DNA of 64,000 nucleotides from Buddleja alternifolia (taxonomy: Eukaryota; Streptophyta; Magnoliopsida; Lamiales; Scrophulariaceae): contig CM033404.1 in assembly GCA_019426215.1 (NCBI GenBank), forward strand, positions 3,658,001 to 3,722,000. The letters are read 5' to 3'. Numbering within the stretch: the first letter of the stretch is position 1; each line of letters opens with the position of its first letter. The position numbers and the translations under genes are program-made. The notes under the pieces were generated by a model. It saw only the letters and a list, made by a program, of their open reading frames with translations. It was not told the origin of the DNA and searched no databases. This document shows positions 1-64,000 of the stretch, piece by piece.

Positions 1-46
1 CAATTTCATTCATAGGAACCAAAAAGCGCAAATATAAACTGACACT

Positions 47-90
47 TTCTATATATATACATATATGTGTGTGTGTGTGTGTGTGTGATC
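47..90. repeat. AT/GT microsatellite
   Basis: A run of AT dinucleotides passes into about 11 GT units. It lies in what should be the first intron of the minus-strand gene whose first exon is at 146-400. Confidence 0.9.
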
Positions 91-145
91 TTTCAGAATG
101 ACTTATTCAGCAAAAAGCAGACAGATAAAGTTAAAGAATTAGAAC

Positions 146-400
146 CTGAAGCTGATTATCTGGGTTGGATTGAGGTTTGGTCGACGAAGTAGAAGAATTA
201 GCTCGATCTTTATCTTCAGCTCGTGCAAGAAGAAGCTCATTTCTACACAGCAACGAGAATCTCGCGCTATCTCTTTGTCGCAACCAAGCTGAAGATTGAG
301 GTAAAAGATTAACAGGCGGAGGCGATCGATTTATCGTGAAATTGTGAGACGAAGAGTAACAGAGATTGGTTCGAACTGGATGCGGAAAAGCAGTAGACAT
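146..400 (-). CDS. First exon of a probable plastid-targeted protein (partial gene)
   Basis: An 85-codon open exon starts MSTAFPHPVRTNLCYSSSHN and runs to a clean splice donor (CAG/GTTCTA, donor GT at 145-144); the rest of the gene would lie left of the window. The N-terminus is rich in Ser, Asn, Pro and Arg and poor in acidic residues until about residue 65, which is typical of a chloroplast transit peptide. The tail is charged and Ser/Thr/Gln-rich. I chose the ATG at 400 because the frame upstream simply translates a TA microsatellite into Ile-Tyr repeats, which is better explained as 5' leader. The family is not recognised. Product and localisation are inference; the exon itself looks intact and is the least damaged host coding piece here. 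Confidence 0.6.
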
Positions 401-405
401 TGCTG

Positions 406-408
<3 letters not shown>

Positions 409-445
<37 letters not shown>
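409..445. repeat. (TA)n microsatellite in the 5' leader of the minus-strand gene
   Basis: About 18 TA units lie 9 bp upstream of the chosen start codon at 400. Confidence 0.9.
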
Positions 446-448
<3 letters not shown>

Positions 449-580
449 GGATTTGGGAAGTTGAAGAAGATGACAGTGAATGGAGTGGATGGGATTTAGA
501 GTGTGCTTTGTAGTATCAGAATATGAGAGAGGGAAGGGAATGGGTATCAGCAAATTTAGCATATCCGTTAGTTTGGTCAT

Positions 581-1099
581 TGGTGGGAGTGTCGCTCTTT
601 GGCAATAGCGTTTTCTTCCTTGCTATTTGGTAAAAGCGTGCAATGTGAATTGCTTGAATTGGTTACATACTAGATTTTAAAGAGATTTTTCAATTCAATT
701 TAGATCAAAATGTTTAGATTGCATTTAATGGCCAAATCTACTTGGATAAATTTTGATGTGAGATCACTTGTTTATTTTCATTTTTCCAAATAGAAAGGGA
801 TACCCTAGTGACTAGCTCGACAAATTGGCTAACGCCTTATATTTCTTTTTTATTCTAGACGATGGGAGATATCCTGACCTAATAAATTCAGGCCGATAAT
901 TTTTTTAATTATGAGTCACACAGACCCTATAAAACTCCAGATTAGGAGAGAAAAATTACAACTGGTAACAGTCACTTGAACCCAAAACTTCCCACATGAA
1001 AGTGAAAGCTGATATTTTTTTTTTGTTACAGTGGGAAAAAACTAAAAGTTACATACTAGCCTCAAGAATATCAAGACAAACGGGGGTGGGGGGCAATCC
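581..1099. other. Upstream region of the minus-strand gene, no gene seen
   Basis: AT-rich sequence without a credible coding exon. It should include the promoter of the plastid-targeted gene at 146-400, but no single TATA box can be chosen with confidence. Confidence 0.4.
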
Positions 1100-1267
1100 G
1101 GATTCTCTATTGCAAATGGTGTTACATCTCCTATTGCATTCACCTCTATACATGACATGTGTGCAAAATTCAAATCACTTATATATTTAAGAAAACGATT
1201 TATATATTTGTCATGCATAGAATAAATGCAATAGGAGATGCAACATCATTTTGCAATAGAAAATCTT
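1100..1267. mobile_element. Short inverted-repeat MITE
   Basis: The left arm around 1110-1145 (TTGCAAATGGTGTTACATC) is matched in inverted orientation around 1220-1258, with CCTATTGCATT in both arms. The centre is AT-rich. No unambiguous target-site duplication was found, so the superfamily is unassigned. Confidence 0.55.
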
Positions 1268-1957
1268 GTTTGGGGGGGTCCCTCCCATACGTGAAGACCT
1301 TCTTCCAAATCATGAGCTAAACTTGCCAAAACATTTGCTGCGCTATTTCCGTCTCTTTTTGTATGTTAAATAAAGCTCGACCATGGTTTGTTGAGAAAAT
1401 TTCTACAATCCTGAATAATGTTGCCAAGTAGGTGTAACTCAATTTTCCCATGTTGAACAAGTTTACATACCACTTCCGAGTCCACCTTATTTCATATCTT
1501 AAAATATATATCTCTTATCTATTAGAATTAACACATGCATTTCTCCTTTCCACTGAAACTGAAATATTCCAATAAGATCCATTCAGAGTCTGATGTCAAA
1601 TACTGCCAATTCCTGAACAAATTGCACAACGTGAGCCCAGGGCCCAATTTCAGCTAGTAAAATTTCAAGATTTGGAGAGCCCAAAAAGTGAAAGCCAAAC
1701 ATAGGCTTCCACAAATACAACTACAGCTGTTGGTTTAGTCCCAATTAAAATTGATGGTCAACAAGCTGGATTTGTCCATTGGGCCTCTACCACCCCACCC
1801 GTTTTTAACCCTTCCCAATGATTCCTACGACATCCATTTTCATTTTTATTTTGGGTTTTTCCAAGGTCCCATAAACTTAGAACTAGTCCCCTTGAAAAAA
1901 GAAATACAACAAATATTAGTGACACGATGCGCGAGAGTTAAAATTGTCATTAATTAA

Positions 1958-2152
1958 CCCAAAACTTGTTAGTTTAGTGATATCAGTTTTTATTGTTATG
2001 TGAGAGGTCCTAGGTTCAATTGTAGGATGTCAAGCTGTGCCTTTTCTCTTCTTATTTGGATTTTTATAAGGTTTGTGTAGCCTATGATTAAAATTATCCG
2101 TCCGAATTTGTCAAGTCAGGGTATCCACTCGTCTCGAATTAAAAGAAAAAAA
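1958..2152 (+). mobile_element. tRNA-derived SINE
   Basis: A 195 bp element has an A-box-like stretch (TTAGTTTAGTGATATCAG, near 1969) and a B-box-like stretch (GGTTCAATTGTAG, near 2012), and ends in an A-rich tail. It is flanked by a perfect 13 bp target duplication, TGTCATTAATTAA, at 1945-1957 and 2153-2165. The sister segment in unit 2 (near 29290) has one copy of that site and no insert, which fixes both boundaries. Confidence 0.85.
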
Positions 2153-2165
2153 TGTCATTAATTAA

Positions 2166-2374
2166 TCCGCTCCATAATTATTGTGTAGGCATCTAGGTAT
2201 AAAGGACTTCGAACTGAGCTTGTGACCTTTCTAAGGCTTTCCACAGTCCAAACATGGATCAAAATTTTGTTTCGAGAATGAGTTTCGAGTTGTTAAATAT
2301 TTGCAACGTTTCGGAAACGTTTCGAAAACACTAAAGAAAACTTGTAAAATGGGTAAATTGGGAGTTGCTTTTAT
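2166..2374. other. Non-coding unit-1 sequence
   Basis: The part up to about 2260 aligns with unit 2 near 29300-29370. No gene is seen. Confidence 0.5.
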
Positions 2375-2510
2375 GGGTCATTCTATGTTGTGGTCTCGGT
2401 CCATAATACACCATTGGATCCCACAACAGGAGCATTTACTAAAACACCTTCTCATCTAATGGTGTATACTACACCGGGACCATTGGTACCGGTGTAACAT
2501 AGAATTTCTC
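2375..2510. mobile_element. MULE-type MITE, 136 bp
   Basis: Imperfect terminal inverted repeats (GGGTCATTCTATGTTGTGG against GAGAAATTCTATGTTACACC) are flanked by a perfect 10 bp duplication, TTGCTTTTAT, at 2365-2374 and 2511-2520. A duplication of 9-10 bp points to a Mutator-like transposase. Confidence 0.75.
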
Positions 2511-2737
2511 TTGCTTTTATAGTCTATTAGCCAAAAGTCACGATTTTATGTTAGATTTATTCCATCTACCTTGTTAAATATATCAAATTCCGAAAAGTAA
2601 AAGAAGTAAAGTTGGGTTGAAGTTTGTCATCCATAATTACATGCCTAACAAGTTTCTAGATAAAGAGTTGCTTAGCCATATTTTGAAAACCTTCGGTCCC
2701 AATCAACTTTGTACTTTGGAGTTGGATTAAAGATTGA

Positions 2738-2892
2738 GGCTGTGTTTGTTTTTGTTTTTAAACATATTTTGGTCAAAATTTATTTTTGCTTTATGATTTT
2801 TTGCTCAAAATGAACTTTTTTGGTTAAAAAATTTGTCAACTATTGTCTTTCTATTTGTATCTATTTTAGAGTGCCTACTAATTACATGAATT

Positions 2893-2923
<31 letters not shown>

Positions 2924-3154
2924 CCATAATATTACAATTATTTAAAACTTATATTATATTATATTTTTCAATTATTAAATAATTATAAATATAACTTTTC
3001 AGACAAAAACTTATATGATTTGACTGCTACAGTAACTTTTGTTTCTTGTAAAAATAATATCAAACACAAAACCAAACATATTTTCATCAAAATACACAAC
3101 TTTCAATAAATTTTTTCACTAAAAAAAAACCCCAAAATAAAAACAAACACAACC
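2738..3154. mobile_element. PIF/Harbinger-like MITE, 417 bp
   Basis: Terminal inverted repeats start GGCTGTGTTTGTTTTT and end AAACAAACACAACC, flanked by a 3 bp duplication TGA. Termini and part of the interior (CAGACAAAAACTTA...ATGATTTGAC) resemble the longer element at 27534-29104. The superfamily is inferred from TIR style and 3 bp duplication. A TATA microsatellite sits near 2898-2921. Confidence 0.6.
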
Positions 3155-3860
3155 TGAACTTTTAAACTTTTTTTGTTTTTTGTTTTTTGATAAATAACTA
3201 TTTATTAAATACATACACAAATAACAAAATATTATTGAATTAAAAGTTAATTATTCCTAATTCCCATCAACTACCTGAGTTTCTATTCAAAGTCTTTCTC
3301 CTTTATTTATTAATTTTGTAGAGAAAAATTCTTAGCCACAACTTTAGGTGTCTTGGGAATTGGATCAATAATCATCCTTCCACATTAAAATTTGGGATAA
3401 TTGCATAAAACCCCCTGTGTTATTTCAAAAATATTAAAAAACCTCTATATTAACGAAATAGGCTAATCACCCCGAATTGATTTTCTTTTAAGCTTAAAGT
3501 CTTCAGAGTTCTATTTTTGTTGCTTTGTTCTGTTCTGAAATTGTACAGAAACTCGATTGAGATTCTCCTTTGGTTAAGTATATATATCCTTTGGAAATTT
3601 TGTTCTTTAGTTTTTTCAGATTTATATGTTGAAAAAAAACCCCACAGATTTGGGAATTGGGATCTGGTAGTTTGGATCTTTCACCATTCTTTCAATAACC
3701 TCCACCATTCCTTCACCAAGGACCACCTTCAATAACCTCCACCATTCTTTCATATGCATCGAATTTAAAAAAGTAAAATTCATTAGTGGTTGCCTTTACT
3801 TTCAAGAGTCCATTCCAAATTGATATTTTTTTTTTAATTCGTAAGACGGGTAATGTTGAT
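3155..3860. other. Non-coding AT-rich spacer
   Basis: No gene or complete element is recognised. The last ~60 bp belongs to the duplicated backbone and matches unit 2 near 29783-29855. Confidence 0.5.
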
Positions 3861-3916
3861 GCCTATTTAGTTGCAAGAAATTTTGGTGATTTAGCAGAGG
3901 GAACTATTGTCCCATA

Positions 3917-5000
3917 AAAGTTTAATTGATTCTCTTTCCTTTGGCTTCCTTATACACACAAGGATTAGTTCCTTGATTTATGCTTTACTTTGGCTTCCTT
4001 ATACACGCAAGTATTAGTTCCTTGATTTATGTTTTATTAATGAGGAGTATTGACCAAGGAGGGGTATGAATGAAATATTGTTAAGTTTACTCTGGCATGA
4101 GGCGAAGTGCTCTGGGATTATCTATAGCCTTTTCCGTCATGTAGACAATGTAGTTTAATTAGTCGGGCCCTACAAAAGTTTAATTGATTCTATTTCCTTT
4201 GGCTTCCTTATACACGTAAGTATTAGTTTCTTGATTTATGCTTTACTAATGAGGAGTATTGACAAAGTATGGGCAAGGACGGGGCCAGGAATTTTACTGA
4301 GGGGGACGCGGTACGGTATGCTATATTTATGGAGGAAAATATAATAAGGAACTAGGTTCTGTTACAACTTTTGACATACTTTATACTCTTATATCTCTTT
4401 CGTTATAGCTAGGATTTTGAGTTTGGGGGAAGGGGGGGCAACTCAAAGAAAAGGAAGAAAGTATGATATTTTTCGATTTTGAAAGGGGGCTAAATTCAAT
4501 ATCAAAAATTTTATAAGGTAAAAGAAATAATTTTTCAAAATGAGAGGGGGCCAGCACGCCCTCCACCCCCCCTGGCTCCGTCCCTGAGTATGGGTATGTA
4601 TGGAATATTGTTAAGTTTGCTTTGGCAGGAGGAGAAGTGCTCTGGCATTATTAGCAACCTTTTCCGTGATGTAGGCAATGTAATTTGATTAGCTGGGCAC
4701 CACAAAAGTTAACTGATTCTTTTTCCTTTGACTTCCTTAATACACGTAAGTATTAGTTCCTTGCTTTATGCTTTACTACTGAGGAGTATTGACTACGGAG
4801 GGGTGTGAATGAAATATTGTTAAGTTTGCTTTGGCAGGAAGAGAAGTGCTCTGGCATTATCAATAGCCTTTTCCGTGATGTAGACAATGTAATTTGATTA
4901 GCCGAGCCCCACAAAAGTTTAAATGATTTTCTTTCCTTTGGCTTACTTATACACGTAAGTATTAGTTCCTTGATTTATGCTTTATTAATGAGGAGTATTG
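3917..5000. repeat. ~210 bp tandem satellite, left part
   Basis: Monomers share TTTCCTTTGGCTTCCTTATA, a GAGGAGTATTGACCAA block, GAAATATTGTTAAGTTTGCT and GAAGTGCTCTGGCATTAT. The GAAATATTG landmark lies at about 4071, 4601 and 4810. Subtracting the hAT MITE plus its duplication (321 bp) gives a 209 bp period. The first monomer has an extra ~45 bp internal duplication (CTTCCTTATACACGCAAG, near 3995). Confidence 0.85.
4274..4586. mobile_element. hAT MITE inside the satellite, 313 bp
   Basis: Terminal repeats are CAAGGACGGGGCCAGG and CCTGGCTCCGTCCCTG. A perfect 8 bp duplication AGTATGGG lies at 4266-4273 and 4587-4594. The interior has no transposase. Confidence 0.85.
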
Positions 5001-5160
5001 AGGAAAATTTAAATAATTAATACAAAAATAAATGAAAAATAAGAAAATGTTATAAAATTTTGGATATATCAGGAAATAACACAAAACGCTATAGGGTGTA
5101 GCGTCTCACGTTAGAGAAGTTATAGCCTATAGCGTATCACAATGTAATTTTTTTTATAAA

Positions 5161-5201
5161 ATTAAAGTGAGACGCTATAGCCTATAGCGTCTCACTTTAA
5201 T
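5161..5201. repeat. 41 bp perfect palindrome in the left TIR
   Basis: The left half ATTAAAGTGAGACGCTATAG is followed by one C and its exact reverse complement. A near copy lies in the right TIR around 8736-8776. The half-site GCTATAG/CTATAGC recurs several times between 5085 and 5201. Confidence 0.95.
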
Positions 5202-5217
5202 ATACATATTTTTAATT

Positions 5218-5245
5218 GTTATCACGGTCGTTTGACCGTGATAAC
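5218..5245. repeat. Hairpin GTTATCACGGTC-GTTT-GACCGTGATAAC
   Basis: A perfect 12 bp stem with a 4 nt loop. Its counterpart in the right TIR at about 8690-8717 has loop AAAC, so the two copies are exact inverses. Confidence 0.95.
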
Positions 5246-7715
5246 ATGAATTTTTTTTTGCTTGCCGTATTTTTTCACTCGGGCATTGAAATGAGTTCAT
5301 TTTTGTGCGGTTACAAATTTTATATGAAACTTTACAATTTATATGTTCAAGTCGAAATTTAAAAATGAACGAAAAAGGGAGAAAAATGAGGCAGAAACAT
5401 AGACAAAATCATTATTTTCTTTAAAAAATTACTCTAATGTTTCCTTTTTACTTGTCGTATTTCTTCATCAAAATGAGTTCATTCTTGTGCGATTACAAAG
5501 TTTATATGAAACTCTACAATTTATGTGCTCAAGTCGAAACCCAAAAATAAACGAAAAAGGGAGAAAAATGAACCGAAAACAAGGAAAAAAATTATTATTT
5601 TCTTAAAAAAATTGCTCTAAAGCTGCTTTTTTGCTTGCCATATTTCTTTACCTGGTCATCGAAATGAGTCAATTCTTATGCGGTTACAAAGTTTGTATGA
5701 AAGTCTAAAATTTATATGTTCAAGTCGAAACCCAAAAATACACAAAAAAGGGAGAAAAATGAGCCGGAAACAAGGAAAAAAATAATTATTTTCTTAAAAA
5801 AATTGCTCTAATGCAAGGTCTTAAATATCGGTTTTGGAGTTGATATCGGTATAGTAAATTTACGGAAATTTTGATGGAAATTTCGGGGATATTCAAAATT
5901 TCGGTTTTGATTTTAAAGAAATCATGGAAATTTATAAAAATATTTGGAAATTTGCAATAAAATTTTGGGTAACTTTAATTATCATTCTTATGCATCTTTT
6001 ACATCAATAATATTCTATATATAATATATGGATAATGAATTTGTTAAATAATATCATTAAAAACTGTTGCGAGAAATATGAGATAAATATAATTTGATAA
6101 TAAGACAATAATCAAATCTCATAGAAACTTCATTAAAATAAAATTACCAAAATTTAAGGAAAAATTACTACTCAATACCACATTGAGTTTTTAGGAGGAT
6201 CGAAATCGCTATCACTAGTATCTGTCCTACCTCTACTTCATATTGCAAGTGAAAATTATTAGTTACATGTTGACAATATTCCGCCCATGACATGGAATGT
6301 TGGTAGTACTCCATATAATGATGATGATGATATCCTTCTGGTGTTGAATCTTGAAGAACCCCAATGGATACAACATACTCGACAGAAGTAGTAACATAAA
6401 CCTGTGACAAAGGATATGAGTAGGGTTGGTGTGGCATTGTATCCACTGAGTATCCACAATGTGTCCAAGGTGGACACATATTATATGAATTCAATCCATA
6501 TTATGTGTATAAATATAATTTTCTAATTATATGATATTTAAAAAAATTAAAAATATATATAAAAAAAATTTCGGTCGAAATTTCATTTTCGGTAAATATT
6601 TCGGGAAATATCGAGTTTCGGCCAAAATTTCGATGGATATTTGACAAAAATATTTTAAATTTAGGGAAATTTCGGGTTTCGGTCGAATTTCGGAAAATAT
6701 TTTGCAAAATTGGATCGAAGGTTCGATTTCGCTTCGGAACCCCCCGAAATCCGAAATTTCGACCGAAATTTCGATGTTTCGGTCGAAATTTTAGACCATG
6801 CTCTAATGCTGCTTTTTAGCTTGTCGTATTCCTTTACCTGAGCATCGTAATGAATCCATTCTTGTGAGGTTACAAAGTTTATATAAAATTCTACAATTTA
6901 TATGTTCTACTCCCAAAAATGCAGGAAAAAGGGAGAAAAATGAGCAGGAAACAAGAAAAAAAATCATTATTTTCTTAAAAAAATTGCTCTAATGCTGCTT
7001 TTTTGCTTGCCGTATTCTTTTACCCGGACATCGAAATGAGTCCAATTTTTTATGGTTATAAAGTTTATATAAAAGTTTACAAATTATATGTTCGGGTCGA
7101 AATTCAAAAATGCACAAAAATGGAGAAAAATGAGCCGGAAACAAGGAAAAAATTATTTTCTTAAAAAAATTGCTCTAATGCTATTTTTTTGTTTGTCGTA
7201 TTCCTTCACCCATGCATCAAAATGAGTCCATTCTTATGCGGTCACAAAGTTCATATGAAAGTCTACAATTTATTTGTTCAAGTCGAAACCCAAAAATACA
7301 CGAAAAAGGAAAAAAAATGAGTCGGAAGCAAGAAAAAAAATCATTATTTTTTTTAAAAAAAATTTCTCTAATACTGCTTTTTTGCTTGCTGTATTCCTTT
7401 ATCCGGGTATCAAAATGAGTCTATTTTTGTGTGGTTACAAAGTTTATATGAAAGTCTACAAATTATATGTTCGGGTTGCAATCCAAAATGCAATGAAAAG
7501 GGAGAAAAATGAGTCGGAAATAAGAAAAAAATCATTATTTTCTTAATTTAATTGCTCTAATGCTGCTTTTTTGCTTGTCGTTTTCCTTTACTCGGACATC
7601 AAAATGAGTCCATTCTTGTGCGGTCACAAAGTTTATATGAAAATCTACAATTTATGTGTTCAAGTCAAAATAAAAAAATGCACGAAAAGGGGAAAAAAAA
7701 TGAGCCGGGAGCAAG
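5246..7715. repeat. Subterminal ~190 bp repeats, direct orientation (left arm of MULE 'a')
   Basis: About eight head-to-tail monomers, interrupted by the nested MITE 5815-6799. Conserved blocks: GCTTGCCGTATT, CATCGAAATGAGTCCATTCT, GTTACAAAGTTTATATGAAA, CAAGTCGAAACCC, AAAGGGAGAAAAATGAGC and AAAAAATTGCTCTAATGC. The same blocks occur in the MULEs at 30991-39590 and 49992-61740. Confidence 0.9.
5815..6799. mobile_element. MULE-type element with TTTCGG-rich ends, 985 bp
   Basis: Ends are AAGGTCTTAAATATCGG and TTCGGTCGAAATTTTAGACCAT, flanked by a perfect 10 bp duplication GCTCTAATGC (5805-5814 and 6800-6809). The ends are rich in GAAATTTCGG motifs. The centre holds a minus-strand 108-codon frame (6168-6494) rich in His, Tyr, Ser and Pro. 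It could be a captured exon fragment, but I do not recognise it. Confidence 0.8.
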
Positions 7716-8690
7716 CATGGACTTTCATATAAACTTTGTTTAAGAAAATAATAATTTTTTTTCTTATTTCCGGCTCATTTTTCTCCCTTTTTCGTTTATT
7801 TTTGGATTTTGATTTGAAAACATAAATTGTAGATTTTCATATAAACTTTGTAATCATACAAGAATGGACTCATTTCGATGCCTGGGTTATGAAATTAGGC
7901 AAGCAAAAAAGCAGCATTAGAGCAATTTTTAAGAAAATAATGATTTTTTCTTTGTTTCCGGCTCATTTTTCTCCTTTTTTCCTGCATTTTTAGGTTTTGG
8001 CTTGAATATATAATTTGTAGACTTTCATATAAACTTTGTAACTGCACAAAAATGGACTCATTTTGATACCCGGGGCAAAGGAATACAATAATCGAAAAAG
8101 CAGCATTAGAGCAATTTTTTGAAGAAAATAATGATTTTTCTCCCTTGTTTCCAGCTCATTTTTCTCCCTTTTTCGTGCATTTTTGGGTTTCGACCCAAAC
8201 TTATAATTTGTAGACTTTCATATAAACTTTGTAATCACACAAAAATGCACTTATTTCGATGCCTGGGTAAAGGAATACGACAAGCAAAAAAACAACATTA
8301 AAATAATTTTTTTAAGAAAATAATGATTTTTTCATTCTTTTCGGCTCATTTTTTCCCTTTTTCATACATTTTTGGGTTTTAATTTGAACATATAAATTAT
8401 AGACTTTTATATAAACTTTGTAACTGCATAAGAGTGGACTCATTTTGATGTCCGGGTAAAGGAATACGGCAAGCTAAAAAGCAGCATTAGAACAATTAAT
8501 TTTTTAAAGAAAATAATAATTTTTTTTCATTGTTTTCGGCTCATTTTTCTCCCTTTTTCGTTCATTTTTGGGTTTCGATTTAAACACATAAATTGAAGAG
8601 TTTCATATAAACTTTGTAACCGCACATGAATAGACTCATTTCGATACTCGAGTGAAGGAATACGACAAGCAAATAAAAAGTAATTTATAT
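7716..8690. repeat. Subterminal ~190 bp repeats, inverted orientation (right arm of MULE 'a')
   Basis: About five monomers in reverse orientation (CTCCCTTTTTCGTGCATTTT, CATATAAACTTTGTAA, GACTCATTTCGATGCC, AATACGACAAGCAAAAAA). The orientation flips at about 7715-7735, where partial monomers meet, giving the element an overall foldback architecture. Confidence 0.9.
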
Positions 8691-8936
8691 TATCACGGTC
8701 AAACGACCGTGATAACAATTAAAAAAATATTTATTAAAGTGAGACGCTATAGGCTATAGTGTCTCACTTTAATTTTATATATATAAAAAATTATATTGTG
8801 AGATTCTATAGGCTATAGCATCTCTAAGGTAAGACACTATAGCATATAGCGTTTTGTGCTATTTTCTGATATATCCAAAATTTTGTAATATTATCTTATT
8901 TTTTATTTAGTTTTGTATTAATTATTTAAATTTCCC

Positions 8937-9650
8937 GTAGTATTGACCAAGAAGGGGGTATGAATGAAATATTGTTAAGTTTGCTCTCACAGGAGGAGAA
9001 GTGCTCTGGCATTATCAACAGCCTTTTCCGTGATGTAGACAATGTAATTTGATTAGCCGGGCCCCACAAAAGTTTAACTGATTCTCTTTCCTTTGGCTTC
9101 CTTATACATGTAAGTATCAGTTCCTTGAATTTATGCTTTACTAATGAGGAGTATTGACCAAGTAGGGGTATGAATGGAATATTGTTAAGTTTGCTCTGGC
9201 AGGAGGAGAAGTGCTCTGGCATTATCAACAGCCTTTTTTGTGATGTAGACAATGTGTTTTTTAGCCGGGCCCAACAAAAGTTTAACTGATTCTCTTTCCT
9301 TTGGCTTCCTTATATATGTAAGTATTAGTTCCTTGATTTATGCTTTACTAAGGAGCAGTATTAACCAATGAGGGATATGAATAGAATATTGTTAAGTTTG
9401 CTCTGGCAGGAGGAGAAGTGCTCTGGCATTATTATCTGGCGCTTTTTCCGTGATGTAGACAATGTAGTTCGATTAGCCGGTCCCACAAAAGTTTAACTAA
9501 TTCTCTTTTTGTTGGCTTCTTTATGCACATAAGTATTAATTTCTTGATTTATGTTTTACTAATGAGGAGTATTGACCAATGAGGGGTATGAATGAAATAT
9601 TGTTAAGTTTGCTCTGATAAGAGGAGAAGTGCTCTGACATTATCAGCAAC
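8937..9650. repeat. ~210 bp tandem satellite, right part
   Basis: Continues the array of 3917-5000; GAAATATTG-type landmarks lie at about 8965, 9175, 9382 and 9593 (spacing 207-211 bp). Unit 2 has no array at the equivalent site (near 29858). Confidence 0.9.
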
Positions 9651-11136
9651 CTTATATTATATTCTCAAAGACTTCACGTTAAACATTATTGTCAGACACT
9701 TTTTTGTGCTGTCTTTTGTTTTTTTTAAAAAAGAAAATTCTCAATATTAAGTGCATCTGGATTAGCTTTTTTGATGCTTAATTATTTTGTATAGTTGGGA
9801 TTGGTCGAGATAACCATGTTGGAGTAATTATTTGAAGAAAAATGCTTCTTGCATAAAATTGATTACTAGAAAATATTATGAGTTATTTTATACTCCATTA
9901 ATAATTTCTTGCATTTTTGTTCTATACAATAATATGATCGATTTTGCTAGTAGACTGCGTGAATTGAACTTGAATTAGATTAAATTGGGTTTATATTGGA
10001 TTTTCAAGACCGACATATTGTTTAGTCGATTTCCCATTAAATAAACCCGTCGTAACACAAAATGATTGAAATTGAACTCTAAAATATATACTTACTAGCA
10101 ATATATAAAACTATTGATTGCATTGTTTCAACCACTTTAGCTCAAACGATTAACCTTGAATGGTTTTTTTAGAGGAAAGTGGTCATTTTATTTAATTAAA
10201 TAGAAAGTTTGCAACGTCAAGAATAATACAACTTAGACTGTTTCTAACGATATAGTAATAACAATGGAAGCACCAAATATCAAGTTTCTTCAAAATAACA
10301 AATCGTAAGAACTAACAAACGAGTACAAGAAAACTCTTGTGTAAAAGGCCACACTCTTATTCAAAGAGAGACGAAACTCCCATTTGAGAGAGAAAAGTAA
10401 AGTCCTATACGAGAGAGAAAACAAAATACTAAGCAAAATATCTAAAAAATTATATAAAATCTAATGTATCGTCCGTCTTCATGTCAGATTCATCTCTGTA
10501 TCGTTAAACCTTCTCCATCCCATCAAATTTGCAATTGGGATACACAGTTTGAAGGAGGGTGTTCCAACCCAGCCCGCCGACGATGGTGACATCAATCAGG
10601 GACGGATCCAGGAATGACTAATTGTGGGGGCTGGATTACCTTTTTTTTAATAGTTATACGTATATACTTAAACTTATTTTAGTTTTAATAAGTAAAATAA
10701 AAATTATCAAGTTTAAGAAATAATAAAATTAATTTTTAATAAACTTACAGTAGTTTCAAAGTATATAAGTCATTTTCAAAAAAGTTTATTGATGTTGTAC
10801 ACGATGTTATTTGATATCATTATATTCACTGTAATAGATTTCATATTCCATCTTATTTCTTAGTCTATTTTTCACTAATTTCATGGATGAAAGGAACCTT
10901 TCAATCGTTGCAGTAGTAACTTGAACATATTGTGTGGTGGATATTTTTTGGGAATTAGACTCCCGAAGGCACCAAGTATCACCTCATTAAAAGGTGACTG
11001 GGAGGCTGATGAAACTTTGTTGATTACGTCGTCGGCCCCTCATATATAATTTATAATCTTATCAATAGAATTACGTCGGTCGTCATTGTCTGTTAGATTC
11101 ACAAAAGTGTGAAAATATTTGATATTTTGTATTTCA
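9651..11136. other. Intergenic duplicated backbone upstream of the ankyrin/PGG gene
   Basis: The segment 9650-9960 aligns with unit 2 at 39970-40220. Near 10596 a hAT-like end (CAGGGACGGATCCAGG) is visible but I found no partner end. No gene is supported. Regulatory elements of the ankyrin gene would be expected here but none can be singled out. Confidence 0.45.
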
Positions 11137-11315
11137 GGCTAATCTCATTTTGGTCCTGTAAGTAGGCACAAGTACATATTTAGTCCTCCACTTTATGAAA
11201 GTTTTTCATTGAGTCCCGTAAATTTTAAAAAGTCTCACTTTTGGTCCCAACCGAATATTTCATTCAAAACTTAACGGTCAACTCCGTTAGTCACATTTTG
11301 ACCCATTTCTTTTGG
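11137..11315. repeat. Transposon end fragment with 'TTTTGGTCC' repeats
   Basis: Successive motifs (CATTTTGGTCCTGTAA, TTTAGTCCTCCACTTTATG, TCACTTTTGGTCCC, ACTCCGTTAGTCA) resemble the ends of the MULE at 13678-14805. No opposite end or target duplication was found, so this looks like a relic. Confidence 0.5.
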
Positions 11316-11366
11316 GAAGAATTCACGCATAAATGCACTCACACATGGATTATATTCAATATCACG

Positions 11367-12108
11367 ATGTTTTCATTTAAGATCTCGTGTCATTCAAGCA
11401 TCGACATTAATAAAGTTGGTGGCAGCCCCCTCCCTTCAATTGCTGCAGGTACGTAATTTGTATAATCCATATCATCATCAACTTAAAAGTTCTTTTTTCC
11501 ACCTCAATTCACATTTCTACTAACGCTGGCTAAAACAAATTGGCTGCGCCTAGATATCTTCTTTAATTTCTTCTGTTTATCCTTATTAATTTGTTCGACT
11601 GACCATTAGACTAAAACAACAACGTTTAAACAGTGAATACGACGACGGCACCACGTTCGCAACTTCATACATTAATGTATGAAGCGGCACTTAAAGGTAA
11701 ATGGGAAGATGCTGAAATTCTTCTTCAGAGAGATCCTAATTTAGCTCGTGCTGAGCTAACAGCGACAGGTGATGGAGCTCTTCATGTAGCTGCTGCAAGC
11801 AAAAACACGAAGTTTGTACTAGAAATTGATTAGTGAAAATGACTTATTGTTGCGGAATAAGCAAGGCCGTACAGCATTCTGCTATGCAGCTGAGTCGGGG
11901 ATAGTAGAAATTGCTGATGTAATGAGGAGCAAAAATCCAAGTCTGGTCACTATGCCGGGCAAGGACGATAAGACCCCCCTTCATATTGCAGCTTTTTTTC
12001 GAGGGAAAGACATGGTCAAATATCTTTTTAATTTCACTCATGAAGAAGATCTATCAACAGATGAATGGTTTGATCTGCTCATAGCTACTATACGCGGTAG
12101 AATGTATG
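11367..12108 (+). pseudogene. Copy A exons 1-2: start and first ankyrin repeats
   Basis: E1 (11367-11448) starts at an ATG and ends GCTGCAG/GTACGT. E2 starts after AACAG at 11633, and the joined codon reads G/TG (Val), in phase. E2 gives ankyrin signatures GDGALHVAAASKNTKFVLE and, after a +1 shift near 11824, KQGRTAFCYAAESGIVEIAD and DKTPLHIAAFFRGKDMVKYL. It ends at donor TATG/GTATGA (GT at 12109-12110). The shift lies in ACTAGAAATTGATTAG, where one extra A would explain it. E1 is inferred only from splice signals and phase. Confidence 0.7.
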
Positions 12109-12172
12109 GTATGATAGCTTTTTTTTTTTCTATAAGTATAATCTTCCAATTCGAAATGGGAATAATCTCCAG

Positions 12173-12970
12173 CATGGTTCGCCGGAACGGTCGCGGTGGT
12201 TGTCGCGGAGTCCACCGTTCCAGTTCCATGACAATGTCGCGGAACGATCGCGGACGTTCCACAACTTTTTGGCTTAAATTGCTCAAAAATTATAAAAAAA
12301 AATCCTAAAAATTTATAATTAGTAAATATTGTATTGAATGTCTAATTTTTCATATAGACACTGTTTAACTTATATTATAATAAATAATATAATGATAAAT
12401 CTATTTACATTTGGGACACTCTGCACAAAGCATTTCATAATTTATTTATATGTAAAAGTTAAAAGGATAAAAGGAGAAAAAGAAATATTATATATTGTAA
12501 AATTAAAAGGTGAAAGGATAAAACCTAATGCAGCATATCCAACCTAGTTTCTTCTCCAATGCGCCGACAACAAAACCCATTTTCTTTCTCTCTCTTTTTC
12601 TATTGTATTTTGGATTGAACAAAAAGAGTTTATTTTGATATTTTTTTTCCTGTTATGGGTTTCTTTGCCTATTGAAGATAATTAAGGTAAGAAATTTAAA
12701 TACTTCAAGCTCAATTTACTGTTTTTGATTCTATTTTTGCATGAATTTCATTCTTGTGCTTAGTTTTCTGTCGCCGGCATATCCACTGTTCCAGCCGTTC
12801 CATAGCCAAGAAAACGCCAGAACGGCCGCTACAAAACCGCATCTCAGCCGTATCGCCGTTTTTCGGCCGTTCCGGCGCGGTCCATATACAAAAACGAGAT
12901 GATCGGGAATTTTGGAACGGCGGGGGCCGTTCCCGTTCCGGACGTGAAAGCGGCGTTCCGGCGAACCATG
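12173..12970. mobile_element. hAT element with GC-rich ends, 798 bp, in intron 2 of copy A
   Basis: Ends are CATGGTTCGCCGGAACGGTC and CGTTCCGGCGAACCATG; the perfect 8 bp duplication ATCTCCAG lies at 12165-12172 and 12971-12978. The interior has AT-rich sequence and a second GC-rich block (near 12770-12970) with repeated GTTCC/GGAAC motifs. No transposase frame is evident. Confidence 0.85.
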
Positions 12971-13677
12971 ATCTCCAGAGAATTAGGACGAGATACAAAA
13001 AAAGAGGATTGAAAACTAAGTTCGGCTTATTTCTTCACAAACGTGAACTTACAACTTAAATAGGTAGAGAAAAGCTAAACACTAAATAATTTAAAGACTA
13101 ATATTCGATAGCGACATTACAGGATACCTAATCAAATTAGGAGACCGATTTACTAACAGATTCAACCATGGTTCGCCGGAACACAGGAAAATCGGCCGGA
13201 ACGGACCCCGGCATTCCGGCAAACCATGCTATCTCGTTTGTGTACTTAAAACGTGGTGGAACGGCCGAAAAACAGCGAGACGCGTGAGATAAGGGCGTGA
13301 CTCGGCCGTTCCGGCGATTTCCCGGCCACGGAACTGCTAGAACAATTTTCAGTGTGTTCTTGAGGGTAAAAGAAAGAAAAGAGCTGATATATGGCCTCTG
13401 CGCATCAACGGCGGTGAAGAGGGCGTGTAAGAAGCGAAAGAAGGGCATGATTTTTTAAAAGTAACATAATTAGGGAAATAAAAGAAGGGGGAAAAGGATA
13501 AAACAAAACAAAAAAGTACTGCATAAGGTGATACAAATAAGGAAGTAAGAGAAAAATAGTTTAAAAATTATTTACTTTTCAAATAATATTCTGCCACCAC
13601 GGAAGACTATTTCTATCTTGTTTAATTTTGGAAATTGTTTAAATTTGGTTTAAGAATGACAAGTAAATTGAGGGAAA

Positions 13678-14805
13678 GGGAAAATTTCACTTTTGGTCCC
13701 ATAACTTAGGCTTTTTTCAATTTTGGTCCCATTGTTTACGGGTTTATCACATTTGGTCCCATAACTTGTATTTTTTCTCAATTTTGGTCCCATTAGTGAT
13801 TTCCGTTAGCTAAACTAACAGGGTGACGACACGTGTCCGTTTTTAAAATTATTTTCTATTTTTGATTTTGATTTTCTTTTATATGCATATACATATACAT
13901 ATACATATAAAATACATATACGGATATGCATATACATATACGTATACATATACATATAAATACATATACTTATATACGGGGAGGGGGGGTGGTGGGGTGA
14001 GAGCGGCTTGTAGGTGGTGGTGGCGGGATTGGGATGAATGGGTGGCGGCTGCGGCGGATGAAGCTGGTGGTAGTGGCGGCGGATGAAGGTGGCGATGGTG
14101 GCTACAGATCTGGGTGGTGGAGGTGAGCGCGGTGGTGGTGGCTGCGGATCTGGGAGGGTGAGAGTGGTGGTGGTGATGATGGATTTGAAGGTGGTGGTGG
14201 CGGCGGATCTGGGGGGTGAGAGTGGTGGTGGTGGCGGTGGATTGAAGATGGTGGTGGTGGCTGCGGATCTGGGCTGTGAGAATGGTGGTGGCGGCGGCGG
14301 ATTTGGATGGGGTGGAGGCGGATTGGGTTGAGGGTGGTGGTGGTGGTGGTGGTGGTGGCGGCGGATCTGGGCGGTGAGAGTAGCGGCGGCGGCGGATTTG
14401 GATGGGTGGAGGCGGATTGAGATGAGTGGTGGTGGTGGCGGCAGCGGATTGAGGGTGGTGGTGGTGGCGGCGGTGGAGGTGGGGGGAAGGTGGTGATAAT
14501 GGTGTTGGTGTAGAGATAAAATTAGGGTTTTTTTGGGTATTTTTGGTGAAGAAGATGAAGAAGAAAAAGGAAAAATCAAAATAAAAAATAGAAAATAATA
14601 AAATAATAGGTTTTTAGGATTTTTTTTTTTTTAAAGTTTGACTAACGGAAGTTTGACTAATTCCGTTAGTTTTTGGACGGAAAACGTTAATGGGACCAAA
14701 ATTGATAAAAAATGCAAGTTATGGGACCAAATATGATAAACCCGTAAATATTGAGACCAAAATTGAAAAAAGCCTAAGTTATGGGACCAAAAGTGCAATT
14801 TGCCC
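13678..14805. mobile_element. MULE with 'TTTTGGTCCCATAACTT' ends, 1128 bp
   Basis: Long terminal inverted repeats (GGGAAAATTTCACTTTTGGT at left; its inverse ending GTGCAATTTGCCC at right) carry several copies of TTTTGGTCCCATAACTT. A perfect 10 bp duplication TTGAGGGAAA lies at 13668-13677 and 14806-14815. The interior is a GGT/GGC-rich minisatellite. Confidence 0.85.
13980..14510. repeat. GGT/GGC-rich minisatellite inside the MULE
   Basis: Irregular ~55-60 bp units carry GCGGATCTGGG and GTGAGAGTGGTGGTGG. They give long low-complexity frames on both strands (Gly-rich one way, Pro/His/Thr-rich the other). I do not regard either as a gene. A CATATA microsatellite precedes it at about 13880-13975. 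Confidence 0.8.
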
Positions 14806-15287
14806 TTGAGGGAAATAAGAGTAATATTTTATTTTATTTGCTATAATCATGTGTCATATTTTGCTGAAAAGCAAAATATATATTGAAATTATTAAATTCC
14901 AAAATAATAAAGATTTAATTTGGTAAATTAACACAATAAAAATATCAAAAACATTAGTTTTAGAATTAAACGCTTCATTATTCTAAAATTTTGTGCTTAA
15001 AATGTATAATTGAACAAGACTTATCAACAAATATTACAAATTTTGAAAATAATTTTTGAGATATTTCAATTTTCTAAGCATTTTAATGACAAATGTGCGG
15101 AATGGCCGCGACCATTCCTCAATAATGCAATGGAACTAGAACGGTCGCCTCCGCGACCATCGCCGCGACCGTTCCGGCGAACCATGGACTCAACAACCAA
15201 AAATTAAAATAAAGTAAAAGAACATAATTCATTCTGGAAGTCTTTTAGCCTTGTGGATCTTTTAATAGCTCTTTTGGGTCTTTGCAG

Positions 15288-15529
15288 ATCTGGCATTACA
15301 ATTAGCACTAGATAAGACGTTAGTGTCTACTCCATATGCCATGCTAGCTTTTGCATTCATATCTAATGTCTTAAGCATCTTGTCGGTGCAGATGTGGCGT
15401 CAGCTATACTGAACATGAATGGATCTCTTGCTAAAATAAGTAATGAAGAAGGAGCAACACTTCATCATTTAGTTCAACCTGTTTTCGTTTACACCGGAAA
15501 GACGAAACTTTCGAATGTTCTTTTTCCAG
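15288..15529 (+). pseudogene. Copy A exon 3: ankyrin segment
   Basis: It starts after TTTGCAG (15281-15287) with ATCTGGC, completing the codon TAT-GAT left by exon 2 (...MYDLALQLALDK). It ends at CCAG/GTTTGC. Compared with exon 3 of copy B (34 bp between AATGTC and GCAG; 27 bp here), copy A has a net loss of 7 nt, which shifts the frame before DVASAILNMNGSLAK. Confidence 0.7.
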
Positions 15530-16238
15530 GTTTGCTGATGTCCCCCGTTATAAGATTTTGGTCTGAGCCGAGATCGTATCACGGTATCAATTATTTTAGT
15601 ATGATTTTGGTTTTAGAAATTCTACACTGTTAAAAATCATACCGGGCTTTATATATTATATTATCCATGTTGTATATAAGTGATTCTACTAAAGAAACTT
15701 CTAGAACGTATAGGGACAAATACACTACGAATCAAATTTATTGCACAAGGATTTGGAAGATTTTATAAAATTATGAATTTAGGAATTTGTGAATAAAATT
15801 GAACACTCGATTTTCTTTTACTGATTCCAATTGAATTTATATTTTTAACTAATCCTAGTGAATTAGTATTTTTTGTTTTGATTTCAACTATAATAATAAG
15901 AGTTTTATTTTTTTATTTGATTTTTATTTTTCGTCGCATTTATTTTAATGCAAATAGCTTTCTTATCTTTTAGTATATCGCTTTAAATTTCACTAACTCA
16001 ATCTTTTTGAAGTCTGTCAATATTAAATAAATATATTTATTGAGATATTCATGTGACTTATAATTAGTTTTTTTGACATAATTTTTCCTTTCAATTCTTT
16101 TATAATATGTCAAATCTAAAGGTCTCTTATGTGATAAAGTCGTAATTAATGAGTATATGATAAATCTCACTAGACTATTGTGCATAAAAGTCGTGCACCT
16201 GTCCCCAATGGAAGAATGAGTGATATTTTCCCTTGTAT
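15530..16238. other. Intron 3 of copy A, duplicated sequence
   Basis: Aligns with copy B at 44973-45640 and 46480-46820. The site TCCTAGTGAATTAG near 15853-15866 is the unoccupied counterpart of the hAT insertion at 45650-46479. Confidence 0.75.
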
Positions 16239-17841
16239 TGTTAGAGTATATATGCCCTTGAATGCCATAAAGAGGATAGATTTATAGGGCATAGACATTG
16301 TAACTAAACTATGGTTTTTCTATTAATATAAGGAGTTGATTGTTGTTTTCTTATAGGCATTTATAAGGTGTGAATAAACAACGTAAAATCCTTGATGACA
16401 AGGCGAACCTTCTACCTCCTATGGGATAGGAGGAAAGACACTAGAATGGTTTGACCCTTAACATCTAAAAGGGTTCGCAAGTCTAAGAAATATTGATTGG
16501 GCATCAATAGTGAATAAAGACTTGTATGATGTAAGTTTCGACAGAGAAAGTGTCAGTCGTACACTATGGAAATGGTAGTGGGAACTTATATCATAGACGT
16601 GTCAGTTGGACTGATATGTTCGAACACGGCTCGCATCAGTTCATCACATGGGTATTCACTCATTGACAGTCAATGATGAAACTGATAAGTAGTGATAGGT
16701 ACGTGTAAACCTCTGACCTGAGAAATCGAGTTGAAGATGTACTTGTGACATCAAGTCTGTCATTAGAGTAGTTAGATTCAAATCACCTGTTGGTGGAATT
16801 GACCTCGAAGTGCGACTTGATGGGCAAGTAGCATTGTTAACTGATTTGCAATATGGAATTTATTCTCTCATAAGTGAATGAGTAAAATATCCTATGCAAT
16901 CATGAATAAGTGAGGATGAAAGTCTTTGGCTAAAGCATTTAAATACCTCGACTTATTATGAGCTTAGGCATATGGTCAAGTTATATGAGTTTGACTTTAA
17001 ACCATGACTCTTACTTGACTGGGATATAAGAATAAAAGGTTTATACACGTACGGTATTCACGGCGTAAAGGTTTGGAATGATCATATTCATTCGTTCTCA
17101 ATTGGGTTACGGTGTGAGCCACGAGACTGGCTAGGTGTCATTCACACACCTTTGGATTCCTCCTAATTGCCTTTTGAGACGAACCTAAAGAGTTGCGCTT
17201 AAAGGAAGTGCAAAAGGAAAAACATGGAAAAAAGATTTGAGAGAAATTCACGGTATTGGATGCCGTAATTAATTAATTAATTATTGGATAATTTAATTAA
17301 TTAATTAAATTAATGAGTTAATTAATTTCTTGGAGAAATTGAATTATAAATTAATTAGGAATTGAATTAATTGGATTATCAATTTATTTATTGGATAAAT
17401 AAATTATCCGATTAATTAATTAGCAAGCAAGACGAAAGCCCGAAGGCTTCCGAGCCCACTAAGGGGCGGCCAAATAGATGCCCAAGTAGGGCTCTTGCAT
17501 TCTAGGGTTATTGTTTCATAATGATATAAATATATCACAAGGTGAAAAATAACACAAGGTAACTTACATAACTTTCTCTCCAAGAAAAAGTCTCCCACCT
17601 CTCTCTCTCTCTCTAGCCGTCTTTGACAAGGAAGAAAGGAGGAGTTTTTCGTTTTTGATTCCGGCGTGACGAATTAGAGACGTTGGCAAATTCGGCATTA
17701 GAGAAAAGGATCACGTTCAGAAATCAACATACGCGAGAACGTTAGTTTTCTATACACAATTAAACACGAGGATTAGAGATGATTCGGACTTTGAGAATTA
17801 AATTTACTTTCTGCTGCATTTTATTCGTATAATTCCCAACA
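16239..17841 (+). mobile_element. Solo LTR, 1603 bp, related to the copia element at 50200-59780
   Basis: It begins TGTTAGAG and ends CCCAACA, with a perfect 5 bp duplication TGTAT at 16234-16238 and 17842-17846. In reverse complement the LTR at 50200-51940 shares blocks with it: ATGCCATA..AGAGGATAGA, TATAGGGCATA, CTTGATGGGCAAGT and the TTAATTAATTAA-rich middle. No coding region is attached, as expected after LTR-LTR recombination. Confidence 0.85.
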
Positions 17842-17846
17842 TGTAT

Positions 17847-18190
17847 ATCATGGCCTTACCACTAGAAAGGCTAACAAAAGGATATCCAGAAAGCTTGCGG
17901 AACTGGAAGAACGAAGCCCCTCGACTTTTAATGCCCACAGATCTACTTGCGGAGCTGAGCGTCCTCTAATCCCTGGGATAAAGCTTTTCCTCTGCAGGGG
18001 CCTTGTGCAGTAAACCCCCTACGGGAGGTCGTCCGTCGAAAGACTGCATTTTCGGTCAACTCGGGGACACCCAATTCCTCTACAACATCGAATTCCGAAC
18101 TTGTGGTCACTCATTCCTCGCTTGTTCCAATTTCAAAGAGCTTCAAATCTGATTTGACCCTTCTGCCTTCTAGGCTAGAACCCTCAAAGT
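17847..18190. other. Unrecognised, possibly ex-coding patch next to the solo LTR
   Basis: This stretch is less AT-rich than its surroundings. It opens a 37-codon frame at 17850 (MALPLERLTKGYPESLRNWK), then stops. It has no counterpart in unit 2. I do not recognise the family. Confidence 0.35.
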
Positions 18191-18193
18191 TGG

Positions 18194-18400
18194 GTGGACA
18201 TAATACTATGTGGATAAATCTACAAAAACATACTACAAAACCGTACCAAACAATACCGAAACTGCATGATACCAGTTGCAATGGTACCGGTTTCAAAAAG
18301 TTTGATTTGGGTTTTAACTATCTAAATACCATAATTATTGGTATGGTATAATTTTAGTGAAGAAACTGCAAAAACTAAACTGGGTGCATGCCTACCCCCT
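18194..18400. mobile_element. hAT fragment (right half) related to 45650-46479
   Basis: GGACATAATACTATGTGGAT and the following ~170 bp, with poly-purine/ACCG motifs, align with 46305-46478 and end near GTGCATGCCTACCCC. The left half is missing. Confidence 0.6.
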
Positions 18401-18625
18401 TCTTTATGAAGCATTAAAACTTCAGATATTTTTTTCTACATTTTCTACTGTTAATAATACCTATAAACGGTAGAAAATGCATCATAAAATGTTAGTTACA
18501 ACTTACACGAGTAGTCCTAAACATTAATTTTGGAAAACTAGATTAAGGTGCTTAATTATAAAATAAAAACAAAAGCATGTCCTAATTAATGTCTCCGCTG
18601 ATTTGCCTTAGCGAGAAGACACAGG

Positions 18626-19260
18626 TTGGAGCGTGAATCACAGGAAAGAGGAGTTCGGTCATTGGCTGAGAAGCTTTGGGCTGGGATTCAAACATTGGGA
18701 CAAGATAAGGTGACTGAGCTTATCGAGAAACCTTTCTCAATACTTCACGAAGCTGCCAAACAAGGGAATGTTGAGCTTATAGATATGATTGCTAGAAGCG
18801 ATCCTCATCTTTTATTGAGAGTTGACAAAAACCATCACACTATATTACATACAGCAATTTTATATCGACAAGAAAGAGTATTTACTCTCATTCTCCAGAT
18901 AGGTCATCTGAAAGGGATGTTAGCGACCTCTGTGGATAAGGATGGTAACAACATTCTGCATTTAGCTGGGAAATTGGCACCTCCGAGAAGGTTGAAGGTC
19001 GTATCCGGGGCAGCTTTTCAAATGGAAAGAGAATTATTGTGGTTTGCGGTGAGAACTGAACAGAGGAATCCCCCACCCCCTCTTCTGTTGATGTCAATCG
19101 TTTTCTTTTTCTCGACCAGACATACGTATTTATTGATGCAGGAAGTGAAGAGGGTTGTACCACTTTCGTATAGCAAGATGAAAAATAAGGACGGGCAGAA
19201 ACCAAGAGAAGTGTTTTCCAAGGAACACCAGCCTATGTTGAAAGATGGCGAAAAGTGGAT
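18626..19260 (+). pseudogene. Copy A exon 4 and first part of exon 5: ankyrin repeats up to the PGG domain
   Basis: The frame from about 18626 carries FSILHEAAKQGNVELIDMI, HTILHTAILYRQERVF and DKDGNNILHLAGKLAPPRRL, which are ankyrin units, followed by the linker typical of PGG proteins. An intron of 93 bp (19049-19141, GTGAGA...TGCAG) joins WFA to EVKRVVPLSY without a frame change. Exon 5 is cut at 19260 (TGGAT) by the copia element. The 5' end of exon 4 differs from copy B, where acceptor AAAAG/GTTTACG is intact at 46820, so the true start here is uncertain. Confidence 0.75.
19049..19141 (+). other. Intron 4 of copy A
   Basis: GTGAGAAC...GATGCAG lies between complete codons. Copy B has the homologous 100 bp intron at 47274-47373. 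Confidence 0.75.
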
Positions 19261-19466
19261 TATTAGAAGATAATTAATTTCCATGTATATATAAGTAGTT
19301 AGTTTCCATAATTAGTGGGTCAGCTTTTATTTGTTCCTTTATTAGTGTTAGTATAAATAGCTTTCCTTTGTTATATTCTTGTAATTAGAACACCTCTTCA
19401 TACGCAGTACCATAATGAGAAAACAGAGCTTTCCTTTTCTCTCTCTTTGCTCTCTCAATCTTGACA
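19261..19466 (+). repeat. 5' LTR of copia A
   Basis: TATTAGAAG...CTTGACA. It starts TA rather than the usual TG. A TATA-like box TATAAATA at 19352-19359 is a candidate promoter. Confidence 0.95.
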
Positions 19467-19479
19467 TGGCACCAGAGCC
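19467..19479 (+). other. Primer-binding site of copia A (initiator tRNA-Met type)
   Basis: TGGCACCAGAGCC directly follows the 5' LTR. It is a two-base variant of the common TGGTATCAGAGCC site, a copy of which sits at 57988-58000 in copia D. Confidence 0.85.
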
Positions 19480-19966
19480 ATGAATTCAAGATTTCTTTCA
19501 AGTTTTTATCTTCACCATTAAAATCCTTCTTCATCCTTTATTCGCGAATTGCAGATTGTGAATTGATTCCTTTCGCGATTATCAATTACAGCTTGTTTGG
19601 TTCAAAGAATTTGACAAGGAAAGGAAAAGGAAATGAAAGGAAAACCAATTTTCTTTGTTTGGTTACTAGAGAAAAGGAAAAGGAAAAGAAAATGGGAGAG
19701 AAAACTTAATGTTAATTTGTGCCAATTCCTTTTCCTCACCAAGTGGTGAGGAAAATGGTGGAAAACAAGAAGTTTTTCCTTTTCCTTTCCTTTTCTTTTC
19801 TTCACCAAAATCCTTGAACCAAACAAGCTGTTAGGGTTTTAATTGGGAATTTCATCTTCTTTTTGATTTCTCAATTAGGTTTTCTTTGTTCTTGATCCTT
19901 TCCGATTAAGGGACGTTTTTCCCCTTTTTCTGATCATTCTTTTGGATCCTTATATCAAGATTCGTC

Positions 19967-22900
19967 ATGGCTATGAAAACGACCGTGGATTTTAATAACC
20001 CACTGTATATTCATCCCTCTGATTCTCTGAGTATGGATCTTGTATCAGAAGTTCTTAAAGGCACAGAGAATTATAAAATATGGAACCGTCAGATGATAGT
20101 CGCATTGGAAGCGAAGAACAAGATCGGTTTCATCGATGGTTCATGCAAATTATCGAAGGATGATGATTTTCTGATTGCCCAATGGAGACGCTGTAATGCC
20201 CTGGTAAAGTCCTGGATACACCTAGGGCTGTTCACGGTTTGGTTAACTGACCGAACCGAACCGAAAACCGAAGTTTCGGTTCGAACCGAAACCGAACCGA
20301 AATTTTCGGTTCGGTTTTTGTATTTTGAAAATTTCGGTTTTCGGTTTCGGTTTCAGTTTTCATGTTCGGTTAACCAAACCGAACCGAAAACCGAATAGGT
20401 TTTGAAATTATATATAATTTTATATGTATATAGGGGTCTCTTGTGGGATTTTTATAGACTTTAGGGGCCAAAATAAGAACTTATGTTAAATTTGAAAACC
20501 CCAACTCATCAGCAATTCATCACACACACGCTGCTGTCTTTCTCTTTCACTCTCAAGTTCAACTCTCATCTCTCAACAAGAAGTCTCAAGCTCCGCCGCT
20601 GCCATTGCCGCCGCCGCCCACGCCGCCGGATGAGTTTTCTTCCATTCCTCCTCCCTTTCTCACACACAATTACCCCATTCCCATTTTTCAAACCCAGGTA
20701 AGAAATTTAGAATTAGGTTATTCAATATCTTTATTTTTTTACATCAATTGGGTTAATTTTCTGGGATTTGAGTTAGATTTGGCATGGGATTACATTTGAA
20801 ATTCTGAATTTCCCTAACAAATTAACATTTTCAATTTTTGGGTTCAAATTTCGGTTAACCGCTCGGTAACCGAATTAAAACCGAATTTAATTCGGTTACA
20901 ACCGAACCGAACTGGACCTTTACAGTTCGGTTTCGGTTCCGGATTTTGTCGAACCGAAATTTCGATTAACCGAAATTTCTGTTCGGTTCGGTTTGGACCG
21001 AATGAACACCCCTAGATACACCGCTCTTTATCTCGCGAATTAATTCATGGGGTAGTTTATTGTGATTCTGCATTTTTAATATGGTCTGACTTGAAAGAAA
21101 GATTTGACAAAATCAATGGGGCTAGAATGTATGCACTGTACACAGAAATCAACACAATTACACAGGGCGCAAACAATGTCACAACCTATTATTCCAAACT
21201 AAGACAATTGTGGGATGAGTACGAGTCTTTAGTACCTTCACCTTCTACTGAGATTACAAAAGAATATATTGATTTCTGTAGCCAGTTGAAGATGATGCAA
21301 TTCTTAATGGGTCTAAACGAGTGTTACAGTGGTACTAGATCAAATATATTGATGATGTCACCTTTACCTACCCACAGTCAAGTCTATTCCATTGCGAGCA
21401 ATGAGGAAATCCAAAGAGGTATCAACTTACCTACGCCTGAACCACCCACTGCCTTTTTTACAAATTCACAAAATAACTTCAACGCACAAAAGAAAGATTC
21501 TGTTATTTGTGAATATTGTAATGGTCCTGGTCATACAAAGGCTACTTGTTTCAAAATACATGGTTACCCTCCTAATTGGAGAGGTGGTAGAGGTGGTAGA
21601 GGTGGAAGAGGTGGAAGAGGAGGCAGGTTTAATGGAAGGAGATTCAATCAGTCTTATCAAGCCAATCAAGTAAACTCCCTTCCAGATATTGGAGATTCAA
21701 GGAATAATCAAAATCAAGGGCAATCAGACACTACTCATATAGATCAGTCTGCTGGTAATCAAAGTAACACTGTGACATTTACACCCCAACAATACCAACA
21801 GATCTTGAGCATGCTGAATAACAATCCTGGTACCAACAACAATGCTGATCACACCCCTATAGCAAACATGGCAGGTACATTTCATGAGTTTATAAGTTTA
21901 ATGGCACACACTAACACAAATAAATGGATTATAGATAGTGGGGCCAATCAACACATGACTGCCAATTTTAATATGCTTGATAATCCTGTGAATATGCATT
22001 CTGCTTCTATGAATTTGCCTAATGGTAATAGCAATTCTGTGACACATGTGGGAAATGTTAAAATCAGTGATGATATTATCTTGAACAAAGTCCTTTATAT
22101 ACCAGATTTTAAATATAATCTGTTATCTATTTCTAAATTTACAAATGAAAATAAGTGTTTTATTAGCTTCTATCCCAATTTTTGCTTGATACAGGACATT
22201 TGGATTGGCAAGACAAAGGGGATTGGCAGGCATTAGAATGGTCTTTACTACTTAGAGCCCTTCACAGATAATTCCACCTCAGATCCTTTGCAAAGAAATA
22301 TTCCCACATGTAATAATGTTTCTTCTAGAATAAATAGTCATGAGAAAGCCACTCTCTGGCATCTTAGGTTTGGACATATGTCCTTTAGTAGATTTTCCTT
22401 TATACCTGAAATAGGAGTAAAAGTAAATACTGGTGATGTTCATTGTTCTGTTTGTCCTCTAGCTAAACATAGTAGGGCTATCTTTCCTGTTAGAGTAACT
22501 GTTACTCATTCTATCTTTGAATTGTTACATATTGATATTTGGGGGCCTTATAAGGAACCCACTTATAACAATGAAAGATACTTTCTCACTATTGTTGATG
22601 ATTTCTCTAGGGCCACTTGGGCTTTTTTGATGCATTTTAAGTCTGATGTACTTCCTATTTTAAAAAAATTCTTTGTTTTCATACATACTCAGTATTCTGT
22701 AAATGTGAAACAAATTAGAACTGATAATGCATGGGACTTTTTTAAACATGAATGTAGACAGTTTTTTGATTCTTTAGGAATCTTACATCAAAGTTCTTGC
22801 CCTTATACACCTCAAAAAAATGGTATAGTTGAAAGGAAACATAGGCATATTTTAAATGTTGCAAGGGCATTAAAATTTCAATCACATGTTCCTATTAAAT

Positions 22901-25133
22901 TCTGGGGAGATGTATATTAACTGCAATTTATATAATCAACAGAACTCCCTCACCTTTGCTTAATGGTAAAACCCCATTTGCTGTTTTACATAATAAAGTC
23001 CCAAAGTTTTCTCATTTAAAAGTGTTTGGTTGTTTGTGTTATGCTAAGATTTTACCACAACCAGATAAGTTTCAACCTAGGTCTAGACCTTGTGTTTTTA
23101 TGGGCTATGCAGCTGCACAAAAGGGGTATAAACTTTTGGATTTAAATACCAATACCTTCTTGGTTTCTAGAGATGTAATTTTCCATGAGAATATATTTCC
23201 TTTTCTATCAAATACCTCTGATTCTCAAAAATTTTCTACTTTGGATACTCATCAATATTATGAGGATTTTGTTAATCCTTATATTTTACATAATGAGGTT
23301 GTATCTGAACCTCCTTCTCATGATGTGATTCCTACTGATCTTCATGATCATGCTTCCACTGATGTTATTAATCATGCCCCTAATGTATCTTCTGATCCTG
23401 GTTTGAGGAGATCAACAAGGGTTTCACATCCTCCTATTTGGTCAAAGGACTATGTTTCATCTAATGTCTGCTCTACTTATCATCTTATTTCTGATTATGT
23501 GTCTTATGATAGATGTAGCCCTTCTTATCAATCTTTTTTGTCAACCTTAAACAATGATGTTATTCCTAAGAATTTTTATGAAGCTGTTAAACATGATCAT
23601 TGGAAAAGGGCTATGGACACAGAAATTAAAGCTTTAGAGTTAAACAACACATGGGAGTTAGTTAACTTACCACCGGGTAAAAATCCTATTGGATGTAGAT
23701 GGGTTTATGCAATAAAGTATAAATCTGATGGCACAATAGAGAGGTATAAGGCCAGGCTTGTGGCCAAGGGCTATACCCAACAAGAAGGTCTGGACTATAC
23801 AGATACCTTTTCTCCAGTGGCTTAGCATGTCACTGTCAGAACTGTTATCTCTTTGGCTGCTTTTAAGAATTGGCCTTTGTGCCAAATGGATGTTACTAAT
23901 GTTTTTTTGCAGGGAGACCTATATGAGGAGGTATATATGCAAGTACCTTTGGGTTTTAGCAATCAGGGGGAGACAGGTAAAGTGTGCAGATTACTAAAAT
24001 CTCTTTATGGCCTTAAACAGGCTTCTAGACAGTGGAATGTTAAATTTACTGATGTTATGCATAAAGCAGGATTTAAACAGTCAAAAAATGATTATTCTTT
24101 GTTTACAAAGGATAGGGGGAGTGATATAGTCATTCTTTTAGTTTATGTTGATGACATCTTAATCACAGGATCTAATAATGAGATGATTGATGATTTAAAG
24201 TCTTACTTAAACAAAACCTTCTATATGAAAGATTTAGGGGACTTAAAGTATTTTTTGGGTATTGAAATAGCAAGATCATCAAAAGGGATTTATTTAAACC
24301 AGAGAAAATATACTTTAGAGCTACTAACAGCTGCAGGTATGCTTGGATGCAAACCTTTGAGTATCCCTATGGAGCAGAATACAAAGTTAACTTCTGCAGA
24401 ATATGATAAAGGTATAAATTCACAAGAAAATGATCCTGTGGTGGAGAATGTTACATACTATCAGAAAATAGTTGGGAAGTTGATTTATCTATGCATGACT
24501 AGACCAGATATCAGCTACTCTGTCCAAGTACTAAGTCAATTCATGCACCAACCCAAGAGGTCACACATGGAAGCCATGACAAGAGTGTTGAGATATTTGA
24601 AGGGAAGACCTGGATTAGGTTTGTTATTGTCTTCAGATGGTGATTTCAAGATACGAGGATGCTGTGATTCAGACTGGGCAGCATGCCCTATGACCAGAAG
24701 ATCACTTACTGGATTTGCAATTCAGATTGGGAAATCTCTTGTTTCCTGGAAAACAAAAAAACAAAATGTGGTATCCAGATCATCAGCAGAAGCAGAGTAC
24801 AGAGCTATGGCCACTGTTATTAGTGAGATCATGTGGTTAATTGGTCTACTTAAGGATTTGGGAATTGAGCAAAATTCTCCAGTTGACTTATACTGTGACA
24901 GTAAGTCAGCCCTACACATTGCAGCAAATCCGGTATACCATGAAAGGACCAAACACATAGAGGTTGATTGTCATTTTATAAGAGAAAAGATTCAAGATGG
25001 GATTGTCTCTACACACCATGTTTCTAGCCAAGAACAGCCAGCAGATATACTTACAAAGGCCTTGGGGAAGTTGCAGTTTGAACATCTTCTTGACAAGTTT
25101 GGTGTCCTTGACTTATATGGACAACAAACTTGA
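19967..25133 (+). pseudogene. gag-pol of copia A
   Basis: One frame starts at ATG 19967 and is interrupted by the hAT 20223-21014, whose removal with one target copy keeps the frame. In order: gag; CCHC knuckle CEYCNGPGHTKATC (near 21508); RGGRGGRGG basic tract; protease DSGA (near 21933); integrase zinc motif (HLRFGH near 22360, CSVC), core signatures (DIWGPY, VDDFSR, TDNAW) and GIVERKHRH; reverse transcriptase YVDDIL (near 24143); RNase H (YCDSKSALH, ADILTKAL). Lesions: TAG at 22234-22236, a 1 nt loss near 22909, and TAG at 23823-23825. Frames on either side read through as normal copia sequence, so the damage is light. It cannot currently make a full polyprotein. Confidence 0.9.
20223..21014 (+). 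mobile_element. hAT element copy 1 (TAGGG-GTGTTCA type), 792 bp, in gag of copia A
   Basis: Ends TAGGGCTGTTCACGG and GAATGAACACCCCTA; perfect 8 bp duplication GATACACC (20215-20222, 21015-21022). Ends are packed with CGGTT/AACCG motifs. The interior carries a 72-codon frame (20483-20701) running into a splice-donor-like CAGGTAAGAAAT near 20695-20706, suggesting a captured first exon. A near-identical inverted copy lies at 25767-26534. Confidence 0.9.
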
Positions 25134-25140
25134 GGGGGAG
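25132..25140 (+). other. Polypurine tract of copia A
   Basis: GAGGGGGAG immediately upstream of the 3' LTR, the expected plus-strand priming site. Confidence 0.85.
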
Positions 25141-25346
25141 TATTAGAAGATAATTAATTTCCATGTATATATAAGTAGTTAGTTTCCATAATTAGTGGGT
25201 CAGTTTTTATTTGTTCCTTTATTAGTGTTAGTATAAATAGCTTTCCTTTGTTATATTCTTGTAATTAGAACACCTCTTCAAACGCAGTAACATAATGAGA
25301 AAACAGAGCTTTCCTTTTCTCTCTCTTTGCTCTCTCAATCTTGACA
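25141..25346 (+). repeat. 3' LTR of copia A
   Basis: Same length as the 5' LTR. Differences seen: C/T near position 64 and two A/T or A/C changes in the CTTCAAACGCAGTAACAT segment. Confidence 0.95.
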
Positions 25347-25351
25347 TGGAT

Positions 25352-26692
25352 GAAGCAAACATCTAATTTTTGGATCCTCATCGCAACTTTAATTGCCACG
25401 GTGGCATTTTCTGCAGCGATTACGCTACCTGGAGGAAATAACGATCATACGGGGATGCCATTACTTTTGAAGAGCAAGTGGTTCACAGTTTTTTTGGTAT
25501 CTGATGTGGTGGCAATGTTATGTGCAACAAAATCTATGCTAACTTTCTTGTTCATCGTTACCTCACGTTACTCTGAGGGTCAGTTTTTCAAAAGGTTACC
25601 CTCGTCGTTTAAGGTGGCACTGTTTACACTTGACTGCGCTGTTATTGCTATGCTTGTTGCTTTCACAACAGCCTTCTATTTGATCTTACATAAAGAAAAG
25701 GCTTGGATTCCCAAATGCGTCGTTGCTTTTACTGGTTTAACATTTATGCATACCTGTAGCTCCAAGTAGGGGTGTTCATTCGGTCCGAACCGAACCGAAC
25801 CGAAATTTCGGTTCGATAAAATCCGGAACCGAAACCGAACCGTAAAGGTCCAGTTCGGTTCGGTTGTAACCGAATTAAATTCGGTTTTAATTCGGTTACC
25901 GAGCGGTTAACCGAAATTTGAACCCAAAAATTGAAAATGTTAATTTGTTAGGGAAATTCAGAATTTCAAATGTAATCCCATGCCAAATCTAACTCAAATC
26001 CCAGAAAATTAACTCAATTGATGTAAAAAAATAAAGATATTGAATAACCTAATTCTAAATTTCTTACCTGGGTTTGAAAAATGGGAATGGGGTAATTGTG
26101 TGTGAGAAAGGGAGGAGGGATGGAAGAAAACTTGTCCGGCGGCATGGGCGGCGGCGGCGTGCGACGACAATGGCAGCGGCGGAGCTTGAGACTTCTTGTT
26201 GAGAGATGAGAGTTGAACTTGAGAGTGAAAGAGAAAGACAGCAGCGTGTGTGTGATGAATTGCTGATGAGTTGGGGTTTTCAAATTTAACATAAGTTCTT
26301 ATTTTGGCCCCTAAAGTCTATAAAAATCCCACAATAGACCCCTATATACATATAAAATTATATATAATTTCAAAACCTATTCGGTTTTCGGTTCGGTTAA
26401 CCGAAACCGAAAACCGAAATTTTCAAAATACAAAACCGAAAACCGAACCGAAAATTTTGGTTCGGTTTCGGTTCGAACCGAAACTTCGGTTTTCGGTTCG
26501 GTTAGGTCGGTTAACCAAACCGTGAACAGCCCTAGCTCCAAGGGATCCTTGTTTGCTTACTCTAGGAGAGAGCGGATGTTTTTCCCACTCCCGTCCAAGA
26601 AAGAGAGCATGTTTTCACTGTGCCGCCCGACCTGGAGAGAGCAGATGCAATCCATGTTTGCTACTGCTGCGAATTTTTTCTACAGAAACTAA
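25352..26692 (+). pseudogene. Copy A exon 5 remainder: PGG domain and C-terminus, split by a hAT element
   Basis: After the copia element the frame continues with ATLIATVAFSAAITLPGG, the PGG signature. Further hydrophobic stretches follow around VVAMLCATKSMLTFLFIV, VIAMLVAFTTAFYLIL and CVVAFTGLTF, giving about four membrane segments. The hAT at 25767-26534 interrupts after SSK. Behind it the frame resumes at 26543 (GSLFAYSRRERMFF) and stops at TAA 26690-26692. Apart from the insertions this exon is open throughout. Confidence 0.8.
25767..26534 (-). mobile_element. hAT element copy 2, 768 bp, inverted relative to copy 1
   Basis: Ends TAGGGGTGTTCATTCGG and CCGTGAACAGCCCTA; perfect 8 bp duplication GCTCCAAG (25759-25766, 26535-26542). 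Copy B keeps the unoccupied site (GCTCCAGG near 47889). It carries the same exon-like frame (26014-26292, minus) and the same donor-like CAGGTAAGAAATTTAG on the minus strand. Confidence 0.9.
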
Positions 26693-27319
26693 GGTGTTAT
26701 ACGTTTTCATTTCTAATTTGCCCAACGCTTGGAAAAGATCATGTCGTGTACTTCGAATCTACTACATGTTGAATGCAAGTAGTTCCTAACAAAAGTTCTG
26801 TGCTTTGATGAACACCCCTTTGTCAAGTTCGGATTCTCTGCTGTAAAAGGATATTTCATCTCGTATTTCACATCATGTGCAGAGGCATGACCGGGGCTGG
26901 TAGCCAGTAGCCACCCCCTCAATTCTAAAAAAAAAAAAATAGGCATATTTAAAAATTTTATAAAATTGCGCCCTATAATGTAAAATTTGCACTTTGGCCC
27001 CCTGTAAGAATTTTCTAGCTCTGCCACCGATCATATGTATACAATTTTTCCAAAATATAAGGTTGACTTGGAGTAGGTTTTCTATTTTGCCCTCGTCTTA
27101 GTCAACTGTATTTCACTAACCAAAGTTGCGAATGTAATTTTTCAAAATATAAAGGCGGTAAAATAATTTGTTTCTAACTGGAGGAGCTGATTATAAGGTT
27201 TATTTATAAGAGGTGGTATCATCAAACACATTTTTATTAATTTTATTTTTATGATTTTTTTTTAAAATGAAGGTAAAATTGTTAATTTATGATTTCGATC
27301 ACGTTTAACTAACTTTTCA
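26693..27319. other. 3' flank of copy A, duplicated backbone
   Basis: Aligns with 48640-49357. A ~145 bp segment with end-like motifs GACCGGGGCTGGTAGCC and CTCTGCCACCGATCAT (26887-27032) is present in both units (48928-49075), so it predates the duplication. No gene is seen. Confidence 0.6.
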
Positions 27320-27533
27320 AAAAAAGGAAAACACTATCTATTAGAATTAACAAATGCATTTCTCCTTTCCACTGAAACTGAAATTTTCCACTAAGATCAT
27401 TCGGATTCATAGTCTGATGACAAATACTGGCAATTCGTGAACAAATTGCACGACGTAGGTAGAACCCAGGGCCCAATTTCAGCTAGTACAATTTTCAAGG
27501 TATGGAGGGCTCGAAAAGCAAAAGCCAAACATA

Positions 27534-29104
27534 GGCTATGTTTGGTTATATTTTCAAGTCATATTTGGTCCAAAATTCCCGCCAAACAATATTTGTTTCA
27601 CACAATATTTCATAAAAAATACACAACTTTTTTCATCCAAAAAAACATAATCATTATTTTTCATTTTTCTCTCACTTTGTCTCCTATCTCATTCTCTCTC
27701 CTCTAGTTTTTATGCAAAAAATTTCTCTCTCCTCTTAATATCTACTATCTCTCTCTCCTCTCTCTCTCCTCACTCTTTCTCTTCTCTTTAACCGTGTCTC
27801 TTCTCTTTTTTTTTGTAATGTTTTGTCATATCTTTGACCGTGTACCATTAAACTTTAAAATAGAAAAAAGTTTGTTTGTTTGTAATTCTATCATGAAAAA
27901 TAGTATTGATAAAACATAGATTAAAATTTGTGGAGTTTTCTAAAGTAAAACTTTCAAATTTTGTTTTTCAAATTAGTTATAGTGAAAGTATTTGGATTTA
28001 TATATATATATCTATATTTATATACATATATATGTTATTTGTATATATTATTTTAAAGTTTTACTTATTTTTTATATGTGTGGCTGTGTATAATTTATCT
28101 CATTGCTAAATTTGTGATTTGATTGTGTGTGTGGATCGAGAAATGCATGTGTGTTACCCATATTTATATGTGTATGTTTTCTTAATGTATATTATGTGGA
28201 AAAAAAAAGGTCTTGGGACGGTCAAAGACAATTTGACCACGGTCAACTCGGGTTTGACCGAGTCAACCGCGTGGTCGACGCGGATTTGACCACGTGAATA
28301 GTGACTTGAAGCAAGGGTTTCTTATTTCGTGATTTTGGTTTGGATTTGGTAATTAACTTGTAGTAGAAGTGACCTAATTATCTAAGAATAGGATTGTATT
28401 TTAATAATTTTTTAAATAAATTACTTATTAATATTTTTTTTATAAATTAAATAAAAAAAAGGAAAAAAAAGAAAAAAGAAGGGGGGGGGGGGAGATTGTT
28501 CATCGTCTTCCCCAACCCCCCTCACACCCCTTTCCCACGCGCACACACACACAGTTTGAGCGCACACACACTGTTACACGCACACACAAACACACGCAAT
28601 TACACACATAGAAACACACACACAGTCACACACACACAAACACACAATTACACACACAGAAACACACACACAGTCACACACGCACACTGTTACAGATATA
28701 TATGTGTGTATATATATATATACTTTTCTTTTAATTTTATATAAACTACTATTACTACTATTACACATATATATATGTACACTAATATATATATATATAT
28801 ATACACACACTACTATTACTTACATATATACATATATATTTATCTATAGAATAATTATTTCAATCTCAATATTATATTATAATTTTTAATTATTGACAGA
28901 CAAAAACTTACATGATTTGACAGCTACATTAATTTATGTTCCCTCTGAAAACAAAACCAAACACTATCTCACCAAAAAATCACTCAAAAACCAACTCCCA
29001 AAACATAACCAAACATTATCCCATCAAAATTGCACGTGTCCCCATAAAATTTTCACCAATAATTCTCACCAAAATACCATCCCAAAACATAACCAAACAT
29101 AGCC
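27534..29104. mobile_element. PIF/Harbinger-like non-coding element, 1571 bp
   Basis: Ends GGCTATGTTTGGTTAT and CATAACCAAACATAGCC are flanked by a 3 bp duplication ATA (27531-27533, 29105-29107). Unit 1 has the empty site (CCAAACATAGGCTTCC near 1697-1712). Internally it holds CT-rich tracts, a CA microsatellite (about 28540-28690) and TATA repeats. It has no transposase. Confidence 0.75.
28540..28810. repeat. CA and TA microsatellites
   Basis: CACACA tracts followed by ATATAT tracts. They translate into His/Thr or Tyr/Ile repeats that are not genes. Confidence 0.9.
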
Positions 29105-29107
29105 ATA

Positions 29108-29857
29108 GGCTTCCATTGGGCCTCTACCACCCCGCTCGTTTTTGAGCCTTCCCAATGATTCCTATAACATATCCATTTTAATTTTTGGGTTTTTCGAAGG
29201 TATCCCTTGGCCCATAAACCTAGGGCTAATCCCCTGCTATAAAAAGGAGAAAAAAAATATTAGAGACACGATGCGGGAGAGTTAAAATTGTCATTAATTA
29301 ATGCACTCCATAATTATCGTGTAGGCATCCGGATATAAAGGACGTCCAACGGCGCTTGCCACAGTCCAATATTCATGTGGCAAGTTTCGTAATTTAACGC
29401 AAAACTTCTTTGTGAATCTGTTTCTCCAAAATCATTCACTGATGCCAATGTAAAAGAAACAAGGGTTGTCCCATAAATAACCAAAGACCACCTTCAGATT
29501 AATTTATACTAGACCAAATCTAATGGTTCTAGTGTTTATATCTCTCACACAGTAAAATATATTGTATCTGGACTTTCCACACACTTGTGTATGAGAGGTA
29601 GACACATAATTTATACTCGAACCACTGAATTTGGCCCGGCATAAAATTACCTGACCACCTCAGTAACCTCCACCAATCTTTCATATGCATCGAACTTAAA
29701 AATGTAAAATCTATTAGTGATGGTTGGCTGGTTGCCTTGACTTCCAAGAGTCCCTTCCGAATTGACATGTTTTTTTATTCATAGGATGGGTAAATGTTGT
29801 TGCCTATTTACTTGCTAGAAATTTCGGTGATTTAGCCGAGGGAACTGTTATCCCAGA
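29108..29857. other. Duplicated backbone of unit 2
   Basis: Aligns with unit 1 near 1705-1957, 2166-2260 and 3760-3910. It includes the SINE-free site. No gene is seen. Confidence 0.6.
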
Positions 29858-30000
29858 TTTATATTAGGGATAATTGCACTCACACTCCTTCAATAATGGA
29901 GTAATTACACAAACATTTCCTCATTAATTGATAATTACAAAAACCTCTCCTCGATTATGTTTTGGATTACATGGGCACCTCCTGCCAATTTTTTCGGGCA

Positions 30001-30026
30001 GATTTTTGATGACGTCATCAAAAATC
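30001..30026. promoter_or_regulatory. 26 bp perfect palindrome containing TGACGTCA
   Basis: GATTTTTGATGAC followed by its reverse complement. TGACGTCA is a consensus bZIP (TGA/CRE-type) binding site in plants. The sister copy keeps the core at 44559-44584. Function is inference. Confidence 0.55.
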
Positions 30027-30619
30027 TTTTTGACTTTCCCCAAAATACCCTCGGTCCAACCTGATCTAACCTGGACCAAAAAGTCCAAAATTTTTGAATG
30101 TCCAATATACCCCCAGGAGAGGTATATGTAATATATACCTACTATTCAGGGGGTGTTGATGTAATGTTTATTGTCGAATTTGATTAAAATTTGTTAATTA
30201 TTTTAATTTACTGAAACTAAAAAATATCAAGAATTAATTTTGAAATAAAAAATAGAAAGCCTTTGATTGATTTTGGATAGTTAAATAGTTCTTACTCTTT
30301 AAAAAAAATTAACAAGCAATTTGAAAATAAAATAAATTAAATATCTTTTACTCTTTAAATAAAATAATAATAAAATATTTAATATTTTTTATTATTTAAA
30401 TAAATTAATAATCACTAAAATATTTAATTAATTTTTTTGTTAATAATGAGCAATCATTTTTATTAGTTATTATATTCATAATATATATATATATATTCTA
30501 TTTGTTATTGAATTTATTTTATTAAAATCAATAAAATGTGCATAACTAATTTTAAAAATCATCAACTTATTGAGATTAATTATAATTGATAAATTATCAA
30601 ACTAAACAAATCACCAATT

Positions 30620-30643
30620 TTATTTTTAAATAATAAATAAATA

Positions 30644-30675
<32 letters not shown>

Positions 30676-30990
30676 GAAGATTACTTTTCATAAAAATAAC
30701 AGAAAAATTAAAAAAAAATTGCAAAAATATTATTTTCTTCCTATTTTTCTTCCTTCTTCTCCTTTTTCTTTTTCTCCATCTTCTTCTTCTTCCCCCTCCT
30801 GCTGCTTCTTCTTCTTCCTCCTCCTGCTGCTTCTTCTTCTTCCTTAGATCGGCTCTCCCCCGCCCCCCTCCCCTCACCTGCGTCGCCTCTCCCCCATCCC
30901 CACAGATCTACGACCCCGCCGGCTCCAGTGTGTGCGTGTGTTTTTGTATGTCTGTGTGATGTGTGTGTGAGATATATGTATATATATATA
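30620..30990. repeat. Simple-sequence block in MULE 'f'
   Basis: AAT repeats, a long CTT/CTCCT pyrimidine tract (30735-30845) and GT/TA repeats lie next to the insertion point of the inner MULE. Confidence 0.8.
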
Positions 30991-31250
30991 CCATTTTTGG
31001 GTCAAACTTGTTAAAATGACCGATTTTCGGTAATATTTAGCAATCTAACCTGAAGGCACCATTTGAAATGCCGCCTTCAATTTTTCATTTTTCCAGGATT
31101 TAAATTGAAGGCGCCATTTCAATTTATATATTTTTTTTATTTTTTTTTTGAAAATGGCGCCTTCAAATTGTTTTTTTTTTTTTTGAAATTAAAAATCCTA
31201 TTGTAGCAGTCAAGAAATGGCGCCTTCATTTTTTTATTTAATTTTTAATA
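30991..31250. repeat. Left terminal inverted repeat of MULE 'b'
   Basis: Contains several GGCGCCATTT/AAATGGCGCC half-palindromes and GTAGCAGTCA; it is the degenerate partner of 39300-39590. Confidence 0.85.
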
Positions 31251-31289
31251 TTGTTTTTAAAATTTGTTGAATTTATATGAGGATTTAGC

Positions 31290-31840
31290 TAAAAAAAACA
31301 ATTTCTTTTTCCTTAGTTCGGGCTCATTTTCTGTCATTTTCACAACATTTTTAGATTTTGACATGAACACATAAATTGTAGATTGATTCACAAATTTTCT
31401 AAAGGTGCAAGAATTGGTTTATTTCGATACCCAAGTGAAGAAATACATGTTAAAAAAGAGACATAAGAGTAGTTTCTTTTGCAAAAAAAGTTTATTCCTC
31501 AGTTTGGGATGATTTTTCGACGTTTTCTGCACATTTTTGAGCTTTGACTTGAACATATAAATTGTAGATTGACTCACAAAGTTTCTAATGATGTGAGAAT
31601 TAGTCTATTTCGATATCCGGGTGAAGAAATATGACATGTTAAAAAAGAGACATTCGAGCAATTTTTTTGCGAAAAAAATATTTTTTCTCTCAGTTCAGGA
31701 TGATTTTTTGACGTTTTCTTTACATTTTCATGCTTCGAATTGAATACATAAATTATAGATTGACTCATAAAGTTTCTAACGGTGTGATGATTGATTGTGA
31801 CGACAATTGAGTGAAGAACTATGACAAAGTAAAAAAAAAT
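31290..31840. repeat. Subterminal ~185 bp repeats of MULE 'b'
   Basis: Three monomers (starts near 31313, 31497 and 31687) share GACTCACAAAGTTTCTAA, TATTTCGATATCCGGGTGAA and GAAATATGACATGTTAAAAA with the arrays in MULEs 'a' and 'c'. Confidence 0.85.
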
Positions 31841-32000
31841 AGTAATAAATATAAACTACAAAACACTATCTATGTAGACAACACGAACGTCCAAGACACA
31901 CAAAATAAACGTCGAAGACATACAAAACGACGATATAAATTACAAACGAATGTCCAAGACATACAAAATAAGAAAAACTACATATGCGAGTTACAAATCC

Positions 32001-34419
32001 CTAAAAATGACCCCCCGTGCCACAAGTGCGTCTCTGACGCTGTCTCCTTGGTCGACCTTGTCGTCCCTCACCAACCGTATGATCAATTTGTGTTTGATCA
32101 TCCTCATAACCAGTCAAATTCAAATCCATATTTTGTGGACTAGGTAAATTCATTGAACTCGACTCTCCACGCTCTTGTATAGTTGTCATATACGAGTGAA
32201 ATGCAACAGGTGATGCATGAAACTCCGGACGTGTTGATATCTGTCCAGGTAAGAGATCTACGCTCATATCCTCGGAATAAGACTGTGCAAATGTAGACAT
32301 ATAAGGAGTGGAAGAAGACTCCATGTGTGGTTGTGGTGGATCAGGCACATAACACCCAACCCCCTCATTGTCCATATTATGGAAGTTGCCATGTGATGTT
32401 GAAGCACCACTAGTGAATGTAGATGGACCCGATTGTTCAAACGTTGACCTAAATGAAGTGGGATAAGGCCTTTCAAATGGAGGAACGTCATGTGGTGGAT
32501 CTTCTCGTTGTTGGGCATCTCTGTGTTGTCGCCTATTGTTTTCGTGTACAACTTGACGAGCTATGGTCGTGTAGCGATGCCTAAATGCCATCAATGAATC
32601 AAAGGTTTCATCTTCTTCAGGCATCGAGTCCGCACGAGCCACAATTTGTGCCATTTGCTCAGCCTATAAATCATGTAAAATTATAAAATTTAATTTTTTA
32701 TTACAAACAAAATTAAACAAAATTAATACTTTTAAGAAATCAAAATTTAATTTGATTTACATACCAAATGTGACTGCATAGGTGCATCTCCATATTGATA
32801 CCCGGTCTCCACATTCATGCCACCACGCCCTATGAATCGACGTGTAATTGCGTTATACCAATTTCTGTATCCAACAATGGTAGCGGGTGCACCCTCACTG
32901 ATCAATGGTCCATGCATAATTTTGGAGCGTCTGTTTGTCCATAAGTTTACATAGATATTATGGTGCATGCTCCAATTCTTACCAACATAACCTGTGCGAC
33001 TTTCATTGTGCAATGTATCCTGATCCCATATTGGATTTGGAGGAATATCCTGTTGTATTCCAAATTGGCGCAGAACACGCTCAGGGCGATGCATTTCCAC
33101 AATGTCATAGAAGATTAATGGACAATGTGATCTCCAATGTGCATATCCGTCTTCTGGTTGCAACCATGTAAGCTCGTTGGGATCATAAGGCTGCCAGATA
33201 AACTGCATTTAGGAAAACAAATATTATGAACAATATATCAATTATCAACAACTATGTAACAATATAAAAATAACATCATCAATTTTCTTACATTAGTCCA
33301 TGACATTTTATCCAAAATATCTCTAATAACTCATAGTTCCCTATGCGCCGTATGCATGTGACTGAGATGTTTTGACCACCTATATTTTATAGTTTATATC
33401 GTTAGTGAACATATACATTGATTATTAATATAATAAAAAACTATATAAAATATTTTACCGTGCACCATATGGGTACGTTGGAAGTGGCTCATTTCCATCA
33501 AGACGCATCGGCACCCATCGATCCTTTTCAGCTAACTGGACAGGCATTAATCTTTGTAACTGTGACCATGCCCAAATCTGTGAGATAATATAATTAATAC
33601 AACTTTAAATATGAAAGATGATTTCAATTAAGTATATACAAATTTAATTTTTACCTGCAAAAGTTGTATACCCCCACAAATATTTTTTGCATAATCTTTT
33701 GATGAATTGCACAATCCACGATATAGACACGCTAACACAGCACTACCCCAACTAAAGTACCGAACTCGCCCAATGTCACACATATGGTGGAGAAATAACA
33801 AATTCACAGAGTTGCCCGAGGTATCCGGGCACATGACTCCCCCTAGGAGATATAGTGCACATGCGCGAGCATATTGTACTACGCTTTCATCAGTTGTTCG
33901 ATCAGTGATGTTCATATTTCCAACATATGTATCCAGGGCACTAAGTTTCAGTCGCCCGCCTTTGAACGCAGACTGATCTGGACGAAATCCTAGTAAGTTC
34001 TCACAGAAATTTTGTCGTGCAACAGGACTCATGCTAAAATCTGTGCCTGTTATAGCATCACCCTCTATAGGGAGTCCCCAAATAGCTGCAATGTCCTCAA
34101 GTGTGACTGTTGCCTCCCCACAACGAAGATGAAATGTATGAGTTTCAGGGCGCCATCTTTCAACCAAAGCAGTGATCAAGGATGCATCAACCTGAAAACG
34201 CCCGCAACGTAACACTCCACCGAAACCCATATCATCCAATATATATAAAACACGCGTAGGTAAATCTTTTGCTACATGCCAAAACTTTCCATCATGGCGC
34301 CTAATGCGCAGTGAATCATCAACATCAATGTGTCCAGTATACGCCAGATCAGATCTATGAACGGACTGTAAATATAACACTTGATCATCAACTGGACCTG
34401 GAGCTACAACATCATCCAT
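32001..34419 (-). pseudogene. Plant mobile domain (PMD) gene, MAIN/MAIL-like, carried by a MULE
   Basis: Five exons join in phase with GT-AG introns: 34419-33655, 33577-33459, 33379-33292, 33202-32765 and 32663-32001, about 690 codons. Exon 1 has the PMD hallmarks: an N-terminal arm, then HTFHLRCGEATVTLEDIAAI and WGLPIEGDAITG, and RACALYLLGGVMCPDTSGN. Exons 2-4 continue the domain (WAWSQLQRLMPV, FIWQPYDPNEL). Exon 5 is a Pro/Ser/His-rich tail ending in a basic stretch (RPRRQRQRRTCGTGG). Related nuclear proteins MAIN and MAIL1 of Arabidopsis act in genome maintenance and transposon silencing, and PMD genes are known as passengers of plant transposons. One in-frame TGA (33333-33331) interrupts exon 3, where CGA would fit. 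Everything else is open, so the decay is slight. Confidence 0.85.
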
Positions 34420-34816
34420 CCTGCAATTATGACAACATATTAATCAATATAAGCAAAACAATATTAAAGTGAAACAAATTCAATAATCCCAAATTTTGCT
34501 CAAGCTCCAGTACGAAAAAAATAACATTTGAGTTTTATTAATCCCAATTATGATATCCTCATTATTGAATTTTCATTGTAATTTTCAATGCTATAGAGTT
34601 TGTTTAGTGCATATGTTAGTTTACTATATTAGGTGTAACTTGGGTAAAGAACGGCATACTTGCATATAGAATAGGTCAAGTTTTTTGCATAATGATATAA
34701 TTGATAAAAAAATATATAAGTCTACAAAATTACTTTCCGGAACTTGAAATTGATATTATAGATGTTTAACAAAATACTTGATTCTTAACTACTACATGGT
34801 AAAATCAACATGATTC
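34420..34816. other. Spacer between PMD gene and transposase gene
   Basis: AT-rich with no coding signal. It holds the PMD promoter and the transposase 3' end, since both genes run leftward. Neither a TATA box nor a polyadenylation signal can be fixed. Confidence 0.5.
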
Positions 34817-37495
34817 CTAAGAACGTAGGACAATACATGAAAAATCTTCTAACAGATGAACATAATAATCATTCGCCTTGAGTGGATGTATGTTGTTGAC
34901 TTCTCTGATATTGTTGCCTTGCCCGAGTTTGTGGATGGTCCATTTCATTTCGAATACGAGTTGTTCGATCACGACCTGCACCACGACGGGCTCGCATGTT
35001 GGATTGTGAAATAGCTCAAAAGATGGGACATCCCAATCCGTGTCCCCATACAAAGGGTTGAATGTCCCCCGATATGTTTGCCAATATGCTTCCATACTAT
35101 GATATGGCTTCACGAGTGTGTTGGATGTTACTTTAAAATGGCGGCACACACTTATTGCATGTGAGCAAGGAATTCCATATTGACTCCATTTACCACAAGA
35201 ACACATATCTTTGGACAAGTCTACCACATAGATCTTATTTCCTCCACCTACATGTCCACGCGATAAGACTGAAGCAGTTTGGCTCCTTCTATCATACTTA
35301 GTCACTGTATGCATTAGAGAGTGCGCAGACCATAGTTCGTACTTGTCATTGGCTTGTCTGGCCACCGCTGATTTCGACGAACCATTTTTTCCATATTTTC
35401 CTGTCTTTCATAAAAATACTTCACACACCTCTGAAACGACATATCCACAATAGCTGTGATAGGAAGACGACGGGCGCCCTTTAGTACTCCATTAAGTGAC
35501 TCTGAAATGTTAGTCGTCATACTACCGCAACGGAATCGCCCATCATGGGAAAAGGTCCACTTCTCCGGATCAATTTTGCTCAAGTAGTCATGTGCTTTTG
35601 GCTCAATTTCGTGAATTTGTTCCATGATAGCATTAAATTTACTCACCGAAGTTGCTAAACCGGCTCTATAACAAAGGTCCTTTAAAAGCTGATGCTTATG
35701 TCTACTATTGAAGTTAGAAGCTACATGTCGAAGACAGTATCGATGCACTCCATGAGGGGGTCTAAAACAACGTGTAGTACCAGCTGCATCACGAAGGCCT
35801 GCATGTCGATCAGATAAAAGACATATACCATCAACCCCTTTTACAATGTGTTTACTCAGAAGCTCGAGGAACCATTTCCACGAATCAATAGTTTCTTCAT
35901 CAACGACTGCGAAAGCTAAAGGCAAAACCATCTCGTTTGCATCTATAGCACAAGCAATCAACATCTTGTGCTTATATTTTGAATATAGATGTGTTCCATC
36001 CACACTTATGACTTTACGACAATGTTGGAAGCCATCTATGCAGGGCTTGAAGGCCCAAAAGACGTATTTCAACGTAAAATGCATCGGAGTCGATCGATAA
36101 ATATGATTCCACTCCACAATTGTGCCTGGGTTATATTTCTGAAGAGCTCCCATATACTTAGGCAACATCTGAACTGAGCTCTCCCAGTGCCATACACATT
36201 TTCCACTGCACGTCGTAGCTATACCATGCTTTTGCATAAGAAATTTCAAATCCATATTCCTCCTTGATCATCTGTTGGATAATATTTATCTCTATGTGAG
36301 GATCACTCTTAATTATTCCCATAATTCTGCAGGCAATGTGATTTTTATCCAAGTTGCGATGATCAATAGACACTTCATTGATCAGACACGTGTGCGGCCC
36401 AACATACTTTGTGATCATGAACATCCCTAGGTTTTTCTGAAGTGAAGCTAAAAGCTTCCAATGGCATGGCATGTCATCTGATTTAGCTTTGCATTCAACT
36501 TTCCACATTGTTTTTGTACTCTTTAATACGCGATATTCACGTTGTGCATCTCGTATGGAGTACACTTTCACAGCATCAATTACGTGTTGCTTGGATTTGA
36601 AGACCATGTTCTTACTAATCTTTCCACTGCTTTCATCACAGAACTTCAACCTACTACTTGGGATATCCCTTGAATCACAATGTACCTCGGGATGTGTTGT
36701 AGAAAAGAACTGTATTACTGGATAGAGCTCTGGTTCATTTGTTGTGGAGGGCATTGGTGCATTAAAAGGTGCTTGTTGTTGGGATGACGTCCCTTCACCA
36801 AAATCTGTAGCTTCGTCATACGCTACACTAGCATCAGAGTCAATCTCATTCGGCTCAGAGCCACGTCGAGTGGAACCCGAGTCACTATAATCTTCCTGAA
36901 AATTGTCCACAAATGGCTCAGGGGCGACATCCTCTGTGGGAGCATTATCAACTTCTCTATATGTATTATTCTGAAAATCATCATGCCATATCCCGGAAGT
37001 ATCTCGAGCACATGCTGATGGACCGGCACTGAAGTCGTGAATTCCAACACTTGCTAACCCTTGGGTAATGATCGGCAAATTTCCTAGATTATCTTGCGTT
37101 AACATCGATACATAAGTACCCCACTCATCACTCGCATTCATTTCAGGAACAATATTGGAGTGGATCGGTATCTTCTCAATAAAAAGTTCCAAACAGCTCA
37201 TCCCATTTTCAGGATCCAAGAAAAACATCAAATTGTCATCATTTTCTATGTCCATAACGATATCTCTTATTCGCGACATGTCGTTCATGGAATACTTGTC
37301 AGAGACTTTCAACAAAAATCCATTGGAATCGATGCGAGTGTTTTCATATATTTTGGACAACAATCTGCAAAAAGTTATCCGACGAGATATACTCATATAT
37401 GCGACTGGGTTACAGTCGTACCTCACGGAATCACCATTTTGCAAAATGTTACCTCCAAAGTATAAAATAACTAGCACGTTGCTTTGATTTGACAT
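34817..37495 (-). pseudogene. MuDR-type MULE transposase with SWIM zinc finger
   Basis: Three overlapping frames make one protein: 37495-36158, 36255-35314, 35365-34817. The N-terminal third includes an acidic, Ser-rich linker, then the MuDR DNA-binding domain (LKFCDESSGKISKN to HIEINIIQQMIKEEYGFEIS). The catalytic DDE region follows: VDGTHLYSKYKHKML (first Asp), CLLSDRHAGLRDA (second Asp), the YCLRHVASNF C/H motif, and TTNISESLNGVLKGARR (Glu). The SWIM finger CSCGKWSQYGIPCSH closes it. Frameshifts lie near 36190, 35350 and 34985; past the last one another frame resumes a typical Arg-rich tail (TTRIRNEMDHP). The element is therefore not self-sufficient. No stop codon occurs within the long frames, so inactivation is not ancient. 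Confidence 0.9.
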
Positions 37496-39299
37496 ATCTT
37501 CAAAGAATAAAATTAAATATTTATCAGGCGAAAATCAACCATTCGTAATTAAATATCTTCATAAGTGATGTCTTACAGGTCTATCAGAAATGATATATAA
37601 ATTCAATTTTTCATTCTACAAAATTTTCATTGATCAAATAAGAGGCTATAGGAGTATAACTCCAATTAAATTTGTTAGTTGCTTCTCTTCTTAGATATTC
37701 TCTACTCTGACTATGAACATACTACAAAACTCAAAATTTTACCATAACATTAAATTGCTAAAGTGACGAATTGACTAAGTTAAAAGCAAAAATCTAAAAT
37801 TAAAAAAAGAAAAGGTCCACACTATATATGTCAATTATTTATCAAAAAACTCTAATTCTAAACATAATAAAAGCATTAATTAAATCATATGCACATATCG
37901 ACAATCTGGTTCGATTCTCAGAAACTTGTCATTATTTGATTATTTTTTTTGGACGATGTCATTATTTGATTTTTTAGATGGTATGACATTACTCCTTCAC
38001 TAAATAAATTAGCATAAATTTTTTAACTAATTATTTAACCATAGTCAGCAATGCTAAAATAATATTTCAAAAAAATTAATAGTTCAATTATATGAAATTT
38101 AAATAAAAAACTAGCTTTGATAAATGTATATCTTAATGAATTAATAATGTATTACATTGTTCAAATAATAATCTAATTTTGATAAATTGAAAAAATATAC
38201 GAGTCATTCGTGTAATTTTATGTCGTTTATGTCATTTAATTTTTAGCATTTGTATCACCAAAGTGTGCCTTCATCACTAGTGTGTATAATTGACATATGA
38301 ACATTCAACACGATAACTTTTTTGACTAAACTAATTAAATGATCATTGCAAGAGAATTCATGTAATAAACGTACTTATAAAAAAAAAATGTAATAAACAT
38401 AATTTGCAAATCAGAAAGTCAAAAAAAATTTGCAGATTAAAAGTCAAAAGAAAATTTTTCTTTCTCTCCTCTCTAATCTCTCTTTTCTTTCTCGTCCATC
38501 TCTCTCTTTTCTTGCTCCCTCTCTCTCTTTTCTTTCTTTGCATCTTTCTCTCTCTTCTTTCTTTCTTTCTTTCATTTTTCTCTTTCTCTATTCTCTATTC
38601 TCTCTCTGCATCTCTTTCTCCATCCCTAATTTTTAGGTTACTGACTTATTTCTTTCTTCCTTCATTTTTTTTTTCTATTTCTCTCTTCTCTCTCCCCTTT
38701 ATTTTTCCCCCCCAAATTTTCACCTCTCTCCCCACTCTTTTTCTCTTTTTCATTTTCGCACGTAGTTCATCTTCTTCCCACTTCTTTCTAACCTCCCCCA
38801 TATTCATAATAACATTCATAATAATATGCAAATGTAATCTTTTGTACATTCATAATAATATACAATTAACTCTAGAATAAAAGAAAAAAATTCAGTCAAT
38901 GAAAATTTAGATGTGAAACTTACTTTTGATGAACGAGATGACAAAATATGAATTGCCTTTTTGGTCACTGCGATGTAAAATTTTCTGCAAAATAATATAA
39001 ACAATCAATGTAATACAAAACTAAGTTGAATAAAATTAAAATTTCTAAAATAATTTTCTTACCAAAAAAAGCTTGAAATTTGTTCTACTGAACAAAGTTG
39101 ATGAAGATTGATATATATAGGTGAAAATATGAAATAAACTCTGAACTACCTCCACCACCAACCTAGTGCTACATGCCTACCCTAACACCTGCTGCAAATT
39201 TATGGAAGATACTACACGCAAATAATTCATGCAAGACATGCAAAAAAACCGTGACTTTGCTGCAGAAGCTCTGTTCATCACTGTAGCTGACTGCTACAG
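37496..39299. other. Upstream region of the MULE transposase
   Basis: AT-rich, with a long CT-rich tract at 38454-38780 that gives spurious Ser/Leu/Phe-rich frames. The transposase promoter and possible untranslated exons should lie here. No further gene is seen. Confidence 0.5.
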
Positions 39300-39590
39300 T
39301 GACGTTTTTTAAAAAAAAAAAAAAATTTTGAAGGCGCCTTCATCACTGTAGCAGTCAGCTTTTGTTGACTGCTACAGTGATGAAGACGCCATTTCAAATG
39401 GCGCCTTAAAAAAAAAATATATAAATTGAAGGCGCCATTTGAAATGGCGCCTTCAATTTAAATCCTGGAAAAATAAAAAATTGAAGGCGCCATTTCAAAT
39501 GGCGCCTTCAGGTTAGATTGCTAAATGTTACCGAAAATCGGTCATTTTGACAAGTTTGACCCAAAAATGGGTCAAACTGATAAAAAACCC
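39300..39590. repeat. Right terminal inverted repeat of MULE 'b'
   Basis: It contains a perfect hairpin with arms CATCACTGTAGCAGTCA (near 39338-39382), a 37 bp perfect palindrome at 39423-39459 (AAATTGAAGGCGCCATTT, G, inverse) and a 29 bp perfect palindrome at 39482-39510. Confidence 0.9.
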
Positions 39591-39666
39591 TTTTGTGGAT
39601 GAGTGTGTGATGTATATATATATTTATATATATATGTGTGTGTGTGTGTGTTTTCTGTGGATGTGT

Positions 39667-39707
<41 letters not shown>

Positions 39708-39965
39708 TAGAGAACTTAAATAAAAAATACAATATCTTTAATATTTTAAGTAGAAGGGTAATTTAGTCCTCACATAAAGTTAAAGTTTTTATAATTTTTT
39801 ATTTTTTTATTCTCAAAAATGGAGGGGCAAAAAGGTCATTTGACCTTTTCGGGCAGGCAAATCTACCTGAAAATGGGTCGAGGGGAGGTTTTTGTAATTA
39901 TCAATTAGTGAGGGAAGGTTTGTGTAATTGTCTCATTATTGAGGGGGTGTGAGTGTAATTATCAC
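39591..39965. repeat. Right arm of MULE 'f' copy 1
   Basis: GT and TA microsatellites are followed by the inverted end (GGTTTTTGTAATTATCAATT...GTGTGAGTGTAATTATCAC) that pairs with 29867-29990. Confidence 0.85.
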
Positions 39966-39974
39966 TTTATATTA

Positions 39975-40223
39975 TATTCTCGATTTTTTGTGCTGTCTTG
40001 TCGGCTTTTTTTATTTTTTATTTTTTAGAAAAATTCTCAATATCAAGTGCACCAGGATTAACCTTTTTGGTACTTAATTATATTGTATAGTTGGGATTGG
40101 TCGAGAATAACCATGTTAGAGTAATTATTTGAAGAAAAATATTCCTTGCATAAACTTGATTAATAGAAAATATTTTGAGTTAGTTTATACATCATTAATA
40201 ATTTCTTGCCTTTTTGTTATCCT
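39975..40223. other. Duplicated backbone of unit 2
   Basis: Aligns with 9660-9940 in unit 1 (ATTGTATAGTTGGGATTGGT and ATTTGAAGAAAAATG blocks). No gene is seen. Confidence 0.75.
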
Positions 40224-40377
40224 TGTTAGAGTTCTAAACCCCGTAAATAATATTATTGATGATGGAATGTATATATAGAGTTACAATGAATATAAAACCC
40301 TATCTACATACAAGGAAAGAAACCTAATGTAAATACAAGTAAAGAGATATAGAAAATATGGAAACTAATATTTAACA
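40224..40377 (-). repeat. 3' LTR (154 bp) of decayed copia C
   Basis: On the minus strand it reads TGTTAAATATTAG...CTCTAACA. A polypurine tract (CTGTGGGGGAG, minus) abuts it at 40378-40388. No equal-sequence 5' LTR was found. Confidence 0.7.
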
Positions 40378-43300
40378 CTCCCCCACAGTCGAAATGGGAG
40401 TTTCCCGAACATTGAGACTGGATCTGAAATCGAGAAATAAAGGTGATGATAACCCCTTGGTGAAGATGTCTGCAAACTGATGAGCGGAGGGCACATGCAA
40501 CACACGAACTTCACCAAGGGCAACTTTTTCTCGTACAAAATGAATATCTATTTCAATATGTTTGGTACGTTGGTGCTGTATGGGGTTAGAAGAAAGGTAA
40601 ATAGAGCTAATGTTATCACAATAAACTATAGTGGAAGAAGTAAGAGGACAGTGTAATTCAAGAAGTAAATTGCGAAGCAAGAAGATTCGACGACGGCATT
40701 TGCAACACCTCTGTATTCGGCTTCGGCACTGGATTTAGAAACACATGTTGACGTTTGGAAGACCAAGAAATAAGATTATCACCTAAGAAAACACAATAAC
40801 CTGAGGTAGAACGACGAGTATCCGGGCACCCTGCCCAATCAGCATCGGAGTAGGCGACGAGTTGAGAAGAAGAAGAAGGGCGAAAGTGGAGACCTTGAGC
40901 AAGAGTACCACGAACATAGCGAAGAATACGTTTCAAAGCGTGCAGGTGTGGTTCACGAGGATCGTGATGAACAGACAGATTTGGTGACAGCATAAGCGAG
41001 ATCAGGGCGAGTGATGGTTTATACTGCAGAGCCCCAGCTAGACTGCAATATTGAATAGGATCAGAAACAGGAGGACCTGATAGAGATAATTTTTGCATTA
41101 GTGTCGACCGGAGTTTTGCACGGGTTACAGGAAGCCATGTGGGGCGCGTTCTAAAACATCCATAGCAAACTTGATTGAGAAAGAGTAAGACCAGATGAAG
41201 AACGAGAGACATTAATGCCTAAAAAATAATGCAAAGAACCGAGATCAGTCATAGCAAATTCAGAGGAGAGAATCCGAGTGAGATTAGAAAGAAGAGAGGA
41301 AGACGAGGCAGTAAGAATAATGTCGTCCACATAAAGAAGAAGATAGGCAAGAGAGGTACCATGACGAAAGACGAAAAGAGAGGTGTCAGCTTTACTACTA
41401 ACAAATCCTAAAGATGTAAGAAAAGATGCGAAACGATGGTACCAAGCGCGAGGGGCCTGTTTGAGACCATAGAGAGCCTTTTTGAGACGACAAACATGAG
41501 TAGGAAGGTGGAATTGATAAAGCCCGGGGGTTGTTTCATAAAGACAACTTCAGTGAGATGGCCATGCAAGAAAGACATCATCTTGACATCCATTGATGAA
41601 TAGGACAAGAACGAGAGATAGAAAGGCTTAGGACAGTGCGAATGGTGGCAGGCTTAACAACAGGACTGAAGGTTTCATCATAGTCCAAACCAGGTTGTTG
41701 GGTATATCCTTGAGCAACAAGACGAGCCTTATAACGCTCGAGGGAGCCATCGGAGCGAAATTTATGACGGTAAATCCATTTGGAGCCAACTACATTGACA
41801 AGAGGTGGACACGGAACAAGCTCCCATGTAGAATTAGAATGAAGAGCGGAGATTTCGGCTTGCATGGCGGCTTTCCAATTGGGGTCGGATAAAGCTTGAG
41901 TGGTGGTTCGAGGGATAGGGGAGAGAGAAGATGGAACCGAAAGGTAAGAAGCTGTCGGGGACGTGTGATGCCAGATTTGGAAACGAGTCACCATGGAATG
42001 AGTGGAAGTGGAGGGGGGCGGCGGCGGGGGTGGGTGTGAGGCCAGCGGGAGCAGCGGTGCGGTGGGGGGTAAGAGGAGCGGAAAGGAATGGGGAAGATGG
42101 GGGTGGTGGGTCATCGACTAAGTCAAGGAAAGAGTAGTCAGGAACAGGGGACGGTGAGGAAATCGAGGCATAAGGAAAAGGATGATTCGTCGAAAGTGAC
42201 ATGACGAGAAAGAATGATTTTATTGTGGAAAGATCGAAACATCGATAGCCACGATGATTTGTGGGAACCCGAGAAAGACGCAAGCGGTAGAACGTGGGGC
42301 GAGTTTGTGTGGGGCGACAGAGGTAAGATTGGGATAACACAGGCATCCAAAAAACACGGAGATGAGAGTAGTCGGGTGGAGTTTGGTATAAAAGTTCAAA
42401 GGGTGTGCGAAAATCGAGAGTGTAGTCGGGAGTAAGTTGAGAAGATGAGTCGCATATGGAGTGCTTCAACCAAAAGGTAGGAGGGTAGTGAGGCTTGGAA
42501 AAGAAGAGTACGCACGATATTATTAACAGATTGAAGAGTGCGTTCGGCTGTTTGCCGTTTTGTTGAGAGGTATGAGGCAAGAGCAACGAAAAGTTAAGGC
42601 CAACAGTAGGCCGTCCTTATCGAAACGACCACGTCCATGGCCCTTTGAAAATTATCGCCTTTGGCATCTGTTTTGCTGCGAACGCGCGAGTTAACAGCCT
42701 GTTTGCCCATACGACCTGTGCTTGCTGAGAATCCTGCACCACAAATCTGCGGAACATGTGGGATCCACCCTTTCGTCCTATGCAGCGGAACGCGCATAAT
42801 ACGGAGCGCGGGAATTTAAGACCCATTAAAAAACATCCGACTTAAGACTGAGAAGAGGAAGACCAAACCATAAAAATGCGAGAAATTCAAGTAAATAAGA
42901 AAAGAACCATTAGCACCCCACTAGTGACCGGTGAGGTCCATAAATCTGAATGTATAATTTCAAAACACGGAAGTAGTGAGAAGCAGAACTAAAAAAACGG
43001 AAGACGTTTTGTGTTTGCCTAATTGACACGCATTCATAAAGGAAAAAAATGATTGTGGACAAGAATCAAATTCCTAGAAGCTAAGAGTACTTAAAAATGA
43101 AGAGCCAGGATGGCCAAGACGGACGGTGCTAAAGAGTAGTAGTTCGGTGGGTGTAAGTTGGTGAGAGAGTGTGGAGCGAGAGTAGAGCGAATAGATGAAG
43201 GAAGAACGGGATAGAGGTCCCCTTGACTGTCACTGCGGAAGAGGAGTGGTGCACGTCGGAAGGTCATTCACAGAAAAAGCCATGTGGGTCAAACTCAACA

Positions 43301-43560
43301 GAGACATTATTTTCAGAGTAAAGATACGAACGGCAAAGAGATTTTTGATGATATGGGGAGAGGACTAAAACATTAGATAGAGAAAGGTGGGTGGAAGGTG
43401 TAAAAAAGTAGAGCCAATTTGAGAAATAGGTAAAGAGCACCAACCATACCAACTAATATTGGATTTAGAATTATCAAAATGTACAAAGAGAGAAGAGAGA
43501 AAGTTGTACCGGGTGAGAGGTCATATGCGCACTAGCTCCGAGTCATGTACAATTTCCTCG
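40372..43560 (-). pseudogene. Degenerate pol of copia C
   Basis: Reading leftward: a protease-like stretch (MDSGASAHMTSHP, near 43520); an integrase zinc-region remnant (RLGHPGSS, near 43080); a scrambled integrase core (42600-42835); the integrase C-terminal half with CPHTSQQNG (42586-41834); reverse transcriptase (WKAAMQAEISALHSNSTWEL near 41870, VGSKWIYRHKF, ERYKARLVAQGYTQQPGLDY); RT/RNase H (YSDADWAGCPDTRRSTSGYC near 40840); and the C-terminus (RTKHIEIDIHFVREKV, ADIFTKGL). Many frameshifts and stops mark it as old. No gag with a CCHC knuckle is seen. Confidence 0.8.
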
Positions 43561-43948
43561 GGGTGTGTGAAACAGTCATAGTGGAAAATAATGGGCCGAG
43601 GTCGTGGGCTGTGTGTGGAAGGTTCTGTGTGTAGTGGGCTGCTGGAGTGGGCTGAGTATTCTCCCATTTTCTCTCTATTTTTTTCTCTCTATTTTTTCTC
43701 TCTTTCTCTCTATTTCTCTCTCTATCTCTCGCAGCTCTCAGTTGTGTTGGTGTAAGAAAGGAGTAGAGCAAGAGGTGCTATTTATAGGGGAAAATGCATG
43801 GCATTTTCAACCTTTTATTTGTCATGCATTATGTCATTTTCCACTTTTCATTTTCAAAGAAAATGGCTACAACTTATTCAACAAAAACAACCATTCTTCC
43901 TCCCTTTTTTTCAACTATATACAGCCACCCACATAGGTGGACTCAACA
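43561..43948 (-). repeat. LTR-like promoter segment of unknown affinity
   Basis: On the minus strand it starts TGTTGAGTCCACC at 43948, has a strong TATA box (CCCTATAAATAGCACC near 43785) and then a GA-rich leader. It looks like U3-R of an LTR but does not match the LTR at 40224-40377. Its right edge abuts the duplicated sequence CTTTTGGGTCTTTACAG of copy B. Confidence 0.4.
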
Positions 43949-44000
43949 TCTTTTGGGTCTTTACAGATCTGGCATTACAATTAGCACTAGATAATATGTA

Positions 44001-44240
44001 AAGATAATTACACTCACACCCCCTCAATAATTGGGTAATTACACAAACCTTCCTCACTAATTCATAATTACAAACACCTCCCCTCGACCCATTTTCAGGC
44101 AGATTTGCCTGCTAAAATTAATTAAATGACTTTTTTACTCCATTTTTCAGAACAAAAAAATTAAAAAATCATGAAAATTATACTTTTTTGTGAGGATTAT
44201 ATTACCCTTCTACTTTTCCTTTTCTTTTCCTACTTAACTA

Positions 44241-44280
<40 letters not shown>

Positions 44281-44716
44281 TTATATATATCTATATAACT
44301 TACACACAGACCCAGACACACACAAACACACACAGAGGCAACGTTGAAGATGGTGGAAAGAACTCACACACACACAAACACGCGCGCACACACCCACACC
44401 CACACCCACACACACACACACACACAACGTTGAAGAAGGTGGAAAGAAAGCCTACGTTTGGGCTTAGCAACCGACATAAGAAGACAGATCCGTCATAAAA
44501 CAATGGTCAAAGCCCCAATAGGGATGAGAAACGGGGTTTTTTAGGGAAAGTCAAAAAGATTTATGATGACGTCATCAAAAATTTGCCCGTAAAAATTGGC
44601 AGGGGTGCCCGTGTAATCCAAAACATAATTGAGAGGAGGTGTTTGTAATTATAAATTAGTGAGAGGAGGTTTGTGTAATTAACTAATTATTGAGAGGGTG
44701 TGAGTGCAATTATCCC
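44001..44716. mobile_element. Non-coding MULE 'f', copy 2, 716 bp, inside exon 3 of copy B
   Basis: Ends AAGATAATTACACTCACACC and GTGTGAGTGCAATTATCCC; flanks TAATATGTA (43992-44000) and TAATATATA (44717-44725) match at 8 of 9 positions. It shares the arms and the TGACGTCA palindrome (44559-44584) with copy 1. In copy A the same exon reads through without interruption at 15288-15330. Confidence 0.9.
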
Positions 44717-44972
44717 TAATATATATATATATATAAGTTGTGGACTAATACGACTTTAGTGTCTACTCCATATGCCATGCCAGCTTTTGCATTCATATAT
44801 AATGTCTCAACTCTCAAGTATATTATGGGTGCAGATGTGGCGTTAGATATACTGAACATGGATGGATCTCTTGCTAGATATCTTGCTACAAAGAGTAATG
44901 AAAAAGGAACAGCACTGCATCATTTAGTTCAACCTGTTGAGAAGAAGAAACTTTTGAATTATCTTAGTCCAG

Positions 44973-45649
44973 GTTTGTTGATTTCTCTTTCTTGCAAGGC
45001 CATAGTGTTAGACATTATTATGTTTCCTAGATTAGATCATATAATATCTTTCCTTATTATATTGTATCTCTTCGTACTTATCTTGTTTCCTTTTATTCTC
45101 TTGTAATCGCTATTTATTCAGTTGTTAATTGTTATGCAAGACATTATTCAAGGGATTAATAATTTAATATTATAACACATAGAAGTACAATTACTCATTT
45201 CTCCATTAAACATTTTATATGACAGTACCCAAGGTCTTTACAATTTTTTTTTCAAAATTTCTTTTAGGGATGTTCATGATTTTTCAAAATCGTACCATAC
45301 CGACTGCATCGTACCGAAGTTGTGGTTTTTTTATATAAACATATAGGTTTTTTGGTCTGAGCCGAGATCGTATCAATTATCTTAGTATGATTTTAATTTT
45401 AGAAATTCTAAACCGATAAAAATTCTACCGGACCGTATATATTATATTATTCATGTTGTATAGAAGTGATTCTACTAAAGAAACTTCTAGAACGTATAGC
45501 GACAAATACACTATGAAACAAATTTATTGCACAAGGATTTGGAAGATTTTATAAAATTATGAATTTAGGAATTTATGAATAAAATTGAACACTCAATTTT
45601 CTTTAACTGATTCCTATTGAATTTATATTTTTAACTAAATCCTAGTGAA
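44973..45649. other. Intron 3 of copy B with a hAT-like fragment
   Basis: Aligns with 15530-15850 of copy A. A hAT-like end TAGGGATGTTCATG at 45265 starts a segment rich in ACCGTACCG motifs; part of it (TTTTGGTCTGAGCCGAGATC) also occurs in copy A near 15557, so it predates the duplication. Confidence 0.6.
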
Positions 45650-46479
45650 AAAGGGTGTTCATGTTTTTTCAAAACCATGAATTTGGTATGATTTTGGTTT
45701 TAGAAATTCTAAACCGGTAAAAAATCGTACTGTGCCGTACAATATATATAATAATCAATTATAATATTCATGTTATATATATAAGTAATTTTACTAAAAA
45801 AATTTGTAGAACGTATAGGGACAAATACACTAAGAATCAAATTTATTACACAACTTATGTGGGATTTGGAGGATTTTAAAAAATTATGAATTTAGGAGTT
45901 AGATAATAGAATTTATCACTCAACTTTATTTTGTTGATTCCTATTGAATTTATAATTTTAAATAAATCCTAGTAATTAGTATTTTTTTTGTATTGGTTTT
46001 AACTATAATAATAAAAGTTTGATTCTTATTTAATTTTTATTTTTCATTGACTTTATTTTAATGTTAATAACTTTCGTATCTTTTAGTATATCATGTAAAA
46101 TTTCACCAATTCAAATCGTTTTGAAATCCGTCAATATTAAATAATAATACTTATTGAGATAATCATTATATCTATTTTTTTTTGTATATACATTTTCCCT
46201 TCTATTTTTTAGATAATATGTCAAATTTAAGGATCTCTTATGTGATTAAGTCGAAATTAATGAATATAAGATAACTTTCACTAGACTTTTGTGCATAAAA
46301 GATGGACATAATACTATGTGGATAAATCAATAAAAAATACCGTTAACCGCATGATACCGGAAGCAATAGTACATGTTTCAAAAAGTCTGATTTTGGTTTT
46401 AATTATCTAAATACCGTAATTATTAGTATGATATTAATTTAGTGAAAAAATAGCAAAAATCGAACCGTGTGCACCCCTA
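45650..46479. mobile_element. hAT element, 830 bp, in intron 3 of copy B
   Basis: Ends AAAGGGTGTTCATG and GTGTGCACCCCTA; perfect 8 bp duplication CTAGTGAA (45642-45649, 46480-46487). Copy A keeps the empty site at about 15854-15861. No transposase. Confidence 0.8.
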
Positions 46480-46820
46480 CTAGTGAATTAGTAATTTTTG
46501 TTTTCGTTTCAACTATAATAATAAGAGTTTGATTTTTTTATTTGATTTTTATTTTTCGTCGCATTTATTTTAATGCAAATAGCTTTCTTATCTTTAGTAT
46601 ATCACGTTAAATTTCACTAACTCAAAAATTTTTGAAGTCCGTCAATGTTAGATAAATATATTTATTGAGATATTCATGTGATTTATAATTAATTTTTTTG
46701 ACATAATTTTTCCTTTCTATTCTTTTATAATATGTTAAATCTAATCTAAAAGTCTCTTATGTAATAAAGTCGTAATTAATGAGTATATGATAAATCTCAC
46801 TATACTTTTGTGCATAAAAG

Positions 46821-47273
46821 GTTTACGTAAATCTATGTGGGACAAGATAGACTGTAAATCACAGGATATAGTAGCTGTGTCATTGGCTAAGAAGCTGTGG
46901 GCTGTGATTCAAACATTGGGACAAGATGAGGTGACTGAGCTAATCAAGAAACCTTTCTCAATACTTCACGAAGCTGCCAAACAAGGGAATCTTAAGCTTA
47001 TAGATATGATTGTTAGAAGTGATCCTCATGGACCTCATCTTTTATTATTGAGAGATGACCACCATATTACAAACAGCTGCTTTATATCGACAAGCGAAGG
47101 TATTTGATCTGATTCGAAAGATGGGTTATCTGAAATGGATGTTAGCAACCTCTGTGGATGAGGATGATAACAACATTCTGCATTTAGCTGCGATATTAAT
47201 AACACCTCTGAACAGCTTGAAGGAGGTATCCGGGCCAGCTCTTCAAATGGAAAAGGAAATATCGTGGTATACG
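46821..47273 (+). pseudogene. Copy B exon 4: ankyrin repeats
   Basis: Acceptor ATAAAAG/GTTTACG. The frame shows LAKKLWAVIQTLGQ and FSILHEAAKQGNLKLIDMI, then shifts near 47060 to YRQAKVFDLIRKMGYLKW and DEDDNNILHLAAIL. It ends at donor ATACG/GTGAGA. Confidence 0.8.
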
Positions 47274-47373
47274 GTGAGAACTGAACAGAGGAATATTTCC
47301 CCACCCCCTCTTCTGTTGATGTCAATGTATCGTTTTGTTTTTCTTGACCAGATATACGTATTTATTAATGCAG

Positions 47374-47986
47374 AAAGTGAAGGAGGTAGTACCATATTCG
47401 TATCGCAAGATGAAAAATAAGGAAGGGTTGATACCAAGAGAAATGTTTTCCATGGAACACCGGGATTTGTTGGAAAAAGGCGAAAGGTGGATGAAGGAAA
47501 CATCTAATTCTTATATGCTCATCGCAACTTTAATTGCCACGGTGGCGTCTGCTGCAGCAATTACGCTACCTGGAGGAAATAACAATGATACGGGGATGCC
47601 ATTACTTTTGATGAGCAGTTTTTTTGGTATCTGACGCGGTGGCAATGTTATGTGCAACAGCATCTATGCTAACTTTCTTATTCATCTTTACCTCACGTTA
47701 CTCTGCGCGTCATTTTATCAAAAGGTTACCCGGGTCGTTTAGGATGGCAGAGGTTACACTTGAGTGCGCTGTTGCTGGTATGCTCGTTGCTTTCACATCA
47801 GCCTTCTATTTGGTCGTACATAAGGAACATGCTTGGATTCCCAACTGTGTATCTGCTTTTAGTTGTTTAGTATTATTACTTACCCCTCGCTCCAGGGCCC
47901 TGTTTCCAATCTCAATTAGTGAAGAAATAGAGAAATGGAAGAAGAAGAAGTGTGTTCCCATGAGTTGTTTTGATAGAAAAATATAG
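47374..47986 (+). pseudogene. Copy B exon 5: PGG domain
   Basis: After TTAATGCAG the frame reads KVKEVVPYSYRKMKNKEGL, then MLIATLIATVASAAAITLPG (first membrane segment), then shifts because of the 11 nt loss near 47616. The second frame (47624-47986) has the remaining membrane segments (AVAMLCATASMLTFLFI, AGMLVAFTSAFYLVV). Confidence 0.85.
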
Positions 47987-49357
47987 TATAATGATTAAGT
48001 GTGATGTGACGTGATATTTTTTTTTTGTAACAATTTTTTTTATTTTTGTGAAAAATTGATATGGATGTGTTTTGTTTTTGTAAGAATATTTAATATATTT
48101 AAGTTAAACTCATCGATTAAGACATTAAAAAATATACAAAGTGGATTTTATTTTGTAACCTAAATCATTTCAAATAAAGATATGTGATTATTTTGATAAT
48201 TATATCAAGATATTGGTTGATAAATTACTTTTAATTATTGAGTGAAATATCTAATTATGAATAGTAAAAATTTTGATTTTCTCTGAAAAATGTCAAATAA
48301 TCCATTTTTCAAATAAATTTGAGAGAAATGTCAAATAATTCATTTTTAAAAAATATTTGAGGTTTTTTTCTACAAAATTGTGTGTAGTATTTTTTTTGTG
48401 ATATTTTTTAGAGATGTCAAACAAATACATTTTTAATGAAAAAAAATTCTGAGAAATTGAGAAATGAGAAACAACGTCCCATCGGTCTAATGTTTTCACT
48501 CTCTAGGAAAGAGAGAGAGAGAGGATGTAGTGTTCACTGGATTGAAACTTACTAATTTGGATCATATCTCGTCTGTTCAGTATTGCAACCCAACTTGAAA
48601 CTTTGGTACTGTTGCGAATTTTTTCACTGAAACTAAGGTGCTATAAGTTTTCGTTTCTAATTTGCCCAACGCTTGGAAAAGATCACGTTGTGTACTTAGA
48701 ATCTACTACTCCATGTTAAATGCAAGTAGTTCCTAACAAAAGTTCTGTGCTTTTTTGAAACCCCCCATCCCCCAAAAAAAAAACAATAAATAATAATCTT
48801 GTCATTGGTAAGACCGTTCACCTAATATGTAGATTACCACTTGCCTTTGCATTATATATATTTTGTCAAGTTTGGATTCTCTAGTGTAAAAAGATATTTC
48901 ATCTCGTATTTCACATCATGCTCAGAGGATGGCCGGGGCTGGTAGCCACCCTCCATTCTAGAAAGAAAAAAAAAAGTTAGGTATATTTTCAAAATTTACA
49001 AAATTGCCCCACTAAAATGTAAAATTTGCACTTTGCATCCTGTAAGAATTTTCTGGCTCTGCCACCGATCATGTGCATAATTTTTTTCCAAAATGTAAAG
49101 TTGACTTGGAGTAGATTTTCTATTTTGCACTCGTCTTGGTCAACCGTATTTCACTAATCAAAGAGGTGAATGTAATTTTTCAAAATATAAAGGAGGCAAA
49201 ATAATTTGTTTCTAACTAGAGGAGGTGATTATAAAGTTTATTTATAAGAGGTGGTATAATCAAACAAATGTTTATTAATTTTGTTTTTATGATTTTTTTT
49301 CAAAAATGAGGGTACAATTGTTAATTTATAATTTTTGTCACGTTTGACTAACTTTTG
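47987..49357. other. 3' flank of copy B
   Basis: The first ~600 bp is AT-rich and special to unit 2. From about 48600 on it aligns with unit 1 (26660-27319). No gene is seen. Confidence 0.6.
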
Positions 49358-49982
49358 AGCAATTATAAATGATGCGGTTCGATTTTTACACCAAAATATT
49401 GTATTTTGTAAATATGATTAAATTACTAACGACTATGAATGAACTAATAAATATTTATGGGATGATATGAATATGGTAATGCCAAAGAGAGATTTTATTG
49501 CCTTTTTTGAGAGCGACAAAGATATGAATTCTTGCAATCAAAAGTCAACGTAAAAAATTACAAGTGCCAAACTTAGGCTATTTAAAGGCCCTTTGGCCGT
49601 CCCCTCTCCCTCTCTTGTCCTCATGGGGCTTTTCTTGATCAACAGGGAAATGGGTATCATTTCCAACCCCCACCCCCTCCACTTTTAGGGGATAGTGGGT
49701 GGTTGTTGACCCAGTCCAATTTGACCCTTCATCAATTTTGCTCGTAAGCTTCTAATTTGGTTTCTCATCACTTCTCTCATCAGCTATTCTGTCGTCTCTT
49801 TCATCAGCTATCCCATTAGGTGGATCTTGAGATCCTTTATGAGCTTGTTCGTCGAGCTTACATCTTGCTCTTGTTATGAGCACCCTTTTAGAGCTTTCAT
49901 GTTGGATTTTACTTCCATTATTTAGGCACAATCCATCATAGGATAACGTGGCCCGTTTCTTACTAGGCCTAATAAGAGATGT
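49358..49982. other. Single-copy spacer right of the duplication
   Basis: No coding region or element is recognised. Confidence 0.5.
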
Positions 49983-50064
49983 GAATTATATGGATTTTTT
50001 AAATAAATAATATACTTTTTAATATTAATTATTTAAATAATACAAAAAAAAATCATATCTAGCT

Positions 50065-50118
50065 GGGTACGCCAATAATAATGGCGTACCCACCTGAGGC
50101 GCCATTATCAATGGCATA
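50065..50118. repeat. Terminal palindromes of MULE 'c'
   Basis: GGGTACGCCA (50065-50074) pairs with TGGCGTACCC (50082-50091). The next block, GGCGCCATTATCAATGG, resembles the palindromes of MULE 'b' (GGCGCCATTTCAAATGG). Partners occur at 61570-61670. Confidence 0.9.
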
Positions 50119-50199
50119 CTCACATTTTTATTTTTTTTTAATTTTGCTGCAATTTTTTTTAATTATTTATGTGACCAGGTACGCCATTGTGAATGGTGT

Positions 50200-51940
50200 T
50201 GTTGAGTTTCGTTCGAAAAAGCATAAAGGCAGCGGAAGGAATTTCAAAAATTAAAACGAAAACCCAATTGGTACTCTAATTCGCATAATTGAATCTAAAA
50301 GCGTATAACGAGTAAAACTTATTTGTTAATATGAATATGATGATGGAGAAAAACTTCTTCTTCTCCAAATTCGAAATATTGAAGCTTTCAAATCATCAAT
50401 CCTTTGATTTGATTTTTCAAACTTGAACTTGATCCGAACAACGAAAATACGTCGTCTCTAAATCGTCACGCACGGATCAACAAACGAAAAATCCCCTTTA
50501 TTCTTTCTCTATGGTCGACGGCTAGGTATAGAGGAGGGGAGGAATATTTTTCTTTCTTTTGAGAGTTATGAGAGTTGTGTATTCTCTTTTTTTGTTCTAA
50601 GTCAAAGAGTCCTTATATACCTCATGACTTATTGAACAAGTCAAAACAAAAGAGCCCTAATATGTGGCCTCTCAATGATGCCACTTTGAGGCCTCATAGG
50701 CGTCCAATTGGGCTCCTTATTTAGCCCCGGGATTTATTTTGTTTAATTAATTTCTTGTTTCAATTAATAATTTATTATATTCAATAAATTAATTAATTAA
50801 TATTTCACAAGGAAATTAATTAATAATTAATCTTATCATTATAATTAATTATTTCATCTAATGAATAATGAATTATTTAATTTATCCAATAAATTAAAAC
50901 TGCCAGAAGAAATAATAGAAATTCTTTTTTCTTCATTTTTCTTTGTCAATCCTTTAACACGACTCTTTAGGTTCGTTTCATTTGGCAATGAGAGGAAACC
51001 AAAGGAAGTGGGTAACACCTAGCCAGTCACGTGGCCCACTTCGTAACCCAAACGAAAATGAATGATAGGATCATTCCGAAACCTTCCAATCGTAAATACC
51101 GTATATGTATAAACCCTTTGTTCACGTTTCCCGGTCAAGTGAGAGTCATGGTTATGTCAAACTCACTGGACTTGACCATATGTATAAATCATAATAAATA
51201 CGAGATCATTGAGATCGATTTAGTGCCAAGCACAATCGTCTCGTTTGCTTTGGCCAAAGACTTTGATCTCTATTTATCTATAATTACATAGGGTACATAC
51301 TCATTCACTTATGAGAGAACAAATCTCATATTAGATATTTGCTAAGATTACCACTTGCCCATCAAGTCCGCATTTCGAGGTTGACCCCACCAAAGGGTGA
51401 ATTGGGTCTAACTACTCTAGTGAAAGACTTGACGTCACAAGTGCATCTTCAGCCTGATACTTCAGGTCAAAGGTTCACATATACCTATTACGCATAATCA
51501 GTTCCGTCATTGACAGTCACAGAGTGAAAACCCATGTGACAAAACCGATGCGAGTCGTGTTCGAACATATCAGTTCCACTGACGTGTCTACAATCTTAAT
51601 CTCCTATCATCCCATGATACCAGACAGACACTCCCATGTCGGAGCTAAGATTGTACAAGTATTCGAAGTCTTTATTTGTCCATTAAAGACTTCATATTAC
51701 TTGCGAACTTATTTTAGTAATCAAGATCGATCTCTCTAGTGCCAATCTTCCTATCTCATAGGAACTAGAGGGATCGCACTGAAAACACGGACAAAACATT
51801 TTACACAACTTATAGATGCAGATAAGAATTAAGTGAAATCTCAATAATGCATTTTATTTAAGAAGAGTTTAAGTTCAATACAAGATATATATGCCCTATA
51901 CATTCTATCCTCTATGGCATCTGAGGGCATAATCCTAACA
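50200..51940 (-). repeat. 3' LTR of copia D
   Basis: TGTTGAG...CCTAACA in plus orientation; 1741 bp. Confidence 0.95.
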
Positions 51941-51952
51941 ATCTCCCACTTA
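51941..51952 (-). other. Polypurine tract of copia D
   Basis: On the minus strand TAAGTGGGAGAT directly precedes the 3' LTR. Confidence 0.75.
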
Positions 51953-51965
51953 CACTCAATGCCAC

Positions 51966-54900
51966 TCATCTAATACCTATCATTTCCAGGTGTTGGTCCA
52001 AAACAGCCCGAGGTAGTGGTTTGGTGAACGGGTTAGCTATATTGTCAGCTGAGGCTATTTTCTGCACTGCTATCTCTCCTCTGCCAACGATCTCCGTGAT
52101 GATGTGAAATCTTCTCTCAATATGTTTGGACTTGTTATGAGACCTCAGTTCCTTGGCTTGCGCTATCGCTCCATTGTTATCACAATAAAGTGGCAAGGGT
52201 AGCTGAGCACTAGGGACCGTTCCAAGTTCTCCAAGAAACTTCCTCATCCAAACAGATTCTTTCGTTGCCTCTGAGGCTGCTACATACTCTGCTTCAGTGG
52301 TGGAATCAGCGGTTATGCTTTGCTTGGAGCTCTTCCTCCAAGACACCGCTCCACGATTGAGAGTAAAAACAAACCCTGAAGTGGATTTTCGGTCATCAAC
52401 ATCATACTGAAAGTTTGAATCAGAATAACCTTCCATCTTCAGGTCTCCACCTCCATAGATGATAATCATATCCTTAGTTCGTTTCAGATACTTTAGGATA
52501 TTCTTCACAGCTTTCCAATGTTCCTTTCCCGGGTTTGCCTAAAATCGACTCACCACGCTCACAACATAGGCAATGTCCGGTCTAGTACACAGCATTGCAT
52601 ACATCAGGCTACCAAATGCAGAAGCATAGGGTACATTACTCATCTCTTGTCTATCTTCTTCACTTTGAGGATACATAGACTTGGATAAGTGTACTCCATG
52701 CCTCATGGGAAGAAACCATTTCTTAGAGTTGTCCATCCTAAACCTCTTTAGGACCTTTTCTAAGTAAAGGGCTTGAGAGAGGCCTATCATTCTATTCGTT
52801 CTATCCCTGTAGATACGAATTCCTACATGTATGTGGCTTCTCCCAAGTCTTTCATGGAAAACGTACTCGAAAGCCATTTCTTGACAGTGGTGAGCATTCC
52901 TACGTCATTTCCTATAAGTAGAATGTCATCCACATATAGTACTAAGAACGAGAGTTTACTCCCACTAATCTTCTTGTAGACACATGGTTCATCTTCGTTC
53001 TTGATGAAGCCATATCCCTTAACTTCTTCATCAAAACGGAGATTCCAGCTTCTAGATGCTTGCTTGAAACTGAAAATGGACCTCCTCGGACTCGGACACA
53101 AAACCCTTTGGCTGTTCCATATAGATATCCTCCTCGAGGAATCCATTTAGAAAGGCCGTTTTGACATCCATTTGTCATATCTCATAATTTAAGTATGCAG
53201 CTATGGATAACAGAATTCGTATGGACTTTATCATAGCCACAGGCAAAAAGGTTTCTTGATAGTCAATTCCTTCTCTTTGACTATACTCTTTCGCTACGAG
53301 CCTGGCTTTAAAGGTGTCAACCTTGCCATCGCTACCTATCTTTCTTTTGTAGATCCACTTATATCTTATAGGTTTTATACCTTCAGGACGATCTACCAAA
53401 GTCCAGACATGGTTCGATTGCATAGAGTCCATTTCTGTTTCCATGGCTTCTCGCCATCTTGAAGCGTCGACATCCACCATCGCTTGATCATAGGTACAAG
53501 GATCATCTTCATGACCTTCTTGTACTACAGTGTGAAGCTCTCGCTCCCCCTGTAGTAGATACCCATACCTCTCAGGTTCATGCGGTGTTCTACCAGATCT
53601 ACATGGTGATTGTGCTACTATGGGTTCAGGCCTCGGTTCTTGAACAGATGTATTTGAGGGGGTCTCATTTTGTTCTTCTAGAACAATTTTCCTACCTTTG
53701 CCCCTTTTCAAGATGAACTCATCCTCAAGGAAGTGAGCTTGTAGGGCCACGATGATTCTTTGATCATCATGCAGGTAAAAAAAGAATCCCATGGAATCTT
53801 CAGGATAACCAATGAAACGTCCCATTAGGGATCTTGCCTCCAATTTCTCCACTTTAGTCTTCTTGACATAAGTGGGGCATCCCCAAATCTTAATATGATT
53901 AAGACTCGGTTTCCTATTATTCCACATCTCATGCGGAGATTTAGGAATGGATTTGGAGGAACATCTGTTCAAAACATGAGCAGCGGTAAAGAGCGCGTAT
54001 CCCCACAACGAAATGGGTAAATCAGTGTAACTAAGCATGGAACGAACCATGTCCAACAGTGTTCGATTCCTTCCATTCAGTTGAGAAGTTGCTAGTGGTG
54101 TTAGTTATAATATTATTCCTTGTTGTCTTAGGAATTCATCAAACTCGGCACTCATATATTCTCCTCCACAATCCGATCATAGAGTTTTTATATTTTGCCC
54201 AGTTTGATTTTCTACTAAGGCCTTGAACTCTTTGAATCTTTCAAAGGATTCAGACTTTTGCTTCATCAGATACACTAGACCAAATCTTGAATGGTCGTCA
54301 GTGAAAGTGATGAAGTAGTAGAAACCTCCACGAGCCATTTCTCCAAATGGTCCGCAGACGTCGGTATGCACTAATCCTAAGACTTGCGTAGCCCTTTCAA
54401 AAGTCCCTGTGAAGGGGGATCTAGCCATCTTGCCTAACAGACATGATTCACATGTAGGAATAGGGTCCGACCCTAGTGAGCTTAAAAGCCCATCTTTTTC
54501 CATTTTGTGGATCTTGTGATCTCCGGCATGGCCTAGTCTAAGATGTCACTTGAGTCTTAAGTTAGTTTCTTGCCTACCACGTTTATGTGTTACAACATTA
54601 ACATCAGATGAATTACGGATATTTAAATAATACAAACCATTAACTAAACATGCATTGCCAACTAATTTATTTCCATAATAAATGTCGCAATTTAATTTAG
54701 AAAAATGGAATGTATATCCAATCTTAACTAAGATAGGAATAGATACAATGTTCTTAAGCCCCTTGGGTAAAACCAAAACATTATCTAAAAACAGTAAATG
54801 TCCAGAATTCAAATAAAGAGAAGTAGATCTGATCCTAGTAGTTGCGACGTTTTTCCTACTGCCTACTTTGATCATCACTTCTTCTCAGCCCAGCTTTCTA

Positions 54901-55847
54901 CTTCTCTGTAGATCCTGATCCAAACAACAAACATGGGCACTAGCCCCTGAGTCCAGAATCCATGAAGTAGAAAATACGGTCATAAAACAGTTAGTTTCAA
55001 AAATAAATAGTTCCATACCTTGTGCGCCTTTGCCTAATTTGGGACAGTTTCTCTTCCAGTGGCCAAGCTCACCGCACTCGAGACATCTATCCATTTTCTT
55101 AAGTTCTTTGCTCTTGTAAAACCCCTGAGCCTTTCCCTTACCCTTCTTGGTACCCCTTTGAGCTTCAAGCTCGCTAAACTTTTTTTTGTTCTTCTCCTTC
55201 TTAGACTTTTTGGGTCCAGAAAAGATGACCAAGGCAGTTTCCTTTCCCTTTGGTTTCATTTGAGATTATGCAGTAACCAACTTGTTCATTAGCCCAGCTA
55301 AATTGCACTCTATCTCATTGCAGTTAAAGTTAACCACAAATTGGGAGAAGGAATCAGGAAGAGACTGCAAGATTAAGTCAGTTTGAAGGATGGCATTCAT
55401 GGTGAATTCGAGAGCTTCCAATTTCTCGATCCTCGAAATCATTTTGAGGACATGATCACCAACCTTCTCACTTTCTTTCATCTTGGCTCCGAAGAGCTCT
55501 TTCGATATCTCATATCGTGCAGTTCGACTATGCTCTCCATAGATCTCTACCAGGTGCGCTAGGATAGCTCCTGCAGTGGTCATCTTATCATGTGACCTTT
55601 GAAGATCATTAGTCATAGATCCCACCATGTATCCTCTCACCCAGAGGTCGTCCTTAACCCATTTTTCATGGGCTTGGACCTCTTCCTCGTTCGCACGTGT
55701 TCTAGCAGGAGCCGCCAGGATATCAGCCTCCAAGACGTATCCCAGTGATTCCATATTGAGGACAATCCTCAAATTTCTAAGTCAGTCCACATAATTGGGT
55801 CCAGTCAGAGTATTCTTTTCGAGTAGAATTGAAAGTGGGTTTGTCAT
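51966..55847 (-). pseudogene. gag-pol of copia D, riddled with stop codons
   Basis: The frame starts at ATG 55847. Order: gag (to 55266); a Lys-rich stretch and CCHC knuckle CLECGELGHWKRNC (near 55085); protease LDSGASAHV (near 54953); integrase (HLRLGHAG near 54540, ESCLLG, HTDVCGPFGE, TDDHSRFG); reverse transcriptase (VDRPEGIKPIRYKWIYKRK near 53400, YVDDILL near 52936); RNase H (YCDNNGAIAQAKELRSHNKS, ANPFTKPLP). The same reading frame persists from gag to RNase H except for a shifted stretch around 53146-52823. Stops at 55784, 55268, 54887, 54548, 54179, 54107, 53177 and 52541 all fit C-to-T or G-to-A changes of Trp, Arg or Gln codons. Confidence 0.9.
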
Positions 55848-57987
55848 ATTTGAGAGAGATAAACGAGAAAATGACTGCAGAAATAAACCAGATTTATTAG
55901 ATTACTTTGTTTTGACTTAACCAAGAAAAATTAAGGACTTAAAATTTATCTTGGCTCCCACTGCATTTTTCGAATCCCACACTCCCATGTGAAAATCGGG
56001 AATCATCATTGACATCGATTCCACAGTAGGTATTGAGGTCTTCAATTAATTAAATAGGTTGAAACCTAACCGGTTTCTGACCCATTAATTATTTGAAGTG
56101 ATATCTAATATCAATTTATCCAATAAATGTTTCAATACGTTTCCCCATAGTTCACCAAACCGCAACCCATTCGATTTATAGGTTCGTGAATTACCCGAGT
56201 TTATCCCACTAACTCCTATAATCTAGCATTTGAATTTTACCTTGCAACCGAACAGGTTTCTGGGGTGAAATATATTTCGATTAAGGCATTTGCATGCACT
56301 TTATAAAATTTCAAATTATTTCTAAATGTATAACCCCCATAACTGGGAAGCATTACACATTTATAGTAATTCTAATTTTAGAAAGCTCAGTAGAGGGTGA
56401 GGATGTCAAACATCCTTTTTTAACTTGGTATAATTTATTTGGAAGAATTTAATTCGTCAAAAGATTTTGGTCTCACTTTGCACATTATTCAATTTATATA
56501 GCGCTTTATTCTATATTGATCATGCATAAAAATACTACTAATAATCATGCCTTTCAATATAAATAAACATAGAATTTAAATAAATGAATAAATAAATTCA
56601 TCACTTGATCATGGACTTTTATTAGAGGACCCGAGCAAATGGCCATCACAAAAAGCATATATTAAACCTATTAAACATTCATGGGCCTTTTGACTTTATC
56701 AACTTTGAACTATTTTATCTCGATTCCTAAAACAACTCATACATTATTTCTAAGAACATAATAAATAGCTTCAAATTTGATAACCCATAAAATTAAAGGT
56801 AAAACATAAAATCCTAAGTCCATGATTAGTGTTTTAATCACATGAGACATGCTCGCATCAATTAATACATGCTCGCAATATTAAATCACTTATGTTGATT
56901 ATTAAAATTTTAGTCCAACTAAAAAAAACATCCTTTATAAAATTTCTTATGATTTCACATATTCACTATTTCAATTAAAATCACTCTAGTCCAACTAGAT
57001 GACTTAGATGTACGAAATTAAGAATTAAGTGCATCTACCTTTAATTAAAATAATATGAACACATAAAATATGAAATTCTATATTTTATTTTATTATGATC
57101 TAAAGCCATCAAAAATTGGAAATACTTTTATTTGATCAAATAATTAATTATCAATCTCTAAGAAAAATAATTTATATTCCTTATTCAAAATGAAGTAATT
57201 TTCAAGTCGAGGAAAAAATAATAATATTTAATCTATAAATCAATTATTAATCTCCAAGAAAAATAATTAACTAGTTCTAATTAAATATTGTATTCCAATT
57301 AACCTCATTGGGCTCGATTTCATCAAACCCAAGTCACCATTTTTTTGGTCTACTTGGATTCAATTTAATTGGGCTCAAAATAATTAATTAGAACAACATT
57401 CACGTTTATTAATTTCTTATTGGGGTAAATTTAATTTAAATCCAAATCACCAATCTAATTGGCCGAATTAGATTTAATTAGATTAAGTCCAAACTAATTA
57501 ACAAATTGAAATTGGATAATTCTCAATTGGGCTTGATTTAAATTATTCGGGTCATCATCCTTTTGATCCACCCAATTAATTAAAATCATCCAAAATTCAA
57601 AAAATAATTTCGGCCCATACATAGCCCATTTTACGACCCGAATCCATGACCCGGATCAACGAATTAGGTATCCAAACCCACGACCCGTCGGGCCACGGTC
57701 ACAACCCTACGGGCCGTGACTGGGTAGGGCCGGGCCGTTCGCGCTAAACAGCGCGAGGGCTGTTGCGTGCATTTTTCTCGGGGCTTTCGAGCTCCGTTTT
57801 TTCTCGGTATTTTTCGATTTTCAATATCATCAAAAATGCCCAGATTTACAATAACTAAAAAAAAAAAAAAACTAGGCAAAAAAACATAAAACGCAGATTT
57901 AAGAAAAACATACAAACATGCTTCAAAAACACATAACATGCAATTCTCAAATCACGTAAACAAGATCAAATATGCAAATCAGAGATT
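55848..57987 (-). other. Untranslated leader of copia D
   Basis: About 2.1 kb between primer-binding site and gag, AT-rich without a supported gene. A 91-codon frame at 57664-57939 is not recognised. Confidence 0.6.
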
Positions 57988-58000
57988 GGCTCTGATACCA
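57988..58000 (-). other. Primer-binding site of copia D (initiator tRNA-Met type)
   Basis: On the minus strand TGGTATCAGAGCC lies one base after the 5' LTR; this is the standard plant copia/gypsy site. Confidence 0.95.
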
Positions 58001-58001
58001 C

Positions 58002-59780
58002 TGTTGGGTTTCGTTCAAAAAAGCATAAACGCGGTGGAAGGGATTTCAAAAATTTAAACAAAAATCCAATTGGTACTCTAATTCGCATAATTGAATCTAA
58101 AAGCGTATAACGAATAAAATTTACTCGTTAATATGAATATGATGATGGAGAAAAACTTCTTCTTCTCCAAACTCGAAATATTGAAGCTTCCAAATCTTCA
58201 ATCCTTTGATTTGATTCTTCAAACTTGAACTTGATCTGAACAACAAAAATACATCGTCTCTAAATCGTCACGCACGGATCAACAAACGAAAAATCCCCTT
58301 TCTTCTTTCTCTATGGTCGACGGCTAGGTATAGAGGAGGGGAGGAATATTTTTCTTTATTTTGAGAGTTATGAGAGTTGTGTATTCTCCTTTCTTATTCT
58401 AAGTCAAAGAGTCCTTATATACCTCATGACTTATTGAGCAAGTCAAAACAAAAGAGCCCTAATATGTGACCTCTCAAAGACGCCACTTTGAGGCCTCATA
58501 GGCGTCCAATTGGACTCCTTATTTAGCCCCGGGATTTGTTTTGTTTAATTAATTTTTTGTTTCAATTAATAATTTATTATATTCAATAAATAAATTAATT
58601 AATTAAATAACCAAATTAATTAAATAAATTAATTCATTAATATATTTCACAAGAAAATTAATTAATAATTAATCTTATCATTATAATTAATTATTTCATC
58701 TAATGAATAATGAATTATTTAATTTATCCAATAAATTAAAACTACCAGAAGAAATAATAGAAATTCCTTTTTCTTCATTTTTCTTTGTTAATCCTTTAGC
58801 GTGACTCTTTAGGTTCGTTTCGTTTGGCAATGAGAGGAAACCAAAGGAAGTAGGTAACACCTAGCCAGTCACGTGACCCACTTCGTAACCTAAACGAAAA
58901 CGAATGATAGGATCATTCCGAAACCTTCCAATCGTAAATACCGTATATGTATAAACCCTTTGTTCAAGTTCCCCGAGCAAGTGAGAGTCATGGTTATGTC
59001 AAACTCATTGGACTTGACCATATGTATAAATCATAATAAATACGAGATCATTGAGATCGATTTAGTGCCAAGCACAATCGTCTCGTTTGCTTTGGCAAAA
59101 GATTTTGATCTCTATTTATCTATAATTACATAGGGTACATACTCATTCACTTATGAGAGAACAAATCACATATTAGATATCTGCTAAGATTACCACTTGC
59201 CCATCAAGTCCGTATTTCAAGGTTGACCCCACCAAAGGGTGAATTAGGTCTAACTACTCTAGTGAAAGACTTGAGGTCACAAGTGCATCTTCAGCCTGAT
59301 ATTTCAGGTCAAAGGTCCACATATACCTATTACGCATAATCAGTTCCGTCATTGACAGTCACAGAGTGAAAATTCATGTGACAAAACCGATGCGAGTCGT
59401 GTTCGAACATATCAGTTCCATTGACGTGTCTACAATCTTAATCTCCTATCATCCCATGATACCAGACAGGCACTCCCATGTCAGAGCTAAAATTGTACAA
59501 GTATTCGAAATCTTTATTTGTCCATTAAAGATTTCATATTACTTGCGAACTTATTTTAGTAATCAAGATCGATCTCTCTAGTGCTAATCTTCCTATCCCA
59601 TAGGAAGTAGAGGGATCTCACTGAAAACATGGACAAAACGTTTTATACAACTTATAGATGTAGATAAGAATTAAGTGAAAACACAATAATGCCTTTTATT
59701 TAAGAAGAGCTTAAGTTCAATACAAGATATATGCCCTATACATTCTATCCTCTATGGCATCTGAGGGCATAATCCTAACA
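58002..59780 (-). repeat. 5' LTR of copia D
   Basis: 1779 bp; contains a ~38 bp AT-rich segment (near 58590-58640) that is absent from the 3' LTR. Confidence 0.95.
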
Positions 59781-59799
59781 GGTGTACCCAGTCAGAATT

Positions 59800-61560
59800 T
59801 AAAAAAAAAATCATCATTTTCGGGATGATTTTTCAATATTTTCTGTACATTTTCGAGTTTCGACTTCAATATAAAAAATGTAGATTGACTCACAAAGTTT
59901 GTAACAGTACGAGAATTGATTCATTTTGATATCCAGGTAAAAAAATACAACATATTAAAAAAGACACACATATACGTATTTAAAAAAAATAATATTTTTC
60001 GTCATCTTCGGGATGATTTTTCGATATTTTGTGTACATTTTCGAGCTTTGACTTCAACATAAAAAATGTAGACTGACTCACAAAGTTTGTAACGGTGCAA
60101 CAATTGATTCATTTCGATATTTGGGTGAAAAAATACAATATGTTAAAATATATACACATACACGAATTTTTCGAAAATAATACATATTTTTTCATCATCT
60201 TTGGGATGATGTTTCGATGTTTTCTGCACATTTTTGGGCTTCGACTTCAACACAAAAAATGTAGATTGACTCACAAAGTTTGTAGCGGTGCGAGAATGGA
60301 TTCATTTCGATATCCGGGTGAAAAAATACATTAAATTGTTTTCATGATTAAAAATAAAAATACTGTAAAAAACAGTATCAATCTTCAATATGATTTACCG
60401 CAAGATTTAGACTCTTCGATATCCGGGTGAAAAAAATATAACATGTTAAAAACAGTCTTTATGAAATTTAATGTATTTTTTTCACCCGGATATCGAAATG
60501 AATCCGCACCATTACAAACTTTGTGAGTTAATCTACATTTTTTACGTTGAAGTCGAAGCCCGAAAATATACGGAAAACGTCGAAACATTATCCCATAGAT
60601 GACGAAAAAATATTTTTTTTCCGAAAAATTCGTGTATGTTTGTCTTTTTTGACATGTTGTATTTCTCACCCGGATATCGAAATGAATCAATGCTCATACC
60701 GTTACAAATTTTGTGAGTCAATCTACATTTTTTGTGTTGAAGTCAAAACTCGAAAATATACATAAAATGTCGAAAAGTCATCCCGAAGATTACGAAAAAA
60801 TATTTTTTTTTCAAAATATTCGTATATGTGTCTTTTTTAATATGTTGTATTTTTTCACCCGAATATCGAAATGAATCAATTCTTGCACCGTTACAAACTT
60901 TGTGAGTCATTCTTTATTTTTTGTGTTCAAGTCGAAGCTCACAAATGTATATAAAACGTCAAAAAAATATCCCAAAAATGACAAAAAAAATATTTTTTTT
61001 TTTGAAAAATCCGTGTATGTGTATCTTTTTTAACATGCTGTATTTTTTCACCCGAATATCGAAATAAATCAATTCTTGCACTATTACAAACTTTGTGAGT
61101 CAATCTACAATTTTTGTGTTGAATTTGAATTCCGAAAATGTACATAAAATGTCAAAAAATCATCCCGAAAATGACAAAAAAATATTTTTTTTGAGAAAAA
61201 TCCGTGTATGTGTGTCTTTTTTAACATATTGTATTTTTTCACCCGAATATCTAAATGTATCAATTCTTGCACCGTTACAAACTTTGTGAGTCAATCTATA
61301 TTTTTAATGTTGAAGTCAAAGCCCGAAAATGTCGAAAAATCATCCCGAAAATGTCAAAAAAATATTTTTTGGGGGGAAAAATCCGTATATGTGTATCTTT
61401 TTTAACATGTTGTATTTTTTCACCCGAATATCGAAATGAATCAATTCTCATACCGTTACAAACTTTGTGAGTCAATCTACATTTTTTGTGTCGAAGTCGA
61501 AACCCGAAAATGTACAAAAAATATCGAAAAATCATTCCGAAAATGATGGGAAAAAAGCTT
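59800..61560. repeat. Subterminal ~190 bp repeats of MULE 'c'
   Basis: About three monomers in one orientation (near 59815, 60008, 60200), an inversion point around 60340-60480, then about six inverted monomers to 61560. Blocks: TCGGGATGATTTTTCGA, GACTCACAAAGTTTGTAACG, TTCATTTCGATATCCGGGTG, AATACAACATGTTAAAAAA. Confidence 0.9.
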
Positions 61561-61749
61561 TGTTTAAAATTCTGATTGGGTGCGCCACTCACAACGGCGT
61601 ACCCTGTCACATAAATTAAAAAAAAAATTGCAGCAAATTAAAAAAAAAAAGGAAAATGTGGGTACGCCATTATCTGAATTTTTTTTATGTATTATTTAAA
61701 TAATTAATATTAAAAATTATATTATTTATTTAAAAAATCCGAATTATAT

Positions 61750-62542
61750 GGACATATCAATAAAGTTTATTTACAAAAGGGTAGTATCTTTTAGTGAATA
61801 TTAATATATTTATATTAACATTATCAGTATTTAATCAATTATTGATATTGCAAGACATTAATCTATGTTATTATAAATATGAATCACGAAAATTCAATCA
61901 AATACATTTATTTATTTTCAAATTCAAATAAGTGGCTAAAAAGCATTGACGTACAAATGCCAAAAAGTATTAGTATTATGATTTATGAAAAAAGACGTAT
62001 ATTTACATGCAGATGGAATATAAAATGAGGACCTTACAGATTTTGAAACATCGTCGGTCAAGACCGTTTCGACCAGTTAGGTGAAATAAAATTACAATGA
62101 ATTAAAATAACAAAGCTTATAGCTTCTCCTAATTGGTTTTTTTTTGTATATATCAGGGTTCTTCTCAACCGGACGTCAGAGATTATTTCCCTTTCGAGGC
62201 TGGCGATCACTGAAGTGGGTTTTACCTCTCCCAATAAAGCTTTTTCCATAGACACCGTTAAGAATCGAACCCTGGACAAATGGTTAAGTAATCGAATTAC
62301 AAAATATATATATATATATATATATATTATTTTTACTTTATAGATACAAAATCAATGAAAGGGAATGAACACTCTAATGATCGCGCAAACCCGAGTTTCA
62401 GTTTTACCAATTGGGATAACTTTGAGCGCCACTGAATGTGACACGTTTCTAAATTTCATCTCTCTTTGATTCTTCGCCTCTCAATTGTTTGTATCCATTT
62501 CTCTCAGTTTTGAAGGAAGCCAACGGATATTTATCAACTGAG
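61750..62542. other. AT-rich spacer upstream of the right-hand exon
   Basis: No gene or complete element is recognised. A TA microsatellite lies at about 62307-62326. The last ~150 bp should include the promoter and leader of the exon at 62543. Confidence 0.5.
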
Positions 62543-62594
62543 ATGACGACTGCGCAGATCTCCTCCTCTCTCTGCTGCTACTCTTCCATCCGCG
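62543..62594 (+). CDS. Possible first exon of a transit-peptide-bearing protein
   Basis: ATG at 62543 opens MTTAQISSSLCCYSSIR and ends at donor CCGCG/GTGAAT (GT at 62595-62596). The stretch is Ser/Thr/Cys-rich with one Arg and no acidic residue, like a chloroplast transit peptide, and the preceding leader is CT-rich. No later exon could be found before the copia gag at 63673, so the gene may continue beyond the window or be truncated. The family is unknown; this is a guess from composition and splice signal. Confidence 0.4.
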
Positions 62595-62684
62595 GTGAAT
62601 TTCGAATCCTCCTCCCTATTTTTCTTTGTGCAATGATTCAACTCACTAATAAATTCTATTTGCATACATTGCTGTGTTTGTAAC

Positions 62685-62732
<48 letters not shown>
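62685..62732. repeat. (TA)n microsatellite
   Basis: About 23 TA units, in the presumed first intron. Confidence 0.95.
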
Positions 62733-62734
<2 letters not shown>

Positions 62735-62916
62735 GTGTGTATATCATGCTATACTCCGTGTTGATTAATATCAAAGAAGAAAATAGAAGAAGACATTTTT
62801 TACCAATTGAACAGGAGTTCTTTGTTTTGCTTGGTATGAATTTTGTGCGTTCAGTTGTGTGTGGTGCTGCATACTTGTATAGAGAAAGATGATAGGTTTG
62901 ACTTGTCCTGAAATCT

Positions 62917-63672
62917 TGTTGGATAAAATGGTACAAATTGTGGTTGAGTACGAAATTCGAACGTCGTTAGTATCCGGGATACTTAAGATTATTGGATAAT
63001 CTTAATCTACGTTCCGAGTAGATGAGTTTAGCATTTCGAATTTCTCTAATCGGAACGAATGAGAAATTAAGTGCTAAATTGAAGGGTTTGAATTGTGTAT
63101 CCTATATTTTGATATAATTTTATTTAATATGTCATGCATATATCATGAATGACACAACACATTTTAATGGAAAATATGTCATGAATACATCATGAATGAC
63201 ATATGAGCACTTCAAGGTGGTGGAGCATCTTGGATGGCTAAGATTTGATCTTAGAAATGGATGGTGTGGATTGATTCTTATGGAAATGGATTTTGCCTAT
63301 AAATAGCAACCATTCCAACCATTTTGAAACACACCAACTCAAAACACAACATATTTCTCTCTAAATGTTCTTGAGTTTTATAAAATCATCTTCATCTTTT
63401 TCTTGAGATTTCAACAGTAAATTAAGTTTGTAGTTTTCTGAAATTGAAGTGGTTTAATCTTCGGAAAAAGAATATCGTTGTATCTTGGGACACTTGTTGC
63501 AAGAACTCGTACCACCAAGGCGGGGCAATTTAGTGTTAAGGATAGAGAGTTCTCTCTCGCCTCGATATAATCTTTCTTTGTTATTAGCAATTTGATACGT
63601 TTGTGAAGTTTTGAAACAACAAACTTAACACTAAATTTTCTTGTTGTTGTTCAAAAGTTATCACTTGTTCAA
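62917..63672 (+). repeat. Probable 5' LTR and leader of copia E
   Basis: Candidate start TGTTGGATAAAATGG at 62917. A strong TATA box CCTATAAATAGC lies at 63296-63307, preceded by two copies of an ATGTCATG...CATCATGAATGACA element (63128-63156, 63176-63203), as in an LTR U3 region. The LTR end is not certain and no standard tRNA-Met primer site is visible. Confidence 0.45.
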
Positions 63673-64000
63673 ATGGAAAATATGGGAAATGTTGATGGTG
63701 CTACTCTTGATTTCGGTCTTGGACCAGGTGCTATTCATGGTCTCGGTATTATCAATGGCTCCGGTGGAGGTTCTGGTTTTAGTTACGGTTCAGGGCTGGG
63801 TCCTGGTTCCGATTTTGGCATTGGCTCTGGTGGGGGTGCCGGGCTAGGTTCTGGTTCAGGGTTGGGCCCTGATTCCGGTTCTGGCTCTGCTCCGGTCCCT
63901 CCATTTGTTTCAATAGCTAATCCTGTTATACCGGTTCAGGCTGAAAAACCGGAGAAGTTCAGCGGGGCTGACTTCAAGAGGTGGCAACAAAAGATGTTGT
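63673..64000 (+). CDS. gag of copia E (runs off the window)
   Basis: ATG at 63673 (MENMGNVDGATLDFG) opens a frame that stays open to the window end. Residues about 12-75 are a Gly/Ser/Leu/Pro low-complexity region (units such as GSGLGPGS). The conserved gag start follows: EKPEKFSGADFKRWQQKML, typical of copia capsid domains. The Gly-rich leader is unusual for copia gag. The first ~108 codons are intact. Confidence 0.75.
   Translation, partial: MENMGNVDGATLDFGLGPGAIHGLGIINGSGGGSGFSYGSGLGPGSDFGIGSGGGAGLGSGSGLGPDSGSGSAPVPPFVSIANPVIPVQAEKPEKFSGADFKRWQQKML

Follow-up and report, generated by a model that had tools for sequence, protein, structure and literature searches.

Transposons carry the plant mobile domain (PMD), and so do two silencing factors of the host, MAIN and MAIL1. 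The closest described systems are Mutator-like elements (MULEs) of several kinds. The VANDAL/VANC system is marked by a protein that has DUF1985 and DUF287 domains and that binds tandem repeats sequence-specifically and demethylates them. VANDAL MULEs of Arabidopsis have, besides a transposase gene, a second gene, for the DNA-binding anti-silencing protein VANC, with tandem repeats in the non-coding DNA nearby, and they carry degenerate TIRs and a 9-bp motif, according to the available sections of two papers (PMC5735166, PMC10398659). PMD-carrying MULEs are described, as fusions, from grasses and Amborella, and an anti-silencing role of PMD in MULEs has already been proposed, as speculation, in the accessible part of the same paper (PMC5418596). 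Foldback MULEs such as MuTAnT and FARE, the latter as cited in PMC4486113, have long modular inverted ends, 9-bp duplications and insertions into microsatellites (PMC4486113, in part), and tandem-TIR MULEs bear repeated units at both ends (PMC3310237, in part).

The window considered here, a 64-kb stretch of Buddleja alternifolia chromosome 15, contains three MULEs, E1 (5001-8936), E2 (approximately 30990-39590) and E3 (49992-61740), that resemble these systems in different respects. Like VANDALs, E2 combines a transposase gene with a second gene, whose product has a predicted VANC21 fold, and with tandem repeats in the non-coding DNA near that gene; unlike VANDALs, the Buddleja MULEs have long inverted ends (E1 and E3) and a monomer of ~190 bp, with PMD in the place of VANC; they include foldbacks without genes, and two terminal families have the array in common. 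E2 codes for PMD as the MULEs of PMC5418596 do, but differs from those in the available part of that paper: it comes from Lamiales, its open segments are separate, and it has an array as well as a protein with a fold match. The inverted arms of modular repeats that mark foldback MULEs are present in E1 and E3, and E2 shares the insertion into a microsatellite, though the sections available of PMC4486113 report no array across terminal families. The Buddleja repeat unit lacks the tip, in contrast to the whole TIRs that are repeated in the elements of PMC3310237, as far as its available text goes.

Searches with nhmmer identified 25 monomers of one ~190-bp family in the three elements (13 at 5252-8679, 3 at 31294-31837, and 9 plus a fragment at 59812-61563), in agreement with a preliminary description of the window that had placed arrays of a single monomer there. 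Profiles built from single arrays scored 46-127 bits against the monomers of the other two arrays, compared with a best score of 8.3 bits among dinucleotide shuffles (2000 per profile). The consensus sequences are 70% identical between E1 and E2, 70% between E1 and E3, and 83% between E2 and E3, and two groups (E1 versus E2 and E3) can be distinguished on the basis of identity and a midpoint root, while the unrooted tree shows only that the E1 monomers lie together on one side of a branch, as do those of E3. Conservation along the monomer is close to uniform, with no block clearly constrained (L009 was omitted from one of these analyses), and the shared blocks previously named do not stand out as conserved footprints. 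Self-comparison at E 1e-8 matched none of the monomers to a terminal region, and a degenerate monomer pattern had 0 matches in viral contigs. The repeat, which is non-coding, makes up the subterminal arrays of a large population of Buddleja MULEs, whose ends are laid out, from the outside in, as terminal core, palindromes and array, foldback-mirrored in most.

E1 is a foldback MULE without genes, with terminus type A (GGAAAATTTAAATAATTAATAC), inverted ends of over 200 bp, and a 9-bp duplication with one mismatch, identified by eye (GGAGTATTG/GTAGTATTG, 4992-5000 and 8937-8945). Its left arm comprises 3 monomers at 5252-5792 and 5 at 6809-7717, all on the minus strand and separated by a nested element of 985 bp (5815-6799), and its right arm comprises 5 inverted monomers on the plus strand at 7745-8679; palindromes lie between terminal core and array at 5086-5246 on the left (GTGAGACGCTATAGCCTATAGCGTCTCAC and others) and at 8688-8862 on the right. 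E3 is likewise a foldback MULE without genes, with terminus type A (GGATTTTTTAAATAAATAATAT), long inverted ends and a perfect 9-bp duplication, again by eye (GAATTATAT, 49983-49991 and 61741-61749). Its left TIR (49992-50199), which includes palindromes at 50064-50199 (GGGTACGCCAATAATAATGGCGTACCC), is followed by a 9.6-kb copia-type LTR retrotransposon (50200-59780, TSD GGTGT), and E3 is thus larger than first reported. The left arm consists of 3 monomers on the plus strand at 59812-60334, with a fragment next to them at 60400-60452, and the right arm, a mirror match to the left, of 6 inverted monomers on the minus strand at 60472-61563. Neither element has a stop-to-stop ORF that reaches 150 codons (in E3, outside the nested retrotransposon), consistent with the earlier view that the outer two lack genes, and their independent duplications, of the 8-9 bp size of MULEs, are likewise borne out. 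The outer foldbacks had also been described as running direct and then inverted; inverted arms are present in both, but the two run in opposite order, E3 plus and then minus, E1 minus and then plus.

E2, on the minus strand, is the coding element, as previously noted, and the only one of the three with a MULE-type transposase (PF10551, E 1.9e-16) and a SWIM domain (E 1.7e-7). The transposase (34817-37534, minus strand) comprises three open segments with DBD_Tnp_Mut-like, MULE and SWIM domains, the first of these below the Pfam cut-off. The PMD gene (32001-34443, minus strand) also consists of open segments, of which 34443-33628 and 33208-32747 match PMD and 32663-32001 is assigned by position only. 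The first PMD segment was modelled, and its predicted fold matches VANC21. A profile of the PMD alignment found no PDB sequence up to E 10; in a domain search listing 16 families, DUF287 not among them, DUF1985 matched the E2 PMD segment at E 0.037, below the cut-off, and 26 of 46 PMD proteins gave a DUF1985 match when E values up to 1 were allowed. The accessible text of the literature naming both VANC and the plant mobile domain yielded no link between their folds; in literature on VANC21 from 2022 on, the available part of a meeting report mentions an unpublished structure, and the 9lnj paper was not found. The array of E2 (31294-31837, plus strand, 3 monomers) lies at the left, PMD end, and none was found at the right end, which has palindromes at 39333-39578 (GAAGGCGCCATTTGAAATGGCGCCTTC and others) and a terminus of type B (GGGTTTTTTATCAGTTTGACCC). 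About 20 bp of the left terminus are lost in a GT/TA microsatellite and, with this tip gone, no TSD was seen by eye; E2 itself looks decayed.

Two terminal families are present in the window, A (GGGAAAATTAAATAAATAATAC) in E1 and E3 and B (GGGTTTTTTATCAG) in E2. A profile of 17 genome termini matched both ends of E1 (30.6/21.1 bits) and of E3 (16.8/15.4 bits) and did not match E2, so that the terminal repeats, reported as different in all three, do differ for E2, but the division into three terminal families is rejected. A monomer search of the Buddleja genome, in which 40 of 1438 candidates were scored, gave at least 222 matches in at least about 39 clusters, and 28 array loci were fetched from the ~39 listed, all picked by likeness to E1 monomers (8 of them from the remaining clusters for their many matches). 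These cluster at MULE ends, as anticipated: 26 have terminus A, one (L031) has terminus B, and one has an eroded A-like end. Terminus A was matched at 3 edits or fewer in 23 loci, against 1 of 240 in the control; with as many as 6 edits allowed, 24 of 240 flank stretches also contain the pattern, and the calls for L022 (5 edits), L024 (4) and L029 (4 and 5) are less sure, while a 6-edit match in L033 was left uncounted. None of the 20 loci from L009 to L028 lacks an A tip altogether, and 12 have one at each end, L019 (6 edits) being doubtful among the latter. Duplications of 8-10 bp, either perfect or with a single mismatch, flank 9 of the 14 fetched loci with both tips (5 perfect), compared with 2 of 182 swapped flanks, none perfect. 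The monomers run plus then minus in 20 of the 28 loci, minus then plus in 2, in mixed order in 3, and in one direction only in 3.

The proposal that the repeat has moved between terminal families is supported through L031 rather than the outer pair. L031 carries the common E1-type monomer, and its consensus matches that of the main terminus A class at 96.4% identity, while the terminal cores of A classes are 71-83% alike, and in classes P1-P3 the array is more alike than the terminal core; terminus B is known from two elements (E2 and L031), with one readable tip each. Since L015 additionally contains two monomer types in one element, the array, judged from these sequences, behaves as an exchangeable module. 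The near-unchanged E1-type array across differing cores, palindromes and two terminal families indicates that arrays and tips have recombined.

Because the repeat occurs in elements with unrelated tips, and a carrier encodes a protein with a predicted VANC fold, the array may be a docking platform for the element-encoded, VANC-fold PMD protein, a reading to which we give a probability of roughly 0.4. Coding elements of the E2 kind would make the PMD protein, which would coat arrays, hold silencing off and let the transposase act; foldbacks without genes but with a matching array would benefit in trans, and tips would follow their transposase. Such benefit in trans would favour a monomer that stays alike across families. 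The predicted VANC21 fold of the E2 PMD counts for such an anti-silencing recognition array, and the lack of a clearly constrained block and of any right-hand array in E2 counts against it.

The array could instead be inert filler of long MULE ends, read by no protein, with gene conversion, unequal exchange and recent bursts alone keeping it alike across families. Near-uniform conservation fits this explanation, as do the star-like monomers around one consensus, whose mean identity is 0.835 within elements and 0.829 between them (the latter with L015 omitted) and of which 45 of 196 find their best match within their own element (mean after shuffling 8.4); the mirror-matched arms of E3 fit whole-arm copying. 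By itself, however, it leaves unexplained why likeness in P1-P3 is greater for the array than for the terminal core and why, in the coding element, the array has a VANC-fold gene next to it, and it is doubtful, if the best placed of the rivals.

Alternatively, the PMD protein or the transposase would dock at the palindromes, with the array as a spacer or amplifier. A palindrome follows a conserved anchor in 21 of 34 rows (two rows being the same end) at a level reached by no more than 5% of shuffles, and palindrome density is 10.7 per kb (64 in 5974 bp) versus 4.35 in left flanks (174 in 40000 bp). The palindromes of one element resemble each other, and from class to class they change with both arms still complementary, as expected of dimer sites changing specificity, and E2 and L031 are alike both in palindromes (GAAGRCGCCAT) and in tips. 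The other 13 rows nevertheless fail the shuffle test, E3 lacks the anchor, and hairpin-dependent slippage could keep palindromes; this explanation is considered unlikely. It is quite improbable that the monomers serve the transposase as additional binding sites that raise transposition, for, although they are subterminal in the examined loci, mirrored with the tips in most, and better recognition is proposed for tandem-TIR MULEs in the available part of PMC3310237, they show no resemblance to the tips (at E 1e-8 no monomer pairs with a tip), and the same monomer on two unrelated tips would presumably require two transposases.

Joined to host biology, the docking-platform reading becomes more tentative: PMD would be a VANC-type DNA-binding fold, serving in Lamiales MULEs as an anti-silencing factor on ~190-bp arrays traded between terminal families, and host MAIN/MAIL proteins would belong to the same protein superfamily, turned to silencing. 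If true, this would provide the plant mobile domain with a fold for which a DNA-bound crystal structure is available for comparison, would extend VANC-type anti-silencing beyond Arabidopsis VANDALs, and would signify that transposon families can exchange a target array, which would let elements without genes come under the protection of a coding one. The locus also supplies ready-made test DNA, in which monomer, palindromes and tips are separable in assays.

The palindrome motif RCGCYATW, chosen after looking, has 22 occurrences in the window, and the ends of E1-E3 account for 19; as a family-wide motif it was rejected, many other elements having other palindromes. Among the fetched loci, L009 shares its flank with E1, of which it is probably a duplicate.

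The ~190-bp monomers found in E1 and E3, two gene-less foldback MULEs, and in E2, a gene-bearing one, probably form an exchangeable subterminal module of MULEs, an anatomical reading to which we give a probability of about 0.85. The window holds 25 monomers and one fragment, with eight minus-strand monomers followed by five plus-strand ones in E1, three plus-strand monomers in E2, and three plus-strand monomers, the fragment and six minus-strand monomers in E3. Mean monomer identity is 0.83, 0.85 and 0.75 within E1, E3 and E2, respectively, and between elements it is 0.74 for E2 and E3 and 0.64-0.65 for E1 and either of the others. Profiles of one array score the monomers of other arrays at 46-127 bits, compared with at most 8.3 for shuffles (2000 per profile). 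E1 and E3 each take one side of a branch in the monomer tree (support 100/100 and 100/99), and the three E2 monomers lie between them, on the E3 side under midpoint rooting. The arms of E3 mirror each other, with identities of 0.908 for the first left and last right monomers, 0.901 for the second pair and 0.894 for the innermost pair, and thus whole arms were probably copied.

E1 (5001-8936) is flanked by GGAGTATTG and GTAGTATTG within a tandem array of ~209-bp period (3911-9653), and an element of ~985 bp with imperfect ends GGTCTTAAATATCGG and GGTCTAAAATTTCGG is nested in its monomer array at 5815-6799, bordered on either side by the 10-bp repeat GCTCTAATGC. A perfect 9-bp duplication, GAATTATAT, flanks E3 (49992-61740), which contains a 9.6-kb LTR retrotransposon (50200-59780) with copia-type domains, LTRs 93% identical and its own duplication, GGTGT. 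The right tip of E2 (~30990-39590) is clear (GGGTTTTTTATCAGTTTGACCC); the left one has been lost in a GT/TA microsatellite. The region at 43900-44900 matches the right flank of E2 over 351 bp (79%) and the left flank over a microsatellite-rich 56-bp piece (79%); both matches meet at one point, which supports, without proving, insertion of E2 between its present flanks, and the region may represent a related copy of the insertion site, across the microsatellite, that lacks E2. TA microsatellites are also described as preferred by MuTAnT MULEs (PMC4486113). A duplicated region with ankyrin-repeat coding sequence spans 15270-30050 and 43949-49356, parts of it recurring at 1516-3914, and its ORF at 18602-19270 corresponds to BUALT_Bualt15G0037200 of Buddleja alternifolia (100% identity, 99% of length).

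The window is part of contig 15 in an assembly of 853.6 Mb. A search of this assembly with one E1 stretch gave at least 222 matches from 40 scored of 1438 candidates, and 28 loci (L009-L036) were fetched of about 39 match clusters, all 28 containing 3-15 monomers. Tip A, the terminal sequence of E1 and E3, was found at up to six edits on at least one side in 20/20 loci of the first set and, leaving out a misplaced six-edit match in L033, in six of the eight of the second, a pattern that occurs at this threshold in 24 of 240 flank stretches; at three edits or fewer, the figures are 23/28 loci versus 1/240. L033 runs minus then plus, and its left side appears by eye to be an E1-like palindrome region with an eroded tip. 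Duplications of 8-10 bp with at most one mismatch accompany 9 of 14 loci having both tips (five perfect), compared with 2 among 182 pairs of swapped flanks, neither of them perfect. One locus, L009, lies on the same contig with a flank identical in kind and sequence context to that of E1, and is probably a duplicate of that element. Against a profile built from 17 A tips, E3 scores 15-17 bits and E2 yields no match; among 2218 AT-rich windows, the 12 with the best scores all come from the ends of E1 or E3.

Monomer types and tips are combined in several ways. E1-type monomers accompany tip A in most loci and tip B, the tip of E2, in L031, whose monomer consensus is 0.964 identical to tip-A classes P1 and P3 and 0.934 to P2. 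The left side of L031 has GGGGGTTTTTATCAG in place of tip A, GGGTTTTTTATCAG occurs at up to one edit at two sites within the window and fetched loci, namely E2 and L031, and both contain GAAGRCGCCAT palindromes. No right tip was found in L031, where a TTTCGG sequence resembling the element nested in E1 occupies the expected place. E3-type monomers accompany tip A in E3 and inside L015, where they form the inner part of the array, and these two sets are 0.949 identical. The E2-type monomer, nearest to E3-type (0.81), accompanies tip B; all four combinations of two monomer clades and two tips are present, provided that E2 and E3 count as one clade. L015 (2756-5200) is a composite foldback with its own GTTACGACAT palindromes, each arm carrying two E1-type then four E3-type monomers in mirror order; its outer monomers (class P4, two tips) are merely 0.87-0.88 like other E1-type classes. 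Monomer consensuses of P1-P3 are 0.958-0.988 identical, versus 0.762-0.812 for terminal cores, though decay inflates this tip divergence because many monomers but few tips (23 for P1, 6 for P2 and 6 for P3) were averaged.

The minus strand of E2 bears transposase segments, with MULE and SWIM domains and a weak DBD_Tnp_Mut match, together with the PMD gene, whose product is predicted to adopt a VANC21 fold. VANC proteins of VANDAL elements are described as binding tandem repeats in non-coding parts of their own element and removing silencing (PMC5735166, PMC10398659). If the analogy holds, E2-like elements would encode a PMD protein that binds the array in cis and relieves silencing, and gene-less foldbacks bearing arrays would profit in trans; we regard this mechanism as a whole as tentative, at somewhat less than even odds.

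The array has a rival as candidate binding site in the palindromes that lie between the array and the terminal core, the latter ending in CAGAAAATAGCA in many A elements. Along the monomer, differences between E1 and E3 are evenly spread with no clear footprint (windowed variance p 0.68; variance and maximum p 0.37-0.97), clustering tests for E1 and E2 give p 0.065-0.33, and 22 element consensuses reveal no clearly constrained block (p(max) 0.56-0.87; p(variance) 0.41-0.56). Differences between E2 and E3 are clustered (variance p 0.008-0.029), which stems from the A/T-rich head (p 0.47-0.86 without it); one 20-column window around TTGACTCACAAAGTTT gives uncorrected p values of 0.014 when the head is included and 0.033 when it is removed. 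The palindromes vary by class (ATTCCGCTGTCGGGTACAGCGGAAT, ATTCCGCGCTCGGGCAGCGCGGAAT, GAGACGCTATAGGCTATAGCGTCTC, GTTACGACATGGGCTATGTCGTAAC), are alike within one element, and keep both arms complementary in spacers of L009-L036 and the three window elements, and they look like the fastest-changing part. There are 64 of them in 5974 bp, whereas 40000 bp of left flank contain 174; in the stretch directly following the anchor, 21 of 34 rows exceed 95% of shuffles and 13 fall short.

The closest relatives of the E2 PMD and transposase segments in a protein search come from Sesamum, Paulownia and Primulina, all Lamiales. Locus tags place PMD and MULE transposase genes side by side in Paulownia (Pfo_005260, Pfo_005261), and single predicted proteins list both domains in Erythranthe (P0162) and Centaurea (P0073).
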